46,579 bases of DNA from a virus: positions 1 through 46,579 of the IMG/VR virus record IMGVR_UViG_3300037189_006714; one strand, written 5' to 3'. Of the stretch, positions 1-46,579 are shown piece after piece. Under the pieces are notes generated by a model. It searched no databases. It was not told where the DNA came from and was given only the letters and a program-made list of their open reading frames with translations. The position numbers were made by a program, and so were the translations under genes. Positions within the stretch are counted from its first letter, which is position 1, and each line of letters opens with the position of its first letter.

Positions 1-174
1 ACCATTAGTAGTTAATACTTTGCCAGCATTACCGGTCTGTATAGGAATCTGTACATCAGCTCCTATTGCTGAGTACAACTCAGTGAAATTGGCATTGATC
101 TTGCTAAAGGCAGTGCGTAAAGGATCTCCACGTCCACTGTTTGGTGTAGAAACATTGATCGTTTGTTTTGCCAT
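1..174 (-). CDS. Tail-fibre-type structural protein, N-terminal part (cut by window edge)
   Basis: The minus-strand frame opens with ATG at 174 and runs out of the window after 58 codons without a stop. It starts MAKQTINVSTPNSGRGDPLR, then carries a KINANFTELY motif. This N-terminus recurs in tail-fibre and other virion proteins of marine T4-like phages, as I recall the family. The start overlaps the stop of the upstream gene (TAATG), so the two are translationally coupled. A late promoter box at 428-435 lies upstream of the pair, which fits a late structural gene. The body of the protein is not visible, so the exact virion part is unknown. Confidence 0.75.
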   Translation of the reverse strand, partial: MAKQTINVSTPNSGRGDPLRTAFSKINANFTELYSAIGADVQIPIQTGNAGKVLTTNG

Positions 175-398
175 TATAATCCGCCCAGTTTTCTAATTCT
201 TTCTAGCTCGTCAGGTTTATCTATCTGCTTCATATATTTGATGATTTCTGGGTAGTGTTCCATCGTAACCACTCCACCTTGGCTCATTTTGGTAACGATT
301 TCAGCAACGTCGTGTAAGTCCTGATCATCTTTTACTTCTTCGCGAGCAAGTTCCAACAAGCGGATGAATAGAGGTACGTCAAGTTTGATTGTGTCCAT
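174..398 (-). CDS. Conserved-type small phage protein, unknown function
   Basis: A 74-residue soluble, charged protein with no membrane segment and predicted helical character (LFIRLLELAREEVKDDQDLH). It precedes the tail-fibre-type gene with a TAATG overlap. An AAGG ribosome binding site lies ahead of its ATG, and a T4-type late box (GATAAATA on the minus strand, 428-435) lies 30 bases upstream. It is probably late-expressed with the structural gene. I do not recognise the family; a chaperone or small virion component is possible only by position. Confidence 0.7.
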   Translation of the reverse strand: MDTIKLDVPLFIRLLELAREEVKDDQDLHDVAEIVTKMSQGGVVTMEHYPEIIKYMKQIDKPDELERIRKLGGL

Positions 399-427
399 AG
401 ATAATAACCTTAAATAGCTTTATCCAA

Positions 428-435
428 TATTTATC
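428..435 (-). promoter_or_regulatory. T4-type late promoter box (GATAAATA)
   Basis: On the minus strand it reads GATAAATA, one base from the T4 late consensus TATAAATA. It would drive the 74-aa gene and the tail-fibre-type gene, with a leader of about 24 bases that contains an AAGG site. It sits in the short divergent gap before the ALAS gene. Confidence 0.55.
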
Positions 436-443
436 GAGAACAC

Positions 444-1652
444 ATGATTAACAAACAACCATTTGAAGAGTTAATAAATCAGCTCAAAGCTGAGGGGAAA
501 TATAGGGTTTTTAACGATATCGTTAGGGAACGAGGCGACTTCCCTAATGCCATTTGGTATGGCCCTTACAATATTAAAACTATCGTGAACTGGTGTTCAA
601 ATGATTATTTGGGTATGGGCCAGCACAAAGTCGTACTAGACGCGATGCATACTGCGCTAGATCACACAGGCTCAGGGTCAGGCGGCACTCGCAACATTGG
701 CGGAACCAGTCACTACCACGTGGCACTAGAGCACGAGCTGGCTACCTTACACAAGAAAGAAAAGGCAGTGCTGTTCAGTTCAGCATACGTAGCTAACGAA
801 TGGACACTGATCGCATTGGCCAAGATTATTCCTAACATAGAATATATCAGCGATGCCAACAATCACAATTCGATCATCGTGGGAATACAGCACAGCCGAG
901 CACAGAAAAGCGTGTTCGCACACAATGACATGGAAGACCTAGAGCAGAAGCTCAAGATCAGTTTCGCTAAAGGAAACGTGCCCTGTATAGTGTTTGAATC
1001 GGTATACAGCATGGACGGTGATGTAGGGCACATCGAAGCTATCTGTAAGTTAGCTGACAAATATAGAGCTATAACTTACATAGATGAAGTTCATGCTGTG
1101 GGGTTGTACGGTATAACTGGCGGCGGCAAAGTAGAAGAGCTCGGGCTTGAAGACAAGGTTGACATAGTCAACGGAACCTTGGGAAAGGCCTTTGGTGTTC
1201 AAGGAGGCTACATTGCCTGCGACAAGATAGTAGCAGACGCTATTCGTAGCGTAGCCGCTGGTTTTATCTTTACAACAAGCATGAGTCCTGTTAGCTGTAG
1301 TGGTGCTATGGCTGCTATCAAATATCTAAAACAGCACAACGACCTGCGCGAAAAGCATCAAGAACGTGCTCGCAAGCTGAAGCATAGATTGAAAGTAAAG
1401 GGCATTCCTGTAATGGAGTGTTCAACTACGCACATCGTGCCTGTGCTAGTAGGAGATGCCAAACGCTGTAAGATGATGAGCGATATCCTGCTAGAAGAAT
1501 TTAATATCTATGTACAACCTATCAACTATCCCACAGTCGATGTAGGAACAGAACGCTTACGCTTTGCTCCTACGCCCTTCCACGACGATGGCATGATAGA
1601 AGATCTAGTAAATGCTCTAGCTGATATCTTTAAAAGAGATCTAAAGACCTAA
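444..1652 (+). CDS. hemA: 5-aminolevulinate synthase (C4/Shemin pathway)
   Basis: A 402-residue PLP enzyme that would condense glycine with succinyl-CoA to make 5-aminolevulinate, the first committed tetrapyrrole precursor. The length matches bacterial ALAS. Visible motifs are NDYLGMG (53-59), the glycine-rich [12 protein letters not shown] (76-87), YIDEVHAVG with Asp214 and His217, and TLGKAFG with the Schiff-base Lys248. That lysine carries the same number as in Rhodobacter capsulatus ALAS. No mitochondrial-type heme-regulatory CP motif is seen. The gene is complete with an intact catalytic core. KBL and AONS are close relatives, but the motif set favours ALAS. No clear plus-strand promoter was found. 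Its stop overlaps the convergent SGNH-like gene by 12 bases. Confidence 0.9.
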
Positions 1653-2434
1653 CACTCTTTGATTTAATCTACTGACCCAACCTAGTTCTTGTTTGAACAC
1701 TTCATCTGCCGTGTCCCAATCAGTCAGCGTCTTGTAAACTGCGATAGCTTTCTCAGCGAACTCTCTATCAAGTTCTATATCCAGTTTGTCTAATAGGTTA
1801 CGCTCTAACCACATCAAGTGATGTTCTGGATTAGGATGAGGATCTGTAGTAGTCGTGGGCGTCAGCAGATTGAAAGTCCAGTTCATGACTTTGCGTTTCA
1901 GTGTAGTTCCTTTGTAGCCTGTGGAGTCTGCTAGCTCTTGTATGGGCTCTAACCATGTATACTTTTCCCACAGCGCATCATAGAAGCGCAGCTCTGGAAA
2001 CTGTTGATAGTCTTTGCGTAGGTCTGGTCCACCGGTCACATACAGTTCGCAGCCTGTGCTTTCAAGCAGAGCCATAGCTGCTGCGATTTCATTTAGGCTG
2101 TACATGGCATAACTCTTTTCATCCATGTCTCTAGCACCCATGCTATCATCACAGGACTAGAATGTATGTTGCCAGCCATGCTCCAATTGCCAAAGTCTGT
2201 TAGTCCAAAGGCATGATGATCAAACCTATGGAAGTAGGTCCACTGTACAACAACAACATCCCCAGGGCCTATCTTTTGACTGAGCACAGCTTCTGATATG
2301 CGCTGTGCTATGCTTCTGTTACCTGACCCTCGTATGCCCCAGTTCTGATGATCATAGCTGCGGCCCAGCATGTCTGCCCACGTAGGCCATGTCCAGTCTA
2401 CATAGCTACAGCCAAACGTGAACAGTCGCTTCAT
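1641..2434 (-). pseudogene. SGNH-hydrolase-like protein, split by a -1 frameshift
   Basis: Two overlapping minus-strand frames form one recognisable protein. Codons from ATG 2434 encode [19 protein letters not shown]..., with the GCS block and GSGN motif typical of phage SGNH-like proteins, up to a TAA near 2093. The second frame, open from about 2154 down to 1641, supplies the C-terminal half (DEKSYAMYSLNEIAAAMALL onward). The frames differ by -1 and the switch must lie between about 2154 and 2093. No obvious slippery heptamer is visible there, so a natural frameshift mutation or a base error is more likely than programmed slippage. The start overlaps the clpP stop (ATGA). The substrate is unknown. 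Confidence 0.7.
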
Positions 2435-3018
2435 GGACGCTTGTCGATTACTTTATCAACTAGACCGTAGTCAAGAGCTTCTTGTGCGCCCATGAAGTAG
2501 TCACGTTCCATGTCTGCTGCGAACTGCTCGTAGGTCTTGCCCTTGCTGTTGTGCTTGACATAGATCTGTGTGAGATTCTCTTTCATCTTTTGGATCTCAC
2601 GGGCCTGGATCTGGATGTCTGTGGCCTGCCCACGAGCACCACCTGAGGGTTGATGGATCATGTGACGGGCATTGGGCAACATATAACGCTTGCCTGGAGC
2701 ACCTGCTTGGGCTAGTAGGCTACCCATAGAGCAGGCCTGGCCCATAACATAAGTGGCCACATCAGGCTTAATGAACTGTATGGTATCATAGATGCTCATG
2801 CCTGCTGTGACCACACCCCCGGGGCTGTTGATAAACAAGCTGATGTCAGCGTCTGGGTTTTCGCTTTCCAAGAACAGCAATTGAGCCACGATTAGGTTGG
2901 CCATATGATCTTCTACTTCACCGTTGAGCATGACCACACGCTCTTTGAGCAAGCGACTGTAGATGTCATAGGCACGTTCGCCCTTTGACGATGATTCAAT
3001 TACCATAGGTACTAGCAT
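2431..3018 (-). CDS. clpP: ATP-dependent Clp protease proteolytic subunit
   Basis: A 195-residue ClpP serine protease. The catalytic triad is visible: Ser97 in GQACSMGS, His122 in [11 protein letters not shown], and Asp173 in MERDYFM. The INSPGG oxyanion segment is at 63-68. Length matches host ClpP (about 195-207 residues). The protein begins nearly at the mature N-terminus, with little propeptide. Phage ClpP would assemble a 14-mer that works with a host Clp ATPase or in virion protein processing; which one cannot be told here. The start has a strong AAGGAG site and overlaps the epimerase gene's end by 7 bases; the stop overlaps the SGNH-like start (ATGA). It is part of a three-gene operon. 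Confidence 0.95.
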
Positions 3019-3851
3019 AAAAACTCCTTAAAGTCTGTTTGTTTTTGTTCTGAGAGCCACGTGAGCACATCATGTTTGGGTTTGAATCCCAGCTTGGTCA
3101 GTTTGCCAATGTCAGCTTGCGTATCATACTCTTGGCCCTGTCTAGCAAATGTATAAACAGTGTTCGTATCAAACACGGAGGCCATATCATTGATGCTGAC
3201 ATTGGCACCTGTACCAACATCGTGTGTTCCTGTTACTCCATTGTCTAATAATAATAGCATACCTTCTATGAAGTCGTCAACATGAATCATATCTCTTTTC
3301 TGATTACCCGATACATGTACGAACAAGGGTTCCCCTTTAACATACCTATCTACGAAACGTCCAATAGCTGTGCCATTCTCACCCAAGGGCATGTCTGCGC
3401 CATAGACTGTTGTAGGTCTAATGATAGTCAACATGGTGTGTTTGTTCTTCATAGCTGTCAGCATATATTCTGAGCTTAACTTGCTGATCGCATAGGGATT
3501 GTTAGGATGCTTGGCAGAGCTTGAACTGATGTAGACAAATCGTTTAACTCCTGCTGCTTGACAACGCTGATAGAACTCTGCTGTGTTAACTGTGTTAGTA
3601 TGGAAGTAGCCTCTGTAGTCTTTCCAGCTGGGCTCAATCCTAGCCCTGTTGGCACAATGTATAACTGTGTCTATGTTCTCTAAGTTCTCCCCGTGTAGGT
3701 TTTCAAAGTGTACCCAAAGGAACTGAGAATTCTCTAGCTCGTCATAGTCTTTGTCTAAAGCGATAACATCAACATCTCGCTGTTCGAGATGTCTAACCAA
3801 ATTGCGTCCAATAAATCCTGCGGCGCCTGTTACTAAGATCTTTTCTCTCAT
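3012..3851 (-). CDS. NAD-dependent epimerase/dehydratase (extended SDR)
   Basis: A 279-residue sugar-nucleotide epimerase/dehydratase-type SDR protein. The Rossmann signature GAAGFIG is at 9-15, a downstream CANRAR segment follows the third strand, and the catalytic Tyr120-x3-Lys124 pair sits in [12 protein letters not shown]. It would act on a nucleotide sugar such as UDP-glucose or dTDP-glucose; the specificity is not readable. I chose ATG 3851 because an upstream TTG start at 3890 adds 13 residues before the conserved beta strand. First gene of the operon with clpP and the SGNH-like gene. Likely linked functionally to the glycan genes at 38.8-45.5 kb. Confidence 0.88.
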
Positions 3852-3875
3852 GCTCTTATCTATCCTAGCTAATGA

Positions 3876-3904
3876 TTGCTCACACGGCAATCTGACTGTA
3901 TACT
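3876..3904 (+). promoter_or_regulatory. Sigma70-like promoter for the HNH gene
   Basis: TTGCTC (3876-3881), 17-base spacer, TATACT (3899-3904), with an ATG 35 bases downstream. It lies in the divergent gap between the epimerase operon and the HNH gene. Confidence 0.5.
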
Positions 3905-3939
3905 ACAGACTTAAATACCGTATCACAAGAAGTAATCAC

Positions 3940-4449
3940 ATGTCAGATACCCTATTACTAAACGCAGATGCTCAACCAGTGAGCCTATTACCATTGTCAA
4001 CTATCACTTGGCAGGACTCCATACGATACCTCGTATTGGATAAGGTCACAGTGCTAGAGTGGCACGACAATTGGATTGTTAGATCAGCCAATTGGGAAAC
4101 TCGCGTGCCTGCTGTTGTGATTCTGAAAGAGTATTTCAAAAAGAAAACCTATGTGCGTCTAACCAAACGCAACATCTTCTTACGTGACGGCTATCGTTGC
4201 CAGTACTGTGAACAGGACTGCGGCGGCGAAGCCACACTGGATCACGTGCGACCACTCAGCATGGGCGGCAAGAGCTCTTGGGAGAATTTGGCTACCGCTT
4301 GTAAGAGCTGTAACTATGCCAAAGCAGACAAGATGAAGATGAAACCCAATCGTGTGCCCTACAAGCCCGACTATTGGGAACTCAGCGAGAAGCGTAGACA
4401 GCTGGGCTTCACTCCTCGCCACCCAAGTTGGACAGCCTATTTGGGCTAA
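3940..4449 (+). CDS. HNH endonuclease (McrA-type fold)
   Basis: A 169-residue protein with a C-terminal HNH nuclease domain. Residues CQYC (87-90) and CKSC (121-124) form the zinc knuckles, DH (101-102) holds the catalytic histidine, and Asn116 is the central N. The N-terminal 80 residues match the extension seen in phage and bacterial HNH proteins of this class (LLLNADAQPVSLLPL). The preferred start is ATG 3940, following a promoter; the frame is open further upstream but that part shows no protein character. It could be a free-standing homing-type nuclease or a packaging-related HNH enzyme. It heads the DNA-modification block. Confidence 0.85.
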   Translation: MSDTLLLNADAQPVSLLPLSTITWQDSIRYLVLDKVTVLEWHDNWIVRSANWETRVPAVVILKEYFKKKTYVRLTKRNIFLRDGYRCQYCEQDCGGEATLDHVRPLSMGGKSSWENLATACKSCNYAKADKMKMKPNRVPYKPDYWELSEKRRQLGFTPRHPSWTAYLG

Positions 4450-4455
4450 TTGGTC

Positions 4456-4484
4456 TTGACATAACAGTTTCTCCATGTTACAGT
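4456..4484 (+). promoter_or_regulatory. Sigma70-like promoter for the ParB-like gene
   Basis: Perfect TTGACA (4456-4461), 17-base spacer, TACAGT (4479-4484). It follows the HNH stop by a few bases and precedes ATG 4542. Confidence 0.55.
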
Positions 4485-4541
4485 ATTGATACTGTTGCTA
4501 CCATTGGCAGCAGTAAACAACACAAAACTGGAGAAACCAAA

Positions 4542-5756
4542 ATGTTTGTTGAAACAACCAATGGGGTATTTGGAGTCAATTCGGCTGATTCTACCAACCC
4601 CTCACAACCTCTCGCCGAGACCTATGCCCAGAGAAAGAACTCTAGGTTCGCTAATGTAACTAGCGAGATACTGACGCCTAGACAGCGTTGGGATCAAACT
4701 TACGCTAACCTTCCACAGCAAAATCAAGCTGCTATCGATAGGATGCTAGCTGAAGCTGTTAAAGAGTTTAAGCGTCGAAACCCAACCTTGAAGTCGTGGA
4801 AAGATATTGAAAAGTATCTGGCACAGGCCGTAAAGAGCAAGATGTCTAATGTCAAGATCGACGGCACGATGCAGCGTCTTTTGACTATCCCTTGGGTGCT
4901 TGAACTGCTGAACAAGTTCACTGTTACTAAAGTAGTACCTATCCAAGTCTATCAACCCAATGCCAAAGAAGAGCTTTATCTTGCTTGGGATGGTCAGCAC
5001 ACTTTAGTATTACTGTGGTTAGTCGCAGTCTATGTGTTTGGTGAAGATCCTGAGAATGTTACTATTCCTGTAAACATTTACAGCAGCCATCTTAAGCCTG
5101 AGATGCGAACTTGCTTTGTAGACTTGAACAGTTCAGAAGGCAAGCGTGGACTTGATCCGTTTGATCTTTATGAGCAGATGGTATACGGTGTGCGCATCGA
5201 TAACGCTACTAAACCAGAATGGATTGAAGCAGAAGCCAAACAGTCTATCCTAGAAGATCACGGGCTGTTTGTTACTGCCAAGAAGTTCTACGATGACAAC
5301 CAAGCTGGTGCTATTTCACGTATCCAAGAGATCAACAAGCTCAAACCTGAGCCCTTGTCTTGGCTCTGTGACTATCTAGTTGCTGTAGGCGCACAGGATC
5401 GCCCGGTAGAGGAAAAGGAGATGGTCATGATGGCCTACTTCTTTGAACGCTGCCACTACGCAGAGCTTGACGTTACTGCTGAATACATCAACGACGTAGC
5501 AGCCGTTGCCAAGCGACACTGGAATGCGGACTTTAGCCCTATGAGCAAGTTCTGGGGTAAAGCACATCAGGCCTATCACGTGTGGCATCAGACTTACTTT
5601 GGTAACACCAAAGATGCTCGTTTCCAGAAAGAGCCCTTACACGGTTATCCATTCCTAGTAGCTCAATTGGAAAAAGACTTGCCGGATCACAAGCATCCAC
5701 GAGGCAAGACCAATTCTGAGTTTGTGGTTACTGCGGACGGTTTGGATCTCTTCTAA
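4542..5756 (+). CDS. ParB/DGQHR-motif-like DNA-associated protein
   Basis: A 404-residue protein whose middle carries WDGQHT (149-154), a variant of the DGQHR/ParB-nuclease core motif (the usual final Arg is Thr), followed by a long helical C-terminal region. Related phage proteins are annotated as ParB-like nuclease domain proteins, and DndB/DGQHR proteins take part in DNA modification systems. I infer a DNA-binding or nuclease-related role; the missing Arg makes activity uncertain. The start is ATG 4542, preceded by a GGAG site. An earlier in-frame start at 4428 lies inside the HNH gene. Its stop overlaps the next HNH gene (TAATG). Confidence 0.65.
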   Translation: MFVETTNGVFGVNSADSTNPSQPLAETYAQRKNSRFANVTSEILTPRQRWDQTYANLPQQNQAAIDRMLAEAVKEFKRRNPTLKSWKDIEKYLAQAVKSKMSNVKIDGTMQRLLTIPWVLELLNKFTVTKVVPIQVYQPNAKEELYLAWDGQHTLVLLWLVAVYVFGEDPENVTIPVNIYSSHLKPEMRTCFVDLNSSEGKRGLDPFDLYEQMVYGVRIDNATKPEWIEAEAKQSILEDHGLFVTAKKFYDDNQAGAISRIQEINKLKPEPLSWLCDYLVAVGAQDRPVEEKEMVMMAYFFERCHYAELDVTAEYINDVAAVAKRHWNADFSPMSKFWGKAHQAYHVWHQTYFGNTKDARFQKEPLHGYPFLVAQLEKDLPDHKHPRGKTNSEFVVTADGLDLF

Positions 5757-6181
5757 TGAGAGAGTCCAAGTGGGACCAACCAAAGACCATGGGTCAGGTT
5801 ATCAAGGAACAGGGTAAAACCTGTTCCATACCTGGCTGTGGTCAACCTCTGACCCATATGTTAGGTCCCGGGTCAGAGTCGCTGTGTAGAGATCATCAGC
5901 TAGAACAACGTGAGTATGGGGGCATGGGTCGTATGGATCGTCCGCATACATTCCATCGCAAGTGGGTCTGTGAGGACTGTGGCTACAATCCACTAGAGGA
6001 TCCTAGGCTAGCTGACATAGAAGATGAGATGGTACGTAGGCGTGTTGGACGCATACTGATACATGGCGATCATCAGCACAGGCAAGCAGATGGCGGCGAT
6101 GACACCGCAGAAAACATCCGTTCAGTGTGTTATGTCTGTCATGCTAAGAAAACCATTCTCAGTGAAGACTATCGTAAATGA
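5756..6181 (+). CDS. HNH-type zinc nuclease
   Basis: A 141-residue protein rich in paired cysteines and histidines. CSIPGC and CRDH form an N-terminal zinc knuckle, CEDC a second, and HGDHQHR...N...CYVCH an HNH-like C-terminal core. It is translationally coupled to the ParB-like gene (TAATG). Likely a DNA nuclease or nicking enzyme; target unknown. It is unrelated in sequence to the HNH protein at 3940, so this is not a duplication. Confidence 0.7.
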   Translation: MRESKWDQPKTMGQVIKEQGKTCSIPGCGQPLTHMLGPGSESLCRDHQLEQREYGGMGRMDRPHTFHRKWVCEDCGYNPLEDPRLADIEDEMVRRRVGRILIHGDHQHRQADGGDDTAENIRSVCYVCHAKKTILSEDYRK

Positions 6182-6183
6182 GT

Positions 6184-6189
6184 ATATAA
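6184..6189 (+). promoter_or_regulatory. -10 element giving a possibly leaderless dam transcript
   Basis: A perfect TATAAT ends 7 bases before the methylase ATG at 6196, so the predicted start of transcription falls on the ATG. No good -35 box is seen at the right distance, so this is a weak call. Confidence 0.35.
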
Positions 6190-6195
6190 TACTGT

Positions 6196-7068
6196 ATGTT
6201 CCCATATATCGGCGGTAAAGCGCATCACGTTAAATGGATGGACCCACTGTTCCCTAAGGGCTACGACACATTCGTTGAAGTCTTTGGTGGAGCAGGCTGG
6301 GTATCTGTCAAGAGCCCTAATGTAACACAGGCTACCACACGGGTCTATAATGACTATAACCCACTGCTGGCTAACGTGTTTGAATGTTTCAGACAGGACC
6401 CTGCTCAGGTGCTCACTGTGATGAACAGTAACCCCAAAAGTGAACTCACACGTTACAGGCAGTTCCAACAGGATCTGTTTGCTAACCTAGACTGGACTAC
6501 TGTACAGCTAGGCGACTTTGATCTAGCAGTCAAGTATCTCTATCTACAGACGCAGGTGTTTGCGGGTACACCGTTGAGTACAACCAACGTGCCCTACTTC
6601 ACAGAAACCAAAGCTGGGGGCAAGTATCCCAGCAAGTATGATACCTTAAAGAAAAAGTTGGGTGACCAGAGGATCGTAGATCGGCTTAAGGCTATCACTG
6701 TAGTAGAGAAACTGGACTGTATAGATCTTATTAAAAAGTATGACTCTGAGACCACATTCTTTTATGTAGACCCTCCCTATCACAGCATGGAGTTCTACTA
6801 CAGTCAGGACTTCCCCCGAGACAAGCACGAAGAATTGGCCGACACACTGAAAGCCATTAAGGGCAAGTTCGCTCTCAGCTATTATGATTTTGAAGATCTG
6901 CGCACATGGTACCCAGAAGCACAGTACCCCTGGCACAGACAAAGCGTCTATCGTTCTGCTGCCACTCGTTCGGGCAATGACGCAGACTACAGCGAAAAGA
7001 GCAAAGGTACCGAAATACTGATACGCAACTACTTGAATCCGCAGGATCTTTTAGTGGTTGACAAATAA
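6196..7068 (+). CDS. dam: DNA adenine methyltransferase (D12/Dam class)
   Basis: A 290-residue SAM-dependent N6-adenine methyltransferase of the D12 class. The FPYIGGK start motif (2-8), the SAM-binding VEVFGGAGW block (about 28-36) and the catalytic VDPPYH (about 192-197) are visible in family order. Length matches Dam-type phage enzymes. It probably shields phage DNA from host nucleases or marks it for regulation. The recognition site cannot be read. No Shine-Dalgarno site is seen, which fits a leaderless transcript. Its last codons (VVDK) overlap the -35 box of the ligase promoter. Confidence 0.9.
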   Translation: MFPYIGGKAHHVKWMDPLFPKGYDTFVEVFGGAGWVSVKSPNVTQATTRVYNDYNPLLANVFECFRQDPAQVLTVMNSNPKSELTRYRQFQQDLFANLDWTTVQLGDFDLAVKYLYLQTQVFAGTPLSTTNVPYFTETKAGGKYPSKYDTLKKKLGDQRIVDRLKAITVVEKLDCIDLIKKYDSETTFFYVDPPYHSMEFYYSQDFPRDKHEELADTLKAIKGKFALSYYDFEDLRTWYPEAQYPWHRQSVYRSAATRSGNDADYSEKSKGTEILIRNYLNPQDLLVVDK

Positions 7069-7086
7069 GTCTTTTGGCAGTATAAT
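7058..7086 (+). promoter_or_regulatory. Consensus sigma70 promoter for the ligase operon
   Basis: TTGACA (7058-7063), 17-base spacer, TATAAT (7081-7086): a perfect match to the bacterial consensus. The -35 box lies inside the last codons of the methylase gene. Confidence 0.85.
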
Positions 7087-7118
7087 ATACACATATTATT
7101 AGCAATCAAGGAACCCAG

Positions 7119-8435
7119 ATGCGTACACAACCACAAGTAATCATCAAAGCTCTAGAAGATCACCCCAGCCGTCTTAACAAAGAAGCTATCCTAAAGGATG
7201 CTATGGAACAGGGCCTGGACGAGTTCTTCGAAGGGGTGCGTTGGGCTTTAGACAAGCTCTACACCTTTGGTGTCAAGCAGGTACCCGTTAGCAAAGCAGA
7301 TGGGCAGGGCCTGGATTGGGCCAGCTTCACACAGTTGGCTAACAGCCTACGTAAACGTGAGCTCACAGGGCACGATGCTCGTGATGCTATCAAGCTGGCC
7401 ATGGACGTGGCCACTATGGAACAATGGAACGGCTGGTATCGCCGTATCCTTATCAAAGATCTGCGCTGTGGCGTTTCGGAAAAGACGGTAAACTCCGTGG
7501 CCAAAGACACGGGGCTGACGCAATACCGTGTGCCTGTATTTGAATGTATGTTGGCGCATGATGGTGCCAATCACGAAAAGAAGATACAGGGTGTTAAACT
7601 GCTTGAGCCCAAGCTGGACGGTGTTCGCTGTATCACTGTTGTAGATGCGGAAAGCCGTACTGTCACACAGTTCACACGCAACGGCAAGATCTTAGAGAAC
7701 TTCACGCACATCACAGAAGCATTGGCTCGCCACATCGATGACATTGGCCGTAGCTATGTGCTGGACGGAGAAGTAGTAAGCTCTAGCTTCCAAGCACTCA
7801 TGAAGCAGGTACATCGCAAAGACAATGTACAAGCAGATGATGCTCGTTTGATGCTGTTTGATATCGTTCCGCTTTCAGAGTTCCGTAGCGGTAAGAGCAT
7901 CATGGGCCAGCGCCGACGCACTAACCTACTGCGCTCTATGGAAGCACTGTTTAACACTGTGGGTCATATTGATGTTATTCCGCAGATCGAAGTGGATCTA
8001 GAAACTGCTGTGGGCCGTATCGAGTACAAGGACTACAACAAGCAGATGGTAGAAGGGGGCTTTGAAGGCATCATGATCAAGGATCCAGATGCTGCCTATG
8101 TGGCCAAGCGTGATGCTGCCTGGCTCAAGCAGAAGCCGTTTATCGAAGTATCATTGGAGATTGTTGATGTTGAAGAAGGTACTGGTAGAAATGAAGGAAA
8201 ACTTGGAGCATTGGTTTGCTCCGGACAGGACGACGGGAAAACTATTACCGTCAATGTTGGTAGTGGCTTTAGCGACAGTGATAGAGATGAGTTTTGGCTT
8301 AGCCGTAGTGATATCATTGGTCAAGTTGTGGAAGTGAGAGCAGATGCTGTTACACAAAATCAAGATGGCAGTTATTCGCTGCGTTTTCCCCGGTTTCTCC
8401 GCTTTCGTGGCTTTAAGAAAGGTGAAAAGATCTAA
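7119..8435 (+). CDS. ATP-dependent DNA ligase
   Basis: A 438-residue ATP-dependent DNA ligase. The adenylated lysine is Lys165 in EPKLDGVR (motif I); motif III is LDGEV, motif IV is FEGIMIK, and motif V is AAWLKQKP. An N-terminal helical domain (1-150) and a C-terminal OB fold (from about 355) complete the T4/T7-like layout. It seals nicks during replication and repair. The start ATG 7119 follows a perfect sigma70 promoter and a weak AAGGA site. It heads a two-gene unit with the 73-aa protein. Confidence 0.95.
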   Translation: MRTQPQVIIKALEDHPSRLNKEAILKDAMEQGLDEFFEGVRWALDKLYTFGVKQVPVSKADGQGLDWASFTQLANSLRKRELTGHDARDAIKLAMDVATMEQWNGWYRRILIKDLRCGVSEKTVNSVAKDTGLTQYRVPVFECMLAHDGANHEKKIQGVKLLEPKLDGVRCITVVDAESRTVTQFTRNGKILENFTHITEALARHIDDIGRSYVLDGEVVSSSFQALMKQVHRKDNVQADDARLMLFDIVPLSEFRSGKSIMGQRRRTNLLRSMEALFNTVGHIDVIPQIEVDLETAVGRIEYKDYNKQMVEGGFEGIMIKDPDAAYVAKRDAAWLKQKPFIEVSLEIVDVEEGTGRNEGKLGALVCSGQDDGKTITVNVGSGFSDSDRDEFWLSRSDIIGQVVEVRADAVTQNQDGSYSLRFPRFLRFRGFKKGEKI

Positions 8436-8436
8436 T

Positions 8437-8658
8437 ATGAACGAACGTGATCTAGACGTAGCACTGGTAGGGGCTATCAAGGCCCTGCTCAAGGACTCCA
8501 AGTATTTCTACATGGGCTATAGGGGTCACTTGACTGAAGATGGCCGAGCTGCTGTCACGGGCGTGATTGATCTCTTTGGTGAGCGTATGTATAAAGCTGA
8601 ACAGGAAGCTCTAGACCGTAGAGCCAAAGAAATGGTAGTTAAGGAATTAAAGGGCTAG
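8437..8658 (+). CDS. Small unknown protein downstream of ligase
   Basis: A 73-residue charged protein with a helical, Lys/Glu-rich C-terminus. It begins one base after the ligase stop (TAATATG), so it is cotranscribed. Its stop overlaps the convergent AlgH gene by 4 bases. I do not recognise it. Confidence 0.7.
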   Translation: MNERDLDVALVGAIKALLKDSKYFYMGYRGHLTEDGRAAVTGVIDLFGERMYKAEQEALDRRAKEMVVKELKG

Positions 8659-9209
8659 AGCCAAGTAGCCACGCTCTGCTTGGCGCACTGTGTTATAGCT
8701 TCATCCCACATGTGTTCTGTGGGTGTATCAAATATCCATTCAGGATCGGGCTTGTGCCATACCAACCAGCTTTGGTTAGAGCTCCAAGGGCCTGTACCTG
8801 ATATCTCACCCTCTAGCTGTCCTGGCCCCCACCCTGAGTGTCCATAATAGACCTGCCAGTAGTGCGGTTGGTTCAGGCTTAGGAAATTGAACATACGCAT
8901 GTCCGAAGTCACTGCCATGTGATCATCTATGGTATCTGTGCGTTCTGTCTGCCACTCCGCAGAGTGTAGCATAAACACCACGTTGTTGTGTACAGGGCCA
9001 CCCCAGTAGAGGCTGCGCTCTGCTATATGCTCAGGGCAGATGTCTGTTTCCAGCAGGTTGCGTATGTTGTGATTTGAAGGTTTGTTTATGACCACGCCCG
9101 CTGAGCCCGCATCTCCATGCTCCCAGAGGTAGACCACAGTGTTGCGGAATCGGGGATCTGGCAAGTTAGGGGGTGCTATCAGTAAGTCGCCTGCGCCAAC
9201 CCTACTCAT
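8655..9209 (-). CDS. AlgH/YqgE (UPF0301) family protein
   Basis: A 184-residue protein covering the whole UPF0301/DUF179 family. Signatures are GDLLIAPPNLPDPRF (7-21 area), GVVINKPS, YWGGPV and the strongly conserved GHSGWGPGQLEGE. The bacterial family (AlgH/YqgE) has an unsettled regulatory role. A GGAG site precedes the ATG. It is the last gene of the minus-strand run from 10.36 kb. The family assignment is secure; the function in a phage is not known. Confidence 0.92.
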   Translation of the reverse strand: MSRVGAGDLLIAPPNLPDPRFRNTVVYLWEHGDAGSAGVVINKPSNHNIRNLLETDICPEHIAERSLYWGGPVHNNVVFMLHSAEWQTERTDTIDDHMAVTSDMRMFNFLSLNQPHYWQVYYGHSGWGPGQLEGEISGTGPWSSNQSWLVWHKPDPEWIFDTPTEHMWDEAITQCAKQSVATWL

Positions 9210-9211
9210 AG

Positions 9212-9454
9212 TTAACTCCAGTCCGGTAAAGGGCCACCATACTTCTTGCCCTTGATCTTCTTGCCACGGACTGTGATACGCTCGTGTCCTACCTTGTGGC
9301 TTTTGGCGCCATCACGTGAACGATAGCCCTGGCTCTTACAGCTGGACAAGTTGCTGGCACCCAGTGCTGAATCTGGCTTACCAGAAGTACATAGAGCCCT
9401 AGAGGCCTTTTCTTCTTCTATGTCTGGTACTGATATGACTTCTGATATGCGCAT
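9212..9454 (-). CDS. Conserved basic phage protein, unknown function
   Basis: An 80-residue, Lys/Ser-rich protein with KPDSALGASNLSSCKSQG and a C-terminal KKIKGKKYGGPLPDWS. I recall this motif pair from conserved hypothetical proteins of T4-like marine phages. AAGGA precedes the ATG. Basic charge suggests nucleic-acid contact, but that is inference. Confidence 0.75.
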   Translation of the reverse strand: MRISEVISVPDIEEEKASRALCTSGKPDSALGASNLSSCKSQGYRSRDGAKSHKVGHERITVRGKKIKGKKYGGPLPDWS

Positions 9455-9463
9455 GGTGTTTCC

Positions 9464-9727
9464 TTAGGCAAAGGCTGATATGGCCAATGTGATTACTTCT
9501 GCTGCCAAACGCATGGCGTTTTCATCGCCAGCTAGTTTTTCAGCTGCTTCTACGTCTCTGACTTCTGCCAATAGATAGTTGCGTTCCTGTACTGTGATAT
9601 CGCCTCTGCGCATGGCGTCTTCGATTTCACAGCAGCGATAGGCCAGCTCAGATAGGCCTGGGCCCATTGATTTCATCTGCTCTAGCTGCTGTTCGTGTGG
9701 ATGTGGATCTGGTATCATGTCTGTCAT
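9464..9727 (-). CDS. Small helical protein, unknown function
   Basis: An 87-residue mainly alpha-helical protein (EQQLEQMKSMG, CCEIEDAMRRGDIT, YLLAEVRDVEAAEKL). It starts directly after the stop of the lipoprotein gene (TAAATG), so it belongs to the same operon. No membrane segment and no recognised domain. Confidence 0.65.
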   Translation of the reverse strand: MTDMIPDPHPHEQQLEQMKSMGPGLSELAYRCCEIEDAMRRGDITVQERNYLLAEVRDVEAAEKLAGDENAMRLAAEVITLAISAFA

Positions 9728-10102
9728 TTATCTGCCCTCCCAGGCTGTACGTGCTGCTTTAAGTCTATCTCTAGCTGTCTTCTGTCCTAGCTCACAGAAC
9801 ATCCGTGAGTTAGCAGGGTCTGCCATCTTCTTCACATGCTCTGCTAGTCCAGCCATGTTCTTGCGCTGTGGGTCTGCTCTGAAGTCTGTGTACTGAGCCA
9901 GTTTAGCTGAGGGCTCTACTACATCAGCCCAACCAGTGGGTTTATTAGCACAGTTGACTTGATCGATGCCATAGCTGACATCTACCCATAGGTTAACCAT
10001 AGCAGGATCGTGTGCTCGGGGCCATATGTCTTTAACATAGTTGACAGTGCTACAGCCCCCTAAAGCCACTGTTAATGCTATTGCTGCCCCTAGCTGCTTC
10101 AT
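9728..10102 (-). CDS. Phage-encoded lipoprotein
   Basis: A 124-residue predicted lipoprotein: basic N-terminus (MKQ), hydrophobic stretch, and lipobox LGGC with Cys17 as the acylation site. The mature part is helical and soluble. It overlaps the upstream exported-protein gene (ATGA). Candidates are a superinfection-exclusion lipoprotein or an outer spanin; the mature domain is longer than a typical Rz1 and not proline-rich, so I do not commit. Confidence 0.7.
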   Translation of the reverse strand: MKQLGAAIALTVALGGCSTVNYVKDIWPRAHDPAMVNLWVDVSYGIDQVNCANKPTGWADVVEPSAKLAQYTDFRADPQRKNMAGLAEHVKKMADPANSRMFCELGQKTARDRLKAARTAWEGR

Positions 10103-10356
10103 TTCTTCTTGCTGTCCTTAGCTGGTGCTTTCTTCTGACACTTTGGATCCTGTGGATTGGCCTTACACTCTGCTTGCTTCTTAGCTAGGCTGTTGTTCTT
10201 CCATTTTGGATCGTTAGCTTTCTTTTTAGCTGGTGCTTGAACCTTCTTGGCTTCTTGTGCTTGTTTAGCATCTTTCTTAGGTGCTGCTTCAGCTGCCCAC
10301 ACAGTTGCTGAACAAGCATAAGCAGCGATTATGGCTGCTGTTAGTAATTTGCGCAT
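10099..10356 (-). CDS. Small exported Lys/Ala-rich protein
   Basis: An 85-residue protein with a signal peptide (MRKLLTAAIIAAYACSATVW) and likely cleavage after WAAEA. The mature part is dominated by Lys, Ala and Gln with PKCQ/NPQDPKC cysteine motifs, like small periplasmic proteins of Proteobacteria. I chose ATG 10356 because GGAGAAC stands ahead of it; an upstream extension would bury the signal peptide. Possibly taken from a host. Confidence 0.6.
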   Translation of the reverse strand: MRKLLTAAIIAAYACSATVWAAEAAPKKDAKQAQEAKKVQAPAKKKANDPKWKNNSLAKKQAECKANPQDPKCQKKAPAKDSKKK

Positions 10357-10397
10357 AGTTGTTCTCCATGATAATAATAATGAACCTTGCTTGTTAT

Positions 10398-10649
10398 TTA
10401 ACCCCAACGCATGACAAACAGCAAGCGATCTTGATCCCAACGGAATGCCACACAGGCTTCCCAACTGCGATGTTCTGCGTCTGTGCTCCAAGCCCAGCGA
10501 GTCCAACGTGAACCCACGTGCCCATTAAGCCAAGCTGTAATAGTTTCTTCCTGCCAAAGCCAATCCAATTGCCCTGAGGGTGGCTGCGGCCAAGGAACTC
10601 GGGCACGATACTGAAAATCCGTCCAATCAGGCAGATACATCTTGCTCAT
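10398..10649 (-). CDS. Tryptophan-rich small protein, unknown
   Basis: An 83-residue protein with more than ten tryptophans (PDWTDF, WPQPPSGQLDWLW, SRWTRWAWST). It is divergent from the gene at 10676 with a 26-base gap, and no clear Shine-Dalgarno site precedes it. The unusual composition argues for a real folded protein, but I do not recognise it. Confidence 0.55.
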   Translation of the reverse strand: MSKMYLPDWTDFQYRARVPWPQPPSGQLDWLWQEETITAWLNGHVGSRWTRWAWSTDAEHRSWEACVAFRWDQDRLLFVMRWG

Positions 10650-10669
10650 GCTAATATTTACTGTATACT
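10642..10669 (+). promoter_or_regulatory. Sigma70-like promoter, leaderless arrangement
   Basis: TTGCTC (10642-10647), 16-base spacer, TATACT (10664-10669). The predicted transcription start coincides with ATG 10676. The same TTGCTC/TATACT pair precedes the HNH gene at 3940. Confidence 0.4.
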
Positions 10670-10675
10670 AGTGAT

Positions 10676-10867
10676 ATGACTGAGATTGAGATCACACAGG
10701 AGCTCTGGGGTCGGGTACGAGATCGTATACCCCAATGGGCCACACGCCAGCAGTATCGAGAGTGGTTCCGGACGCAGGGCATCGAGATAAGAACTGCGGG
10801 CAGCGATGGTCGTTGGCTGGCATTCCAAGTAGAGGATCCCCTATGGTTTTACCTAAAGTATACCTAG
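10676..10867 (+). CDS. Small unknown protein
   Basis: A 63-residue protein (MTEIEITQELWGRVRDRIPQ...) ending in LAFQVEDPLWFYLKYT. It looks like one of the short phage proteins with a compact alpha/beta fold. It overlaps the next gene by 25 bases. No function can be assigned. Confidence 0.6.
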   Translation: MTEIEITQELWGRVRDRIPQWATRQQYREWFRTQGIEIRTAGSDGRWLAFQVEDPLWFYLKYT

Positions 10868-11082
10868 ACAGCAGAGAGGGCATTGTGCTAGTTGACATAC
10901 CAAACTGGAGTTTCTGTGACGATCTGGAAGGCCCAGAGTTCTGTGTGATACTAAGTCCCTCTTGGTGGCAGCAGAACCGACACTCTATACTGGCACAACC
11001 GGGCATTTCAGAGACTGCTGATCGTGTGCTGTATATCCCTGATGCTAACACACGACTGCTGTTCCAACTGAAATGGGCTTAG
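10843..11082 (+). CDS. Small unknown protein
   Basis: A 79-residue protein starting at ATG 10843 inside the end of the previous gene. It contains PNWSFCDDLEGPEFCVILSP and a basic, aromatic C-terminus. The overlap suggests coupled translation with the 63-aa protein. Not recognised. Confidence 0.55.
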   Translation: MVLPKVYLDSREGIVLVDIPNWSFCDDLEGPEFCVILSPSWWQQNRHSILAQPGISETADRVLYIPDANTRLLFQLKWA

Positions 11083-11138
11083 CCACAGAGTCCTGATAAC
11101 CACGAAGTGGCTTGCGCAGCAAAAAAATTGTGATGAAA

Positions 11139-11351
11139 TTATTCAGTGACAACCCTACAGCAGTCCGCAAACATTATGGCAAACTCTGAGCTAGCAGATC
11201 CTGGAACTATTACGCGATACTCTAGCCCACCATTGTGCTTGTGTTTGAACCACCAATAGTTACGTGACATGGCCCACGTTAAAGCTAACTCTCTTTTGGC
11301 TTTAGGCGCAGAGTTCTTGATGGCAAAACAGATCATCTGGCTAATATCCAT
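11139..11351 (-). CDS. Possible small gene in the gene-poor region
   Basis: A 70-residue frame from ATG 11351 (MDISQMICFAIKNSAPKAKR...) with protein-like composition (ALTWAMSRNYWWFKHKHNGG, VIVPGSA). An earlier start at 11387 is possible. The ribosome binding site is poor. It is the most gene-like frame in this stretch but remains a moderate call. Confidence 0.4.
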   Translation of the reverse strand: MDISQMICFAIKNSAPKAKRELALTWAMSRNYWWFKHKHNGGLEYRVIVPGSASSEFAIMFADCCRVVTE

Positions 11352-11389
11352 ATAAAGCCTAACAACATGCCCAAAACAAACGAGCATAA

Positions 11390-12047
11390 GCTACAGACCA
11401 GCATGAACACTGTGTATAGCAAAGGGTCATCTATTATAGTTTCAAACTTCATAATAACAGCAGTAGAGTAAAAGTTGGGCTATCGCATTCTATTAACACT
11501 ATGTAGCGATCGTATAAGTCATCCCATATAGTGTGTATGATACGCACAATAGAACTAGAATGGCCAGTCATATAGTCGTGTACACGATTAAGCGTGTGCT
11601 CAGTACAGATCAGTGTGTGTATGCTCATAGTGTATTTACAAGTATATAAAACAGCATAGAGTAAACATGTGATCATAGTGGCCCCGCTGTGCGATCTTAG
11701 TGTATACGCATAGTGTGTGTATAGTAGTGAAAGGTTGGGATCTGTGTAGTGAAAGGTTGGAGGGGCTGTAGAACTGTCTAGAGCCGGGGACCATTTTTCG
11801 CATACCCCACATAGCCATCCAATTCTCTACAGTTAACACTATATTACACACGCCAAACTCTGCGATTCTGACTCAGAAGCCACCATTTCTCCACAGTGGA
11901 AACTCACCATTCTGAATCATTTTCAGCCTTTTTTGTGGCATATCCACTACAGTGATTACTCTTTTACACACTATAGAGAACAGTCGCAACTGTGTATACG
12001 CATACGCACAGTAGGGACTGGCCCCGCTGCGAAGGCTTATATAGTTC
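11390..12047. other. Largest gene-poor stretch, rich in short repeats
   Basis: About 650 bases without a convincing gene. It holds the octamer CACACTAT or its complement ATAGTGTG at 11528, 11710 and 11967, with further copies at 12089 and 12102. There are direct repeats of GTAGTGAAAGGTTGG at 11724 and 11746, two copies of GTATACGCAT (11702, 11994) and two GGCCCCGCTG elements. Short frames here look like chance. A replication origin or regulatory region is possible. Confidence 0.5.
11724..11760 (+). repeat. 15-bp direct repeat pair
   Basis: GTAGTGAAAGGTTGG occurs at 11724-11738 and 11746-11760, a 22-base period (two helical turns), inside the gene-poor region. Confidence 0.7.
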
Positions 12048-12076
12048 TTGACTTTTTACACACATGATCATATACT
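12048..12076 (+). promoter_or_regulatory. Sigma70-like promoter for the 62-aa lipoprotein
   Basis: TTGACT (12048-12053), 17-base spacer, TATACT (12071-12076), 32 bases before ATG 12108. Two CACACTAT motifs lie between it and the ATG. Confidence 0.65.
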
Positions 12077-12107
12077 ATTAACTATACACACACTATGAGA
12101 TCACACT

Positions 12108-12296
12108 ATGCGTATACTCACACTGTTAGCACTACTATCACTTACAGCTTGCTCTAGCATGGATATGGGCATTAATAATGTTCGCTTTGTAGACTATAGA
12201 GATACCAAGTGGGATCCGCAACCAGGACAAAGCCTATTAGATGTGGTAGAACCCTGGGATCCCGCTCTTACAGCACAAGCTCGTAAGCCACAATAG
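12108..12296 (+). CDS. Short predicted lipoprotein
   Basis: A 62-residue protein with an N-terminal hydrophobic segment and lipobox LTAC (Cys15 followed by SSMD, an Asp-free +2 Ser favouring outer-membrane sorting). The mature part is short with a Pro-containing middle (WDPQPGQS) and a VVEPWDP segment. A similar VVEPS segment occurs in the 124-aa lipoprotein at 9728-10102, so the two may be related. It could be an outer spanin or an exclusion factor; neither is shown. The stop is embedded in a GGCCCCGCTG repeat. Confidence 0.65.
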   Translation: MRILTLLALLSLTACSSMDMGINNVRFVDYRDTKWDPQPGQSLLDVVEPWDPALTAQARKPQ

Positions 12297-12306
12297 GCCC
12301 CGCTGC
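12294..12306 (+). repeat. GGCCCCGCTG interspersed element fused to a stop codon
   Basis: TAGGCCCCGCTGC, where TAG is the stop of the lipoprotein gene. The same 13 bases follow the methyltransferase-like gene at 19825-19837, and the 10-base core also lies at 11680-11689 and 12020-12029. Role unknown. Confidence 0.6.
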
Positions 12307-12319
12307 TAGGATTAAAAAA

Positions 12320-12580
12320 ATGACACTTCCTGATGAAAGATATCGTGCTCTGAGATCTGCTGAACAGTTCATGAGGGAACTCATGGATGCTAGTGTGACT
12401 CCCAGGGTGCCTCGACATATACGTGATCGTGCTCGCAGTGTATTGCGCCACTATCCTAGTACATGGGAACTACAGCAGCTGGCCACAGCGGCGCCTAGTG
12501 TGCTAGAATCAACAGATCCAGAACCAGAGCAGCTACATGCTTGGATCATGAAGTCTGCGGCGATCGTGAACAAATCATAA
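12320..12580 (+). CDS. BPSL0761-like small protein
   Basis: An 86-residue protein with the layout of BPSL0761-family proteins: an N-terminal MTLPDERYRALR, a central PRHIRDRARSVLRHYP and a hydrophilic tail. The family is known to me mostly from Beta/Gammaproteobacteria and their phages; its function is unknown. A TAGGA site precedes the ATG. Confidence 0.6.
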   Translation: MTLPDERYRALRSAEQFMRELMDASVTPRVPRHIRDRARSVLRHYPSTWELQQLATAAPSVLESTDPEPEQLHAWIMKSAAIVNKS

Positions 12581-12587
12581 CAGTTTC

Positions 12588-12665
12588 GGGCCTCTAGCTC
12601 ATGTTGGTTAGAGCAGTGGACTCATAATCCATTGGTGCCGAGTTCGACTCTCGGGGGGCCCACCA
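12588..12665 (+). tRNA. tRNA with CAU anticodon, probably tRNA-Ile2 (reads AUA)
   Basis: A full cloverleaf of 78 bases with encoded CCA. The acceptor stem is GGGCCTC/GGGGCCC, the D-stem GCTC/GAGC, the anticodon loop CTCATAA (anticodon CAT), and the T-arm CCGAG/CTCGG with loop TTCGACT. Acceptor pairs C4-G69 and C5-G68 match those that TilS recognises in bacterial tRNA-Ile2, and differ from elongator tRNA-Met. This supports lysidine modification and AUA decoding. AUA codons are common in these phage genes. It is the only tRNA I see. Confidence 0.88.
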
Positions 12666-12709
12666 CAACAGCATGTACGCAGCACTAGCGGCGATACATA
12701 CTAGAAAGA

Positions 12710-12742
12710 ACCCCAAGCACAGTGTTTACCGGCTGCGCTGGG
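12710..12742 (+). other. Hairpin downstream of the tRNA
   Basis: A CCCCA/TGGGG outer stem with inner GC and CAG/CTG pairs around a 10-base loop. No T-tract follows, so it is more likely a processing or structural element than a terminator. The 108 bases between the tRNA and the next gene hold nothing else. Confidence 0.3.
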
Positions 12743-12773
12743 GTTCGCCACATTGCCAGCAGGGAATCACAGC

Positions 12774-12980
12774 ATGAAGAAACAGCAGCTAACATCAGAG
12801 GACATCGAGAAGTTAACAGCAGCGTACACAGCTAAGGGAGGGCAGATCACCGTGTGCCCCACAGCAGCAGCTACAGCAGCAGAGGACATCGTATACAAGT
12901 ACCAGGGCCCGGGCAGGCGGAAAAGGAGTGCCGCGGGCGGAGAGGCGGCAGGTGTGGCAGAAAAGCCACAGCCAAAATAA
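12774..12980 (+). CDS. Small unknown protein with GGQITVCPT motif
   Basis: A 68-residue protein starting at ATG 12774 (MKKQQLTSEDIEKLTAAYTA). It carries KGGQITVCPT, a motif I recall in short conserved phage proteins, then an Ala/Arg/Lys-rich low-complexity tail. An AGGG site precedes it. The basic tail suggests nucleic-acid contact. Confidence 0.6.
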   Translation: MKKQQLTSEDIEKLTAAYTAKGGQITVCPTAAATAAEDIVYKYQGPGRRKRSAAGGEAAGVAEKPQPK

Positions 12981-13004
12981 ATGCCAAAATAGGCGAGATT
13001 TTGG

Positions 13005-13033
13005 TTGACGGCTAGCAGCAGCGAGAGTATAAT
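13005..13033 (+). promoter_or_regulatory. Early-type sigma70 promoter
   Basis: TTGACG (13005-13010), 17-base spacer, TATAAT (13028-13033), followed by AAAGGAGCGCAAC before ATG 13061. Confidence 0.85.
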
Positions 13034-13060
13034 AGTGGCTTACTAACAAAGGAGCGCAAC

Positions 13061-13414
13061 ATGTACAAGATCACAGCAATGCTGCCCACAGCAGGCGACG
13101 GCTACTGGAGCAACAAATCTAAGACAGTCCGTGTCACAGGGCTAGCTGTCACCTACGAAAACGACGAAGGTGACTTCGGCGAGCTTTGTGCTTACTTTGA
13201 CACAAAGACGTGGTCTGTCAAGCGAGACGGGCTTATATACACAGACAGCCAGTTCTTAGACGATCTAAGAGCTACGCTAGCGAGCATGGGGCTAGCAGCT
13301 GGCGACGTCGACTACAGCGAGCAGGGCATGCAGGGAGACGATTACGTGTCGCTGGATGTAGGCGAGAAATTTTTAAAAAGTTGGCATAAAGTGGTTGACA
13401 AGGTCGCTGCTTGA
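13061..13414 (+). CDS. Conserved-type phage protein, unknown
   Basis: A 117-residue soluble acidic protein (YWSNKSKTVRVTG, LCAYFDTKTWSVKRDGLIYTD). The alternating pattern suggests a beta-rich fold. It has its own promoter and a GGAGCG site. Its last codons (VVDKVAA) contain the -35 box of the next promoter. Not recognised. Confidence 0.7.
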   Translation: MYKITAMLPTAGDGYWSNKSKTVRVTGLAVTYENDEGDFGELCAYFDTKTWSVKRDGLIYTDSQFLDDLRATLASMGLAAGDVDYSEQGMQGDDYVSLDVGEKFLKSWHKVVDKVAA

Positions 13415-13423
13415 TCGTATAAT
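13395..13423 (+). promoter_or_regulatory. Consensus sigma70 promoter inside a gene end
   Basis: TTGACA (13395-13400), 17-base spacer, TATAAT (13418-13423). The -35 box codes for the Val-Asp-Lys of the preceding protein. Confidence 0.9.
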
Positions 13424-13452
13424 ACACGAACATTAACACAAAGGAGCGAAAG

Positions 13453-13917
13453 ATGGCAACTCGAAGCACTATTGCGCTAGAGCGCGAAGATGGCGTTATC
13501 CAGGTCTACTGCCACTGGGATGGCTACTTGGAGAACAACGGCCGTATCCTTATGGAGCACTATGACACCCCAGCTAAGGTAGCAGAGCTGCTGAGCAATG
13601 GGGACATCAGCTCGCTGCGCCCCACAGTTGGTTGCGCACATCCCTTCAGCTGCTTTGACACGGGCATGAGCACACAGGACTTCGATGCGCTCTACGGCAA
13701 CATGACCACCTACTACGGACGTGATCGTGGCGAGGCTGCTAGCCGTATCAGTATGCGCCGTTATGACAACTTCGATGCTTATCAGCGTGACGCACAGATG
13801 GAAGAGTACAACTATATCATGCGCGAAGGTCAGTGGTTCGTAGAGTACTATGCCACTGGCGGCTGCTTGATGGAGCTCAGCGAGGCTTTCCATAATGAAG
13901 CTGAAATGGCAGATTAG
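13453..13917 (+). CDS. Conserved phage protein with CHWDGYLENNG motif
   Basis: A 154-residue protein opening MATRSTIALEREDG followed by QVYCHWDGYLENNGRIL. I recall this N-terminal block from many phage and some bacterial proteins of unknown function. An AAAGGAGCGAA site precedes it. Rich in aromatic and acidic residues, no membrane segment. The family is confident; the function is unknown. Confidence 0.8.
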   Translation: MATRSTIALEREDGVIQVYCHWDGYLENNGRILMEHYDTPAKVAELLSNGDISSLRPTVGCAHPFSCFDTGMSTQDFDALYGNMTTYYGRDRGEAASRISMRRYDNFDAYQRDAQMEEYNYIMREGQWFVEYYATGGCLMELSEAFHNEAEMAD

Positions 13918-13920
13918 GGG

Positions 13921-13949
13921 TTGACAGGGCTAGCTGCCCTGTGTATAAT
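13921..13949 (+). promoter_or_regulatory. Consensus sigma70 promoter with a dyad in the spacer
   Basis: TTGACA (13921-13926), 17-base spacer, TATAAT (13944-13949). The inverted repeat CAGGGC-N5-GCCCTG (13925-13941) fills the spacer, as an operator might. Confidence 0.9.
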
Positions 13950-13984
13950 ACACACTTAACATTAACTTTCATAGGAGCGAATTT

Positions 13985-15088
13985 ATGGCAGTTATCGAGA
14001 TTCTCGAGGGTCTGTACAAGATCCGAGGCGCTGACACTTCAGTTGCGGGCAAGCGTTTTGAGCTTGTGGATCAGTTCCGCGCTGGTGTAGATGGCGTAGG
14101 CTACGTTACAGTTAACGGAGCATCGTGCCCTGGCTTCCCAGAGCGCAACATCCGGATCCGTTGTAAGGGTCCTAAATCATACACAGTCGTCGAAGGACAA
14201 TTAATGCCCACATATGAACCCACCAAGAGCAAAGAGCCTGAGGGTGTTATGAGCTTGGTACAGAATGCGGTTCCGGATGCTGTCGTCGCTCACGAGACAG
14301 ATGAAGAGATCATTTCACGCACAAAGGCTCGCTTCGAAGTACTGCGTGAGATGACCAAAGCTGTCAAAGAAGGTACTGTACGTGCTATGATTGTCACAGG
14401 CCCTCCAGGGGTTGGTAAAAGTTTTGGTGTTGAAGAAGTGCTGAGCAAGGACGATCTGTTCAACGTGTTGGGGCAACGCAAGCCCAAATATGAGATCGTC
14501 AAGGGCGCAATGTCCGCCGTAGGACTGTATAGCAAGCTCTACAAGTACTCAGAGAAAGGCAACGTTATCGTGTTCGATGACTGCGACTCTGTACTGCTTG
14601 ATGACCTCAGCTTGAACATCCTTAAGGCTGCTTTGGACTCTAGCAAGAAGCGTACCATCTCGTGGAACACGGACTCACGTATACTGCGTTCAGAGGGTGT
14701 GCCTGACAAGTTTGAGTTTAAAGCGGGTGCCATCTTTATCACCAACATCAAGTTCGAGAACGTTCGTAGCAAGAAGCTACAGGACCACTTGGCTGCTTTG
14801 GAATCACGCTGTCACTACGTGGACCTCCAGATGGACACAGAGCGTGAGAAGGTCCTGCGCATCAAGCAGATCGTGTTCGATCCTGAGGCGGGCCAGCAGG
14901 GCATGTTGGACACCTATGATTTCGAAGACTGCGTCAAGGACGAGATCATCGACTACATCATGAGCAATCGTAGCAAGATGCGTGAGCTGAGCCTGCGTAC
15001 TGTACTCAAAGTCGCAGACTTGCGCAAGAGCTTTCCTATGAACTGGAAGGCAATGGCTGAAGTCACTGTTATGAAGAGGGGTGCCTAA
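13985..15088 (+). CDS. AAA+ ATPase
   Basis: A 367-residue AAA+ protein. Residues 1-80 form a beta-rich N-terminal domain, followed by Walker A GPPGVGKS (139-146) and Walker B VIVFDDCD (194-201), then a sensor-1-like FITN. The Walker B Glu is replaced by Asp/Cys (FDDCD), so hydrolysis may differ. It starts from its own promoter with GGAGCGAAT and is coupled to the GcrA-like gene (TAATG). With the MoxR ATPase and the VWA protein downstream it may form an ATPase-driven remodelling system. The exact client is unknown. Confidence 0.85.
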   Translation: MAVIEILEGLYKIRGADTSVAGKRFELVDQFRAGVDGVGYVTVNGASCPGFPERNIRIRCKGPKSYTVVEGQLMPTYEPTKSKEPEGVMSLVQNAVPDAVVAHETDEEIISRTKARFEVLREMTKAVKEGTVRAMIVTGPPGVGKSFGVEEVLSKDDLFNVLGQRKPKYEIVKGAMSAVGLYSKLYKYSEKGNVIVFDDCDSVLLDDLSLNILKAALDSSKKRTISWNTDSRILRSEGVPDKFEFKAGAIFITNIKFENVRSKKLQDHLAALESRCHYVDLQMDTEREKVLRIKQIVFDPEAGQQGMLDTYDFEDCVKDEIIDYIMSNRSKMRELSLRTVLKVADLRKSFPMNWKAMAEVTVMKRGA

Positions 15089-15342
15089 TGCGCGGAGATA
15101 CTTCACCTACATGTACGTGGATCGGCCCTGAGCAGGATCCACTGATACATCACCCTATCCACTACTGTGGTCTGCCCAGCAAGTTGGGCAAGAACTACTG
15201 TGAAGAGCACTACGCCCGGGTCTATATCAAGGGCAGTGCTGTTCGCCGTACGCAGATCGCGAAACTGATCGTTGAGGACAAGAACATGGTAGAAGTTTCT
15301 GTCCGTGACGAAGAACCTAAAGAATTGGAGTTTACTGTATGA
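15088..15342 (+). CDS. GcrA C-terminal-like zinc-motif protein
   Basis: An 84-residue protein in which PTCTWIG, IHYCGLPS and YCEEHYARVY follow the spacing of the Cys/His-rich C-terminal block of alphaproteobacterial GcrA regulators (C-W-P-G, FHFCG, YCxxH..AY). The N-terminal helix-turn-helix of GcrA is absent. In Caulobacter, GcrA binds the sigma70 domain 2 region, so a phage mimic could target host sigma70; that is inference. It is coupled to the AAA+ gene and overlaps the next gene (ATGA). Confidence 0.55.
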   Translation: MRGDTSPTCTWIGPEQDPLIHHPIHYCGLPSKLGKNYCEEHYARVYIKGSAVRRTQIAKLIVEDKNMVEVSVRDEEPKELEFTV

Positions 15343-15539
15343 ACAAGATCTTGATTGGCTTAGGCCTAATCGTAGTGATTCTGGTTCTCCTGATCATTGG
15401 CCCGTTGGTCACGATCTGGAGCCTGAATACCCTGTTCCCCACGCTGGCCATTCCGTACACACTGGAAACTTGGTTTGCTGTGGTGATGCTAGGGGCTGTT
15501 ATCAAGAGCCGAGTTAGCGTTAACAACAAGAATGGTTAA
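15339..15539 (+). CDS. Small inner-membrane protein
   Basis: A 66-residue protein with one strong transmembrane helix (ILIGLGLIVVILVLLIIGPL, from residue 4) and a weaker second hydrophobic segment (TWFAVVMLGAVI, about 43-54). Similar short two-segment membrane proteins occur in T4-like marine phages. It overlaps the GcrA-like gene by 4 bases and ends in a basic tail. Role unknown; holin or transport accessory are possibilities only. Confidence 0.7.
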   Translation: MNKILIGLGLIVVILVLLIIGPLVTIWSLNTLFPTLAIPYTLETWFAVVMLGAVIKSRVSVNNKNG

Positions 15540-15547
15540 CCAGGCTA

Positions 15548-15576
15548 TTGACAACAGAAGTTGCGTGTGTTACTAT
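15548..15576 (+). promoter_or_regulatory. Early-type sigma70 promoter
   Basis: TTGACA (15548-15553), 17-base spacer, TACTAT (15571-15576). The leader contains a CTGTAAAAAACAG hairpin, and the ribosome binding site is AAAGGAAAAGG rather than GGAGCG. Confidence 0.75.
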
Positions 15577-15624
15577 ATTAACATGCTGTAAAAAACAGCT
15601 ACACTTTTATAAAGGAAAAGGCAA

Positions 15625-15897
15625 ATGAAGCGTATCAATCTCGACACTAAAGAAGGCAAGTTGTTCAACGCATTGTTCAACGGCGAGAAGCTTTCTGAAT
15701 CCGCAATTACCAAGCGTTTTGGTATCAAGAATCCATCAGCTACTGTTAGCGACATTCGTTACAAGGGCTTCGCTGTTTACACTCGTAACCGCAAGGCTGG
15801 CAACGGTGTTGAAGTAACTGAGTACGAGATGGGCCGTCCATCACGTGAGATCGTTGCTCTCGGCTACAAGGCCAAGGCAGCAGGCATGACTGTCTAA
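15625..15897 (+). CDS. Winged-helix-like small DNA-binding protein
   Basis: A 90-residue basic protein. The first 45 residues (EGKLFNALFNGEKLSESAITKR and on to PSATVSDIRYKG) read as a helix-turn-helix with a wing, as in conserved T4-like marine-phage proteins. It stands alone between a promoter and a strong terminator, suggesting abundant expression. Its ribosome binding site differs from the family GGAGCGAA. Its 3'UTR carries a sequence complementary to that site (see 15926). A transcription regulator or DNA-organising role is inferred. Confidence 0.75.
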   Translation: MKRINLDTKEGKLFNALFNGEKLSESAITKRFGIKNPSATVSDIRYKGFAVYTRNRKAGNGVEVTEYEMGRPSREIVALGYKAKAAGMTV

Positions 15898-15925
15898 TAG
15901 ACAACAGTTTCAAACAGCTGATCCG

Positions 15926-15934
15926 ATTCGCTCC
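15926..15934 (+). promoter_or_regulatory. 3'UTR element complementary to GGAGCGAAT ribosome sites
   Basis: ATTCGCTCC is the exact reverse complement of GGAGCGAAT, the ribosome binding site of the AAA+ gene at 13985. It sits between the gene end and an intrinsic terminator. A second copy of the ten-base core TTCGCTCCCG lies at 24163-24172. Candidate antisense seed of a 3'UTR-derived small RNA. Confidence 0.4.
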
Positions 15935-15949
15935 CGGGGATGCGTTTGA

Positions 15950-15976
15950 GAAAGGGCCTTAGGGCCCTTTCTTTTT
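15950..15976 (+). terminator. Intrinsic terminator
   Basis: GAAAGGGCC/GGCCCTTTC stem (9 pairs), TTAG loop, then TTTTT. Confidence 0.92.
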
Positions 15977-16042
15977 GACCTCGCCGCCGGCACTCCTGAT
16001 GTTGCATAAAAGCCACACTCCAAACTATCTAGATCTTTTTGG

Positions 16043-16071
16043 TTGACAGCCAATCTAAATAGCAGTATAAT
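16043..16071 (+). promoter_or_regulatory. Consensus sigma70 promoter
   Basis: TTGACA (16043-16048), 17-base spacer, TATAAT (16066-16071), preceded by TCTTTTTGG. Confidence 0.92.
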
Positions 16072-16101
16072 AGACACATATTAGAACATAGGAGCGATAC
16101 T

Positions 16102-16734
16102 ATGCCATTCACAGCTAGCCACGTTTGGAGCCTTGCCGTAGCAGCACAGCGCATCAACGGGGATTACCTCAAAGAAGACGAGTGGTTGGCCAACGCTACT
16201 CCACCCTGCCGCGGACGTGATGCCAACAAGAAGATGGTCAAGCAATGGCTCCGCGAAGGTTCTAACCCCGCAACTGAAGCCGACGTAGCTGCTGCAGCAG
16301 CAGTCAGAGGCTACTTCAACACCTTTCTCATGCGCGAACTCTCGGGCAAGATCAACGACTTTGAACGCACTGCGCTCAGGCTAGCCCAGAAGGACGAGTT
16401 CACTGAGCGTGACCTCTATGATTTCTCCGTGATCGCATGCCTTCCATCAGTGATGACCCGTGATCAGCAGCGCCAGGAGATCCGTAGAGAGATCTACGTG
16501 AGCGAGCAGCTTCAGGGTCAGGTGGGTGAAGAGATCATCGGTTCCATCACTGTGATCAACAGCAAGTTCAACCAGAACTTCAACAAGTACCGCATCGCTG
16601 CTCGTTTGAACGAAAGCTTCGTAGACTTCTGGTTCTCAAAGGAGCTAGCAGGGGAGCTGCGCATCAAGGGCAAGATTAAAGCCCAGCGTGGCGATAAAAC
16701 AACACAACTGAATTACGTCAAAATAATCGGTTGA
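16102..16734 (+). CDS. Conserved-type phage protein, unknown
   Basis: A 210-residue soluble protein. A helical region (1-100) with an Ala run is followed by REIYVSEQLQGQVGEEIIGSI and a basic beta-rich C-terminus (ELRIKGKIKAQRGDKTTQLNYV). The C-terminus reads like a nucleic-acid or protein-binding sheet. It stands as its own transcription unit. The TGA stop lies inside the -35 box of the MoxR promoter. I do not recognise the family. Confidence 0.75.
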   Translation: MPFTASHVWSLAVAAQRINGDYLKEDEWLANATPPCRGRDANKKMVKQWLREGSNPATEADVAAAAAVRGYFNTFLMRELSGKINDFERTALRLAQKDEFTERDLYDFSVIACLPSVMTRDQQRQEIRREIYVSEQLQGQVGEEIIGSITVINSKFNQNFNKYRIAARLNESFVDFWFSKELAGELRIKGKIKAQRGDKTTQLNYVKIIG

Positions 16735-16759
16735 CAGGTGAGGGCTATGTGTGTATAAT
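16731..16759 (+). promoter_or_regulatory. Consensus sigma70 promoter overlapping a stop codon
   Basis: TTGACA (16731-16736), 17-base spacer, TATAAT (16754-16759). The upstream gene's TGA is the middle of TTGACA. Confidence 0.92.
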
Positions 16760-16813
16760 AGACACATAGTTAGAAATAACTGGGCAAAGCAACTTAACTA
16801 GAGAGGTCTTAAT

Positions 16814-17890
16814 ATGAGCGATTCCAACATCCGCACCGTGGGTCCCAAGGGCGCCATGCGAGCTATCCGCCACGCAATCAAGATGCGTCGTCCACTGTTC
16901 CTGTGGGGCCCTCCCGGCATTGGCAAGAGTGATATCGTCAAGCAGATTGGCGATACGGCTAACCGCCCTGTGATTGATATCCGTCTTCCACTTTGGGAGC
17001 CTACGGACATTAAGGGCATTCCTTATTACAACAGTGACCAAGGCGCTATGGTCTGGGCACCCCCAGCAGAGCTTCCTATGGATCCTGATAGCGATGCTAT
17101 CATCTTCTTGGACGAGCTTAACTCTGCTCCTCCGGCTGTCCAGGCTGCGGCCTATCAGCTGGTGCTGAACCGCCGTGTTGGCACATATGTCTTGCCTAAG
17201 GGTGTAGACATTGTAGCGGCAGGCAACCGCGATGGTGACCGTGGTGTTACCTATCGTATGCCTAAGCCACTGGCTAACCGTTTCCTACACTTGGAGATGA
17301 AGCCAGACTTTGATGACTTCCAGGAGTGGGCAGTCATGAACAAGGTCCACGCAGACGTCGTGGGTTACCTGGGCTTTGCCAAGCAGGACTTGTTCGACTT
17401 TGATCCTAAGAGCTCTAGCCATGCTTTCGCAACGCCTCGTTCGTGGTCGTTCGTTAGCGATCTGCTCAGCGATGCTGATGCTGATACAGCCGTGCTCCAG
17501 GACTTGATCGCAGGTGCGGTAGGCGATGGCTTGGCTATCAAGTTTATGGCTCACCGTAAGATCGCAGGCAAGATGCCTAAGGCAATCGACATCCTCGACG
17601 GTAAGGTCAAGGACTTGAGCATCAAGGAAGTGTCTGCGATGTATTCGTTGACTGTGAGCTTGTGCTATGAGCTCAAGGACTTGGCTGACAAGAAGGTCAA
17701 GGGCTGGGATGAGAAGGCCGACTGCTTCTTCCGCTACATGATGGATAACTTCCCAACAGAGCTCGTGGTCATGGGTGCCAAGACTGCTCTTACCAACTAT
17801 GACTTGCCGTTGGACGCTACTAAGATGAAGAACTTCGATGAGTTCCACAAGCGTTTTGGCAAGTATGTTTTAAAGGCTATGGATAATTAA
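16814..17890 (+). CDS. MoxR-family AAA+ ATPase
   Basis: A 358-residue AAA+ ATPase of the MoxR type. Walker A GPPGIGKS is at 32-39, the insert WEPTDIKGIPYY follows, Walker B is IIFLDE (96-101), sensor-1 AAGN is near 148, and an arginine-finger region PKPLANRF follows. MoxR proteins pair with VWA proteins as metal-chelatase-like or protein-remodelling machines; the next gene is such a VWA protein. The ribosome site (AGAGAGG) is not the GGAGCG type. A strong terminator ends the unit, so partner expression is separate. Confidence 0.9.
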   Translation: MSDSNIRTVGPKGAMRAIRHAIKMRRPLFLWGPPGIGKSDIVKQIGDTANRPVIDIRLPLWEPTDIKGIPYYNSDQGAMVWAPPAELPMDPDSDAIIFLDELNSAPPAVQAAAYQLVLNRRVGTYVLPKGVDIVAAGNRDGDRGVTYRMPKPLANRFLHLEMKPDFDDFQEWAVMNKVHADVVGYLGFAKQDLFDFDPKSSSHAFATPRSWSFVSDLLSDADADTAVLQDLIAGAVGDGLAIKFMAHRKIAGKMPKAIDILDGKVKDLSIKEVSAMYSLTVSLCYELKDLADKKVKGWDEKADCFFRYMMDNFPTELVVMGAKTALTNYDLPLDATKMKNFDEFHKRFGKYVLKAMDN

Positions 17891-17906
17891 GACCTCTCCA
17901 TAGCCC

Positions 17907-17947
17907 GGGTGGAGTGCCTGCCCAGGGCCTCCTCCACCCACCTTTTT
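17907..17947 (+). terminator. Intrinsic terminator after the MoxR gene
   Basis: GGGTGGAG/CTCCACCC stem with an internal GCCC/GGGC hairpin, followed by TTTTT. A new promoter starts 9 bases later. Confidence 0.85.
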
Positions 17948-17955
17948 CTTAGGGG

Positions 17956-17984
17956 TTGACAATTTGGGCCGTAGGTGTTATAAT
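17956..17984 (+). promoter_or_regulatory. Consensus sigma70 promoter
   Basis: TTGACA (17956-17961), 17-base spacer, TATAAT (17979-17984), 28 bases before ATG 18012. Confidence 0.92.
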
Positions 17985-18011
17985 AGATACATAAAGTAAG
18001 GAGAGCGAAGT

Positions 18012-19235
18012 ATGTCTTACATGGACCCAATTGTAGAAAAACTCACAACAGCCCGCATCGGACTGCTACTCAAGCAACCGTTCTTTGGCAACATGGCCAC
18101 CCGTATGCGCCTCGTCGATATCACTGATCAAGGTTGGTGTAAGACTGCGGCAACTAACGGCCGTGACTTTATGTATAACAAGGACTTCATCAACAAGCTC
18201 TCAGAGAAGAAGCTGGAGTTCCTGTTCGCACACGAGATCGGACATTGCGTGTTCGATCACTTTGGTCGCGTTGGTAGCCGTGACCGTCAGCTCAGCAACA
18301 TCGCACAAGACTACGCGATCAACCAGATCCTCGTAGACGAGCGTATCGGCGAGAAGATTACTGAAGTTAAGATCTGTCAGGATAACAAGTATCGTGGCTT
18401 GGCCTGGGAAGAGATCTACGATCAACTTTGGGAGAAGGCTGAGAAGATCAGTATGGATGATCTGCTCAAGCAATTGGGTGACCTGCTCGACGAGCACATC
18501 CATGAAGAAGAGGGTGCTGGTGCTGGTGACGGCGACAAAGACGGTAAGGGCGGCAATGGCAAGCCTGTGCTGTCTAAAGAAGAAGCACAACGCATCAAGG
18601 ACGAGATCAAAGAAGCCATGATCCAGAGTGCGGCTGCAGCAGGTGCTGGCAAGACCCCAGCAGGCATCATGCGTATGATCAAAGACTTGACTGAGCCTAA
18701 GATGGACTGGCGTCAGGTGCTCCAGATGAACATCCAGAGCATTATCCGCAACGACTACTCCTTCCAGCGTCCTAATCGCAAGAGCCAGCACAGTGGTGCT
18801 ATCCTGCCAGGCATGAAGAACGATCAGACCATTGACGTGGCTATCGGCATTGACATGTCGGGTTCTATTGGTGATGCTGATGCCAAAATCTTCCTTAGCG
18901 AAGTTAAGGGCATCATGGATCAATACGAGGACTATGCCATTGACATTTGGTGCTTTGACACAGACATCTACAACCACAAGCGTTTCACACACGACGATGG
19001 GGATGCTTTGTTGAGCTATGAGCCAATGGGCGGTGGTGGCACAGACTTTGAAGCCAACTACAACTACATGAAGTCTATCGACCTTGTGCCTAAGAAGTTC
19101 ATTATGTTTACGGACGGTTACCCCTGCGGTAGTTGGGGTGATGAGGACTACTGCGATACTCTGTTTATCGTTAAAGGTAGCAAGAACGAAGCACCGTTCG
19201 GGCAGACTGTGATCTATGATGAAAAGGCTGATTGA
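18012..19235 (+). CDS. Putative metallopeptidase-VWA protein (DUF2201-like)
   Basis: A 407-residue protein in two parts. The N-terminal part has a zinc-protease-like HEIGH motif (74-78), H83 and a conserved AQDYAIN. A Gly/Asp-rich acidic linker lies at 165-185. The C-terminal part is a VWA domain with MIDAS motif DMSGS (281-285), a GGGGTDF and an FTDGYP. DUF2201-type proteins have this order and usually sit beside MoxR ATPases, as here. Possible roles are ATPase-driven remodelling or proteolysis of a host target; neither is shown. It overlaps the methyltransferase-like gene by 20 bases. Confidence 0.88.
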   Translation: MSYMDPIVEKLTTARIGLLLKQPFFGNMATRMRLVDITDQGWCKTAATNGRDFMYNKDFINKLSEKKLEFLFAHEIGHCVFDHFGRVGSRDRQLSNIAQDYAINQILVDERIGEKITEVKICQDNKYRGLAWEEIYDQLWEKAEKISMDDLLKQLGDLLDEHIHEEEGAGAGDGDKDGKGGNGKPVLSKEEAQRIKDEIKEAMIQSAAAAGAGKTPAGIMRMIKDLTEPKMDWRQVLQMNIQSIIRNDYSFQRPNRKSQHSGAILPGMKNDQTIDVAIGIDMSGSIGDADAKIFLSEVKGIMDQYEDYAIDIWCFDTDIYNHKRFTHDDGDALLSYEPMGGGGTDFEANYNYMKSIDLVPKKFIMFTDGYPCGSWGDEDYCDTLFIVKGSKNEAPFGQTVIYDEKAD

Positions 19236-19827
19236 TTGGATCAGGGGTAGGAGTGCCCCGCAGGTAGATCTCGATGCGTTCAGCAGCAGCCAGATAGCTT
19301 CAAAGGCCTGGCTCTGCGAACGCCTTGAGGAGTGCCTCAAAGGTCTGACTCCGCCCGTGGCTGGATACAAGATCTGGATCTTTGCTGGTTGGTATGGAGT
19401 GACTAACTTCATGTTAAGGACCCGTGCTATCGTCCCCGTAGAGTTCGTGCGCAGCATAGACCTAGATCCTACCTGTGAACCTATCGCTGATCGCATCAAC
19501 AAGTTCTGGGAGATCCAGGGCTGGCAGTTCAAAGCCCAGACGGGTGACATCAACAACACAACTTACTTCCACGATAACCCGCACATCATTATAATGACAT
19601 CCGCAGAGCATGTCAAGAGCCGCAAGTGGTTCCAGGATATTCCACGTGGAACCATCGTGGCCATCCAGGGATCTGATCTGGTTATTCCTGATCATGTTAA
19701 TCCCATTAGCAGTGTAGAGCAGCTGAAAGAGGCCTATCCAATGGAGTGCCACTACGAGGGCAGCATTACTTTTAACTACCCTACCCACAGCTTCAACCGT
19801 CACATGATCATAGGAATCAAGCCATAG
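19216..19827 (+). CDS. SAM-methyltransferase-like Rossmann protein
   Basis: A 203-residue protein with a Rossmann-type layout: strand IWIFAGWYGVTNFML (about 53-67), acidic end of strand 2 in VRSIDLDP (about 78-85), and a later GDINN. This resembles class I SAM-dependent methyltransferases; the glycine-rich loop is atypical (AGWYG), so activity is uncertain. The ATG at 19216 lies inside the previous gene. It ends in a TAG embedded in a GGCCCCGCTGC element. Confidence 0.6.
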   Translation: MMKRLIDWIRGRSAPQVDLDAFSSSQIASKAWLCERLEECLKGLTPPVAGYKIWIFAGWYGVTNFMLRTRAIVPVEFVRSIDLDPTCEPIADRINKFWEIQGWQFKAQTGDINNTTYFHDNPHIIIMTSAEHVKSRKWFQDIPRGTIVAIQGSDLVIPDHVNPISSVEQLKEAYPMECHYEGSITFNYPTHSFNRHMIIGIKP

Positions 19828-19844
19828 GCCCCGCTGCTTAGTGG

Positions 19845-19873
19845 TTGACAAACCGGCTAAAGGTTGTTATAAT
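19845..19873 (+). promoter_or_regulatory. Consensus sigma70 promoter
   Basis: TTGACA (19845-19850), 17-base spacer, TATAAT (19868-19873). An AACC/GGTT inverted repeat lies in the spacer. Confidence 0.92.
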
Positions 19874-19898
19874 ATACACATAACTTAAGGAGCGCACC

Positions 19899-20249
19899 AT
19901 GAGATACTACGAATTGGTTATGGAACAACAGCGTGGCCCATACACTGTGATCGTTGACCGTACCTATGAAGACATCCACCCACAAGACTGTTTCGATGAT
20001 AGTTGCTATGATATCAAAGAGATCTGCCGCAAGATTGACATGGGTCTCTTGGAGTGGTTCATGCTGCGCACACGAGTGTTCTATGAAGGCGTAGAGCTGG
20101 CTGAGGAGTTCTTAGGGGGCCTACTCTATGATGATCCTAACGAAGTGCTCACTGATGGGATCGCCGAAGATCAGATCCATCAGGCCCTTGAGAACGCTAA
20201 AAAGGCCGCTGTGGAATACAAACGAAAGTTTGAAATTCTCACAGTGTAA
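19899..20249 (+). CDS. Small acidic phage protein, unknown
   Basis: A 116-residue acidic protein (TYEDIHPQDCFDDSCYDIKE), helical at both ends, no membrane segment. AAGGAGCGCACC precedes the ATG. Not recognised; probably an early host-interaction protein by position. Confidence 0.7.
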   Translation: MRYYELVMEQQRGPYTVIVDRTYEDIHPQDCFDDSCYDIKEICRKIDMGLLEWFMLRTRVFYEGVELAEEFLGGLLYDDPNEVLTDGIAEDQIHQALENAKKAAVEYKRKFEILTV

Positions 20250-20258
20250 ATATATTAT

Positions 20259-20483
20259 ATGAGCAAACTAGAGTTCTTCGCAAGACCATTAGTAGCATTT
20301 GACCCATCCAACAAGCAGCACAGGCGATATTACGTAGATTTCATTGAATACGGTGGATGGGGCAACTGCCCTGTTAGGTTTATATGCCCAGACGAGACGG
20401 GCATGGATTTGATTAGCATGATACAACGGCAACTGCTTCAACACTACGTTGATAGGGAGTTCCGACAGAACAGGAGCAAGTAA
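20259..20483 (+). CDS. Small unknown protein
   Basis: A 74-residue basic protein (FDPSNKQHRRYYVDFIEYGGWG, ICPDETGMD). No Shine-Dalgarno site, and the TATTAT immediately ahead is too close to act as its promoter, so it relies on read-through from 19868. It is coupled to the next gene (TAATG). Confidence 0.6.
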   Translation: MSKLEFFARPLVAFDPSNKQHRRYYVDFIEYGGWGNCPVRFICPDETGMDLISMIQRQLLQHYVDREFRQNRSK

Positions 20484-20851
20484 TGGAGATCGGATTAGCT
20501 TTATTCATTGGATTGTACGTGGGATGGAAGGCAGCTCACATCTGGACCAAGCATGTGATCAACGAGCTGCTGGAAGAGGCAGGGCTAACCCCGCAGCAGC
20601 GTAAAGAACTCAAGGCCTACTGCGATGAAAAGGTCGCAGCAGAGACTGAAGAAGATCAACGTGATATCATCGAGGTCAAGATCGAGAAGATTGGCGATGT
20701 CATGTACGCCTACACTGTTGACGAAGATCAGTTCATGGCTCAGGGCAGCACGATCGAGCAACTGTTCCAAGCCCTACAAGAACGCTACAAAGAAATCCGT
20801 TTTGTTGTAAGAGAGCAACACGGTGCTAAATTCCTGAAAGAATCCGCTTGA
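20483..20851 (+). CDS. Membrane-anchored small protein
   Basis: A 122-residue protein with an N-terminal signal-anchor (IGLALFIGLYVGWKAAHIW), an acidic linker and a C-terminal domain (VMYAYTVDEDQFMAQG..) resembling small antitoxin-like beta-alpha folds. The TGA stop lies in the -35 box of the next promoter. Function not recognised. Confidence 0.65.
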   Translation: MEIGLALFIGLYVGWKAAHIWTKHVINELLEEAGLTPQQRKELKAYCDEKVAAETEEDQRDIIEVKIEKIGDVMYAYTVDEDQFMAQGSTIEQLFQALQERYKEIRFVVREQHGAKFLKESA

Positions 20852-20876
20852 CAACCCGTCCAAAAGGCCGTACAAT
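20848..20876 (+). promoter_or_regulatory. Sigma70 promoter giving a leaderless transcript
   Basis: TTGACA (20848-20853), 17-base spacer, TACAAT (20871-20876). The predicted start falls at 20883, one base before ATG 20884, so the mRNA would have no leader. Confidence 0.75.
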
Positions 20877-20883
20877 ACGGACT

Positions 20884-21099
20884 ATGGATACAAACTTTTA
20901 CATCAAATGGATAGCATGTGCTATCACTCTCGCTGGTGCGCTGTGTACCTCACTGCGCATCGATCCCATCAACATCTATCTACTCAACGGCGGTGCGCTG
21001 CTGTACTTGATCTGGTCGCTGAGGATCCGTGAATGGAACCTAGTGGCGATCAACGGTGGGCTGCTCACAATCTACGGAGTGGGACTGTTTTTTGGTTGA
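20884..21099 (+). CDS. Small multi-helix membrane protein
   Basis: A 71-residue hydrophobic protein with three short membrane segments (WIACAITLAGALC, YLLNGGALLYLIWSL, INGGLLTIYGVGLFFG). ATG 20884 directly follows a promoter with no ribosome binding site, so leaderless translation is implied. Proteins of this pattern recur in T4-like marine phages. The TGA is within the next -35 box. Function unknown. Confidence 0.75.
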   Translation: MDTNFYIKWIACAITLAGALCTSLRIDPINIYLLNGGALLYLIWSLRIREWNLVAINGGLLTIYGVGLFFG

Positions 21100-21124
21100 C
21101 AGCATGAGTTTTTGGTCGTATAAT
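21096..21124 (+). promoter_or_regulatory. Consensus sigma70 promoter overlapping a stop codon
   Basis: TTGACA (21096-21101), 17-base spacer, TATAAT (21119-21124). Confidence 0.92.
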
Positions 21125-21150
21125 ACACACACAAACTGAAAGGAGCTTTT

Positions 21151-21312
21151 ATGGCAAAGTGGATTGTAATTCTAGCATTGATCATCCTCGCACCCATGTT
21201 CGTGATTAACTTGGTTACGGGTACGGTCAACTTCGTTTCTAACCAGGGTAAGGCTTTGGTCACTGAAGTGGCTAAAGAGGCATCCAAGACAGTCAAGGAG
21301 GCAGGACAATGA
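21151..21312 (+). CDS. Small membrane protein (53 aa)
   Basis: MAKWIVILALIILAPMFVI forms a membrane anchor, followed by a helical Lys/Glu tail (VTEVAKEASKTVKEAGQ). AAAGGAGC precedes ATG 21151, and the end overlaps the next gene (ATGA). It resembles small inner-membrane peptides rather than a holin, but this is not decisive. Confidence 0.7.
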   Translation: MAKWIVILALIILAPMFVINLVTGTVNFVSNQGKALVTEVAKEASKTVKEAGQ

Positions 21313-21554
21313 GCTATTTCAAGAACTTCGAAGATCCTTTCTATGATGATGATGGGCAGCTGGTCGATGAAGACGGCCCTATGCTCGAAGACGAGGTCAT
21401 GGACCTGATCGCGATCTACGGCACGGATGAAGAGGCTGTTATGATGATCGCTGAAGAGCTCCAGATCACGATCGGTGAGGTGCGCAGCGTGATCTCCAGC
21501 CTGGGATTCGAAGTCAAAGACTACGATGACGAATTCCTTATCGACGAGGCATAA
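21309..21554 (+). CDS. Very acidic small protein
   Basis: An 81-residue protein, almost a third Asp/Glu (DPFYDDDGQLVDEDG, YDDEFLIDEA). DNA-mimic-like charge, which is often seen in phage anti-restriction or polymerase-binding proteins; that role is inference. Coupled to the membrane protein gene and likely with it in one transcript. Confidence 0.65.
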   Translation: MSYFKNFEDPFYDDDGQLVDEDGPMLEDEVMDLIAIYGTDEEAVMMIAEELQITIGEVRSVISSLGFEVKDYDDEFLIDEA

Positions 21555-21560
21555 TTTCGG

Positions 21561-21589
21561 TTGACGGGCTGTGTTGCTCGTGCTATTGT
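21561..21589 (+). promoter_or_regulatory. Sigma70-like promoter
   Basis: TTGACG (21561-21566), 17-base spacer, TATTGT (21584-21589); the weakest of the array. Confidence 0.65.
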
Positions 21590-21618
21590 TAATCACAGTA
21601 GCAGCAAGGGAGACACAA

Positions 21619-21774
21619 ATGTTCGAATATGTCATCCAGGTCCGCAAGAACGGGCGCAAGACGAAACGCATCGTTCTCAAGGGCTACTCAGGGAACGCAG
21701 CAATGGACGAGCTGAAGTGGCTCCGGAAGAGCAAATACAAGCCCGAACTGGGCTACGAGCTGGAGCTGCTGTAG
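21619..21774 (+). CDS. Small basic protein (51 aa)
   Basis: Starts MFEYVIQVRKNGRKTKRIVL, strongly basic, likely a single beta-sheet with a helix (two strands then AMDELKWLRKS). AAGGGAGA precedes the ATG. It ends in a terminator. Nucleic-acid binding is plausible but unshown. Confidence 0.65.
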   Translation: MFEYVIQVRKNGRKTKRIVLKGYSGNAAMDELKWLRKSKYKPELGYELELL

Positions 21775-21781
21775 AGTTTAG

Positions 21782-21815
21782 GGGGGTGTTGCAGAAATGC
21801 CACACTCCCTTTTTT
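21782..21815 (+). terminator. Intrinsic terminator
   Basis: GGGGGTGT/ACACTCCC stem (one G-U pair) with loop containing AGAAAT, then TTTTTT. Confidence 0.8.
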
Positions 21816-21829
21816 CCTGATCTTTTTGG

Positions 21830-21858
21830 TTGACAACTGCTGTTAGCCCTGCTATTAT
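21830..21858 (+). promoter_or_regulatory. Sigma70 promoter
   Basis: TTGACA (21830-21835), 17-base spacer, TATTAT (21853-21858), directly after a TCTTTTTGG tract shared with other cassettes. Confidence 0.88.
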
Positions 21859-21882
21859 ACACACATAACAAAGGAGCACAAG

Positions 21883-22017
21883 ATGAAGCGTTACCGTTTT
21901 ATTATGGACTGCCAGGCTACTTACAATGTGATCGCACGTGACTTCCGCGAGGCATGTGCGCAATGGGAGCGTTTCGGCTTAGATCCTCGCAACATAGCTG
22001 CTGTGGAGATCCGCTGA
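21883..22017 (+). CDS. 44-aa protein
   Basis: MKRYRFIMDCQATYNVIARD..., a basic alpha/beta microprotein. AAAGGAGCAC precedes ATG 21883. The stop overlaps the next ATG (TGATG). Confidence 0.65.
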   Translation: MKRYRFIMDCQATYNVIARDFREACAQWERFGLDPRNIAAVEIR

Positions 22018-22211
22018 TGTTTTGGCTGATCATAGCACTCTATCAAGGCCCTACCTACGTGGATAAGGTCGTGGTGCCCTACCCCGGAGAGGCTGCATGC
22101 GTAGCGGCTGCGAAGAAAGCTGAAGCGGATCGCCTGAATGTCAAAGCGATCTGCGTAAGCGATGAGCACATTAAGGGTCGTAAGAAAGACCCTAAGGTCA
22201 GTATGGATTAA
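22017..22211 (+). CDS. Small protein with hydrophobic start
   Basis: A 64-residue protein (MFWLIIALYQGPTYVDK...), coupled to the 44-aa gene. A beta-rich N-terminus and a helix rich in Ala/Lys with two Cys. Not recognised. The basic tail (GRKKDPK) is noted. Confidence 0.65.
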   Translation: MFWLIIALYQGPTYVDKVVVPYPGEAACVAAAKKAEADRLNVKAICVSDEHIKGRKKDPKVSMD

Positions 22212-22222
22212 CAACAAATTGG

Positions 22223-22251
22223 TTGACAGCCCAGCAGATTGGTGCTATACT
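22223..22251 (+). promoter_or_regulatory. Sigma70 promoter
   Basis: TTGACA (22223-22228), 17-base spacer, TATACT (22246-22251). Confidence 0.9.
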
Positions 22252-22279
22252 ACACACATAACTTAAAGGAGCGAGTGAA

Positions 22280-22480
22280 ATGGAAAAGTCAGGAACATTT
22301 TTGTTTATCGTCGGACTGTTGATCACAATCTTTGGCGTGGGCGGTGTAGAGCAAAGCGTCACTGATCTAGTCATGATACAGTGTTTTGCTGTTGCGATGG
22401 TGGGCTGTATGGTCATGGGCTGTGGCGTGAGCATGATCAACTTGAGCCGTGAAGATTACTACAAGAATCAAAAATACTGA
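22280..22480 (+). CDS. Small membrane protein with two helices
   Basis: A 66-residue protein with segments FLFIVGLLITIFGVGG and MIQCFAVAMVGCMVMGCGVS separated by a short polar turn, plus a charged tail (REDYYKNQKY). AAAGGAGCGAG precedes it. Role unknown. Confidence 0.7.
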   Translation: MEKSGTFLFIVGLLITIFGVGGVEQSVTDLVMIQCFAVAMVGCMVMGCGVSMINLSREDYYKNQKY

Positions 22481-22481
22481 T

Positions 22482-22670
22482 ATGAAACCAGAAGAACTGC
22501 GTTACCTAGAGAGAGCCATTGAAGCTCTCAAAGATCCTGAGCTGACCCAGATGGCCGAAGCCAAGATCCTTAGGACTGTGAGCCAGATCAGTGATCGAGC
22601 CAGCCGAGAGATTGAACAGAAATTGGTTGACAAGGTCACTGATTCGTTGTATAATACTGATAACAAATAA
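22482..22670 (+). CDS. Small helical protein whose end holds a promoter
   Basis: A 62-residue helical protein (MKPEELRYLERAIEALKDPE...), starting 1 base after the previous stop. Its last residues (LVDKVTDSLYNTDNK) are coded by the promoter at 22627-22655. The protein tail and the promoter are constrained by the same bases. Confidence 0.65.
   Translation: MKPEELRYLERAIEALKDPELTQMAEAKILRTVSQISDRASREIEQKLVDKVTDSLYNTDNK
22627..22655 (+). promoter_or_regulatory. Consensus sigma70 promoter inside a coding end
   Basis: TTGACA (22627-22632), 17-base spacer, TATAAT (22650-22655), entirely within the 62-aa gene. Confidence 0.92.
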
Positions 22671-22681
22671 GGAGCGAACTT

Positions 22682-23308
22682 ATGCCAAATTGGTGCAACA
22701 ATCATCTTACACTCACCCACGAGGACCCTGCTATGATCCAGCGTGCCTATGACGCACTGGAGCGTGGAGAGTTCTTACAAGAGTTCATTCCAGTGCCTGA
22801 GTCTTTGAAGATCGTGGCGGGGTTCGTTGGTGATCCTGAGGAACAGCGTAAGCTGGAGGAAGCCACGCAACGCAATGTGGAAGTCCACGGTTATGGCAAC
22901 TGGTATGACTACTGCGTGGGCGAGTGGGGAACCAAGTGGGACACAGGTGAGTCAGGCAACAATGACATCCACCCAGATGGCCAGATGTTGACCGCAGGCT
23001 TTGACACAGCGTGGGCTCCACCCATCCTAGCCTATGAGAAGCTGGAGAAGTTGGGCTTTGGTGTCACTGCTTTCTACTATGAACCCGGCATGGCCTTCTG
23101 CGGAGTCTACGAGGACGGCTCGGACAACTTCTACGAGATCGGCGGTATGAAGTCAGACCAGGTAGCCAACGAGATCCCCGCAGAGCTTGATGACATGTTC
23201 AGCATCGTAGAACAGATGCAGGAATACGAGCTAGCCGAGCAGGAAGAGCTCACTGAGTGGATCAAGGAAGGAGTCGCGGCTCGTGAAGCTGGCCAAACTG
23301 GATCGTAG
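22682..23308 (+). CDS. Api92-like ferredoxin-fold protein (DUF1281 type)
   Basis: A 208-residue protein opening MPNWCNNHLTLTH, the signature start of Api92/DUF1281-type proteins found on phages and plasmids. It has an acidic central section (FYYEPGMAFCGVY) and a helical Glu-rich C-terminus. AAGGAGCGAAC precedes the ATG. Function unknown for the family. The next gene starts inside its end. Confidence 0.75.
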   Translation: MPNWCNNHLTLTHEDPAMIQRAYDALERGEFLQEFIPVPESLKIVAGFVGDPEEQRKLEEATQRNVEVHGYGNWYDYCVGEWGTKWDTGESGNNDIHPDGQMLTAGFDTAWAPPILAYEKLEKLGFGVTAFYYEPGMAFCGVYEDGSDNFYEIGGMKSDQVANEIPAELDDMFSIVEQMQEYELAEQEELTEWIKEGVAAREAGQTGS

Positions 23309-23609
23309 GCACAACGGCTATGGTCTCTGGACACACCGTCTTGAATTCACCAATGGCTGGAGTGACAGGAACAACAGGCTGGTCCGCACCGATCTCATAC
23401 GCAACTTCTATGAGTGTCGCAAGTGGTTATCCGACCAGTTCGGACCAGGCTGTTTCCAGTTCGAAGGGCGACTGCTCGTTGATCAGCACGTGGAGCTACC
23501 CGTATGGGCCTACGATGAAGCAGGATTCGTCTACGTCCGTGGGGAAGCAGCTAGCATGTTGGCCCTGAGCATTGAACGATTCAAGAGGAGATACAGTGAG
23601 AACCCTTAA
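23283..23609 (+). CDS. Small unknown protein with GTG start
   Basis: A 108-residue basic protein (KLDRRHNGYGLWTHRLEF). Start GTG 23283 is supported by GGAAGGAG eight bases ahead. It overlaps the previous gene by 26 bases and the next by 14. Aromatic-rich; possibly DNA- or RNA-binding. Confidence 0.6.
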   Translation: MKLAKLDRRHNGYGLWTHRLEFTNGWSDRNNRLVRTDLIRNFYECRKWLSDQFGPGCFQFEGRLLVDQHVELPVWAYDEAGFVYVRGEAASMLALSIERFKRRYSENP

Positions 23610-23802
23610 GTACGTGATTACGTTTGAGTTGGGCGGTCCAGGTGAACTGGATCAGGCCCGAGTCAACGAGATGGTTGATCTAGCCATCCAAGATCTGATC
23701 TATGACGACGAGTTCATCGGCGCCTTAGATGAGAAAGTCAGCGTCAGCAGCACGGTGACGGCAATTTTGGACAATCAAACGGTTGACCAAAAGCAAAAGT
23801 GA
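23596..23802 (+). CDS. Small protein with GTG start
   Basis: A 68-residue protein (start GTG 23596, AAGAGGAG ahead). A beta-alpha-beta pattern (YVITFELGG, MVDLAIQDLIYDD, VSSTVTAIL). The tail (TVDQKQK) contains the TTGACC -35 box of the next promoter. I do not recognise it. Confidence 0.6.
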   Translation: MRTLKYVITFELGGPGELDQARVNEMVDLAIQDLIYDDEFIGALDEKVSVSSTVTAILDNQTVDQKQK

Positions 23803-23811
23803 TAGTATACT
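23783..23811 (+). promoter_or_regulatory. Sigma70-like promoter
   Basis: TTGACC (23783-23788), 17-base spacer, TATACT (23806-23811). Confidence 0.75.
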
Positions 23812-23857
23812 ATTAACATGCTCGCAAGAGCTTCACACACACACAGGAGAAGTAAAA

Positions 23858-24157
23858 ATGGCAACTGATAAACTGTTTAGCGTCGCTGGCGTTTCCACCC
23901 AGGCTGGCAAGACCAAGGTTCGTTTCGCGAACGACACCATGCGCATCAAGATCCTGGCCAAGAACGGCCACACCAACATCGAGTTGGTTGATCTTCCACG
24001 CAGCATGACCAAGGGTGAGATCGCCCAGTACATGACCACTAGTGGATTCATGAAGGACAACAAGGATGTACAAGCGGCCATCGCTTACATCGCAAAAAAG
24101 AACCCTGTAGAAGGTTCTAAGGCCACTGCTGCGACAGCAGAGGCAGTAGCTGCTTAA
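23858..24157 (+). CDS. Small conserved phage protein, likely highly expressed
   Basis: A 99-residue basic protein (MATDKLFSVAGVSTQAGKTK..., RIKILAKNGHTNIELVDLP), with an Ala-rich tail. I recall similar proteins in T4-like marine phages. It is flanked by its own promoter and a strong terminator. Its ribosome site is ACAGGAGAAG, not GGAGCG. A sequence complementary to GGAGCGAAC lies in its 3'UTR. Confidence 0.7.
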   Translation: MATDKLFSVAGVSTQAGKTKVRFANDTMRIKILAKNGHTNIELVDLPRSMTKGEIAQYMTTSGFMKDNKDVQAAIAYIAKKNPVEGSKATAATAEAVAA

Positions 24158-24161
24158 TTCG

Positions 24162-24170
24162 GTTCGCTCC
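24162..24170 (+). promoter_or_regulatory. Second 3'UTR element complementary to the phage ribosome site
   Basis: GTTCGCTCC is the reverse complement of GGAGCGAAC, the ribosome site of the gene at 22682. It lies 5 bases after the stop and upstream of a strong terminator, as at 15926. The two 3'UTRs share ten identical bases (TTCGCTCCCG). Confidence 0.4.
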
Positions 24171-24192
24171 CGATAAATTACGCAGCACTTAG

Positions 24193-24225
24193 GGCACTGT
24201 TGTAGAAATGCAACAGTGCCTTTTT
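24193..24225 (+). terminator. Intrinsic terminator
   Basis: GGCACTGTTG/CAACAGTGCC stem (10 pairs), loop TAGAAATG, then TTTTT. Confidence 0.95.
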
Positions 24226-24239
24226 CTTGATCTTTTTGG

Positions 24240-24268
24240 TTGACAGATTGGACAGAGACTGCTATACT
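24240..24268 (+). promoter_or_regulatory. Sigma70 promoter
   Basis: TTGACA (24240-24245), 17-base spacer, TATACT (24263-24268), 15 bases after the terminator T-run. Confidence 0.9.
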
Positions 24269-24296
24269 GTGTATACACAATTAAGGAGCGGACAAC

Positions 24297-24458
24297 ATGC
24301 TAGTACCAGCACAAATACAACTAATCCAGGAAGCCATAGCTCAAATCGAACAAGCTAATGCGGACATACAGTTTGCCCTTCCCGCAGGAGATCAGTGCTA
24401 TCGCCTACACAGCCGTTTATCCGATGTAGTAGAAGAACTAGAACTCTTGTTAGCCTAA
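24297..24458 (+). CDS. 53-aa helical protein
   Basis: MLVPAQIQLIQEAIAQIEQA..., two amphipathic helices around a PAGDQCYR turn. AAGGAGCGGAC precedes ATG 24297. Not recognised. Confidence 0.65.
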   Translation: MLVPAQIQLIQEAIAQIEQANADIQFALPAGDQCYRLHSRLSDVVEELELLLA

Positions 24459-24479
24459 CGCCCGCAAGGGCCACACGCT

Positions 24480-24620
24480 ATGGAATACACCGTGATCTAC
24501 CCCTCGGGGCAGCAGCAGAAGTTCTACATACGATCAGTAGCTGAACTCTACGCCCGATTAAACGGGGGCAGAATCGTTGGTCGCCCTGACTTGAAATTGG
24601 TTGACAAACGGGCAGCGTGA
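24480..24620 (+). CDS. 46-aa protein whose end holds a promoter
   Basis: MEYTVIYPSGQQQKFYIRSV..., a small beta-alpha protein. A GCCCGCAAGGGC hairpin and AAGGG precede the ATG. The tail LVDKRAA covers the -35 box at 24601. Confidence 0.6.
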   Translation: MEYTVIYPSGQQQKFYIRSVAELYARLNGGRIVGRPDLKLVDKRAA

Positions 24621-24629
24621 TCGTACAAT
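24601..24629 (+). promoter_or_regulatory. Sigma70 promoter inside a coding end
   Basis: TTGACA (24601-24606), 17-base spacer, TACAAT (24624-24629). Confidence 0.88.
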
Positions 24630-24656
24630 ATACACATATTAACAGCAAGGAGCGAA

Positions 24657-24899
24657 ATGATGCTAGAACAACTGGACGCACAAATCGACGCAATGGAAAT
24701 CACAATCCGCAGCATGAACCTGGGCCGACGTGAGAGACAGATCATCGACAGACTCTACGAGATCTATAGCCTGGCTGAAGCTGCTGTGAATCAGCCCATG
24801 AAGCGTGTAAAGGTGCTGACAACTGGCGAAGAGATTGAGATCCCCGTGGACACCCCTCGCTGCTGCGATCCATCAACAGAACTTTATTGGTCAATGTGA
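24657..24899 (+). CDS. Small helical protein, unknown
   Basis: An 80-residue protein with an N-terminal coiled helix (MLEQLDAQIDAMEITIRSMN) and a C-terminal DTPRCCDPS segment. AAGGAGCGAA lies directly before ATGATG, so the second ATG (24660) may be the true start. Confidence 0.65.
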   Translation: MMLEQLDAQIDAMEITIRSMNLGRRERQIIDRLYEIYSLAEAAVNQPMKRVKVLTTGEEIEIPVDTPRCCDPSTELYWSM

Positions 24900-24900
24900 G

Positions 24901-24929
24901 TTGACAGCAACTGAAACTGATCGTATAAT
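24901..24929 (+). promoter_or_regulatory. Consensus sigma70 promoter
   Basis: TTGACA (24901-24906), 17-base spacer, TATAAT (24924-24929). Confidence 0.92.
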
Positions 24930-24956
24930 ACACATACTTTAACAAAGGAGCGAAAG

Positions 24957-25283
24957 ATGACAAAGCAACTGATGGTAGACGAGATCCGTATCCCCGCGTT
25001 CGCAGCTAAGGCTGATATCGAGCAGAAGAACTATGAAAACGAAAGCCTCTACAGCACTAGCCGTAAAGCACAAGCAGAGCGTTTCGCCGCAGCAGTGCGA
25101 GAGGCTTACCCCCTGAGCACAGTCTACGTGAACTACAGACAGAAGTTCATAGCAGTTAAAGTTGATCGTCCACTGGTGACAGATCGCAATCGCGTACAGG
25201 TAGCGGCTATTGATACCTATGCGTTCGCACAGAAGTATCAGAAGGTTAAGACCCTGAACGCAGTGATCTATCGTATCAAGTAA
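24957..25283 (+). CDS. Small basic protein, unknown
   Basis: A 108-residue protein: helical half (AKADIEQKNYENESLYSTSR) then a beta-rich basic half (VNYRQKFIAVKVDR). AAAGGAGCGAA precedes it. Ends in a double hairpin with terminator. Function not recognised. Confidence 0.65.
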   Translation: MTKQLMVDEIRIPAFAAKADIEQKNYENESLYSTSRKAQAERFAAAVREAYPLSTVYVNYRQKFIAVKVDRPLVTDRNRVQVAAIDTYAFAQKYQKVKTLNAVIYRIK

Positions 25284-25307
25284 GCTGTTGCACAAACGCA
25301 ACACTCT

Positions 25308-25337
25308 AAGGGCAGCTAACAACTGCCCTTTCTTTTT
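25308..25337 (+). terminator. Intrinsic terminator
   Basis: AAGGGCAG/CTGCCCTT stem, 7-base loop, then TCTTTTT. A smaller GTTGC/GCAAC hairpin lies 8 bases upstream. Confidence 0.92.
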
Positions 25338-25339
25338 GG

Positions 25340-25368
25340 TTGACAGACTGCTAGGAGTGCCGTATAAT
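25340..25368 (+). promoter_or_regulatory. Consensus sigma70 promoter
   Basis: TTGACA (25340-25345), 17-base spacer, TATAAT (25363-25368), abutting the terminator T-run. Confidence 0.92.
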
Positions 25369-25399
25369 ACACACATAGTTAGATACAGAGGAGCGAGCA

Positions 25400-25723
25400 A
25401 TGAGCAGAGTCAAATGCGATAGCAGAGAGCACATAGTATATGAGCTCACAGTCAACGGCTTACGCTATATCGGTAGCACCAACATAGAGCCCGAGCTGGG
25501 GGTTGTAGGTAGCCTTAAGCGTCGCATTGCCAAGCACTGGTATCGCTTAAAGGATGAGAAGCGCAGCCAGTGGAGGCTCTACAGAGCAATAGCTGAGCTG
25601 CCTAACAGAGATGCTATAGAGCGCAGAGTCATAGCAGTCATGCCCAACAAGGCAGCGGCACATGACTACGAGCTGGCTCTCATACACACAACACAGCCCG
25701 AGCTGAACACAGAAGGAGCATGA
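25400..25723 (+). CDS. GIY-YIG nuclease
   Basis: A 107-residue protein with the GIY-YIG order: VYELTVNGLRYIGST (13-27; the GIY is replaced by VYE), a basic RRIAKHWYR helix, and a C-terminal ELALIHTTQPELNTEG carrying the catalytic Glu and Asn. Single-domain length suggests a small DNA nuclease rather than a homing enzyme with a DNA-binding tail. GAGGAGCGAG precedes the ATG. Coupled to the next gene. Confidence 0.75.
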   Translation: MSRVKCDSREHIVYELTVNGLRYIGSTNIEPELGVVGSLKRRIAKHWYRLKDEKRSQWRLYRAIAELPNRDAIERRVIAVMPNKAAAHDYELALIHTTQPELNTEGA

Positions 25724-25944
25724 TGGGATACATCGTATACAGCGAAACTACAGGACGTGCGGAACGCTACTACAAGCTAGAGCGCACAGCTAAGGCGCAG
25801 GCAACTAGGATGAACAAAGAGATCCAGAGCCCCTGGCGCGAGCGAGAGACATTCGCACACTGTTCATACGCAGCGTATGAAGGAGTCTTACAGGGACTTA
25901 AGGGCGATAACCTACGCTTCTGGCAATGGATGAACGGTCGGTGA
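25720..25944 (+). CDS. Small unknown protein coupled to the GIY-YIG gene
   Basis: A 74-residue protein (MMGYIVYSETTGRAERYYK...), basic with aromatic residues. AGAAGGAGC supports the ATGATG start at 25720 or 25723. I recall similar short proteins in marine T4-like phages. It is the last gene of the early cassette run. Confidence 0.65.
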   Translation: MMGYIVYSETTGRAERYYKLERTAKAQATRMNKEIQSPWRERETFAHCSYAAYEGVLQGLKGDNLRFWQWMNGR

Positions 25945-26221
25945 GGTGATCGGTCATCGGTGGAGGGGGTGGGGGGCGTAGTGTATGCTAGTGTTGCTAA
26001 AATACAACAGTGGTAGCAAATCACCACCTTGAAAAGAAAAGTACTCCACCTACATTTTTTTGCGCTCTAGTTTTCGACCCCTGTACTCCCTTTTCACTAT
26101 ATACTACTCTATGTACATTCCCCCACCCCAAGATCCCGCACTGTTAGAAATCATCCTCTACTGGTTGAATTCACTGATTTGAAAAATACGCACGGGGATT
26201 TTTTATCCCGCTAGACCCATT
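25945..26221. other. Gap without a gene
   Basis: About 277 bases. It holds a purine-rich G tract (GGAGGGGGTGGGGGG, 25961-25975), a C-rich stretch and a hairpin GGGAT-TTTTT-ATCCC region near 26193-26210. No gene, and no promoter of the array type. Confidence 0.5.
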
Positions 26222-26422
26222 ATGGAACTCTTACACACTGTATTACCCAAACTGATAGCTGCCATACTGAGCGTTCTAGACTCTGTTAACCTGCGCAATC
26301 GTGTATACAGTCAGCAGCAACGTATAGAAATACTGGAAACTGCCATAGATGACATAGCTAGGATTAATGGCAGCAAGGATCCACTTATAAAGGGCATTAC
26401 GGATAGGGTTGCCAGTAAATAA
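26222..26422 (+). CDS. Small helical protein, unknown
   Basis: A 66-residue protein (MELLHTVLPKLIAAILSVLD...), an amphipathic helix followed by a coiled segment (RVYSQQQRIEILETAIDDIA). No clear Shine-Dalgarno site. Begins a three-gene group ending at 26795. Confidence 0.55.
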   Translation: MELLHTVLPKLIAAILSVLDSVNLRNRVYSQQQRIEILETAIDDIARINGSKDPLIKGITDRVASK

Positions 26423-26425
26423 CTC

Positions 26426-26602
26426 ATGCGTATACTGTGGAAAACTCTGTCATGGCGTATATTAGGATCTACCAGCACTGGGATCATAGCCTACGGTTTT
26501 ACGGGCAGCGTTTATACCAGCATGAACATATTTCTTGCCCAGATGGTCATTAACACAGTATTGTATTACTTTCATGAGCGACTTTGGAATGACACACGAT
26601 AG
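26426..26602 (+). CDS. DUF2061-like small membrane protein (58 aa)
   Basis: MRILWKTLSWRILGSTSTGI followed by a hydrophobic segment and a second helix ending VLYYFHERLWNDT matches the DUF2061 family (KTLSWRI... VLYYxHERxW). Two membrane passes. Starts 4 bases after the previous stop. Family function unknown. Confidence 0.75.
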   Translation: MRILWKTLSWRILGSTSTGIIAYGFTGSVYTSMNIFLAQMVINTVLYYFHERLWNDTR

Positions 26603-26795
26603 ATATACACAGTGGATACAGGACAGCTTGAACGATCTAGCAGCTAAGAGATATCCCAACAGGCCAGATTTACAAGCTCAATACAAGTTGGGATTTATGG
26701 TTTCAGCCATGGCGTCTATGATGATGTCGGACACGCACAACTACTATGCGTTCAACCGTGTGAAAGAACGTGTTCTGAATAATATACGCAGATAA
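26574..26795 (+). CDS. Small unknown protein
   Basis: A 73-residue protein if it starts at ATG 26574, 68 residues from ATG 26589. Helical with a Met-rich centre (GFMVSAMASMMMSDTHNY) and basic end. It overlaps the DUF2061-like gene by up to 29 bases. Not recognised. Confidence 0.6.
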   Translation: MSDFGMTHDRYTQWIQDSLNDLAAKRYPNRPDLQAQYKLGFMVSAMASMMMSDTHNYYAFNRVKERVLNNIRR

Positions 26796-26859
26796 TAGTG
26801 TGAATTTTTGCTAACCGTTTTGCGCTTCGCGCATCGCTACGCTCTAGCTCTAGCTACGC

Positions 26860-26886
26860 AAAAAACCGCGCGGCCGCTCCGCGGTT
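26860..26886 (-). terminator. Intrinsic terminator for the minus-strand operon
   Basis: AACCGCG/CGCGGTT stem (26864-26870, 26880-26886) with a run of A on the plus strand (T on the minus). The TAA stop of the nucleotidyltransferase-like gene overlaps the stem. GC-rich palindromes fill the rest of the convergent gap from 26800. Confidence 0.85.
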
Positions 26887-27592
26887 ACTCTGGGCTCTGG
26901 CCTTCCAAGCTCATGTCACGATCTTCCAGTTCACGCTCTACTTGTGACAGTTGATCCATGATGCCCAGTCTGCGTAGTGCTTTGAATGCCATGTTTTCTG
27001 TTGACCATTCACCGCTTCTGCTCAGTCCAGCTTTGCGCATTTTGGTAATTGACTGCTTGACAGTCTTTATAGCAGCTAGGTCGCCCGCATTGATGGCTTT
27101 TAGAGCCTGCCCGGAAAGATATTCTATCTTGGCAGCTATAGCAGGTTCGTTGACTGTGGGCTTGACTTTTTTGGGTGTGACCAGCCAAGTCTTTGTGATT
27201 AGGCTGAAAACGCCTAGGCTGTGATGTTCTTCTGATTCGCCCTGTACATAACACTCCACAGGCATGCCCTTGATATAGATCTCATGCTCCAGTGCCCACA
27301 GTGCTTTTTTGGCGGAAAACAGTTCACGTGCTTCGTCTGTGACTTCTCCAGCTACTATTAGGTGTAGATCTAGATCTGAACGATCTGTGTAGGCAAAGCT
27401 GGCATTGGAACCTGTCAGTGTGACGTCTTTGAGGTTTAGTTTGACGCCTATGAATTCTTCGAAAGCTCTTGCTACAGTTAGCAGGCGTTCACGTACTGTG
27501 ACGTCTAACACACCATCCTGCCAAATGCGGGGATTCAATCTCTTGTTGACTGTGACCAAGCTCTGCGCAGGACTGACTTCACGTAAGTACAT
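26885..27592 (-). CDS. Pol-beta-type nucleotidyltransferase
   Basis: A 235-residue protein with the core GS-N-x7-DxD: GSNASFAYTDRSDLDLHLIV, with Asp73 and Asp75 as metal ligands. A helical C-terminal domain follows. This belongs to the nucleotidyltransferase superfamily (tRNA-modifying, antitoxin or aminoglycoside types); substrate unknown. It is the last gene of the minus-strand operon running from about 31.8 kb. Confidence 0.75.
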   Translation of the reverse strand: MYLREVSPAQSLVTVNKRLNPRIWQDGVLDVTVRERLLTVARAFEEFIGVKLNLKDVTLTGSNASFAYTDRSDLDLHLIVAGEVTDEARELFSAKKALWALEHEIYIKGMPVECYVQGESEEHHSLGVFSLITKTWLVTPKKVKPTVNEPAIAAKIEYLSGQALKAINAGDLAAIKTVKQSITKMRKAGLSRSGEWSTENMAFKALRRLGIMDQLSQVERELEDRDMSLEGQSPE

Positions 27593-27961
27593 TTAGACTC
27601 CGTATCGGTTCTTTTTTGGCTGGGCAGTAGGGCTGGTCTTGTTGGTGTCTGAACGCTCGTCTGAACGCTTGCTGCTCCAAGTCTGCTTGCCCTTTGAGCC
27701 CACCTGTTTGGCTGCGAAATTGACCATGGCCAGCTCTTCTTCTGTGTAGGGATTGAACAGTGGATCACCAGCGATATAGTTGTCTGCTTTGGTTGGATAG
27801 TCTGGAGCTCCAGCCAATGCTATGCCCATGCGATAGTTCATGTAAGAACTGCCCGTGCTGGGATTTTGATCAGGAAAAGTTATGGTATTTTTAAGAGCAG
27901 CACTGTGGTTCTTGTGCATCTTCTTCATACCAGCTTCTAGGATAAATTCTTTGGCTCTCAT
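27593..27961 (-). CDS. Phage protein with MRAKEFI N-terminus
   Basis: A 122-residue protein starting MRAKEFILEAGMKKMHKNH, a short N-terminal tag common to many T4-like marine-phage proteins of unknown function. The C-terminus is basic and low complexity (SSKRSDERSDTNKTSPT). Possibly virion-associated. The next gene begins directly after it. Confidence 0.65.
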   Translation of the reverse strand: MRAKEFILEAGMKKMHKNHSAALKNTITFPDQNPSTGSSYMNYRMGIALAGAPDYPTKADNYIAGDPLFNPYTEEELAMVNFAAKQVGSKGKQTWSSKRSDERSDTNKTSPTAQPKKNRYGV

Positions 27962-27965
27962 ACGA

Positions 27966-28223
27966 CTATTTAGCCCATTTGAGATGATAGTCTACCAAAC
28001 AGCCCGAGTCGTAAAATTCCACATATAACGCTGACCAACGATGCTCCAGTGTTTCTTGATCATAGATGCGTTCTACCATCAGCTGGCAGAGATGACGGGG
28101 CTGAGCCTTGATCCAAGCCAATCTAACACCCACAGCTTCTGTGATTTCTGCCCAGGGCACTGTGATCTCCTGCTCTTCATGCTGCTGGCGCCAACGATAG
28201 AGCATGATGCTGTCATGCTTCAT
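27966..28223 (-). CDS. Small unknown protein overlapping the helicase end
   Basis: An 85-residue protein from ATG 28223 (MKHDSIMLYRWRQQHEEQEI...). It overlaps the helicase gene by 11 bases. Contains a hydrophobic/aromatic sheet (ALYVEFYDSGCLVDYHLKW). Not recognised. Confidence 0.6.
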   Translation of the reverse strand: MKHDSIMLYRWRQQHEEQEITVPWAEITEAVGVRLAWIKAQPRHLCQLMVERIYDQETLEHRWSALYVEFYDSGCLVDYHLKWAK

Positions 28224-29649
28224 CTTCAGAACCCAAACCGTTGATAAACTGTCGCAGTTTGGTTGATTCCACGATAGCACGTACTTTGCCTACGCTGTCA
28301 CCTCTGTTGGGATCTTCTCGTATCTCACCAGTTTCTGCGTCAGTGACTGTGCTGCTGCGGCCCTTGATCTGCGATATGATCGATGAGCTGCGCTGACTAC
28401 CACCTTCTGACTCCTGCTGGTCTTCTGGCAGATCTGTGATCTTTAATGTGTCAATGTTGAACTCTAGATCAATCTTTTGTCCTACACCTGAACTTGAACG
28501 TGTCTTCATCAGCTGTAGACTGTAGCGTCCACGCTCACGCATAGCACGACTTGTAAAGATACCAAACACGTTATCTGCTGTTTGGATCTTGCTCAAACCA
28601 CCTGAAATGTGACTGTGATCAAATTCGATCTCTTCCACTGCGGCTCTGTTCAACTGTGCCGCTGTCACAAACACACATTGCTTTTCCATGGCCAAGTTAC
28701 GCAATTCTTCACTGACATACTTGTCCTTGACAAAGAGATTTTCAGCGGATATCTTCTGACCATTGGGCATTAACAGATCCAAATAGTCCACTAACAAGAC
28801 GTCTACCTTACGGCCCATCTTGATCTCATACTCTTTGAGATAGCTGCGTATGTCGTTGGCAGTCTTGCCCGATGGCATATACTTGACCTGTAGCATGCCG
28901 CTCTTGCGTCCGATCATCTTGACTTTCATTTCCACGTCATCGATATTCTTGAAAATATCACGGGTGGTAATGCCAGTGACCATGCTGTCAATACGCATAC
29001 TGACCAGTGCTTCTGAAAGTTCCAGCGTCAGGTACACGACATTTAAACCTGCCAGTGCCCAGTTCACACCTAGGTTCGCTAAGAACAAGGATTTACCTGC
29101 GCCGGATCCGCCTGCGAAGATGTTTAGCTCTCCGCGATTCATACCACCAAACAGTTTGCGATCTAGCGTAGTCCAACCTGTAGATACCTGACCGTTCTTG
29201 TCTTTGAGCCCCATCAGTCGACTCTTGGGATCCAAGAAGTAGTCAGTGCCCATGTCACGAGCTAAGCCAATCTGTACAGCATCTTTAATCAGTTTTTCCA
29301 CAGAGCCATAGTCATGTTTCTCTAGTAGGTCTGCTGATTTAATGATGGCCCGTTCCAATGACTTGTGACGAGTGAACTGTTCAAAGTCATCCATAAACCA
29401 ATCCAGATGTCCTTCCTTAAGGTCTCCTGGACTGTTAAGTTCTGCCTTACAGGCAGCGTTAACCATATTGTAATCAGGCAACACAGAATACTGTGCCGCA
29501 TAAGCTCTAATGAACTCTGCGCTTTCTGCCAACCTTCGATCAAATAGGGTGCTGTCAAATATGCCTTGGCAGCGCACAAATGTTTCTGCGTCTGCCAGCA
29601 TAATCTCTAGATACAGCTTCTGTACTTCGTAATCGTATTCTTTAATCAT
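28213..29649 (-). CDS. Replicative DNA helicase (gp41/DnaB type)
   Basis: A 478-residue RecA-fold helicase. The N-terminal helical part (1-140) precedes Walker A GGSGAGKS (180-187), the Walker B-like LLVDYLDLL, and a C-terminal TAAQLNR / KTRSSSG section with the arginine-finger region. This matches T4 gp41 in layout and length, and would unwind DNA 5'-3' with the primase encoded upstream. The N-terminal half diverges from bacterial DnaB. Confidence 0.92.
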   Translation of the reverse strand: MIKEYDYEVQKLYLEIMLADAETFVRCQGIFDSTLFDRRLAESAEFIRAYAAQYSVLPDYNMVNAACKAELNSPGDLKEGHLDWFMDDFEQFTRHKSLERAIIKSADLLEKHDYGSVEKLIKDAVQIGLARDMGTDYFLDPKSRLMGLKDKNGQVSTGWTTLDRKLFGGMNRGELNIFAGGSGAGKSLFLANLGVNWALAGLNVVYLTLELSEALVSMRIDSMVTGITTRDIFKNIDDVEMKVKMIGRKSGMLQVKYMPSGKTANDIRSYLKEYEIKMGRKVDVLLVDYLDLLMPNGQKISAENLFVKDKYVSEELRNLAMEKQCVFVTAAQLNRAAVEEIEFDHSHISGGLSKIQTADNVFGIFTSRAMRERGRYSLQLMKTRSSSGVGQKIDLEFNIDTLKITDLPEDQQESEGGSQRSSSIISQIKGRSSTVTDAETGEIREDPNRGDSVGKVRAIVESTKLRQFINGLGSEDEA

Positions 29650-29650
29650 A

Positions 29651-30616
29651 TTAACTATTATACTTGAGATCCAAATGATTTACAACATTTTCTTTGAGCC
29701 TAACTCGACACTTGGCCACAGTCAGCGCAGCACCAATGCTGGAACTGCCATCGCCGGGATCGCTCAAAGACCAAACACCATGCCACATGTCATTGAGATA
29801 CTTGCGATTGAATCTGCTGTTCATAGCACATCCACCCATGTATACCAAGTTGCGGCTGGGCACCAGGCGCTGTGCTTTCAGCATGACTGAAAACGCCTGA
29901 TGCTCAAACTCTGCTTGTACTGCTGCTGCGAGATCAGCTCGGTGGCTGTCTTCCATGGCTTCTGGCATGGGCCAATCCCACACACCTCTGTGTAAGTTGA
30001 TCCTAGCTCGCATAGGTGCTGTCCAGTATCCGCCAACTGCTGACTGATAGGGCAGGGCATTGCCTGTCTCTGCCAGTTTCTGTAACAGATGTTCTTCTTT
30101 GATAGGTGTATATCCTACCAGTTTGGTAAATGCTGAATAGAACAGTCCCAAGCTGTTGGGATAGCTCACACTCCAGACTTTCTTGAGCTCTTGTCCTCGG
30201 CCATGCCAGATACTGGCACATTCCCATTCACCTATGGCATCTAACACTACCACAGCCGCTTCTTCAAATGGCGAAGTCAAGAAACCTGCGGCAGCATGGC
30301 TCTGATGATGCGGCACATACTTGACTCTAGCATAGCTCAGGTTAGACTGTTTTATATAACGGCTGGGTAGCACAGACAGGTCTCGGGCTGCGGCCCATTG
30401 TCCCGCATAGGCCTGGCGCGACTTCTTTAACCAAGGTCGCTCGTACCAAGCTATAGTTTCTGGGCCTCTATATCCGCCAGCATCAATAGCTTCTCTGATC
30501 ATGTTAGAACTCAATCGATCTGAGCTAGCATCCTTGCTCCAGTATGTTAAATTACCCCCATGGACCACTGCTATGCTGCTGCCATGATTGAGGGCGTTAA
30601 TTCCCCACGTGATCAT
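29651..30616 (-). CDS. Carbamoyltransferase-like protein, N-terminal domain only
   Basis: A 321-residue protein of the NodU/TobZ carbamoyltransferase family. HHQSH (103-107) and Asp126 supply metal ligands, then YMGGCAMN and DPGDGSSSIGAA supply the ATP-binding end. Family members are about 570 residues; here only the Kae1-like N-terminal domain is present and the C-terminal domain is absent. It could make carbamoyladenylate, but needs a partner for transfer, or is a modified enzyme. It overlaps the 30-aa gene upstream (ATGA). Seen in marine phages. Confidence 0.85.
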   Translation of the reverse strand: MITWGINALNHGSSIAVVHGGNLTYWSKDASSDRLSSNMIREAIDAGGYRGPETIAWYERPWLKKSRQAYAGQWAAARDLSVLPSRYIKQSNLSYARVKYVPHHQSHAAAGFLTSPFEEAAVVVLDAIGEWECASIWHGRGQELKKVWSVSYPNSLGLFYSAFTKLVGYTPIKEEHLLQKLAETGNALPYQSAVGGYWTAPMRARINLHRGVWDWPMPEAMEDSHRADLAAAVQAEFEHQAFSVMLKAQRLVPSRNLVYMGGCAMNSRFNRKYLNDMWHGVWSLSDPGDGSSSIGAALTVAKCRVRLKENVVNHLDLKYNS

Positions 30617-30705
30617 TTGTAGATAAACGGATCACGTTTGCGAAGCTCTTTGATACGCTTTCGCCATTTATACCAGTCTACTAAACGCTTAATTAACCTG
30701 AACAT
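30613..30705 (-). CDS. 30-aa basic microprotein
   Basis: MFRLIKRLVDWYKWRKRIKE, ending RKRDPFIYK; amphipathic and very basic. A near-perfect TAGGAGG stands 7 bases ahead of ATG 30705, and the stop overlaps the carbamoyltransferase start. The C-terminal KKRDPFIYK-type end recurs next to phage carbamoyltransferase genes as I recall, so it is probably a genuine conserved partner. Confidence 0.7.
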   Translation of the reverse strand: MFRLIKRLVDWYKWRKRIKELRKRDPFIYK

Positions 30706-30741
30706 AACACCTCCTAGAATGCCATCTTTATTTTTTAGCCC

Positions 30742-30770
30742 AAAAAAACCGTCATAGCGAAGTCGCTACG
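30742..30770 (-). terminator. Intrinsic terminator after the primase gene
   Basis: CGTAGCG/CGCTATG stem (one G-U pair) on the minus strand, loop ACTT, then seven T. The primase TGA stop lies inside the stem. Confidence 0.8.
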
Positions 30771-31780
30771 CTAGGATTTTTCAGGGCTTTTTCTAATTTC
30801 TTCTTATATAGTTGTATCTTTACGTTTCCAGCTACCGCAGTACTAATAGCATCTATAATGACAAAAAGAGAGCCATATTTTTCTACAGCAGCCGCACAGT
30901 CTTTTATGCTAGGATCCCATGTAGGAAACGCTACCATCCAATCCTGTTTTACAGCATCATCTATTAGCTTGAGTCCTGCTTGATCTTGATCAGGAATAAC
31001 AATAACGGTCTTGCCTAACTTATTGATCAAACGAGCCTGCTCTTCGCCTAATTCATTGTGTAACAGAGCCATACCGCCTATGCTTAGGGCATCAAATGGA
31101 CCTTCTACCACAAACACATAGTTTTGCCAGTCTGTAACACTATCTATGTTGAACACATAGTTAGGATGCTGATCTGACAGATACTTGGGCTTGCCATCTG
31201 TTACTTTTCTAGCAGTATACCCTACGATCTTTCCGTCATACTTAAACGGTATGATCACACGATCTCTAAAGCCTAGCTCTGGGGTCCAATAGAAGTTTCG
31301 GTCCAACGGATCAAATCCTCTGTCTACCACGTACTTAACTACCTTAGCCAATTGCTGTTCTAAATCATGATCTTGTATATCTGCTTCGATCCATTCTTCC
31401 ATAGGCAGTGAATTAGCTGGCAATTCTTTCTCAGGAAATCTCGTGAACAATGGATGCGCATGGGCCTGTTCTTCAACTGCTTCACTGCGCATGGCTTCGA
31501 ATACCATTTTGTTGATATCGTCGTCAGGTGCTCCTAGCCATTTCATCAGTTCTCTAAGTTTGAAACTGATCTGACGACCAGGCTTCCAACTGGCAGTGAA
31601 GCCGCAGTTGAAGCAGTGATATACTAGTCCTTGATTAAAATTGACTCCGCCACGTTTGCGATCGTCTGGAGCTTCGCCTCTGTGATGACAACAGACGGCA
31701 TTAAAGCTAGTCCACCCGCTGGGTGTTATTCTAGCCTTAGGTGGGAGATTTTGTTTGAATAAGTCTACTACCAGAGTCAT
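30752..31780 (-). CDS. DNA primase (gp61/CHC2-TOPRIM type)
   Basis: A 342-residue primase. The zinc-binding CHC2-type part has Cys30-Cys31-His32-His33 and CFNCG (56-60). The TOPRIM core has VVEGPFDALS (224-233; Glu226) and PDQDQAG (263-269). The size and order match T4 gp61-like primases, and it would lay RNA primers for lagging-strand synthesis with the helicase encoded downstream. Its 3' end sits in a terminator hairpin. Confidence 0.93.
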   Translation of the reverse strand: MTLVVDLFKQNLPPKARITPSGWTSFNAVCCHHRGEAPDDRKRGGVNFNQGLVYHCFNCGFTASWKPGRQISFKLRELMKWLGAPDDDINKMVFEAMRSEAVEEQAHAHPLFTRFPEKELPANSLPMEEWIEADIQDHDLEQQLAKVVKYVVDRGFDPLDRNFYWTPELGFRDRVIIPFKYDGKIVGYTARKVTDGKPKYLSDQHPNYVFNIDSVTDWQNYVFVVEGPFDALSIGGMALLHNELGEEQARLINKLGKTVIVIPDQDQAGLKLIDDAVKQDWMVAFPTWDPSIKDCAAAVEKYGSLFVIIDAISTAVAGNVKIQLYKKKLEKALKNPSVATSL

Positions 31781-31789
31781 ACATACAGT

Positions 31790-32593
31790 TTAATATCTGT
31801 ATAGGACTTTGTCAATGGTTCCGACTGGATTATGGCTAACATCAATTACAGGTGCTTGTTGTATTCTTAGATAACTCCAAACTCCAGTTATATTGATATA
31901 ATCAATAGCTGTAGTACCTGTGTATGTGCTGGTATTAATATCTACCCAATTGTCTGTAGTAGGATCAGATAGTGTGCCTTGTATCTTAACAGCGCCTTGA
32001 TAGTTGGTCATATATAGGGCAAATGTGTGTAGGCCTGCGTTGCTGTTAAATTCTGGTTTGGCTTCGAATAGTTCGCTAGTCCAAGTGTATTTAGGATAAC
32101 CGTGGATATCCATGCCGTCGTTATTGAATGTAGTAACTGCTTGGCTTTCTTTAGCGCCACCTAGCATGTCACCCTCTACTTCTAAACGTCCTATAGCACC
32201 AAATTGACTGTCGCCGTACAGTGGAGTCTTAACGCCGTTACTGTCTTGTAGATAAACAGTGAACAGATATGAACCCTGTGTTAGATCCAACATGTCGCCT
32301 TCAGTAAGAGTAACATAAATCTTACCTGCTACTGGATCAAGGATCTCACAATCCTTTTGTTTAATTAATTCTTGACTACCGGTTGCCAAAAGGTTAAATA
32401 CCGCTGAGTAACCAGTGATGTTCTTACTTTTTTGGTCGCCGTTGCGAACTTGAAATTCTAAACGGTTGTCAACGCTACGATAGGTTTTAAATATTCTTTG
32501 ATACACTTTACGATACCTCTCAGAAGTCCAGACACCGAGATTAGTATAAACATCAATTTTATTTGGGTATAAATAACTCGGATTTAGTTGCAT
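31790..32593 (-). CDS. Virion structural protein, probable
   Basis: A 267-residue protein, beta-rich, with Asn/Thr/Gly-rich segments (FNNDGMDIHGYPKYTW, GTLSDPTTDNWVDIN). Phage tail or neck structural proteins have this type of composition. A T4-type late box (GATAAATA, 32615-32622) precedes it with a leader and an AGGA site, which supports late expression. It lies between replication genes, as structural genes in such phages sometimes do. The exact part is not known. Confidence 0.65.
   Translation of the reverse strand: MQLNPSYLYPNKIDVYTNLGVWTSERYRKVYQRIFKTYRSVDNRLEFQVRNGDQKSKNITGYSAVFNLLATGSQELIKQKDCEILDPVAGKIYVTLTEGDMLDLTQGSYLFTVYLQDSNGVKTPLYGDSQFGAIGRLEVEGDMLGGAKESQAVTTFNNDGMDIHGYPKYTWTSELFEAKPEFNSNAGLHTFALYMTNYQGAVKIQGTLSDPTTDNWVDINTSTYTGTTAIDYINITGVWSYLRIQQAPVIDVSHNPVGTIDKVLYRY
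32568..32575 (+). promoter_or_regulatory. T4-type late promoter box TATAAATA
   Basis: Perfect TATAAATA on the plus strand, 49 bases before ATG 32624 and overlapping the start of the divergent structural gene. Confidence 0.6.
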
Positions 32594-32614
32594 AACACTG
32601 TCCTATATGAAACA

Positions 32615-32622
32615 TATTTATC
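32615..32622 (-). promoter_or_regulatory. T4-type late promoter box (GATAAATA)
   Basis: Minus-strand GATAAATA, 22 bases before ATG 32593 of the structural gene. Confidence 0.6.
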
Positions 32623-32623
32623 G

Positions 32624-32998
32624 ATGAGAATAAGCGAAAATTTACAAGAAAACTTTCCGTTCATAACTGTAGTTAACTACGTAGAACAAGAGTTCGTTGG
32701 CATCATTATTAACCAAGATGCGCAGATCACTAGTTTTTACGACTACAGTGCGATAAGGAGCGACTCGGACAAAACACGCTTTTTAGAGCTAGGTGAGCAA
32801 TGGTGGTGGGAGTCAAATAGGATAATACCTATTAACATTTTCATGCCCAGAGAAATGGTAGAGTTTAGATACGCTATCCGCAATTTTTCTAGCAAAGATG
32901 TTAAGGTATTGTTTGGCCCTGTTACTAGTTTAAATGATATTATGACCAAGCGCATCAAGCGCAAGTCAATCACACTAGTACGTAAACCTTCAAAGTAA
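32624..32998 (+). CDS. Phage protein of unknown function
   Basis: A 124-residue protein starting at ATG 32624 (MRISENLQENFPFITVVNYV). Beta-rich, with a basic C-terminus (TKRIKRKSITLVRKPSK). It is convergent with the DnaE-like gene, ending one base before that gene's stop. A late box at 32568 could drive it. Resembles small conserved proteins of marine T4-like phages. Confidence 0.65.
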   Translation: MRISENLQENFPFITVVNYVEQEFVGIIINQDAQITSFYDYSAIRSDSDKTRFLELGEQWWWESNRIIPINIFMPREMVEFRYAIRNFSSKDVKVLFGPVTSLNDIMTKRIKRKSITLVRKPSK

Positions 32999-33580
32999 TC
33001 ACTGGAACCCGTAACTGATCTTTTCACAGATCAGATTCATCTGTACCACTACCGCAGTAGCATACGCAACAGCGTGTGACTTCTTAAAGAAGTAGTCATC
33101 ATTCTCCGGCTTCGTCCAAACTTCCCCCATCACCGTAGTCCAATCTTTCCCAATCAGATAACGTTTCGCTGGGCGAATCATCGCTAAAACGGCCGCCAAC
33201 TGCTCGATAGACTTTGGCTTGCTTTGTCTTAGAATAGACCCATGTCCATTCACATGGAACAGCAGTTGGGTAAAGTCGTCTTGCTCTAGTAGATCCCATA
33301 ATGGTTCAGTCTCCATTAAAGTAATAAGATGTGCTTCATCTTTGATATCTTGATAGATACCAACATTCAAAAAGTCAATCTTAAAATAGTCTCTTTCTTC
33401 GGCTTCGTCATATGACACGGCACAGATATTACCTGGAGCATATACTGGAACAGCATGTAGATATACTCCAGTGTTATGTGATACTAGACCATCTTTCTTA
33501 TCCATGCGACTAGCTACCACATGTTTAATATGTGCTAGTGCTTTATTGCGATCAGCGAAGTCTATATCAATATCTGGCAT
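32999..33580 (-). CDS. Miniature DnaE-like (DNA polymerase III alpha palm/finger) protein
   Basis: A 193-residue protein that aligns by eye with the palm and finger parts of bacterial DnaE (about 1,160 residues). PDIDIDF (2-8) holds D5 and D7, matching catalytic D401/D403. KIDFLNV holds D69, matching D555. HNTGVYLH matches the DnaE HAxGVV block, SIEQLAAVLAMIRP matches the DnaE segment before RPGPL, and FFKKSHAVAYA matches NKSHSAAY. All three catalytic acids remain, but the PHP, thumb and OB domains are missing. I recall similar short homologues in marine T4-like phages. Start TAATG-coupled to the gene upstream. Confidence 0.7.
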   Translation of the reverse strand: MPDIDIDFADRNKALAHIKHVVASRMDKKDGLVSHNTGVYLHAVPVYAPGNICAVSYDEAEERDYFKIDFLNVGIYQDIKDEAHLITLMETEPLWDLLEQDDFTQLLFHVNGHGSILRQSKPKSIEQLAAVLAMIRPAKRYLIGKDWTTVMGEVWTKPENDDYFFKKSHAVAYATAVVVQMNLICEKISYGFQ

Positions 33581-33807
33581 TACTGTATCTTGGTTGTTTC
33601 AAATAACAATAGAGGTAGCGTGTTAACTAAGAACTCTGCGTATTCTTCAGCAGATTCTTCGTCTTCAAATCCAGAGAACGTTACCGATACTGTTTTTTGT
33701 GTTTCATTTAATTCAACTCTAAAATCTAAATCATCTTGCGGAGAAATAAATTCTTCATTCTCTGCTAGATCTTCTACTTCATCTTCTTCTATCTTTTTAT
33801 TTGCCAT
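33580..33807 (-). CDS. Small acidic protein, unknown
   Basis: A 75-residue protein, acidic N-terminus (IEEDEVEDLAENEEF) then a small alpha/beta part (VSVTFSGFEDEESAEEYAEF). TAATG overlaps on both sides show it is part of the replication operon. Not recognised. Confidence 0.65.
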   Translation of the reverse strand: MANKKIEEDEVEDLAENEEFISPQDDLDFRVELNETQKTVSVTFSGFEDEESAEEYAEFLVNTLPLLLFETTKIQ

Positions 33808-34487
33808 TATGTTATCTTAGCTTCCTTGATAATATCCTTAACTAATTCTAAATCAGCAGGATAGTTTTTAAACTTACGTTTCCAGTGATCTGGATCCAAC
33901 ATTGGTGACACTATCTCTATCTGTTCGTTATTTAATTTTTGTAACATTGCTCGACCACTGCTACAATTTAATAATACCCACGGACTGATAACACCGTCTC
34001 TGATATGCCTAACTGCTCTGTTAAGACTTACATATTGGAAATAATGAGACCACACAGCGTTATTAGCATCGGCCCAATCCATCATGGTTTTAACTGTACG
34101 TTGTATAGCACCGTCTGCGGGTTCTTCTTTTATCAGTTCTGCTACATATTGATCATATAACTCATCACGACACCAATGATCTAATTTAACTCCGCTCCGT
34201 ATAACCCATTCAATAAATCGTTCTGGATATATTGGATTTGAGTTAGATACGAAACTGCCAAACTTAACAAATGCGTTGTAGTAAGGGCTTTCAACAAAGT
34301 CGTCAAATGTCTTATTGCGACTGCGTTGCGCTATCTCATAGAACTTCTGAAAGGCAATCAATGCTATCTGTACATGTTTCTCGTTGCGAGAAAGATGCCT
34401 GCGTTTTTTCTCACAGACGTGTACTGTCAGAGTTTTTTCTCTGCTAAATTCCTTGTTACAATATCCGCACTTATAACTTAAGGTCAT
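33807..34487 (-). CDS. C2H2-like zinc finger protein of the replication cluster
   Basis: A 226-residue protein from ATG 34487. Its N-terminus CGYCNKEFSREKTLTVHVC looks like a C2H2 zinc finger variant, followed by KKRRH and a helical body. Homologues in marine T4-like phages are of unknown role. The start overlaps the gp62-like gene by 17 bases. DNA binding is likely but unshown. Confidence 0.7.
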   Translation of the reverse strand: MTLSYKCGYCNKEFSREKTLTVHVCEKKRRHLSRNEKHVQIALIAFQKFYEIAQRSRNKTFDDFVESPYYNAFVKFGSFVSNSNPIYPERFIEWVIRSGVKLDHWCRDELYDQYVAELIKEEPADGAIQRTVKTMMDWADANNAVWSHYFQYVSLNRAVRHIRDGVISPWVLLNCSSGRAMLQKLNNEQIEIVSPMLDPDHWKRKFKNYPADLELVKDIIKEAKIT

Positions 34488-34974
34488 TGATTTGTTTGTT
34501 GTCGTATCCATGGTCCTTAGCCAACTGCTTGAGCTCTTTGACATCCATTAGCGATGCCAATACTTCTAAGTCATCTTGTTTAGCTGTAGGATATATTGTC
34601 ATTAAAAAATTTACACGTTTGTTGTCGGATCCTTTCTTCAAAGGTATCCATTCATGAAAGAACAGTTTCTGACTTTCATGACTACACGCACACAGCAACA
34701 ACCACATCAGTTTAGGATGCTTGGCTGCTATGAAGTAGTTCTTGTTGTAGAGTTCGTTAACTAGAATAACAAAGTGTTCCTGTTCTTCTGTGGTAGGTAC
34801 ACGACCTTTCTGCCAAGTTTCTTTTGGCGGACTAGCACTACTGATATACCTATTTAACGTCCAGAAGTCCTTGGTGGCAGCTTTTTTCTGGTCGTCATCT
34901 AAGGCATCCCAAAGCTCTTTAACGTTTTGGTCTATACCAGGGATCAGGTCTTTGAATAAACTAATTTCAGCCAT
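34471..34974 (-). CDS. gp62-like clamp-loader small subunit
   Basis: A 167-residue protein with the gp62 pattern: FWTLNRYIS near 37-45, hydrophobic helices (YFIAAKHPKLMWLLLCACS), and a C-terminal LEVLASLMDVKELKQLAKDHGY. The match to T4 gp62 is by eye and partial. It would work with gp44 (outside the window) to load the sliding clamp gp45. Position in the replication operon supports the call. Confidence 0.6.
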   Translation of the reverse strand: MAEISLFKDLIPGIDQNVKELWDALDDDQKKAATKDFWTLNRYISSASPPKETWQKGRVPTTEEQEHFVILVNELYNKNYFIAAKHPKLMWLLLCACSHESQKLFFHEWIPLKKGSDNKRVNFLMTIYPTAKQDDLEVLASLMDVKELKQLAKDHGYDNKQINDLKL

Positions 34975-35239
34975 TTTCTTTTTTACTCAAGTAATAAATT
35001 ATTTTAGCATGTTCGAGGGCTTCTCGTAAAGCATTATTTGTCGTAGCTGCTCTCCGAATGTCTCCCCAAAGTTTGTCGTCCATTATATGATCTCGTAACG
35101 GTCTGCCATCAGGAGTGCGTGGATCGTAATCCCAACCGATTTCAATACGAGTCATTGGATCAGAACCAAATTCTCTAGCGTAGGTCACTCCGTCGGCCTT
35201 TTCATATATGTAGGTAGCACCTGGTTTAAGACGTCCCAT
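34967..35239 (-). CDS. Conserved small phage protein
   Basis: A 90-residue protein from ATG 35239 (MGRLKPGATYIYEKADGVTY...), with IGWDYDP and a helical end LREALEHAKIIYYLSKK. I recall this family widely in marine T4-like phages, always without a known function. An upstream TTG start (35251) is less likely. It overlaps both neighbours. Confidence 0.7.
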   Translation of the reverse strand: MGRLKPGATYIYEKADGVTYAREFGSDPMTRIEIGWDYDPRTPDGRPLRDHIMDDKLWGDIRRAATTNNALREALEHAKIIYYLSKKENG

Positions 35240-35579
35240 CTTTGTACCCAACAGTTTCTCTTTCTATATCGTCGTGATCGAATTCCGCCCAATATAGTTC
35301 AAAGGCAATAGTATCTTCTAGTGCCACAAACTGATGATACTCACCAGGTGACACCTTTGTATATTGACCTTTTGACAACACAGTCTCATCTACGAGATCA
35401 TAGTTGTTTTTCCAAACACGGATTAACAGTTTGCCTTCTTCAACAAAGAAACCATTCCACTTGTGTTTGTGTTTATGCTTAGAACAGGTACCGCCTTTCT
35501 CCGCGGTGATCCTGTGGAATTCCAGTACGCCGTTGGCTTCTAGTAATTCAGTCACTCCCCACACTTTTCCTGCGATCAT
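35226..35579 (-). CDS. Cupin-fold protein
   Basis: A 117-residue cupin-like protein: SKHKHKHKWNGFFVEEGKL is the first metal-binding half and KVSPGEYHQF the second. Start ATG 35579 or 35582 is supported by GAGGAAATG; an upstream TTG start at 35642 is less likely. Similar single-domain cupins of unknown substrate occur in phages. Confidence 0.7.
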   Translation of the reverse strand: MIAGKVWGVTELLEANGVLEFHRITAEKGGTCSKHKHKHKWNGFFVEEGKLLIRVWKNNYDLVDETVLSKGQYTKVSPGEYHQFVALEDTIAFELYWAEFDHDDIERETVGYKDGTS

Positions 35580-35586
35580 CATTTCC

Positions 35587-36093
35587 TCACAAAATTTTAT
35601 CCACTTGTACGATTTCACTTTGTCTAGAAATCTCTTTGACAAAGTATGCGCAAGGTGGATTTAAACCAGTTCTAATTGGCACAGTTAACAACTGGTTATT
35701 TTTCATTTTAGGAAAATACCATTTGACATCTTGATAGATGTTAACTATTTCGATAGCACCGTACTCTACTTTAAAACCTTTGATTGGGTTAAACAACATA
35801 GCATCAAACCCTCTTTCATTGAGACTAGTCAATGGCAGTACTTCTGGGTCAGCACCACATTCTTTATCACCTACGACCATGCTCCAATCTAGTGGCATTT
35901 GTACTTCATGGCCGGCTATCCTTAGCACGATAGCAGGTGCGTTAAATGATTCTAAGAATATCAAAGGAACAAAAAAGAAATCAGGTTCCGATGGTGTACT
36001 GTTATCTAGTACACTAAATCGAGTATCTTCTTCTACGTCCTCGGGTAATTCATTTAAATCAAATGATGTATTATTAAGCGTTAGTATTCTCAT
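35587..36093 (-). CDS. Conserved phage protein, unknown
   Basis: A 168-residue protein with VLPLTSLNERGFDAMLFNP and KWYFPKMKNNQLLTVPI. I recall close relatives next to uvsW in marine T4-like phages. Acidic N-terminus, no membrane segment. It is coupled to uvsW (ATGA-type overlap). Role unknown. Confidence 0.7.
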   Translation of the reverse strand: MRILTLNNTSFDLNELPEDVEEDTRFSVLDNSTPSEPDFFFVPLIFLESFNAPAIVLRIAGHEVQMPLDWSMVVGDKECGADPEVLPLTSLNERGFDAMLFNPIKGFKVEYGAIEIVNIYQDVKWYFPKMKNNQLLTVPIRTGLNPPCAYFVKEISRQSEIVQVDKIL

Positions 36094-37547
36094 ATTGTTA
36101 CCTTGGTTATATTAAAAGGATAATGAGCATCCTTATAAAATTTCTTACGTTCTGTTAGGTGGCGTTTAGCATATTTGGTACCACCAGTTACATCCCAAAT
36201 CTGTACGAAGTCTTTGTCTTCTGCCTTACGGATACCACGTCCTATTGACTGGATAACCCTAACAAAAGACTTGCCTGGCTCAATAAGGACCAGGTTAAAA
36301 ATCCTAGGAATATTAATCCCCACGGCTGCAACACCATAAGTAGCAACAATGATTTTATCATCCATAGTTTTGACTTCATCGTATTCTTCTTTCCTGTCTT
36401 TGGTTTTTACTGCTCCACTAATGAACACAGCTTCCGGTAATCTTTCTATCAACATTTTTCCTGTTTCAATCCTGTCGATTAAAACTAGAGTGTTGCCTGT
36501 CTTAGATATATTTTTAATTTTATCAGCCATCCAGTCTACCCTATCTGTATCCGTTACAAGATACTTTAGTTCTTCAGGGTATGAACGGAATTCTCTAATC
36601 TCAATAGTCTGTAATACTTCCACATGGCATTGTGCCAACACACCTTTTTCTTGTAGGTTGTGTGCTGTGATGCTGTTAACAACAGGACCTATGCTAGACA
36701 ATATGCTAGTGAACTCAAACTTCTCTTTAGGGATAGTTCCAGTTAACCCCCAACGGATAGGACAGTTTGCTAGATCTTGTGTTAGGATATTTTTTAAAAC
36801 TTCTGCCTTTGCTTGATGAACTTCGTCAACGATAATAGCTACGACATCTTGGAAGAATTCTTTTAATGTCAATGCTTCTTCCATGTCTTTGCTTTTCTTA
36901 TCCAATACGTTAAGGCTCTGCCACGTACAGATCGTATGCGTTTTATTAAGGTCCTTCCGGTCGCCATAATATACTCCTACGTCAAGACCGCAGTTAATAT
37001 AATCCTCTTCTGTTTGTTCAACCAAACTCTTATTAGGCACGATAACGATTGTCCTGCCATATTTTTCACAGCAATGACTTAGTGTAGCAGTTGTAATAGT
37101 TTTACCTGCGCCTGTTGCGATTTCTTGTAGGCATTGCGGGTTTTCTAAAAACTTATTAATAGCTTCGTATTGGTAGTCACGCAGTATGATAGGCTGACCT
37201 TCAGCAGGATGCCCTTTGGGCCAAGTCTTGCCTTGATCTGCCCAATAGTTTTCTGTAACCTTAGTAAACTGTAGGTCAACAGGATTGCGAAGATCTTCTA
37301 ATTCTATTTCATAACCTTCGTTAGTTACTATCTCTAGAATCTCTGGTAAGTGACACATGTAACCAGTGCCGCCGATACCGAAGAACGCAACAGTTCCATC
37401 CCAACGTCCTAGTCTGTATGATGGTTGATATCTTGCCCACGGAACATCAATCTTAAACTTGTTTGCTAACTTTCTTCTAGTTTCTAAAGAAAGTCCTTCG
37501 AGTTTAATATTAACTTCGTCGCGGATTGTTAGTTTACAAATTGACAA
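36090..37547 (-). CDS. uvsW: Recombination and repair helicase UvsW
   Basis: A 485-residue SF2 helicase. Walker A ATGAGKT (144-150), the DEVH box (241-244), TGTIPK (motif III) and QSIGRGIRK (motif VI) are in order, with an N-terminal region (1-120) typical of UvsW. It remodels recombination intermediates and stalled forks. It overlaps the upstream gene by 14 bases, so it belongs to one operon. Confidence 0.95.
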   Translation of the reverse strand: MSICKLTIRDEVNIKLEGLSLETRRKLANKFKIDVPWARYQPSYRLGRWDGTVAFFGIGGTGYMCHLPEILEIVTNEGYEIELEDLRNPVDLQFTKVTENYWADQGKTWPKGHPAEGQPIILRDYQYEAINKFLENPQCLQEIATGAGKTITTATLSHCCEKYGRTIVIVPNKSLVEQTEEDYINCGLDVGVYYGDRKDLNKTHTICTWQSLNVLDKKSKDMEEALTLKEFFQDVVAIIVDEVHQAKAEVLKNILTQDLANCPIRWGLTGTIPKEKFEFTSILSSIGPVVNSITAHNLQEKGVLAQCHVEVLQTIEIREFRSYPEELKYLVTDTDRVDWMADKIKNISKTGNTLVLIDRIETGKMLIERLPEAVFISGAVKTKDRKEEYDEVKTMDDKIIVATYGVAAVGINIPRIFNLVLIEPGKSFVRVIQSIGRGIRKAEDKDFVQIWDVTGGTKYAKRHLTERKKFYKDAHYPFNITKVTI

Positions 37548-38724
37548 TTGATGTGTCCTTTTTCATAGAAGGTCGGTAACTGCCAAGGTATATTGTTGTA
37601 TGATGGGACGAAAGCGTTGCCGCAGTTCCTAAGTTAGTTGGGGGATAGAGCGTATTACTTATCATGATCTTAGGGGCAAAATCTTCTTTTATCATCCACT
37701 TTGGAGGTTTGTGATTACAAATAAAAATCTCACCTTCGCCCATAGCTCCGCCAAGACCTTCTTCCTTAACCCAATGATTAAAGAGACCTCCCTCTAGATC
37801 ATCTTTATCAAATCTAAAACATACCTTGATCTTGCCTTGACCGAATTTCTTTAACTCCATACTGTTAACGATGTCTTTAGTCCATTGAATTACATCGCTG
37901 CTTCGGTCGAGATAAAACACAATAGGATACACGTCGAGCTCACTTAAGAGTTCGACTAGTCCATCGACGCTAGTGATCCAGAACTTGTTGGCCCTGCTAC
38001 TGGCTATCTTTTCTATACGTGTTTCAGCTTTATTAATTTTTAATAAAAATCCCATAGATTTGGCCAGGAATAGATCTTGCTTGATATTGCCTGTCCGATG
38101 CTGATCAAAATATGCCGTGGCATTTTCGTTAGCATTTAATATTATAACATGACCTTCTTCAATAACGCAATAGGGAGTGACTATATTTTCATCTTGCCAA
38201 ATTGCTTCTACCTGTTCATAGATATCTAGAAACTCGTTGTCAAATTCAAAATTGTGTCTACGACCAAAATCGTATAATTGTACGATATTGATTTCGTACA
38301 ATTTAATTTTCTGTACTTTTAGATTTGGGTCCCAATGATGGTATGTTGTATTCTTATCAGGAAAGAATTCTTTCTGAAAATCCTGCTTGAGAGCATAAGG
38401 AAATTTAATATGTAGCCAAACTGTTTTGCTGTCGTCAACTACCACAGTTATTTTTTTAGTCATGTCCAAGTTTCGGAAAGGGTGTTTCCAAACAGGAGCG
38501 TGTAGCAGTTGTAATGCGTTTGGAGATAGACCAGAAACGCTGTAAGAATATTGATTCAATATCCTTAGTATGTAATTGCCTTGTTTGGCGGTGATTCCTT
38601 CTCCGGACGTCAATGCCGACAAAAAACTAAAAATAGCAGTCTCGTCTGCTTGGCTAACTTTAGCATTGCCCAGCATGACTTCGTTACTGAATGTTATGAA
38701 AAGTTCTTCGATACAGTTTAGCAT
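37534..38724 (-). CDS. Conserved-type phage protein of the replication cluster
   Basis: A 396-residue protein with no motif I can name. Mixed alpha/beta; contains TVVVDDSKTVWLHIKFPYAL, a central IILNANENA and several Lys-rich helices. It overlaps uvsW by 14 bases and starts beside a TATAATATAATG run. A helicase accessory is one guess, made only from location. Confidence 0.6.
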   Translation of the reverse strand: MLNCIEELFITFSNEVMLGNAKVSQADETAIFSFLSALTSGEGITAKQGNYILRILNQYSYSVSGLSPNALQLLHAPVWKHPFRNLDMTKKITVVVDDSKTVWLHIKFPYALKQDFQKEFFPDKNTTYHHWDPNLKVQKIKLYEINIVQLYDFGRRHNFEFDNEFLDIYEQVEAIWQDENIVTPYCVIEEGHVIILNANENATAYFDQHRTGNIKQDLFLAKSMGFLLKINKAETRIEKIASSRANKFWITSVDGLVELLSELDVYPIVFYLDRSSDVIQWTKDIVNSMELKKFGQGKIKVCFRFDKDDLEGGLFNHWVKEEGLGGAMGEGEIFICNHKPPKWMIKEDFAPKIMISNTLYPPTNLGTAATLSSHHTTIYLGSYRPSMKKDTSIVNL

Positions 38725-38784
38725 TATATTATATTAACATCTTGGTGGCAAGAAATCAAGAACTTTACGCCATAAAATTATACC

Positions 38785-38792
38785 AATAAATA
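38785..38792 (+). promoter_or_regulatory. T4-type late box (AATAAATA), leaderless arrangement
   Basis: AATAAATA followed by TCAGC and the ATG at 38798; a T4-type late start would fall on the A of the ATG. Confidence 0.55.
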
Positions 38793-38797
38793 TCAGC

Positions 38798-39598
38798 ATG
38801 AAGATATCAGTTGTTACTACCTTTCACAAAGCTGGCTATGACAAATACGCCAAGCGAATGATCCAAACTTTCTGTCAGAATTGGCCTAAAGAGATCACAC
38901 TATATGCTTACGCAGAAAACTGCCAAGTTGAAGAAACCGCAGAAAATCTCGTAGTTAGAGACCTAGAAGCTGTTAGCGCAGATCTAATGGCATTTAAAAA
39001 CAAGTGGCGAAACGAACCTAAAGCCAACGGAGATATTTCCGGTGTGCCTAGATTAGCTGCTAGAAAAGACAGTCATAAACCATTTAAGTGGGATGCTATT
39101 AGATTCGCACATAAAGTATACGCTATATTCCATTGTGCTAAGAACTGCGATTCAGACATACTAATTTGGATGGATGCTGACATGGTTTGTCATAGTCCTA
39201 TCGCTATGGAAACTATTCAACGTCTATGTTCTAGAGATTTATGTTATCTTGGCCGCCAAGGTAAATTCAGTGAGTGCGGGCTGTATTCTATGAATCTACG
39301 TTCACAGATGGTTCGCACATTTTTACAAGAATTCCAAAAGATGTACGATAACGCAGAGCATGGAATTTTTTATCTAGATGAATGGCATGACAGTTTTGTG
39401 TTTGATGCTGTTCGTGCCAAGATGCCGTTCTTAGACAGTCTTAACTGGAGCCAAGGAATTATCACTGGTGAAGGTCATCCTTTGATAAACACCGAATGGG
39501 GTGCGTATATTGACCATCTCAAAGGCGACAGAAAAGAACAAGGCAAGAGTCATGCTAAGGATCTCAAGATAGCCAGACAGGAATCTTATTGGCAATGA
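38798..39598 (+). CDS. GT-A-type glycosyltransferase
   Basis: A 266-residue protein with the DxD metal site in IWMDADMVCH (about 125-134), preceded by a helical segment FAHKVYAIF. It would transfer a sugar from a nucleotide donor; acceptor unknown. No Shine-Dalgarno site, consistent with a leaderless late mRNA. It heads a plus-strand group of three glycan-type genes and is coupled to the next (ATGA). Confidence 0.75.
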   Translation: MKISVVTTFHKAGYDKYAKRMIQTFCQNWPKEITLYAYAENCQVEETAENLVVRDLEAVSADLMAFKNKWRNEPKANGDISGVPRLAARKDSHKPFKWDAIRFAHKVYAIFHCAKNCDSDILIWMDADMVCHSPIAMETIQRLCSRDLCYLGRQGKFSECGLYSMNLRSQMVRTFLQEFQKMYDNAEHGIFYLDEWHDSFVFDAVRAKMPFLDSLNWSQGIITGEGHPLINTEWGAYIDHLKGDRKEQGKSHAKDLKIARQESYWQ

Positions 39599-40290
39599 AA
39601 ACTTATACAATAGTGATGCCAGAGAGCGAACACAGCGTTCGCCTAGCCGAAGACTGTATTGAAGCAGGTCGATCATTTGGTATCAACGTAGAAAAGTGGC
39701 CAGCAGTATTAGGTACAAACGCTAAAGAAAAATTCGAAGAATACGGCATTAAAAATCTATTACACAAAAAGATAGAAGCATTAGAAGGTGTACAAGGATG
39801 CTTCTTAAGTCATTATGAATTATGGCAACATTGTGTACAACTAAAAGAAACTATTTGTATTTTAGAACATGACGGTGTATTCATTAGGCCCTTACCTGAT
39901 GATATCGAGTCGCATTTTTCAGACGTACTAAACTTAGATCCTTACCCACAGTCAGATAAGGACTACGATCAAAGAGTGAAAGACAGTGTCACTCTTCCAA
40001 TAGATTATTTTTACGCACCAGCTGGAAAAAGTTCAGCAGCAGGAGAATATGTAGCAGGCGCATATGGTTATTTGATTACTCCACAAGGTGCTAGAAAATT
40101 AATCGAATTTACATTACGTGTTGGAGCATTGCCAACAGATAAACACATAGGTAGAAACGTTGTTGATTTGAAATCAACTACAGTTCCTGTGGTTAGATTA
40201 CATGAATTTTATTCTACACACAGCATACCTAAATTTAGTTCTACTAAAAATCTTAGAGCATTTATAAAGGAGACAGACGATGCCGTCTAG
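39595..40290 (+). CDS. GT25-type glycosyltransferase
   Basis: A 231-residue protein with the GT25 (LPS glycosyltransferase) layout: GCFLSHYELW (about 68-77), CILEHDGVFI holding the DxG-like acidic site, and GAYGYLITPQGARKLIE near the C-terminal third. The preferred ATG is 39595, overlapping the previous stop. The same domain is repeated in the fusion protein at 42542. Confidence 0.8.
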   Translation: MKTYTIVMPESEHSVRLAEDCIEAGRSFGINVEKWPAVLGTNAKEKFEEYGIKNLLHKKIEALEGVQGCFLSHYELWQHCVQLKETICILEHDGVFIRPLPDDIESHFSDVLNLDPYPQSDKDYDQRVKDSVTLPIDYFYAPAGKSSAAGEYVAGAYGYLITPQGARKLIEFTLRVGALPTDKHIGRNVVDLKSTTVPVVRLHEFYSTHSIPKFSSTKNLRAFIKETDDAV

Positions 40291-40810
40291 TAGCAAAGAA
40301 GGTAAGATAGAAATTTTAGACTGGTGTAGGCAGATCGAGTCTGTTGAACGTGTCTTAGATATTGGAGTCGGCAAAGGCACCTATTGGAATCTATTTTCTA
40401 AAAACAACAGTATGTTTTTAAATTGTGAATGGATAGGAGTCGAAGCATGGGAGCCTTACATATCCCACTTTAACTTAACAAGAAAATACAGTAGAATAAT
40501 CAACGAAGATATTCGAAAGGTTAATTTGTTTGAGCTAGGAAAACTTGATATAGTTTTTATGGGTGACGTGTTAGAACATATTACCAAAGAAGAAGCTGTT
40601 GAATTAGTACATAATCTATCGTCTGTGACTAGGTACGGTATTATTAGCATACCTATCGTACATTATCCACAAGGCGAAGAAAATGGAAATCCATTTGAAA
40701 TTCATGTTAAAGATGATTGGTCACATGACGAAGTCTTAGCATCGTTTCCTAACATCACAAAAACATTCAAAGGCAATGTTATTGGTTGTTACTTGTTAGA
40801 TTTTACCTAG
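40280..40810 (+). CDS. SAM-dependent methyltransferase
   Basis: A 176-residue class I methyltransferase: VLDIGVGKGTYW (about 25-36) is motif I, IGVEAWEP motif II, and IVFMGDVLEHI motif IV. AAGGAGAC precedes the ATG. It overlaps the GT25-type gene by 11 bases. Likely modifies a sugar or lipid in the glycan pathway. Confidence 0.8.
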   Translation: MPSSSKEGKIEILDWCRQIESVERVLDIGVGKGTYWNLFSKNNSMFLNCEWIGVEAWEPYISHFNLTRKYSRIINEDIRKVNLFELGKLDIVFMGDVLEHITKEEAVELVHNLSSVTRYGIISIPIVHYPQGEENGNPFEIHVKDDWSHDEVLASFPNITKTFKGNVIGCYLLDFT

Positions 40811-41750
40811 CAAATTTTTTCATGTGATTCCAAGCTTCGCCGGCTTGTAATTCTTCAAAATTCCAATGGAACATTGAGATCCTCTCTACCCAATTTTGTC
40901 TATCGGGTAGTTGAGGATTTTCTATTTGTGATAGATCTAAATTGGCGATTTCTCTACATTGACTCTTTACTGGATCAGACACAAATATAGGATATCCTTC
41001 AATAGCAGCACCTACTACAGGACTAGAATTGTGATTGACTACTGCCCAGCAATTTACTAGATCTTGCTCTAAAGTACGACCAAACTCACTGAAAGAAATA
41101 TTCGAAAAACCTTTTAATCTACATGAAGGATGATTGGGGTCGAGGTACTGTCTGGCGTTTTTATCACCAGGATGACCACGGATTATTATAGGTCTTTCTG
41201 TGTATTTTCTCAAAGTCTCAATAGTGTTGATAGCCCACTCTTGAACGTCATACCCATCCATCGACCAGCCACCATTTCTTTGTAGGCACAACAAAATGTG
41301 GTTTCCCGACTGCCTATAATCTTTGAGAAAAATCCCCATTTTTTTGTAGATTTTTTGCCACCTTGTTGGGTCAACAATAGTGTCACAATAGATGCCAGTG
41401 TTAGGGAATACGCCATTAAAACTGTAACGCAGATAGTGGAAAGGATTTAGAGAATTTTTATAAAGGAACAAATTGCTGTCTACAGCAACGGCATATTTTC
41501 CATGCTTGATTTGCTGTTTTACCACTCGATTTCTTAGTTCCAAATGGTTGCCGGTCTTGCTGCCATGATGTACCCATCCTTGGATAACACCGACATCAGT
41601 TTCTTTCCATTCGTAATCAAAGACATCGATAGGCACATCTCCAGCTGCTCTAACGCCTAGGCTAAAATTCTTCAAAATTAGTGGTTTTTCTTGGTTTTTA
41701 TCACCAGGGGGTATGCTCCTATGATATATGGCCACTGTGTATCTACTCAT
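40803..41750 (-). CDS. GT-B/capsule-polysaccharide-type protein, copy 1
   Basis: A 315-residue protein whose C-terminal half (IIIRGHPGD..., NHNSSPVVGAAIEGYP, DLSQIENP, FEELQAGEAW) resembles capsule-polysaccharide or CDP-glycerol-type transferases with an N-terminal Rossmann part. Start ATG 41750, overlapping the upstream gene by 8 bases. It is paralogous to copies 2 and 3. Its 3' end is convergent with the methyltransferase gene. Confidence 0.65.
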   Translation of the reverse strand: MSRYTVAIYHRSIPPGDKNQEKPLILKNFSLGVRAAGDVPIDVFDYEWKETDVGVIQGWVHHGSKTGNHLELRNRVVKQQIKHGKYAVAVDSNLFLYKNSLNPFHYLRYSFNGVFPNTGIYCDTIVDPTRWQKIYKKMGIFLKDYRQSGNHILLCLQRNGGWSMDGYDVQEWAINTIETLRKYTERPIIIRGHPGDKNARQYLDPNHPSCRLKGFSNISFSEFGRTLEQDLVNCWAVVNHNSSPVVGAAIEGYPIFVSDPVKSQCREIANLDLSQIENPQLPDRQNWVERISMFHWNFEELQAGEAWNHMKKFAR

Positions 41751-42549
41751 GGTCTTGTAACATCCTGTATGCTTGTCCTGACTTGAATTCGCTGACATGA
41801 TACTGACCATATGCCAAGTGACATGCCCAGGCAAACACCTTGTCTTTTTCTGGGTAATATGGGGTTTCTATTAGACTTAGGTCTTGTCCGGCCACTGGGC
41901 TTGCTGCGTTACATGGCGCCATAGTGAAGACTGGTATACCATACATCACTGACTCAGTAGCCGCTACTGAGTTGAAAGTGACTAGAGCAAATACATCATT
42001 ATCCAATGCTTCTTTCAGAGTGGAATTTTGTATCCTGTCGATTCTATTAGGTGCTCTTTCACGTATTTCTATCGGCCTGTCTGTATGTTGTTTTATAGTG
42101 TTAACAGTTTCTTCAACCCATTGATCTAAATCTATACCATAGAACTTACAAGGCTTGGCATCTGGTTTTGCTATGAGGATTTTTCTGCCTCCTCGTTTCC
42201 AGTCTTCTAATTTTAGACCAAATTTTTCCCATCTATCTGCGGGCCTTGGAATAATTTCACCATGTTGTAAATTATTTTTAACCACACGGTGCCAGTACTT
42301 CCACCCCATTGGGTTTTGATCTGATTTTTGATTACCGAAGTAACCAGAGTCAACATAATAAAATGTTCTTTGGTCTTCCCAACACTGTTTCATGATCTTA
42401 TGTTTAAGTATCCCTCTTAACACAATGGGATTTTTTGAGGATTCATAGACAAAATCTTGGGTGTTTGTTACTTCACACTCACTACCCCTAGCGAACATGT
42501 TGATGTACTCGTCTTCACCATCCTTGCTGAGGAATATCCAATCATTCAT
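41743..42549 (-). CDS. GT-B/capsule-polysaccharide-type protein, copy 2
   Basis: A 268-residue protein (start ATG 42549; 42561 is also possible). It carries FYYVDSGYFGN, RPIEIRERAPNR, VTFNSVAATESVMYGIPVF and DLSLIETPYYP, a set I know from marine-phage proteins of this type. Its end is WACHLAYGQYHVSEFKSG. It lies between the fusion gene and copy 1 with short overlaps. Confidence 0.7.
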   Translation of the reverse strand: MNDWIFLSKDGEDEYINMFARGSECEVTNTQDFVYESSKNPIVLRGILKHKIMKQCWEDQRTFYYVDSGYFGNQKSDQNPMGWKYWHRVVKNNLQHGEIIPRPADRWEKFGLKLEDWKRGGRKILIAKPDAKPCKFYGIDLDQWVEETVNTIKQHTDRPIEIRERAPNRIDRIQNSTLKEALDNDVFALVTFNSVAATESVMYGIPVFTMAPCNAASPVAGQDLSLIETPYYPEKDKVFAWACHLAYGQYHVSEFKSGQAYRMLQDHE

Positions 42550-44677
42550 TAGTGAAGTCATTCCAAAATTTTGTTCTAGTTAGACTCTTCTTGCCGTCTT
42601 CGTCAACCAAAGCACGGCCCATTAGATGCGTTGTGATCTCTATTTCAACAATATGCTGGTTGATGGCATTGTCTGCTGGTAAGAATGTATTCTCAAATTC
42701 AGCCAATAACTTTTTAGCCGCCTTGGGCTTGATAGCATATCCCATAGCACCTGGCATAGAACTTTTTGTCCATGGCTCAGCCAATGGGCGACCTTCTGCG
42801 TTATCTAAATAATCCCAATATTCTGCGCTTTTTGTTGGATGTCCTATAGCAACGATCAACACTTCATTCCAAGTCACTGGCATGAAGCCTCTGGTCAATA
42901 CAACGTCGTCTTCAAATATAAAAATAGGTTTATCTAACTCAACACACTTCTTCCACAGGTTGTAATGACTCATGAAACAACCTCGTACACCTGGTGCCAT
43001 AGCCTTTAAAACTGACTGATCGTTGGGATCTAACGGTACCGATGGGCCTTTGATGCCCCATGGGTGAGCTTTGCGTCCAGTGGCTTCCATTTGTTGTACT
43101 GCGTCTGGACCCATCACACCTTCTACTAGGTTAGCTTTGATACCATACGACTCAAGCCCTGTTTTAAGATTTGTAGCAGTTTCTAAACTAGCAGGAATTT
43201 TAGGTAAATGTATGATATAAGCATCCATATTTTCAGTTTCTCGTTGTTTTGTTAATTCGTCGTAGGCATCCATCCATACATCTGAGTATTCGCAAGTTCT
43301 ATAATTCTTAAACCAAGGTCCGCCTTCGGTGTAATGTATGGCACGTGGGGAACCTTGATCAGGAGATTTGTACCAACCCACTAACCAATTCCAAGTATGG
43401 CTCAAAGATCCGATATCGCTGTCATCTAACCAGCTAAATCTGTGTAGGAACAATCCAGTCTCAGTGTTTACTAGCTCAGGGGTGAGTACTTTGTTCTTAG
43501 GATGACCACAGTTGAACAGTATCAACGAACTCCAATTTTTTCTTGGGTATGGTCGCTGTTTCATACCGTCCATTTTAAGGCCTTTTTCTGGAGTGTAGTC
43601 GTGGTGTACACACATTACCGCATATTTTTCATCGGCCTGTTTGAATAATTCTTCAATGTCTTCAACAAACACAAAATCAGAGTCACAGAAAATAGCCCAG
43701 CCTTTGTAGTTTGAAAGATAAGGTATTAAAAATCTTGAAAATGTAAATTCTGTGGTTGAAAACTTGTCAGCTGGTCGCCAATATATTCCATTGTTTCTCA
43801 ATTCTTGTTGTTTTAGTGGAATCACTTCAACATTTTTATTTTTTCTCTTGATACTGTGCTCACATACATCATATGCGATAGGTTCTCTTGAATCCCATCC
43901 AACAAAAACTGTTTTTTGCTCAACACGTTCGATGTCATTTTCGTCACACTCTTCACCGTATTGTATTTCTACAATTTTACATGGACTGTCTGAGTGATTT
44001 ACCAGTCTATGCCACTCCCCAACCGGCACAATAAAGGTATCAAACTTTGTTAGTGTCTTAGACGGCATACTATAGCCCGACGACATCGCCGATTCTACAG
44101 TAATTTCACCTTCGGCAACCATCCAATACTCATTACGTTTAGCATGACGCTGTTTAGATAATTTTCTTCCAGGCTCTATGTAAAGTTCTTTGACTTTGAT
44201 GCCATCTTCTTCGTACAATACTCGGAAATTACCCCAGGCACGCCCAGTCTTAGGTTCTTTCCAATCAGATAAAATCCAAGAACTAGAATTTTTCTTATCT
44301 TCTCCACCGACTCCGAATTCAAAAGTCAATAAAGGATCTTCGAATGACATTTCTGGAATATTGTCTGAAGTCCTATCACCGCCATTGGCGAAAATTAAGT
44401 CATCTGTGGGGTATAATTCTCTAACTTTTGCGATACACTGTTTAGCTGTGCCATCTGAGTCATCAAATTCTACGACTCTTGTAACCATTTTAAGATTGGA
44501 CATGATCGCTTTGCGTTCTTCAATGTCCATGAATGGTTTACCTTTTTTATCAGTTAACCATTTGTCTGAATTAACACCAACTACTAGGATATCCCCGAGT
44601 TCTTTTGCTGCTGTTAGGTAGGATATGTGGCCCGAATGAATAGGGTCGAAGCCGCCCGTTACAATGACTATTTTCAT
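42542..44677 (-). CDS. Four-domain glycan fusion: cytidylyltransferase, cupin, GT, GT25
   Basis: A 711-residue protein. Residues 1-130 form a nucleotidyltransferase like RfaE domain II or glycerol-3-phosphate cytidylyltransferase (GGFDPIHSGH, 8-17). Residues 140-250 form a cupin like the C-terminal domain of type II phosphomannose isomerase (KQRHAKRNEYW, VGEWHRL). Residues 255-480 form a GT-A glycosyltransferase with DxD in FCDSDFVF (330-337). Residues 484-711 form a GT25 domain (GCFMSHYNLW). It could activate a sugar and transfer it in one polypeptide; substrates are unknown. A TATAAATA box leads into a leaderless start. Confidence 0.85.
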   Translation of the reverse strand: MKIVIVTGGFDPIHSGHISYLTAAKELGDILVVGVNSDKWLTDKKGKPFMDIEERKAIMSNLKMVTRVVEFDDSDGTAKQCIAKVRELYPTDDLIFANGGDRTSDNIPEMSFEDPLLTFEFGVGGEDKKNSSSWILSDWKEPKTGRAWGNFRVLYEEDGIKVKELYIEPGRKLSKQRHAKRNEYWMVAEGEITVESAMSSGYSMPSKTLTKFDTFIVPVGEWHRLVNHSDSPCKIVEIQYGEECDENDIERVEQKTVFVGWDSREPIAYDVCEHSIKRKNKNVEVIPLKQQELRNNGIYWRPADKFSTTEFTFSRFLIPYLSNYKGWAIFCDSDFVFVEDIEELFKQADEKYAVMCVHHDYTPEKGLKMDGMKQRPYPRKNWSSLILFNCGHPKNKVLTPELVNTETGLFLHRFSWLDDSDIGSLSHTWNWLVGWYKSPDQGSPRAIHYTEGGPWFKNYRTCEYSDVWMDAYDELTKQRETENMDAYIIHLPKIPASLETATNLKTGLESYGIKANLVEGVMGPDAVQQMEATGRKAHPWGIKGPSVPLDPNDQSVLKAMAPGVRGCFMSHYNLWKKCVELDKPIFIFEDDVVLTRGFMPVTWNEVLIVAIGHPTKSAEYWDYLDNAEGRPLAEPWTKSSMPGAMGYAIKPKAAKKLLAEFENTFLPADNAINQHIVEIEITTHLMGRALVDEDGKKSLTRTKFWNDFTNE

Positions 44678-44682
44678 GTTGA

Positions 44683-44690
44683 TATTTATA
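44683..44690 (-). promoter_or_regulatory. T4-type late promoter TATAAATA, leaderless arrangement
   Basis: Perfect TATAAATA on the minus strand, then TCAAC and the ATG at 44677. The predicted start is on the A of the ATG. Confidence 0.65.
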
Positions 44691-44705
44691 TGGGTATTTT
44701 ACTGC

Positions 44706-44713
44706 TATAAATA
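44706..44713 (+). promoter_or_regulatory. T4-type late promoter TATAAATA
   Basis: Perfect TATAAATA on the plus strand, 16 bases from the divergent one. The ATG pair (44717, 44720) follows; the predicted start fits the second ATG. Confidence 0.6.
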
Positions 44714-44716
44714 TTC

Positions 44717-45541
44717 ATGATGAAAAAAATTGTCCAAATATTTCCGCATGAGCACGACGAAGCTTTTCTTAGAGGCTGGAAGCGTTGGTCCGATCAACTA
44801 ATAGAATTAGATTCTTGGGATAAAATAAATCCCGAGATACCGTTAGTAATACCTGCCAATCTCGTAGACAAAAATCATAGAGAGTGGTTAAAATTACGTA
44901 GGCCTAGTTTTGTTATTAACAGACAACTCACAGGCGGCTGGAAAGAAAAGCACAGAAGTATGTTTCGTGTAGCTGTAAACAGTTACGCTGCTACAAAAAT
45001 AGGAAATATATCTCACAGCAGATATCCTATACTGAATATAGAAAAACATCCCTGGAAAGTTCGTAAGATACGGAACGTTTTAATCGCTCCTCCATTAAAG
45101 AGCATCTGTTTCTGGACTGGCATGACTGCTATAGAGTGGGCTGAGCAAATTAAAACAAAGCTAGAAGGTGAAGGCGCAAATATTCGTATACGAGAAAAAC
45201 AGCGTAAGCGTTGGACTCGTTATACAACCTTATGGGAAGATTTTGATTGGGCAGATCTAGTTGTTAGTTACAGTTCTGGTATCACAACAGAAGCACTATG
45301 GTATGGTAAACAGGCTATCAGCCTCGGAGTGTGTCCAACATGGGTCGCCTGTGACAACACACTAGATAATTGGCGTAACGCAACAGAACCTACTAATAGA
45401 GATATCTATCACGAACACCTAGCATGGATACAATTTAAGTTTGATGAGTGGGAATCTGGAATAGCACAAGAACTAACTGTGGCCTACCAAGGCTGGCCAA
45501 CAGAAGTTCAAGTTCCAGACAATCCTATTGTTACAGACTAG
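44717..45541 (+). CDS. GT-B/capsule-polysaccharide-type protein, copy 3
   Basis: A 274-residue protein with SYSSGITTEALWYGKQAIS near 190-208, matching the same segment in copies 1 and 2 (NHNSSPVVGAAIEGYP, TFNSVAATESVMYG). Lys/Arg-rich centre (RIREKQRKRWTRY). Start ATGATG directly after a late box. It overlaps uvsY at its end by 11 bases. A sugar or phosphoglycerol transferase is inferred. Confidence 0.65.
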   Translation: MMKKIVQIFPHEHDEAFLRGWKRWSDQLIELDSWDKINPEIPLVIPANLVDKNHREWLKLRRPSFVINRQLTGGWKEKHRSMFRVAVNSYAATKIGNISHSRYPILNIEKHPWKVRKIRNVLIAPPLKSICFWTGMTAIEWAEQIKTKLEGEGANIRIREKQRKRWTRYTTLWEDFDWADLVVSYSSGITTEALWYGKQAISLGVCPTWVACDNTLDNWRNATEPTNRDIYHEHLAWIQFKFDEWESGIAQELTVAYQGWPTEVQVPDNPIVTD

Positions 45542-45986
45542 CGTCTTCCATACCAGCAACACGCAATTTAATAATATTGCTCATCTGCCATTGCTTGATA
45601 TCAAGACCTTTGATAATACCCAACCACTTGTTTCTAAGTAGGGCAAATTCATTGATGATCTTTTCAAAATCAACAACATCTGCTTCACCGTCTACGAATT
45701 TTTCACAATCGCGACTGCTAAGTGATCGTTGATAATTTTCAAGATATTTTCTAAAATGTTGGCTTTTCAAACGCCTAAGTTCGATGTTTAGGTATTCGAG
45801 AACCGCTTCAATCTCTTGTAATTGATTGAAACGATTCTCTACAATACCAGGCATGTTTGCTGAAGCTTTTTCGATATTACCAAAGATTTTACACTCCAGT
45901 TTTGCTGCCTGTAACTCTGCTTCAAAGTATGCGACAGCATCAGGAATGTATGAAATATCCTTTGATATTTTATCGTACCAGCTCAT
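45531..45986 (-). CDS. uvsY: Recombination mediator UvsY
   Basis: A 151-residue helical protein, similar in length to UvsY (about 137-150). KGLDIKQWQMSNIIKLRVAG near the C-terminus matches the UvsY end of marine T4-like phages. It would load UvsX onto gp32-coated single-stranded DNA. It lies two genes downstream of uvsX in one operon, with TAATG coupling. Confidence 0.75.
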   Translation of the reverse strand: MSWYDKISKDISYIPDAVAYFEAELQAAKLECKIFGNIEKASANMPGIVENRFNQLQEIEAVLEYLNIELRRLKSQHFRKYLENYQRSLSSRDCEKFVDGEADVVDFEKIINEFALLRNKWLGIIKGLDIKQWQMSNIIKLRVAGMEDASL

Positions 45987-46240
45987 TAGTCCTCGTCTTC
46001 GTAGTAGTCGGCATCTTCCTCTTCCTCGTCATCATAGCCGCCGGCGTCTTTGCCGTCGGAAGCATATTCAATGGCTTGGTCAAGGTATGGATCAACACCG
46101 AGAAGATTATCTAATACAGATTCTTTGATACCATAGTCTAGCAAGATATCAACGAAATCTGAAGCAACTTCCTTCTTTTGCTTTTCTGGAATATGTTCAA
46201 CTACCATAGTCCAGATGTCTGCGATCATATCGTCTTTCAT
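45986..46240 (-). CDS. Small acidic protein between uvsX and uvsY
   Basis: An 84-residue protein: helical first part (IADIWTMVVEHIPEKQKKEV) and a strongly acidic tail (GGYDDEEEEDADYYEDED). The tail could mimic DNA. I recall a gene of this type beside uvsX in marine T4-like phages. It overlaps the uvsX stop (ATGA). Confidence 0.7.
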   Translation of the reverse strand: MKDDMIADIWTMVVEHIPEKQKKEVASDFVDILLDYGIKESVLDNLLGVDPYLDQAIEYASDGKDAGGYDDEEEEDADYYEDED

Positions 46241-46579
46241 TCCATAGTCTCCGTTTCAACAGTTGTAGTTATCTCTGAAACGGAAATTTCGCCATGATTT
46301 GAAATGTCATTCATCGCTTTGTCTAGCCCCTCATTCTCATTACGTTCCCATGCTTTACGGAACTGTTTAATGATTTCGCCATCCTTTGTAACATATACAA
46401 GGCTGTTACCTTCTTTCTTAAGCAACCCTTTAGCTTCAGCCAGGTCGACCAGTCCGCTATACGGATTCATACCTGTCTCATAAGGAATCTTAACCTGTAC
46501 ACTTTCATACGGCTTGGCATAACGAGTTTTCATAATCTTCCAAGCGGCACGAATACCGTTGACTTCCGAAACCTTGTTA
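46237..46579 (-). CDS. uvsX: UvsX recombinase, C-terminal part (cut by window edge)
   Basis: The frame is open to the right edge with no start (113 codons visible). The segment RYAKPYESVQVKIPYETGMN and PYSGLVDLAEAKGLL matches the C-terminal region of T4-like UvsX, the RecA-type strand-exchange protein. The ATG at 46533 is internal: the upstream codons (KVSEVNGIRAAWKI) continue the UvsX sequence. Confidence 0.85.
   Translation of the reverse strand, partial: NKVSEVNGIRAAWKIMKTRYAKPYESVQVKIPYETGMNPYSGLVDLAEAKGLLKKEGNSLVYVTKDGEIIKQFRKAWERNENEGLDKAMNDISNHGEISVSEITTTVETETME

Follow-up and report, generated by a model that had tools for sequence, protein, structure and literature searches.

Promoter-early stem-loop (PeSL) cassettes are reportedly carried by RB49/phi1 and other T4-type phages, in accounts attributed to Arbiol in 2010 and to Comeau in 2014. 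In a passage of PMC4503421, promoter early stem loops are cited as mediating gene shuffling in T4-like phages. The early promoters of T4 have been described as "over-consensus" host-sigma70 promoters that are active without phage factors and have extra conserved bases around their boxes, and they include types that combine UP, -35, TGn, and -10 elements (PMC2988021). One part of the genome of the haloarchaeal virus HGTV-1 has a promoter-like motif with an inverted repeat before most of its ORFs, an arrangement that its authors compared with PeSLs (PMC3950731).

We analyzed an array of promoter-like sites in a 46.6-kb virus record, referred to here as the window, which represents part of the genome of a giant phage known only from uncultured material. 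Its DnaB-type helicase was 53% identical to that of the Pseudomonas jumbo phage PA5oct (Arenbergviridae), the nearest isolate by this protein, and up to 84% identical to those of uncultured contigs, with relatives encoded on at least 589 stretches of these. When near DNA relatives were sought among isolated phages, only a tRNA-Met matched. We assign the window to a large and mostly uncultured jumbo-phage clade, with PA5oct as a distant cousin. The array very probably consists of strong host-sigma70 early promoters, one for each small early gene or gene group, within a rapidly shuffled host-takeover region.

Predicted promoter sites and site classes in the window

The first-pass annotation had listed 22 promoters, and all of them were found, each on the + strand and with 17 bases between its boxes: exactly 19 sites with no more than 2 mismatches to TTGACA-N17-TATAAT lay between 13005 and 25368, as claimed, and the others were at 4456, 7058, and 12048. 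On the + strand from 12,000 to 26,000, 10 sites were exact, 16 had at most 1 mismatch, and 20 had at most 2, compared to 0.005, 0.04, and 0.48, respectively, in 200 dinucleotide shuffles, so the density of these boxes was not equal to that in shuffled sequence. The whole window contained 12 exact sites versus 0.01 in shuffles, 11 on the + strand and 1 on the - strand; the sole exact - strand site (19616) was within a gene and lacked the extended motif described below. At up to 1 mismatch, 20 matches in the window had a spacer of 17 and none had a spacer of 15, 16, 18, or 19. Outside 12 to 26 kb, the + strand held a single site at this threshold, the outlier at 7058 upstream of a DNA ligase gene.

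The full motif extends beyond the -35 and -10 boxes and reads WWTTGG-TTGACA-N17-TATAAT-AnACACAT, with the A of CAT as +1. In a class of 16 sites, GG was found directly 5' of the -35 box in 15, preceded by A/T bases, a purine followed the -35 box, and AnACACATA spanned -6 to +3. The distance from +1 to the ATG was 18 to 29 bases in nearly all of these core sites. Their leaders usually carried AAGGAGCG, and the ribosome site was mostly AAGGAG or AGGAGC. The earlier statement that most sites are followed by an ACACAT start and GGAGCG was right in that both are common, but neither is universal, with exact GGAGCG read in 11 of the 16 core leaders.

All features whose coordinates follow are on the + strand. 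The outlying core-class promoter, GG-TTGACA-N17-TATAAT-ATACACAT (7056..7093, start at ~7093), precedes a DNA ligase gene (7119-8435, phrog_114), with 26 nt between the start and the ATG. Within the array, the first core promoter (13003..13040, start at ~13040) is 21 nt from the ATG of 13061-13414 and has the same position in relatives; the second (13393..13430), which reaches into the 3' end of the gene before it, is 23 nt from the ATG of 13453-13917. The promoter at 13919..13956, 29 nt from the ATG of an AAA-ATPase gene (13985-15088), carries the stem ACAGGGC/GCCCTGT within its spacer, as in RB49. Those at 16041..16078 and 16729..16766 precede, by 24 and 48 nt, gene 16102-16734 and a MoxR-type ATPase gene (16814-17890), and those at 19843..19880, 21094..21131, 22221..22258, and 22625..22662 are 19, 20, 22, and 20 nt from the ATGs of 19899-20249, 21151-21312, 22280-22480, and 22682-23308, respectively. 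Two more, at 24599..24636 and at 24899..24936, where AG replaces GG, are each 21 nt from their ATGs (24657-24899 and 24957-25283). The remaining four core promoters adjoin terminators and are given below.

Six of the listed sites fell outside this class. The sites at 15548 and 23783 form what we read as a second promoter class, with leaders of 40 to 42 bases that open with a hairpin. One (15548..15624, TTGACA-N17-TACTAT, 42-nt leader) is the predicted driver of a winged-HTH gene (15625-15897), and the other (23783..23857, TTGACC-N17-TATACT, 40-nt leader opening with a GCTC-GCAA-GAGC hairpin) is the predicted driver of a widely conserved 99-aa gene (23858-24157). A site at 20848..20886, with TACAAT 7 nt upstream of the ATG at 20884 and no GG, looks like a leaderless-type promoter outside the core class. 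The weaker promoter-like site at 12048..12083 (TTGACT-N17-TATACT, 2 mismatches, no GG) precedes a 62-aa lipoprotein-like ORF (12108-12296), and no Shine-Dalgarno sequence was found in its leader before that ORF. The description of the sites as near-identical held for about 16 of them, which form one homogeneous class, but not for 4456 and 20230 and probably not for 20848.

On the most skeptical reading, the sites match by chance or through base composition, or are boxes picked out by the reader, and have no promoter function. The sites at 4456 and 20230, with neither GG nor an ACACAT start, probably are chance matches, and the exact - strand match within a gene also fits this reading. For the core class, however, it is refuted by the excess over shuffled sequence, the single spacer length, the extended motif, the constant distance to the ATG, and the recurrence of the sites at orthologous genes in relatives, and we give it a negligible probability overall.

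The core sites had the features of host-sigma70 promoters, namely, consensus -35 and -10 boxes, a 17-base spacer, and a predicted purine start ~7 nt after the -10 box. In the promoters of relatives (n = 166, GG class), bases 6 to 8 after the -10 box were C-A-T, with A in 81% at the expected sigma70 start. We infer from these features that the array is recognized by a sigma70-type polymerase of the host, whichever species that is. Searches of the window and of seven relatives and records, PA5oct among them and with relatives of up to 280 kb, yielded neither a multi-subunit RNA polymerase nor sigma70 region 2; the result applies to multi-subunit enzymes, as the search for single-subunit ones had no working control. 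Reliance on the host sigma70 polymerase fits this result. The array appears to mark the early (host-takeover) region in a jumbo phage that apparently relies on the host's RNA polymerase alone.

Terminators and predicted transcription units

Hairpin-plus-T terminators were found directly upstream of 4 of the 16 core promoters (17956, 21830, 24240, and 25340), with T tracts that run toward or into GG-TTGACA. The first of these composites (17905..17991) lies 21 nt from the ATG of a VWA/metallopeptidase-like gene (18012-19235). In the second (21780..21865), the T tract runs into GG-TTGACA, and the ATG of 21883-22017 follows after 18 nt. The third (24191..24275) has a 14-bp stem and is 22 nt from the ATG of 24297-24458, and the fourth (25308..25375) is 25 nt from the ATG of a GIY-YIG gene (25400-25723). 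A further terminator-like hairpin was read 3' of the winged-HTH gene (15950..15975), ~70 nt upstream of promoter 16043. In relatives, a terminator was directly upstream of 18 of 163 promoters, compared to 6 and 1 at control positions. Terminator-promoter composite cassettes thus exist as a minority, and the units are, as predicted from these hairpins, incompletely insulated. The claim that early genes, singly or in pairs, each make up a separate transcription unit was therefore only partly right: a promoter does stand immediately before each small gene or gene group, but few promoters have an adjoining terminator, which makes nested read-through transcripts likely.

A stem within the spacer was found in 1 of the 16 core promoters. 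Spacer stems were rejected as a general rule, being a minority feature in relatives (9 of 166 promoters versus 3.4 expected), and stem-loops formed between flank and spacer were rejected as a general feature, with 12 observed versus 9.0 in pair-shuffles, which was not significant.

The arrangement suggests the following mechanism. The device would be made up of about 16 copies of a single strong sigma70 module, each placed 18 to 29 bases (48 once) 5' of a small gene's start codon and with AAGGAG(CG) as the usual ribosome site; some of the copies lie directly 3' of an intrinsic terminator and so form terminator-promoter cassettes. Upon DNA entry, the host sigma70 holoenzyme would fire all array promoters at once with no phage factor needed, and this simultaneous firing would cause many small takeover proteins to be expressed redundantly and at a high level. 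Since every gene or group would come with a promoter and leader of its own, genes could enter, leave, or change place while the others stayed undisturbed, as with the PeSL cassettes of RB49-type phages. We infer that the promoters are active, fire early from the assigned start sites, and compete with those of the host, and that recombination occurs at the cassettes; competition for the host sigma70 polymerase in particular is plausible.

Conservation of the motif and spacer elements in relatives

Many relatives had the same array on one strand in one cluster of 16 to 18 kb, in genomes of up to 280 kb. In the 280-kb contig G008, 22 of 24 sites were within 66.9-84.5 kb, and in the 186-kb contig G014, 24 of 28 were within 169.8-185.6 kb. 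An independent scan of the virus collection with the full motif yielded 92 stretches with 945 promoters, 691 of them with GG. The GG-type array was absent from the genomes of PA5oct (5 scattered sites), Atu_ph07 (0), and Phosso (0). The promoters of the MoxR-type ATPase and VWA-type genes were retained in 7 of 7 relatives, and that of gene 22682-23308 was found in the window and in 3 of the 12 relatives that have the gene, so that a promoter can be present or absent before the same gene. Array gene order differed among relatives, with a colinear backbone from 13985 to 18012; several array genes had no homologue in the relatives' loci searched, and others were near-universal.

At orthologous genes across relatives, identity was 95% in the -35 box, 90% in the -10 box, and 87% at GG, compared to 57% in the start region, 39% in the spacer, and 33% in the upstream flank. 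Since orthologous promoters were picked by their boxes, box identity is inflated, and GG and the flanks provide the fair comparison. These values bear out the earlier proposal that the boxes are under selection while the spacers differ, and selection on the -35 and -10 boxes is supported by the sequence comparison. They also bear on the idea that a single mobile cassette was recently duplicated to give all the copies, which would then be alike by descent and not by selection. Outside the core boxes, the copies do have TTGG, ACACAT, and GGAGCG in common, and recombination can spread related cassettes. However, spacers and upstream flanks are near background while the boxes, GG, and the CAT start persist both within and between genomes, and even orthologous promoters have spacers that are only 39% identical. 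We therefore consider recent duplication very improbable as the source of the likeness, and strong sigma70 promoters kept alike by selection are the preferred reading.

The spacers do differ, but they are under some constraint and contain register-locked TTGG/CCAA elements. In the spacers of relatives, TTGG was found 42 times at position 3, 21 times at position 11, and once elsewhere. Of the 74 occurrences in 244 independent spacers, 39 were at position 3 and 27 at position 11. CCAA was mostly at positions 6 to 8 in both the training and the independent sets, chiefly at 7-8, and TTGG at 3 never occurred together with CCAA at 7-8 (0 versus 9.0 expected). Spacer positions 16 and 17 were strongly linked (0.8 bit). 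In the window, 5 of the 16 core sites had TTGG in the spacer, at position 3 (17956 and 24240) or position 11 (7058, 21096, and 22223), and none had it elsewhere. Such a register-locked element is not predicted by plain sigma70 recognition. The spacer as a perfect dyad operator was tried and rejected, as a column-shuffle test gave no positive centre.

The pattern may stem from contacts with the polymerase, from the shape of the DNA, or from an operator. If the last, the array would be a regulon in which, besides host sigma70, a phage DNA-binding protein reads TTTTGG before the -35 box together with the spacer copy and acts as a common switch for all promoters; a candidate reader is the winged-HTH protein, whose gene lies in the array and has its own promoter class. 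The near restriction of TTGG to two spacer positions and of CCAA to 6-8 in both sets, and the mutual exclusion of the two elements, favor this idea. Conversely, a clear spacer copy was present in only about half of the promoters (203 of 376), there was no dyad signal beyond column composition, and polymerase contacts or DNA shape could produce the pattern. We regard such a regulon as unlikely. In its fuller form, which is similarly doubtful, a second recognition layer would consist of TTTTGG fixed just before the -35 box, with a further copy placed in the spacer in any of three registers, read by a phage regulator or a phage-modified polymerase; the three allowed registers, which we propose as tentatively, would be GG ending at 6 or at 14, or a reversed CCAA at ~7. 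If the reading were true, all early promoters could be tuned or shut off together.

Comparison with known systems

The array of strong early promoters is very probably a real takeover device and not a new principle, and it resembles arrays known from T4-type phages such as RB49. It would mean that a jumbo-phage clade uses the takeover design that made T4-type phages easily remodelled, with many small genes each having its own maximal promoter. The common motif offers a simple signature for finding early, host-interaction genes in anonymous phage contigs, and a data set on selected bases outside the -35 and -10 boxes is provided by hundreds of naturally occurring near-consensus promoters, whose outer sequence is free and whose spacer elements are locked.

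The first-pass annotation considered such an array unusual for T4-like phages, which is unsupported because RB49, a T4-type phage, has 44 near-consensus spacer-17 sites, all on one strand, and the jumbo phage 121Q has 61 forward versus 8 reverse near-consensus sites. The 121Q sites differ from the array in being scattered genome-wide, with no GG and no ACACAT start. The jumbo phage GAP32, compared by counts alone, has 31 forward versus 5 reverse sites. T4 itself shares host-sigma70 "over-consensus" promoters with conserved bases around the boxes, but it has only 3 near-exact TTGACA-N17-TATAAT sites. The promoters of HGTV-1 are of the archaeal TATA type and belong to unrelated host machinery.

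The closest likeness is to the 44 RB49 sites, which we take to be PeSL cassettes, as identified from the published description. As in PeSL regions, the array combines what are, by sequence, strong sigma70-like early promoters with a hyperplastic region whose genes are small and poorly conserved and with an apparently modular gain and loss of genes. In both RB49 and the array, small genes are preceded by many near-consensus sigma70 promoters that lie on one strand and have the same discriminator and start with ACACAT (TATACT-ACACACAT in RB49), and some promoters, a minority here, have a stem inside the spacer (often in RB49) or an adjoining terminator. The array differs in that its spacer is 17 almost without exception, whereas RB49 also has many of 16; in having GG before the -35 box, which is found in 2 of 44 RB49 sites; in its ribosome site, GGAGCG instead of GGAGAATCA; in forming one compact cluster with fewer promoters that have a stem-loop; and in its register-locked TTGG/CCAA spacer elements, a pattern not found in the spacers of RB49 or 121Q.

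TATAAT-like boxes close to start codons

Within the clade of mostly uncultured jumbo phages, many of which carry similar promoter arrays, the replication genes (primase and DnaB helicase) and some others were found to have a TATAAT-like box exactly 5 to 7 bases upstream of the ATG. A gap of 6 gave a sharp peak of 59 matches in the 1187 upstream regions counted, although these matches are not independent because many belong to the same two gene families, primase and DnaB helicase. TATAAT-like boxes lie just 5' of an ATG at 6185-6196 and 20871-20886 on the plus strand and at 29649-29670 and 31780-31815 on the minus strand. The sharpness of the peak suggests that genes with a box 5 to 7 bases 5' of the ATG produce leaderless mRNAs.

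Promoters with predicted hairpin leaders and other promoter-like sequences

Two array genes have promoters of a class unlike the rest, and the predicted transcript of each opens with a hairpin. On the plus strand, these promoters and leaders occupy 15548-15624, before the winged-HTH gene (15625-15897), and 23783-23857, before the conserved 99-aa gene (23858-24157). Relatives retain a hairpin in this position, with different stem sequences, suggesting a role in mRNA stabilization or regulation.

In array-class promoters, the final two spacer positions are strongly linked to each other. Register-locked TTGG/CCAA elements also occur in promoter spacers, such as those of the promoters at 17956, 24240, 7058, 21096, and 22223. 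A single exact TTGACA-N17-TATAAT match on the minus strand (19588-19616, within the gene at 19216-19827) lacks both the GG and the ACACAT of the core class and could be either a chance occurrence or an antisense promoter.

Protein-coding genes

The 711-aa protein encoded at 42542-44677 on the minus strand matches several phage families at once, and its regions include heptose kinase/adenylyltransferase-like and 2OG-Fe(II) oxygenase-like sequences. Neighboring plus-strand genes at 16814-19235, each with a separate promoter, encode a MoxR-type AAA ATPase and a DUF2201 metallopeptidase/VWA-like protein, both of which are highly conserved in the relatives' arrays (73 to 85% identity).
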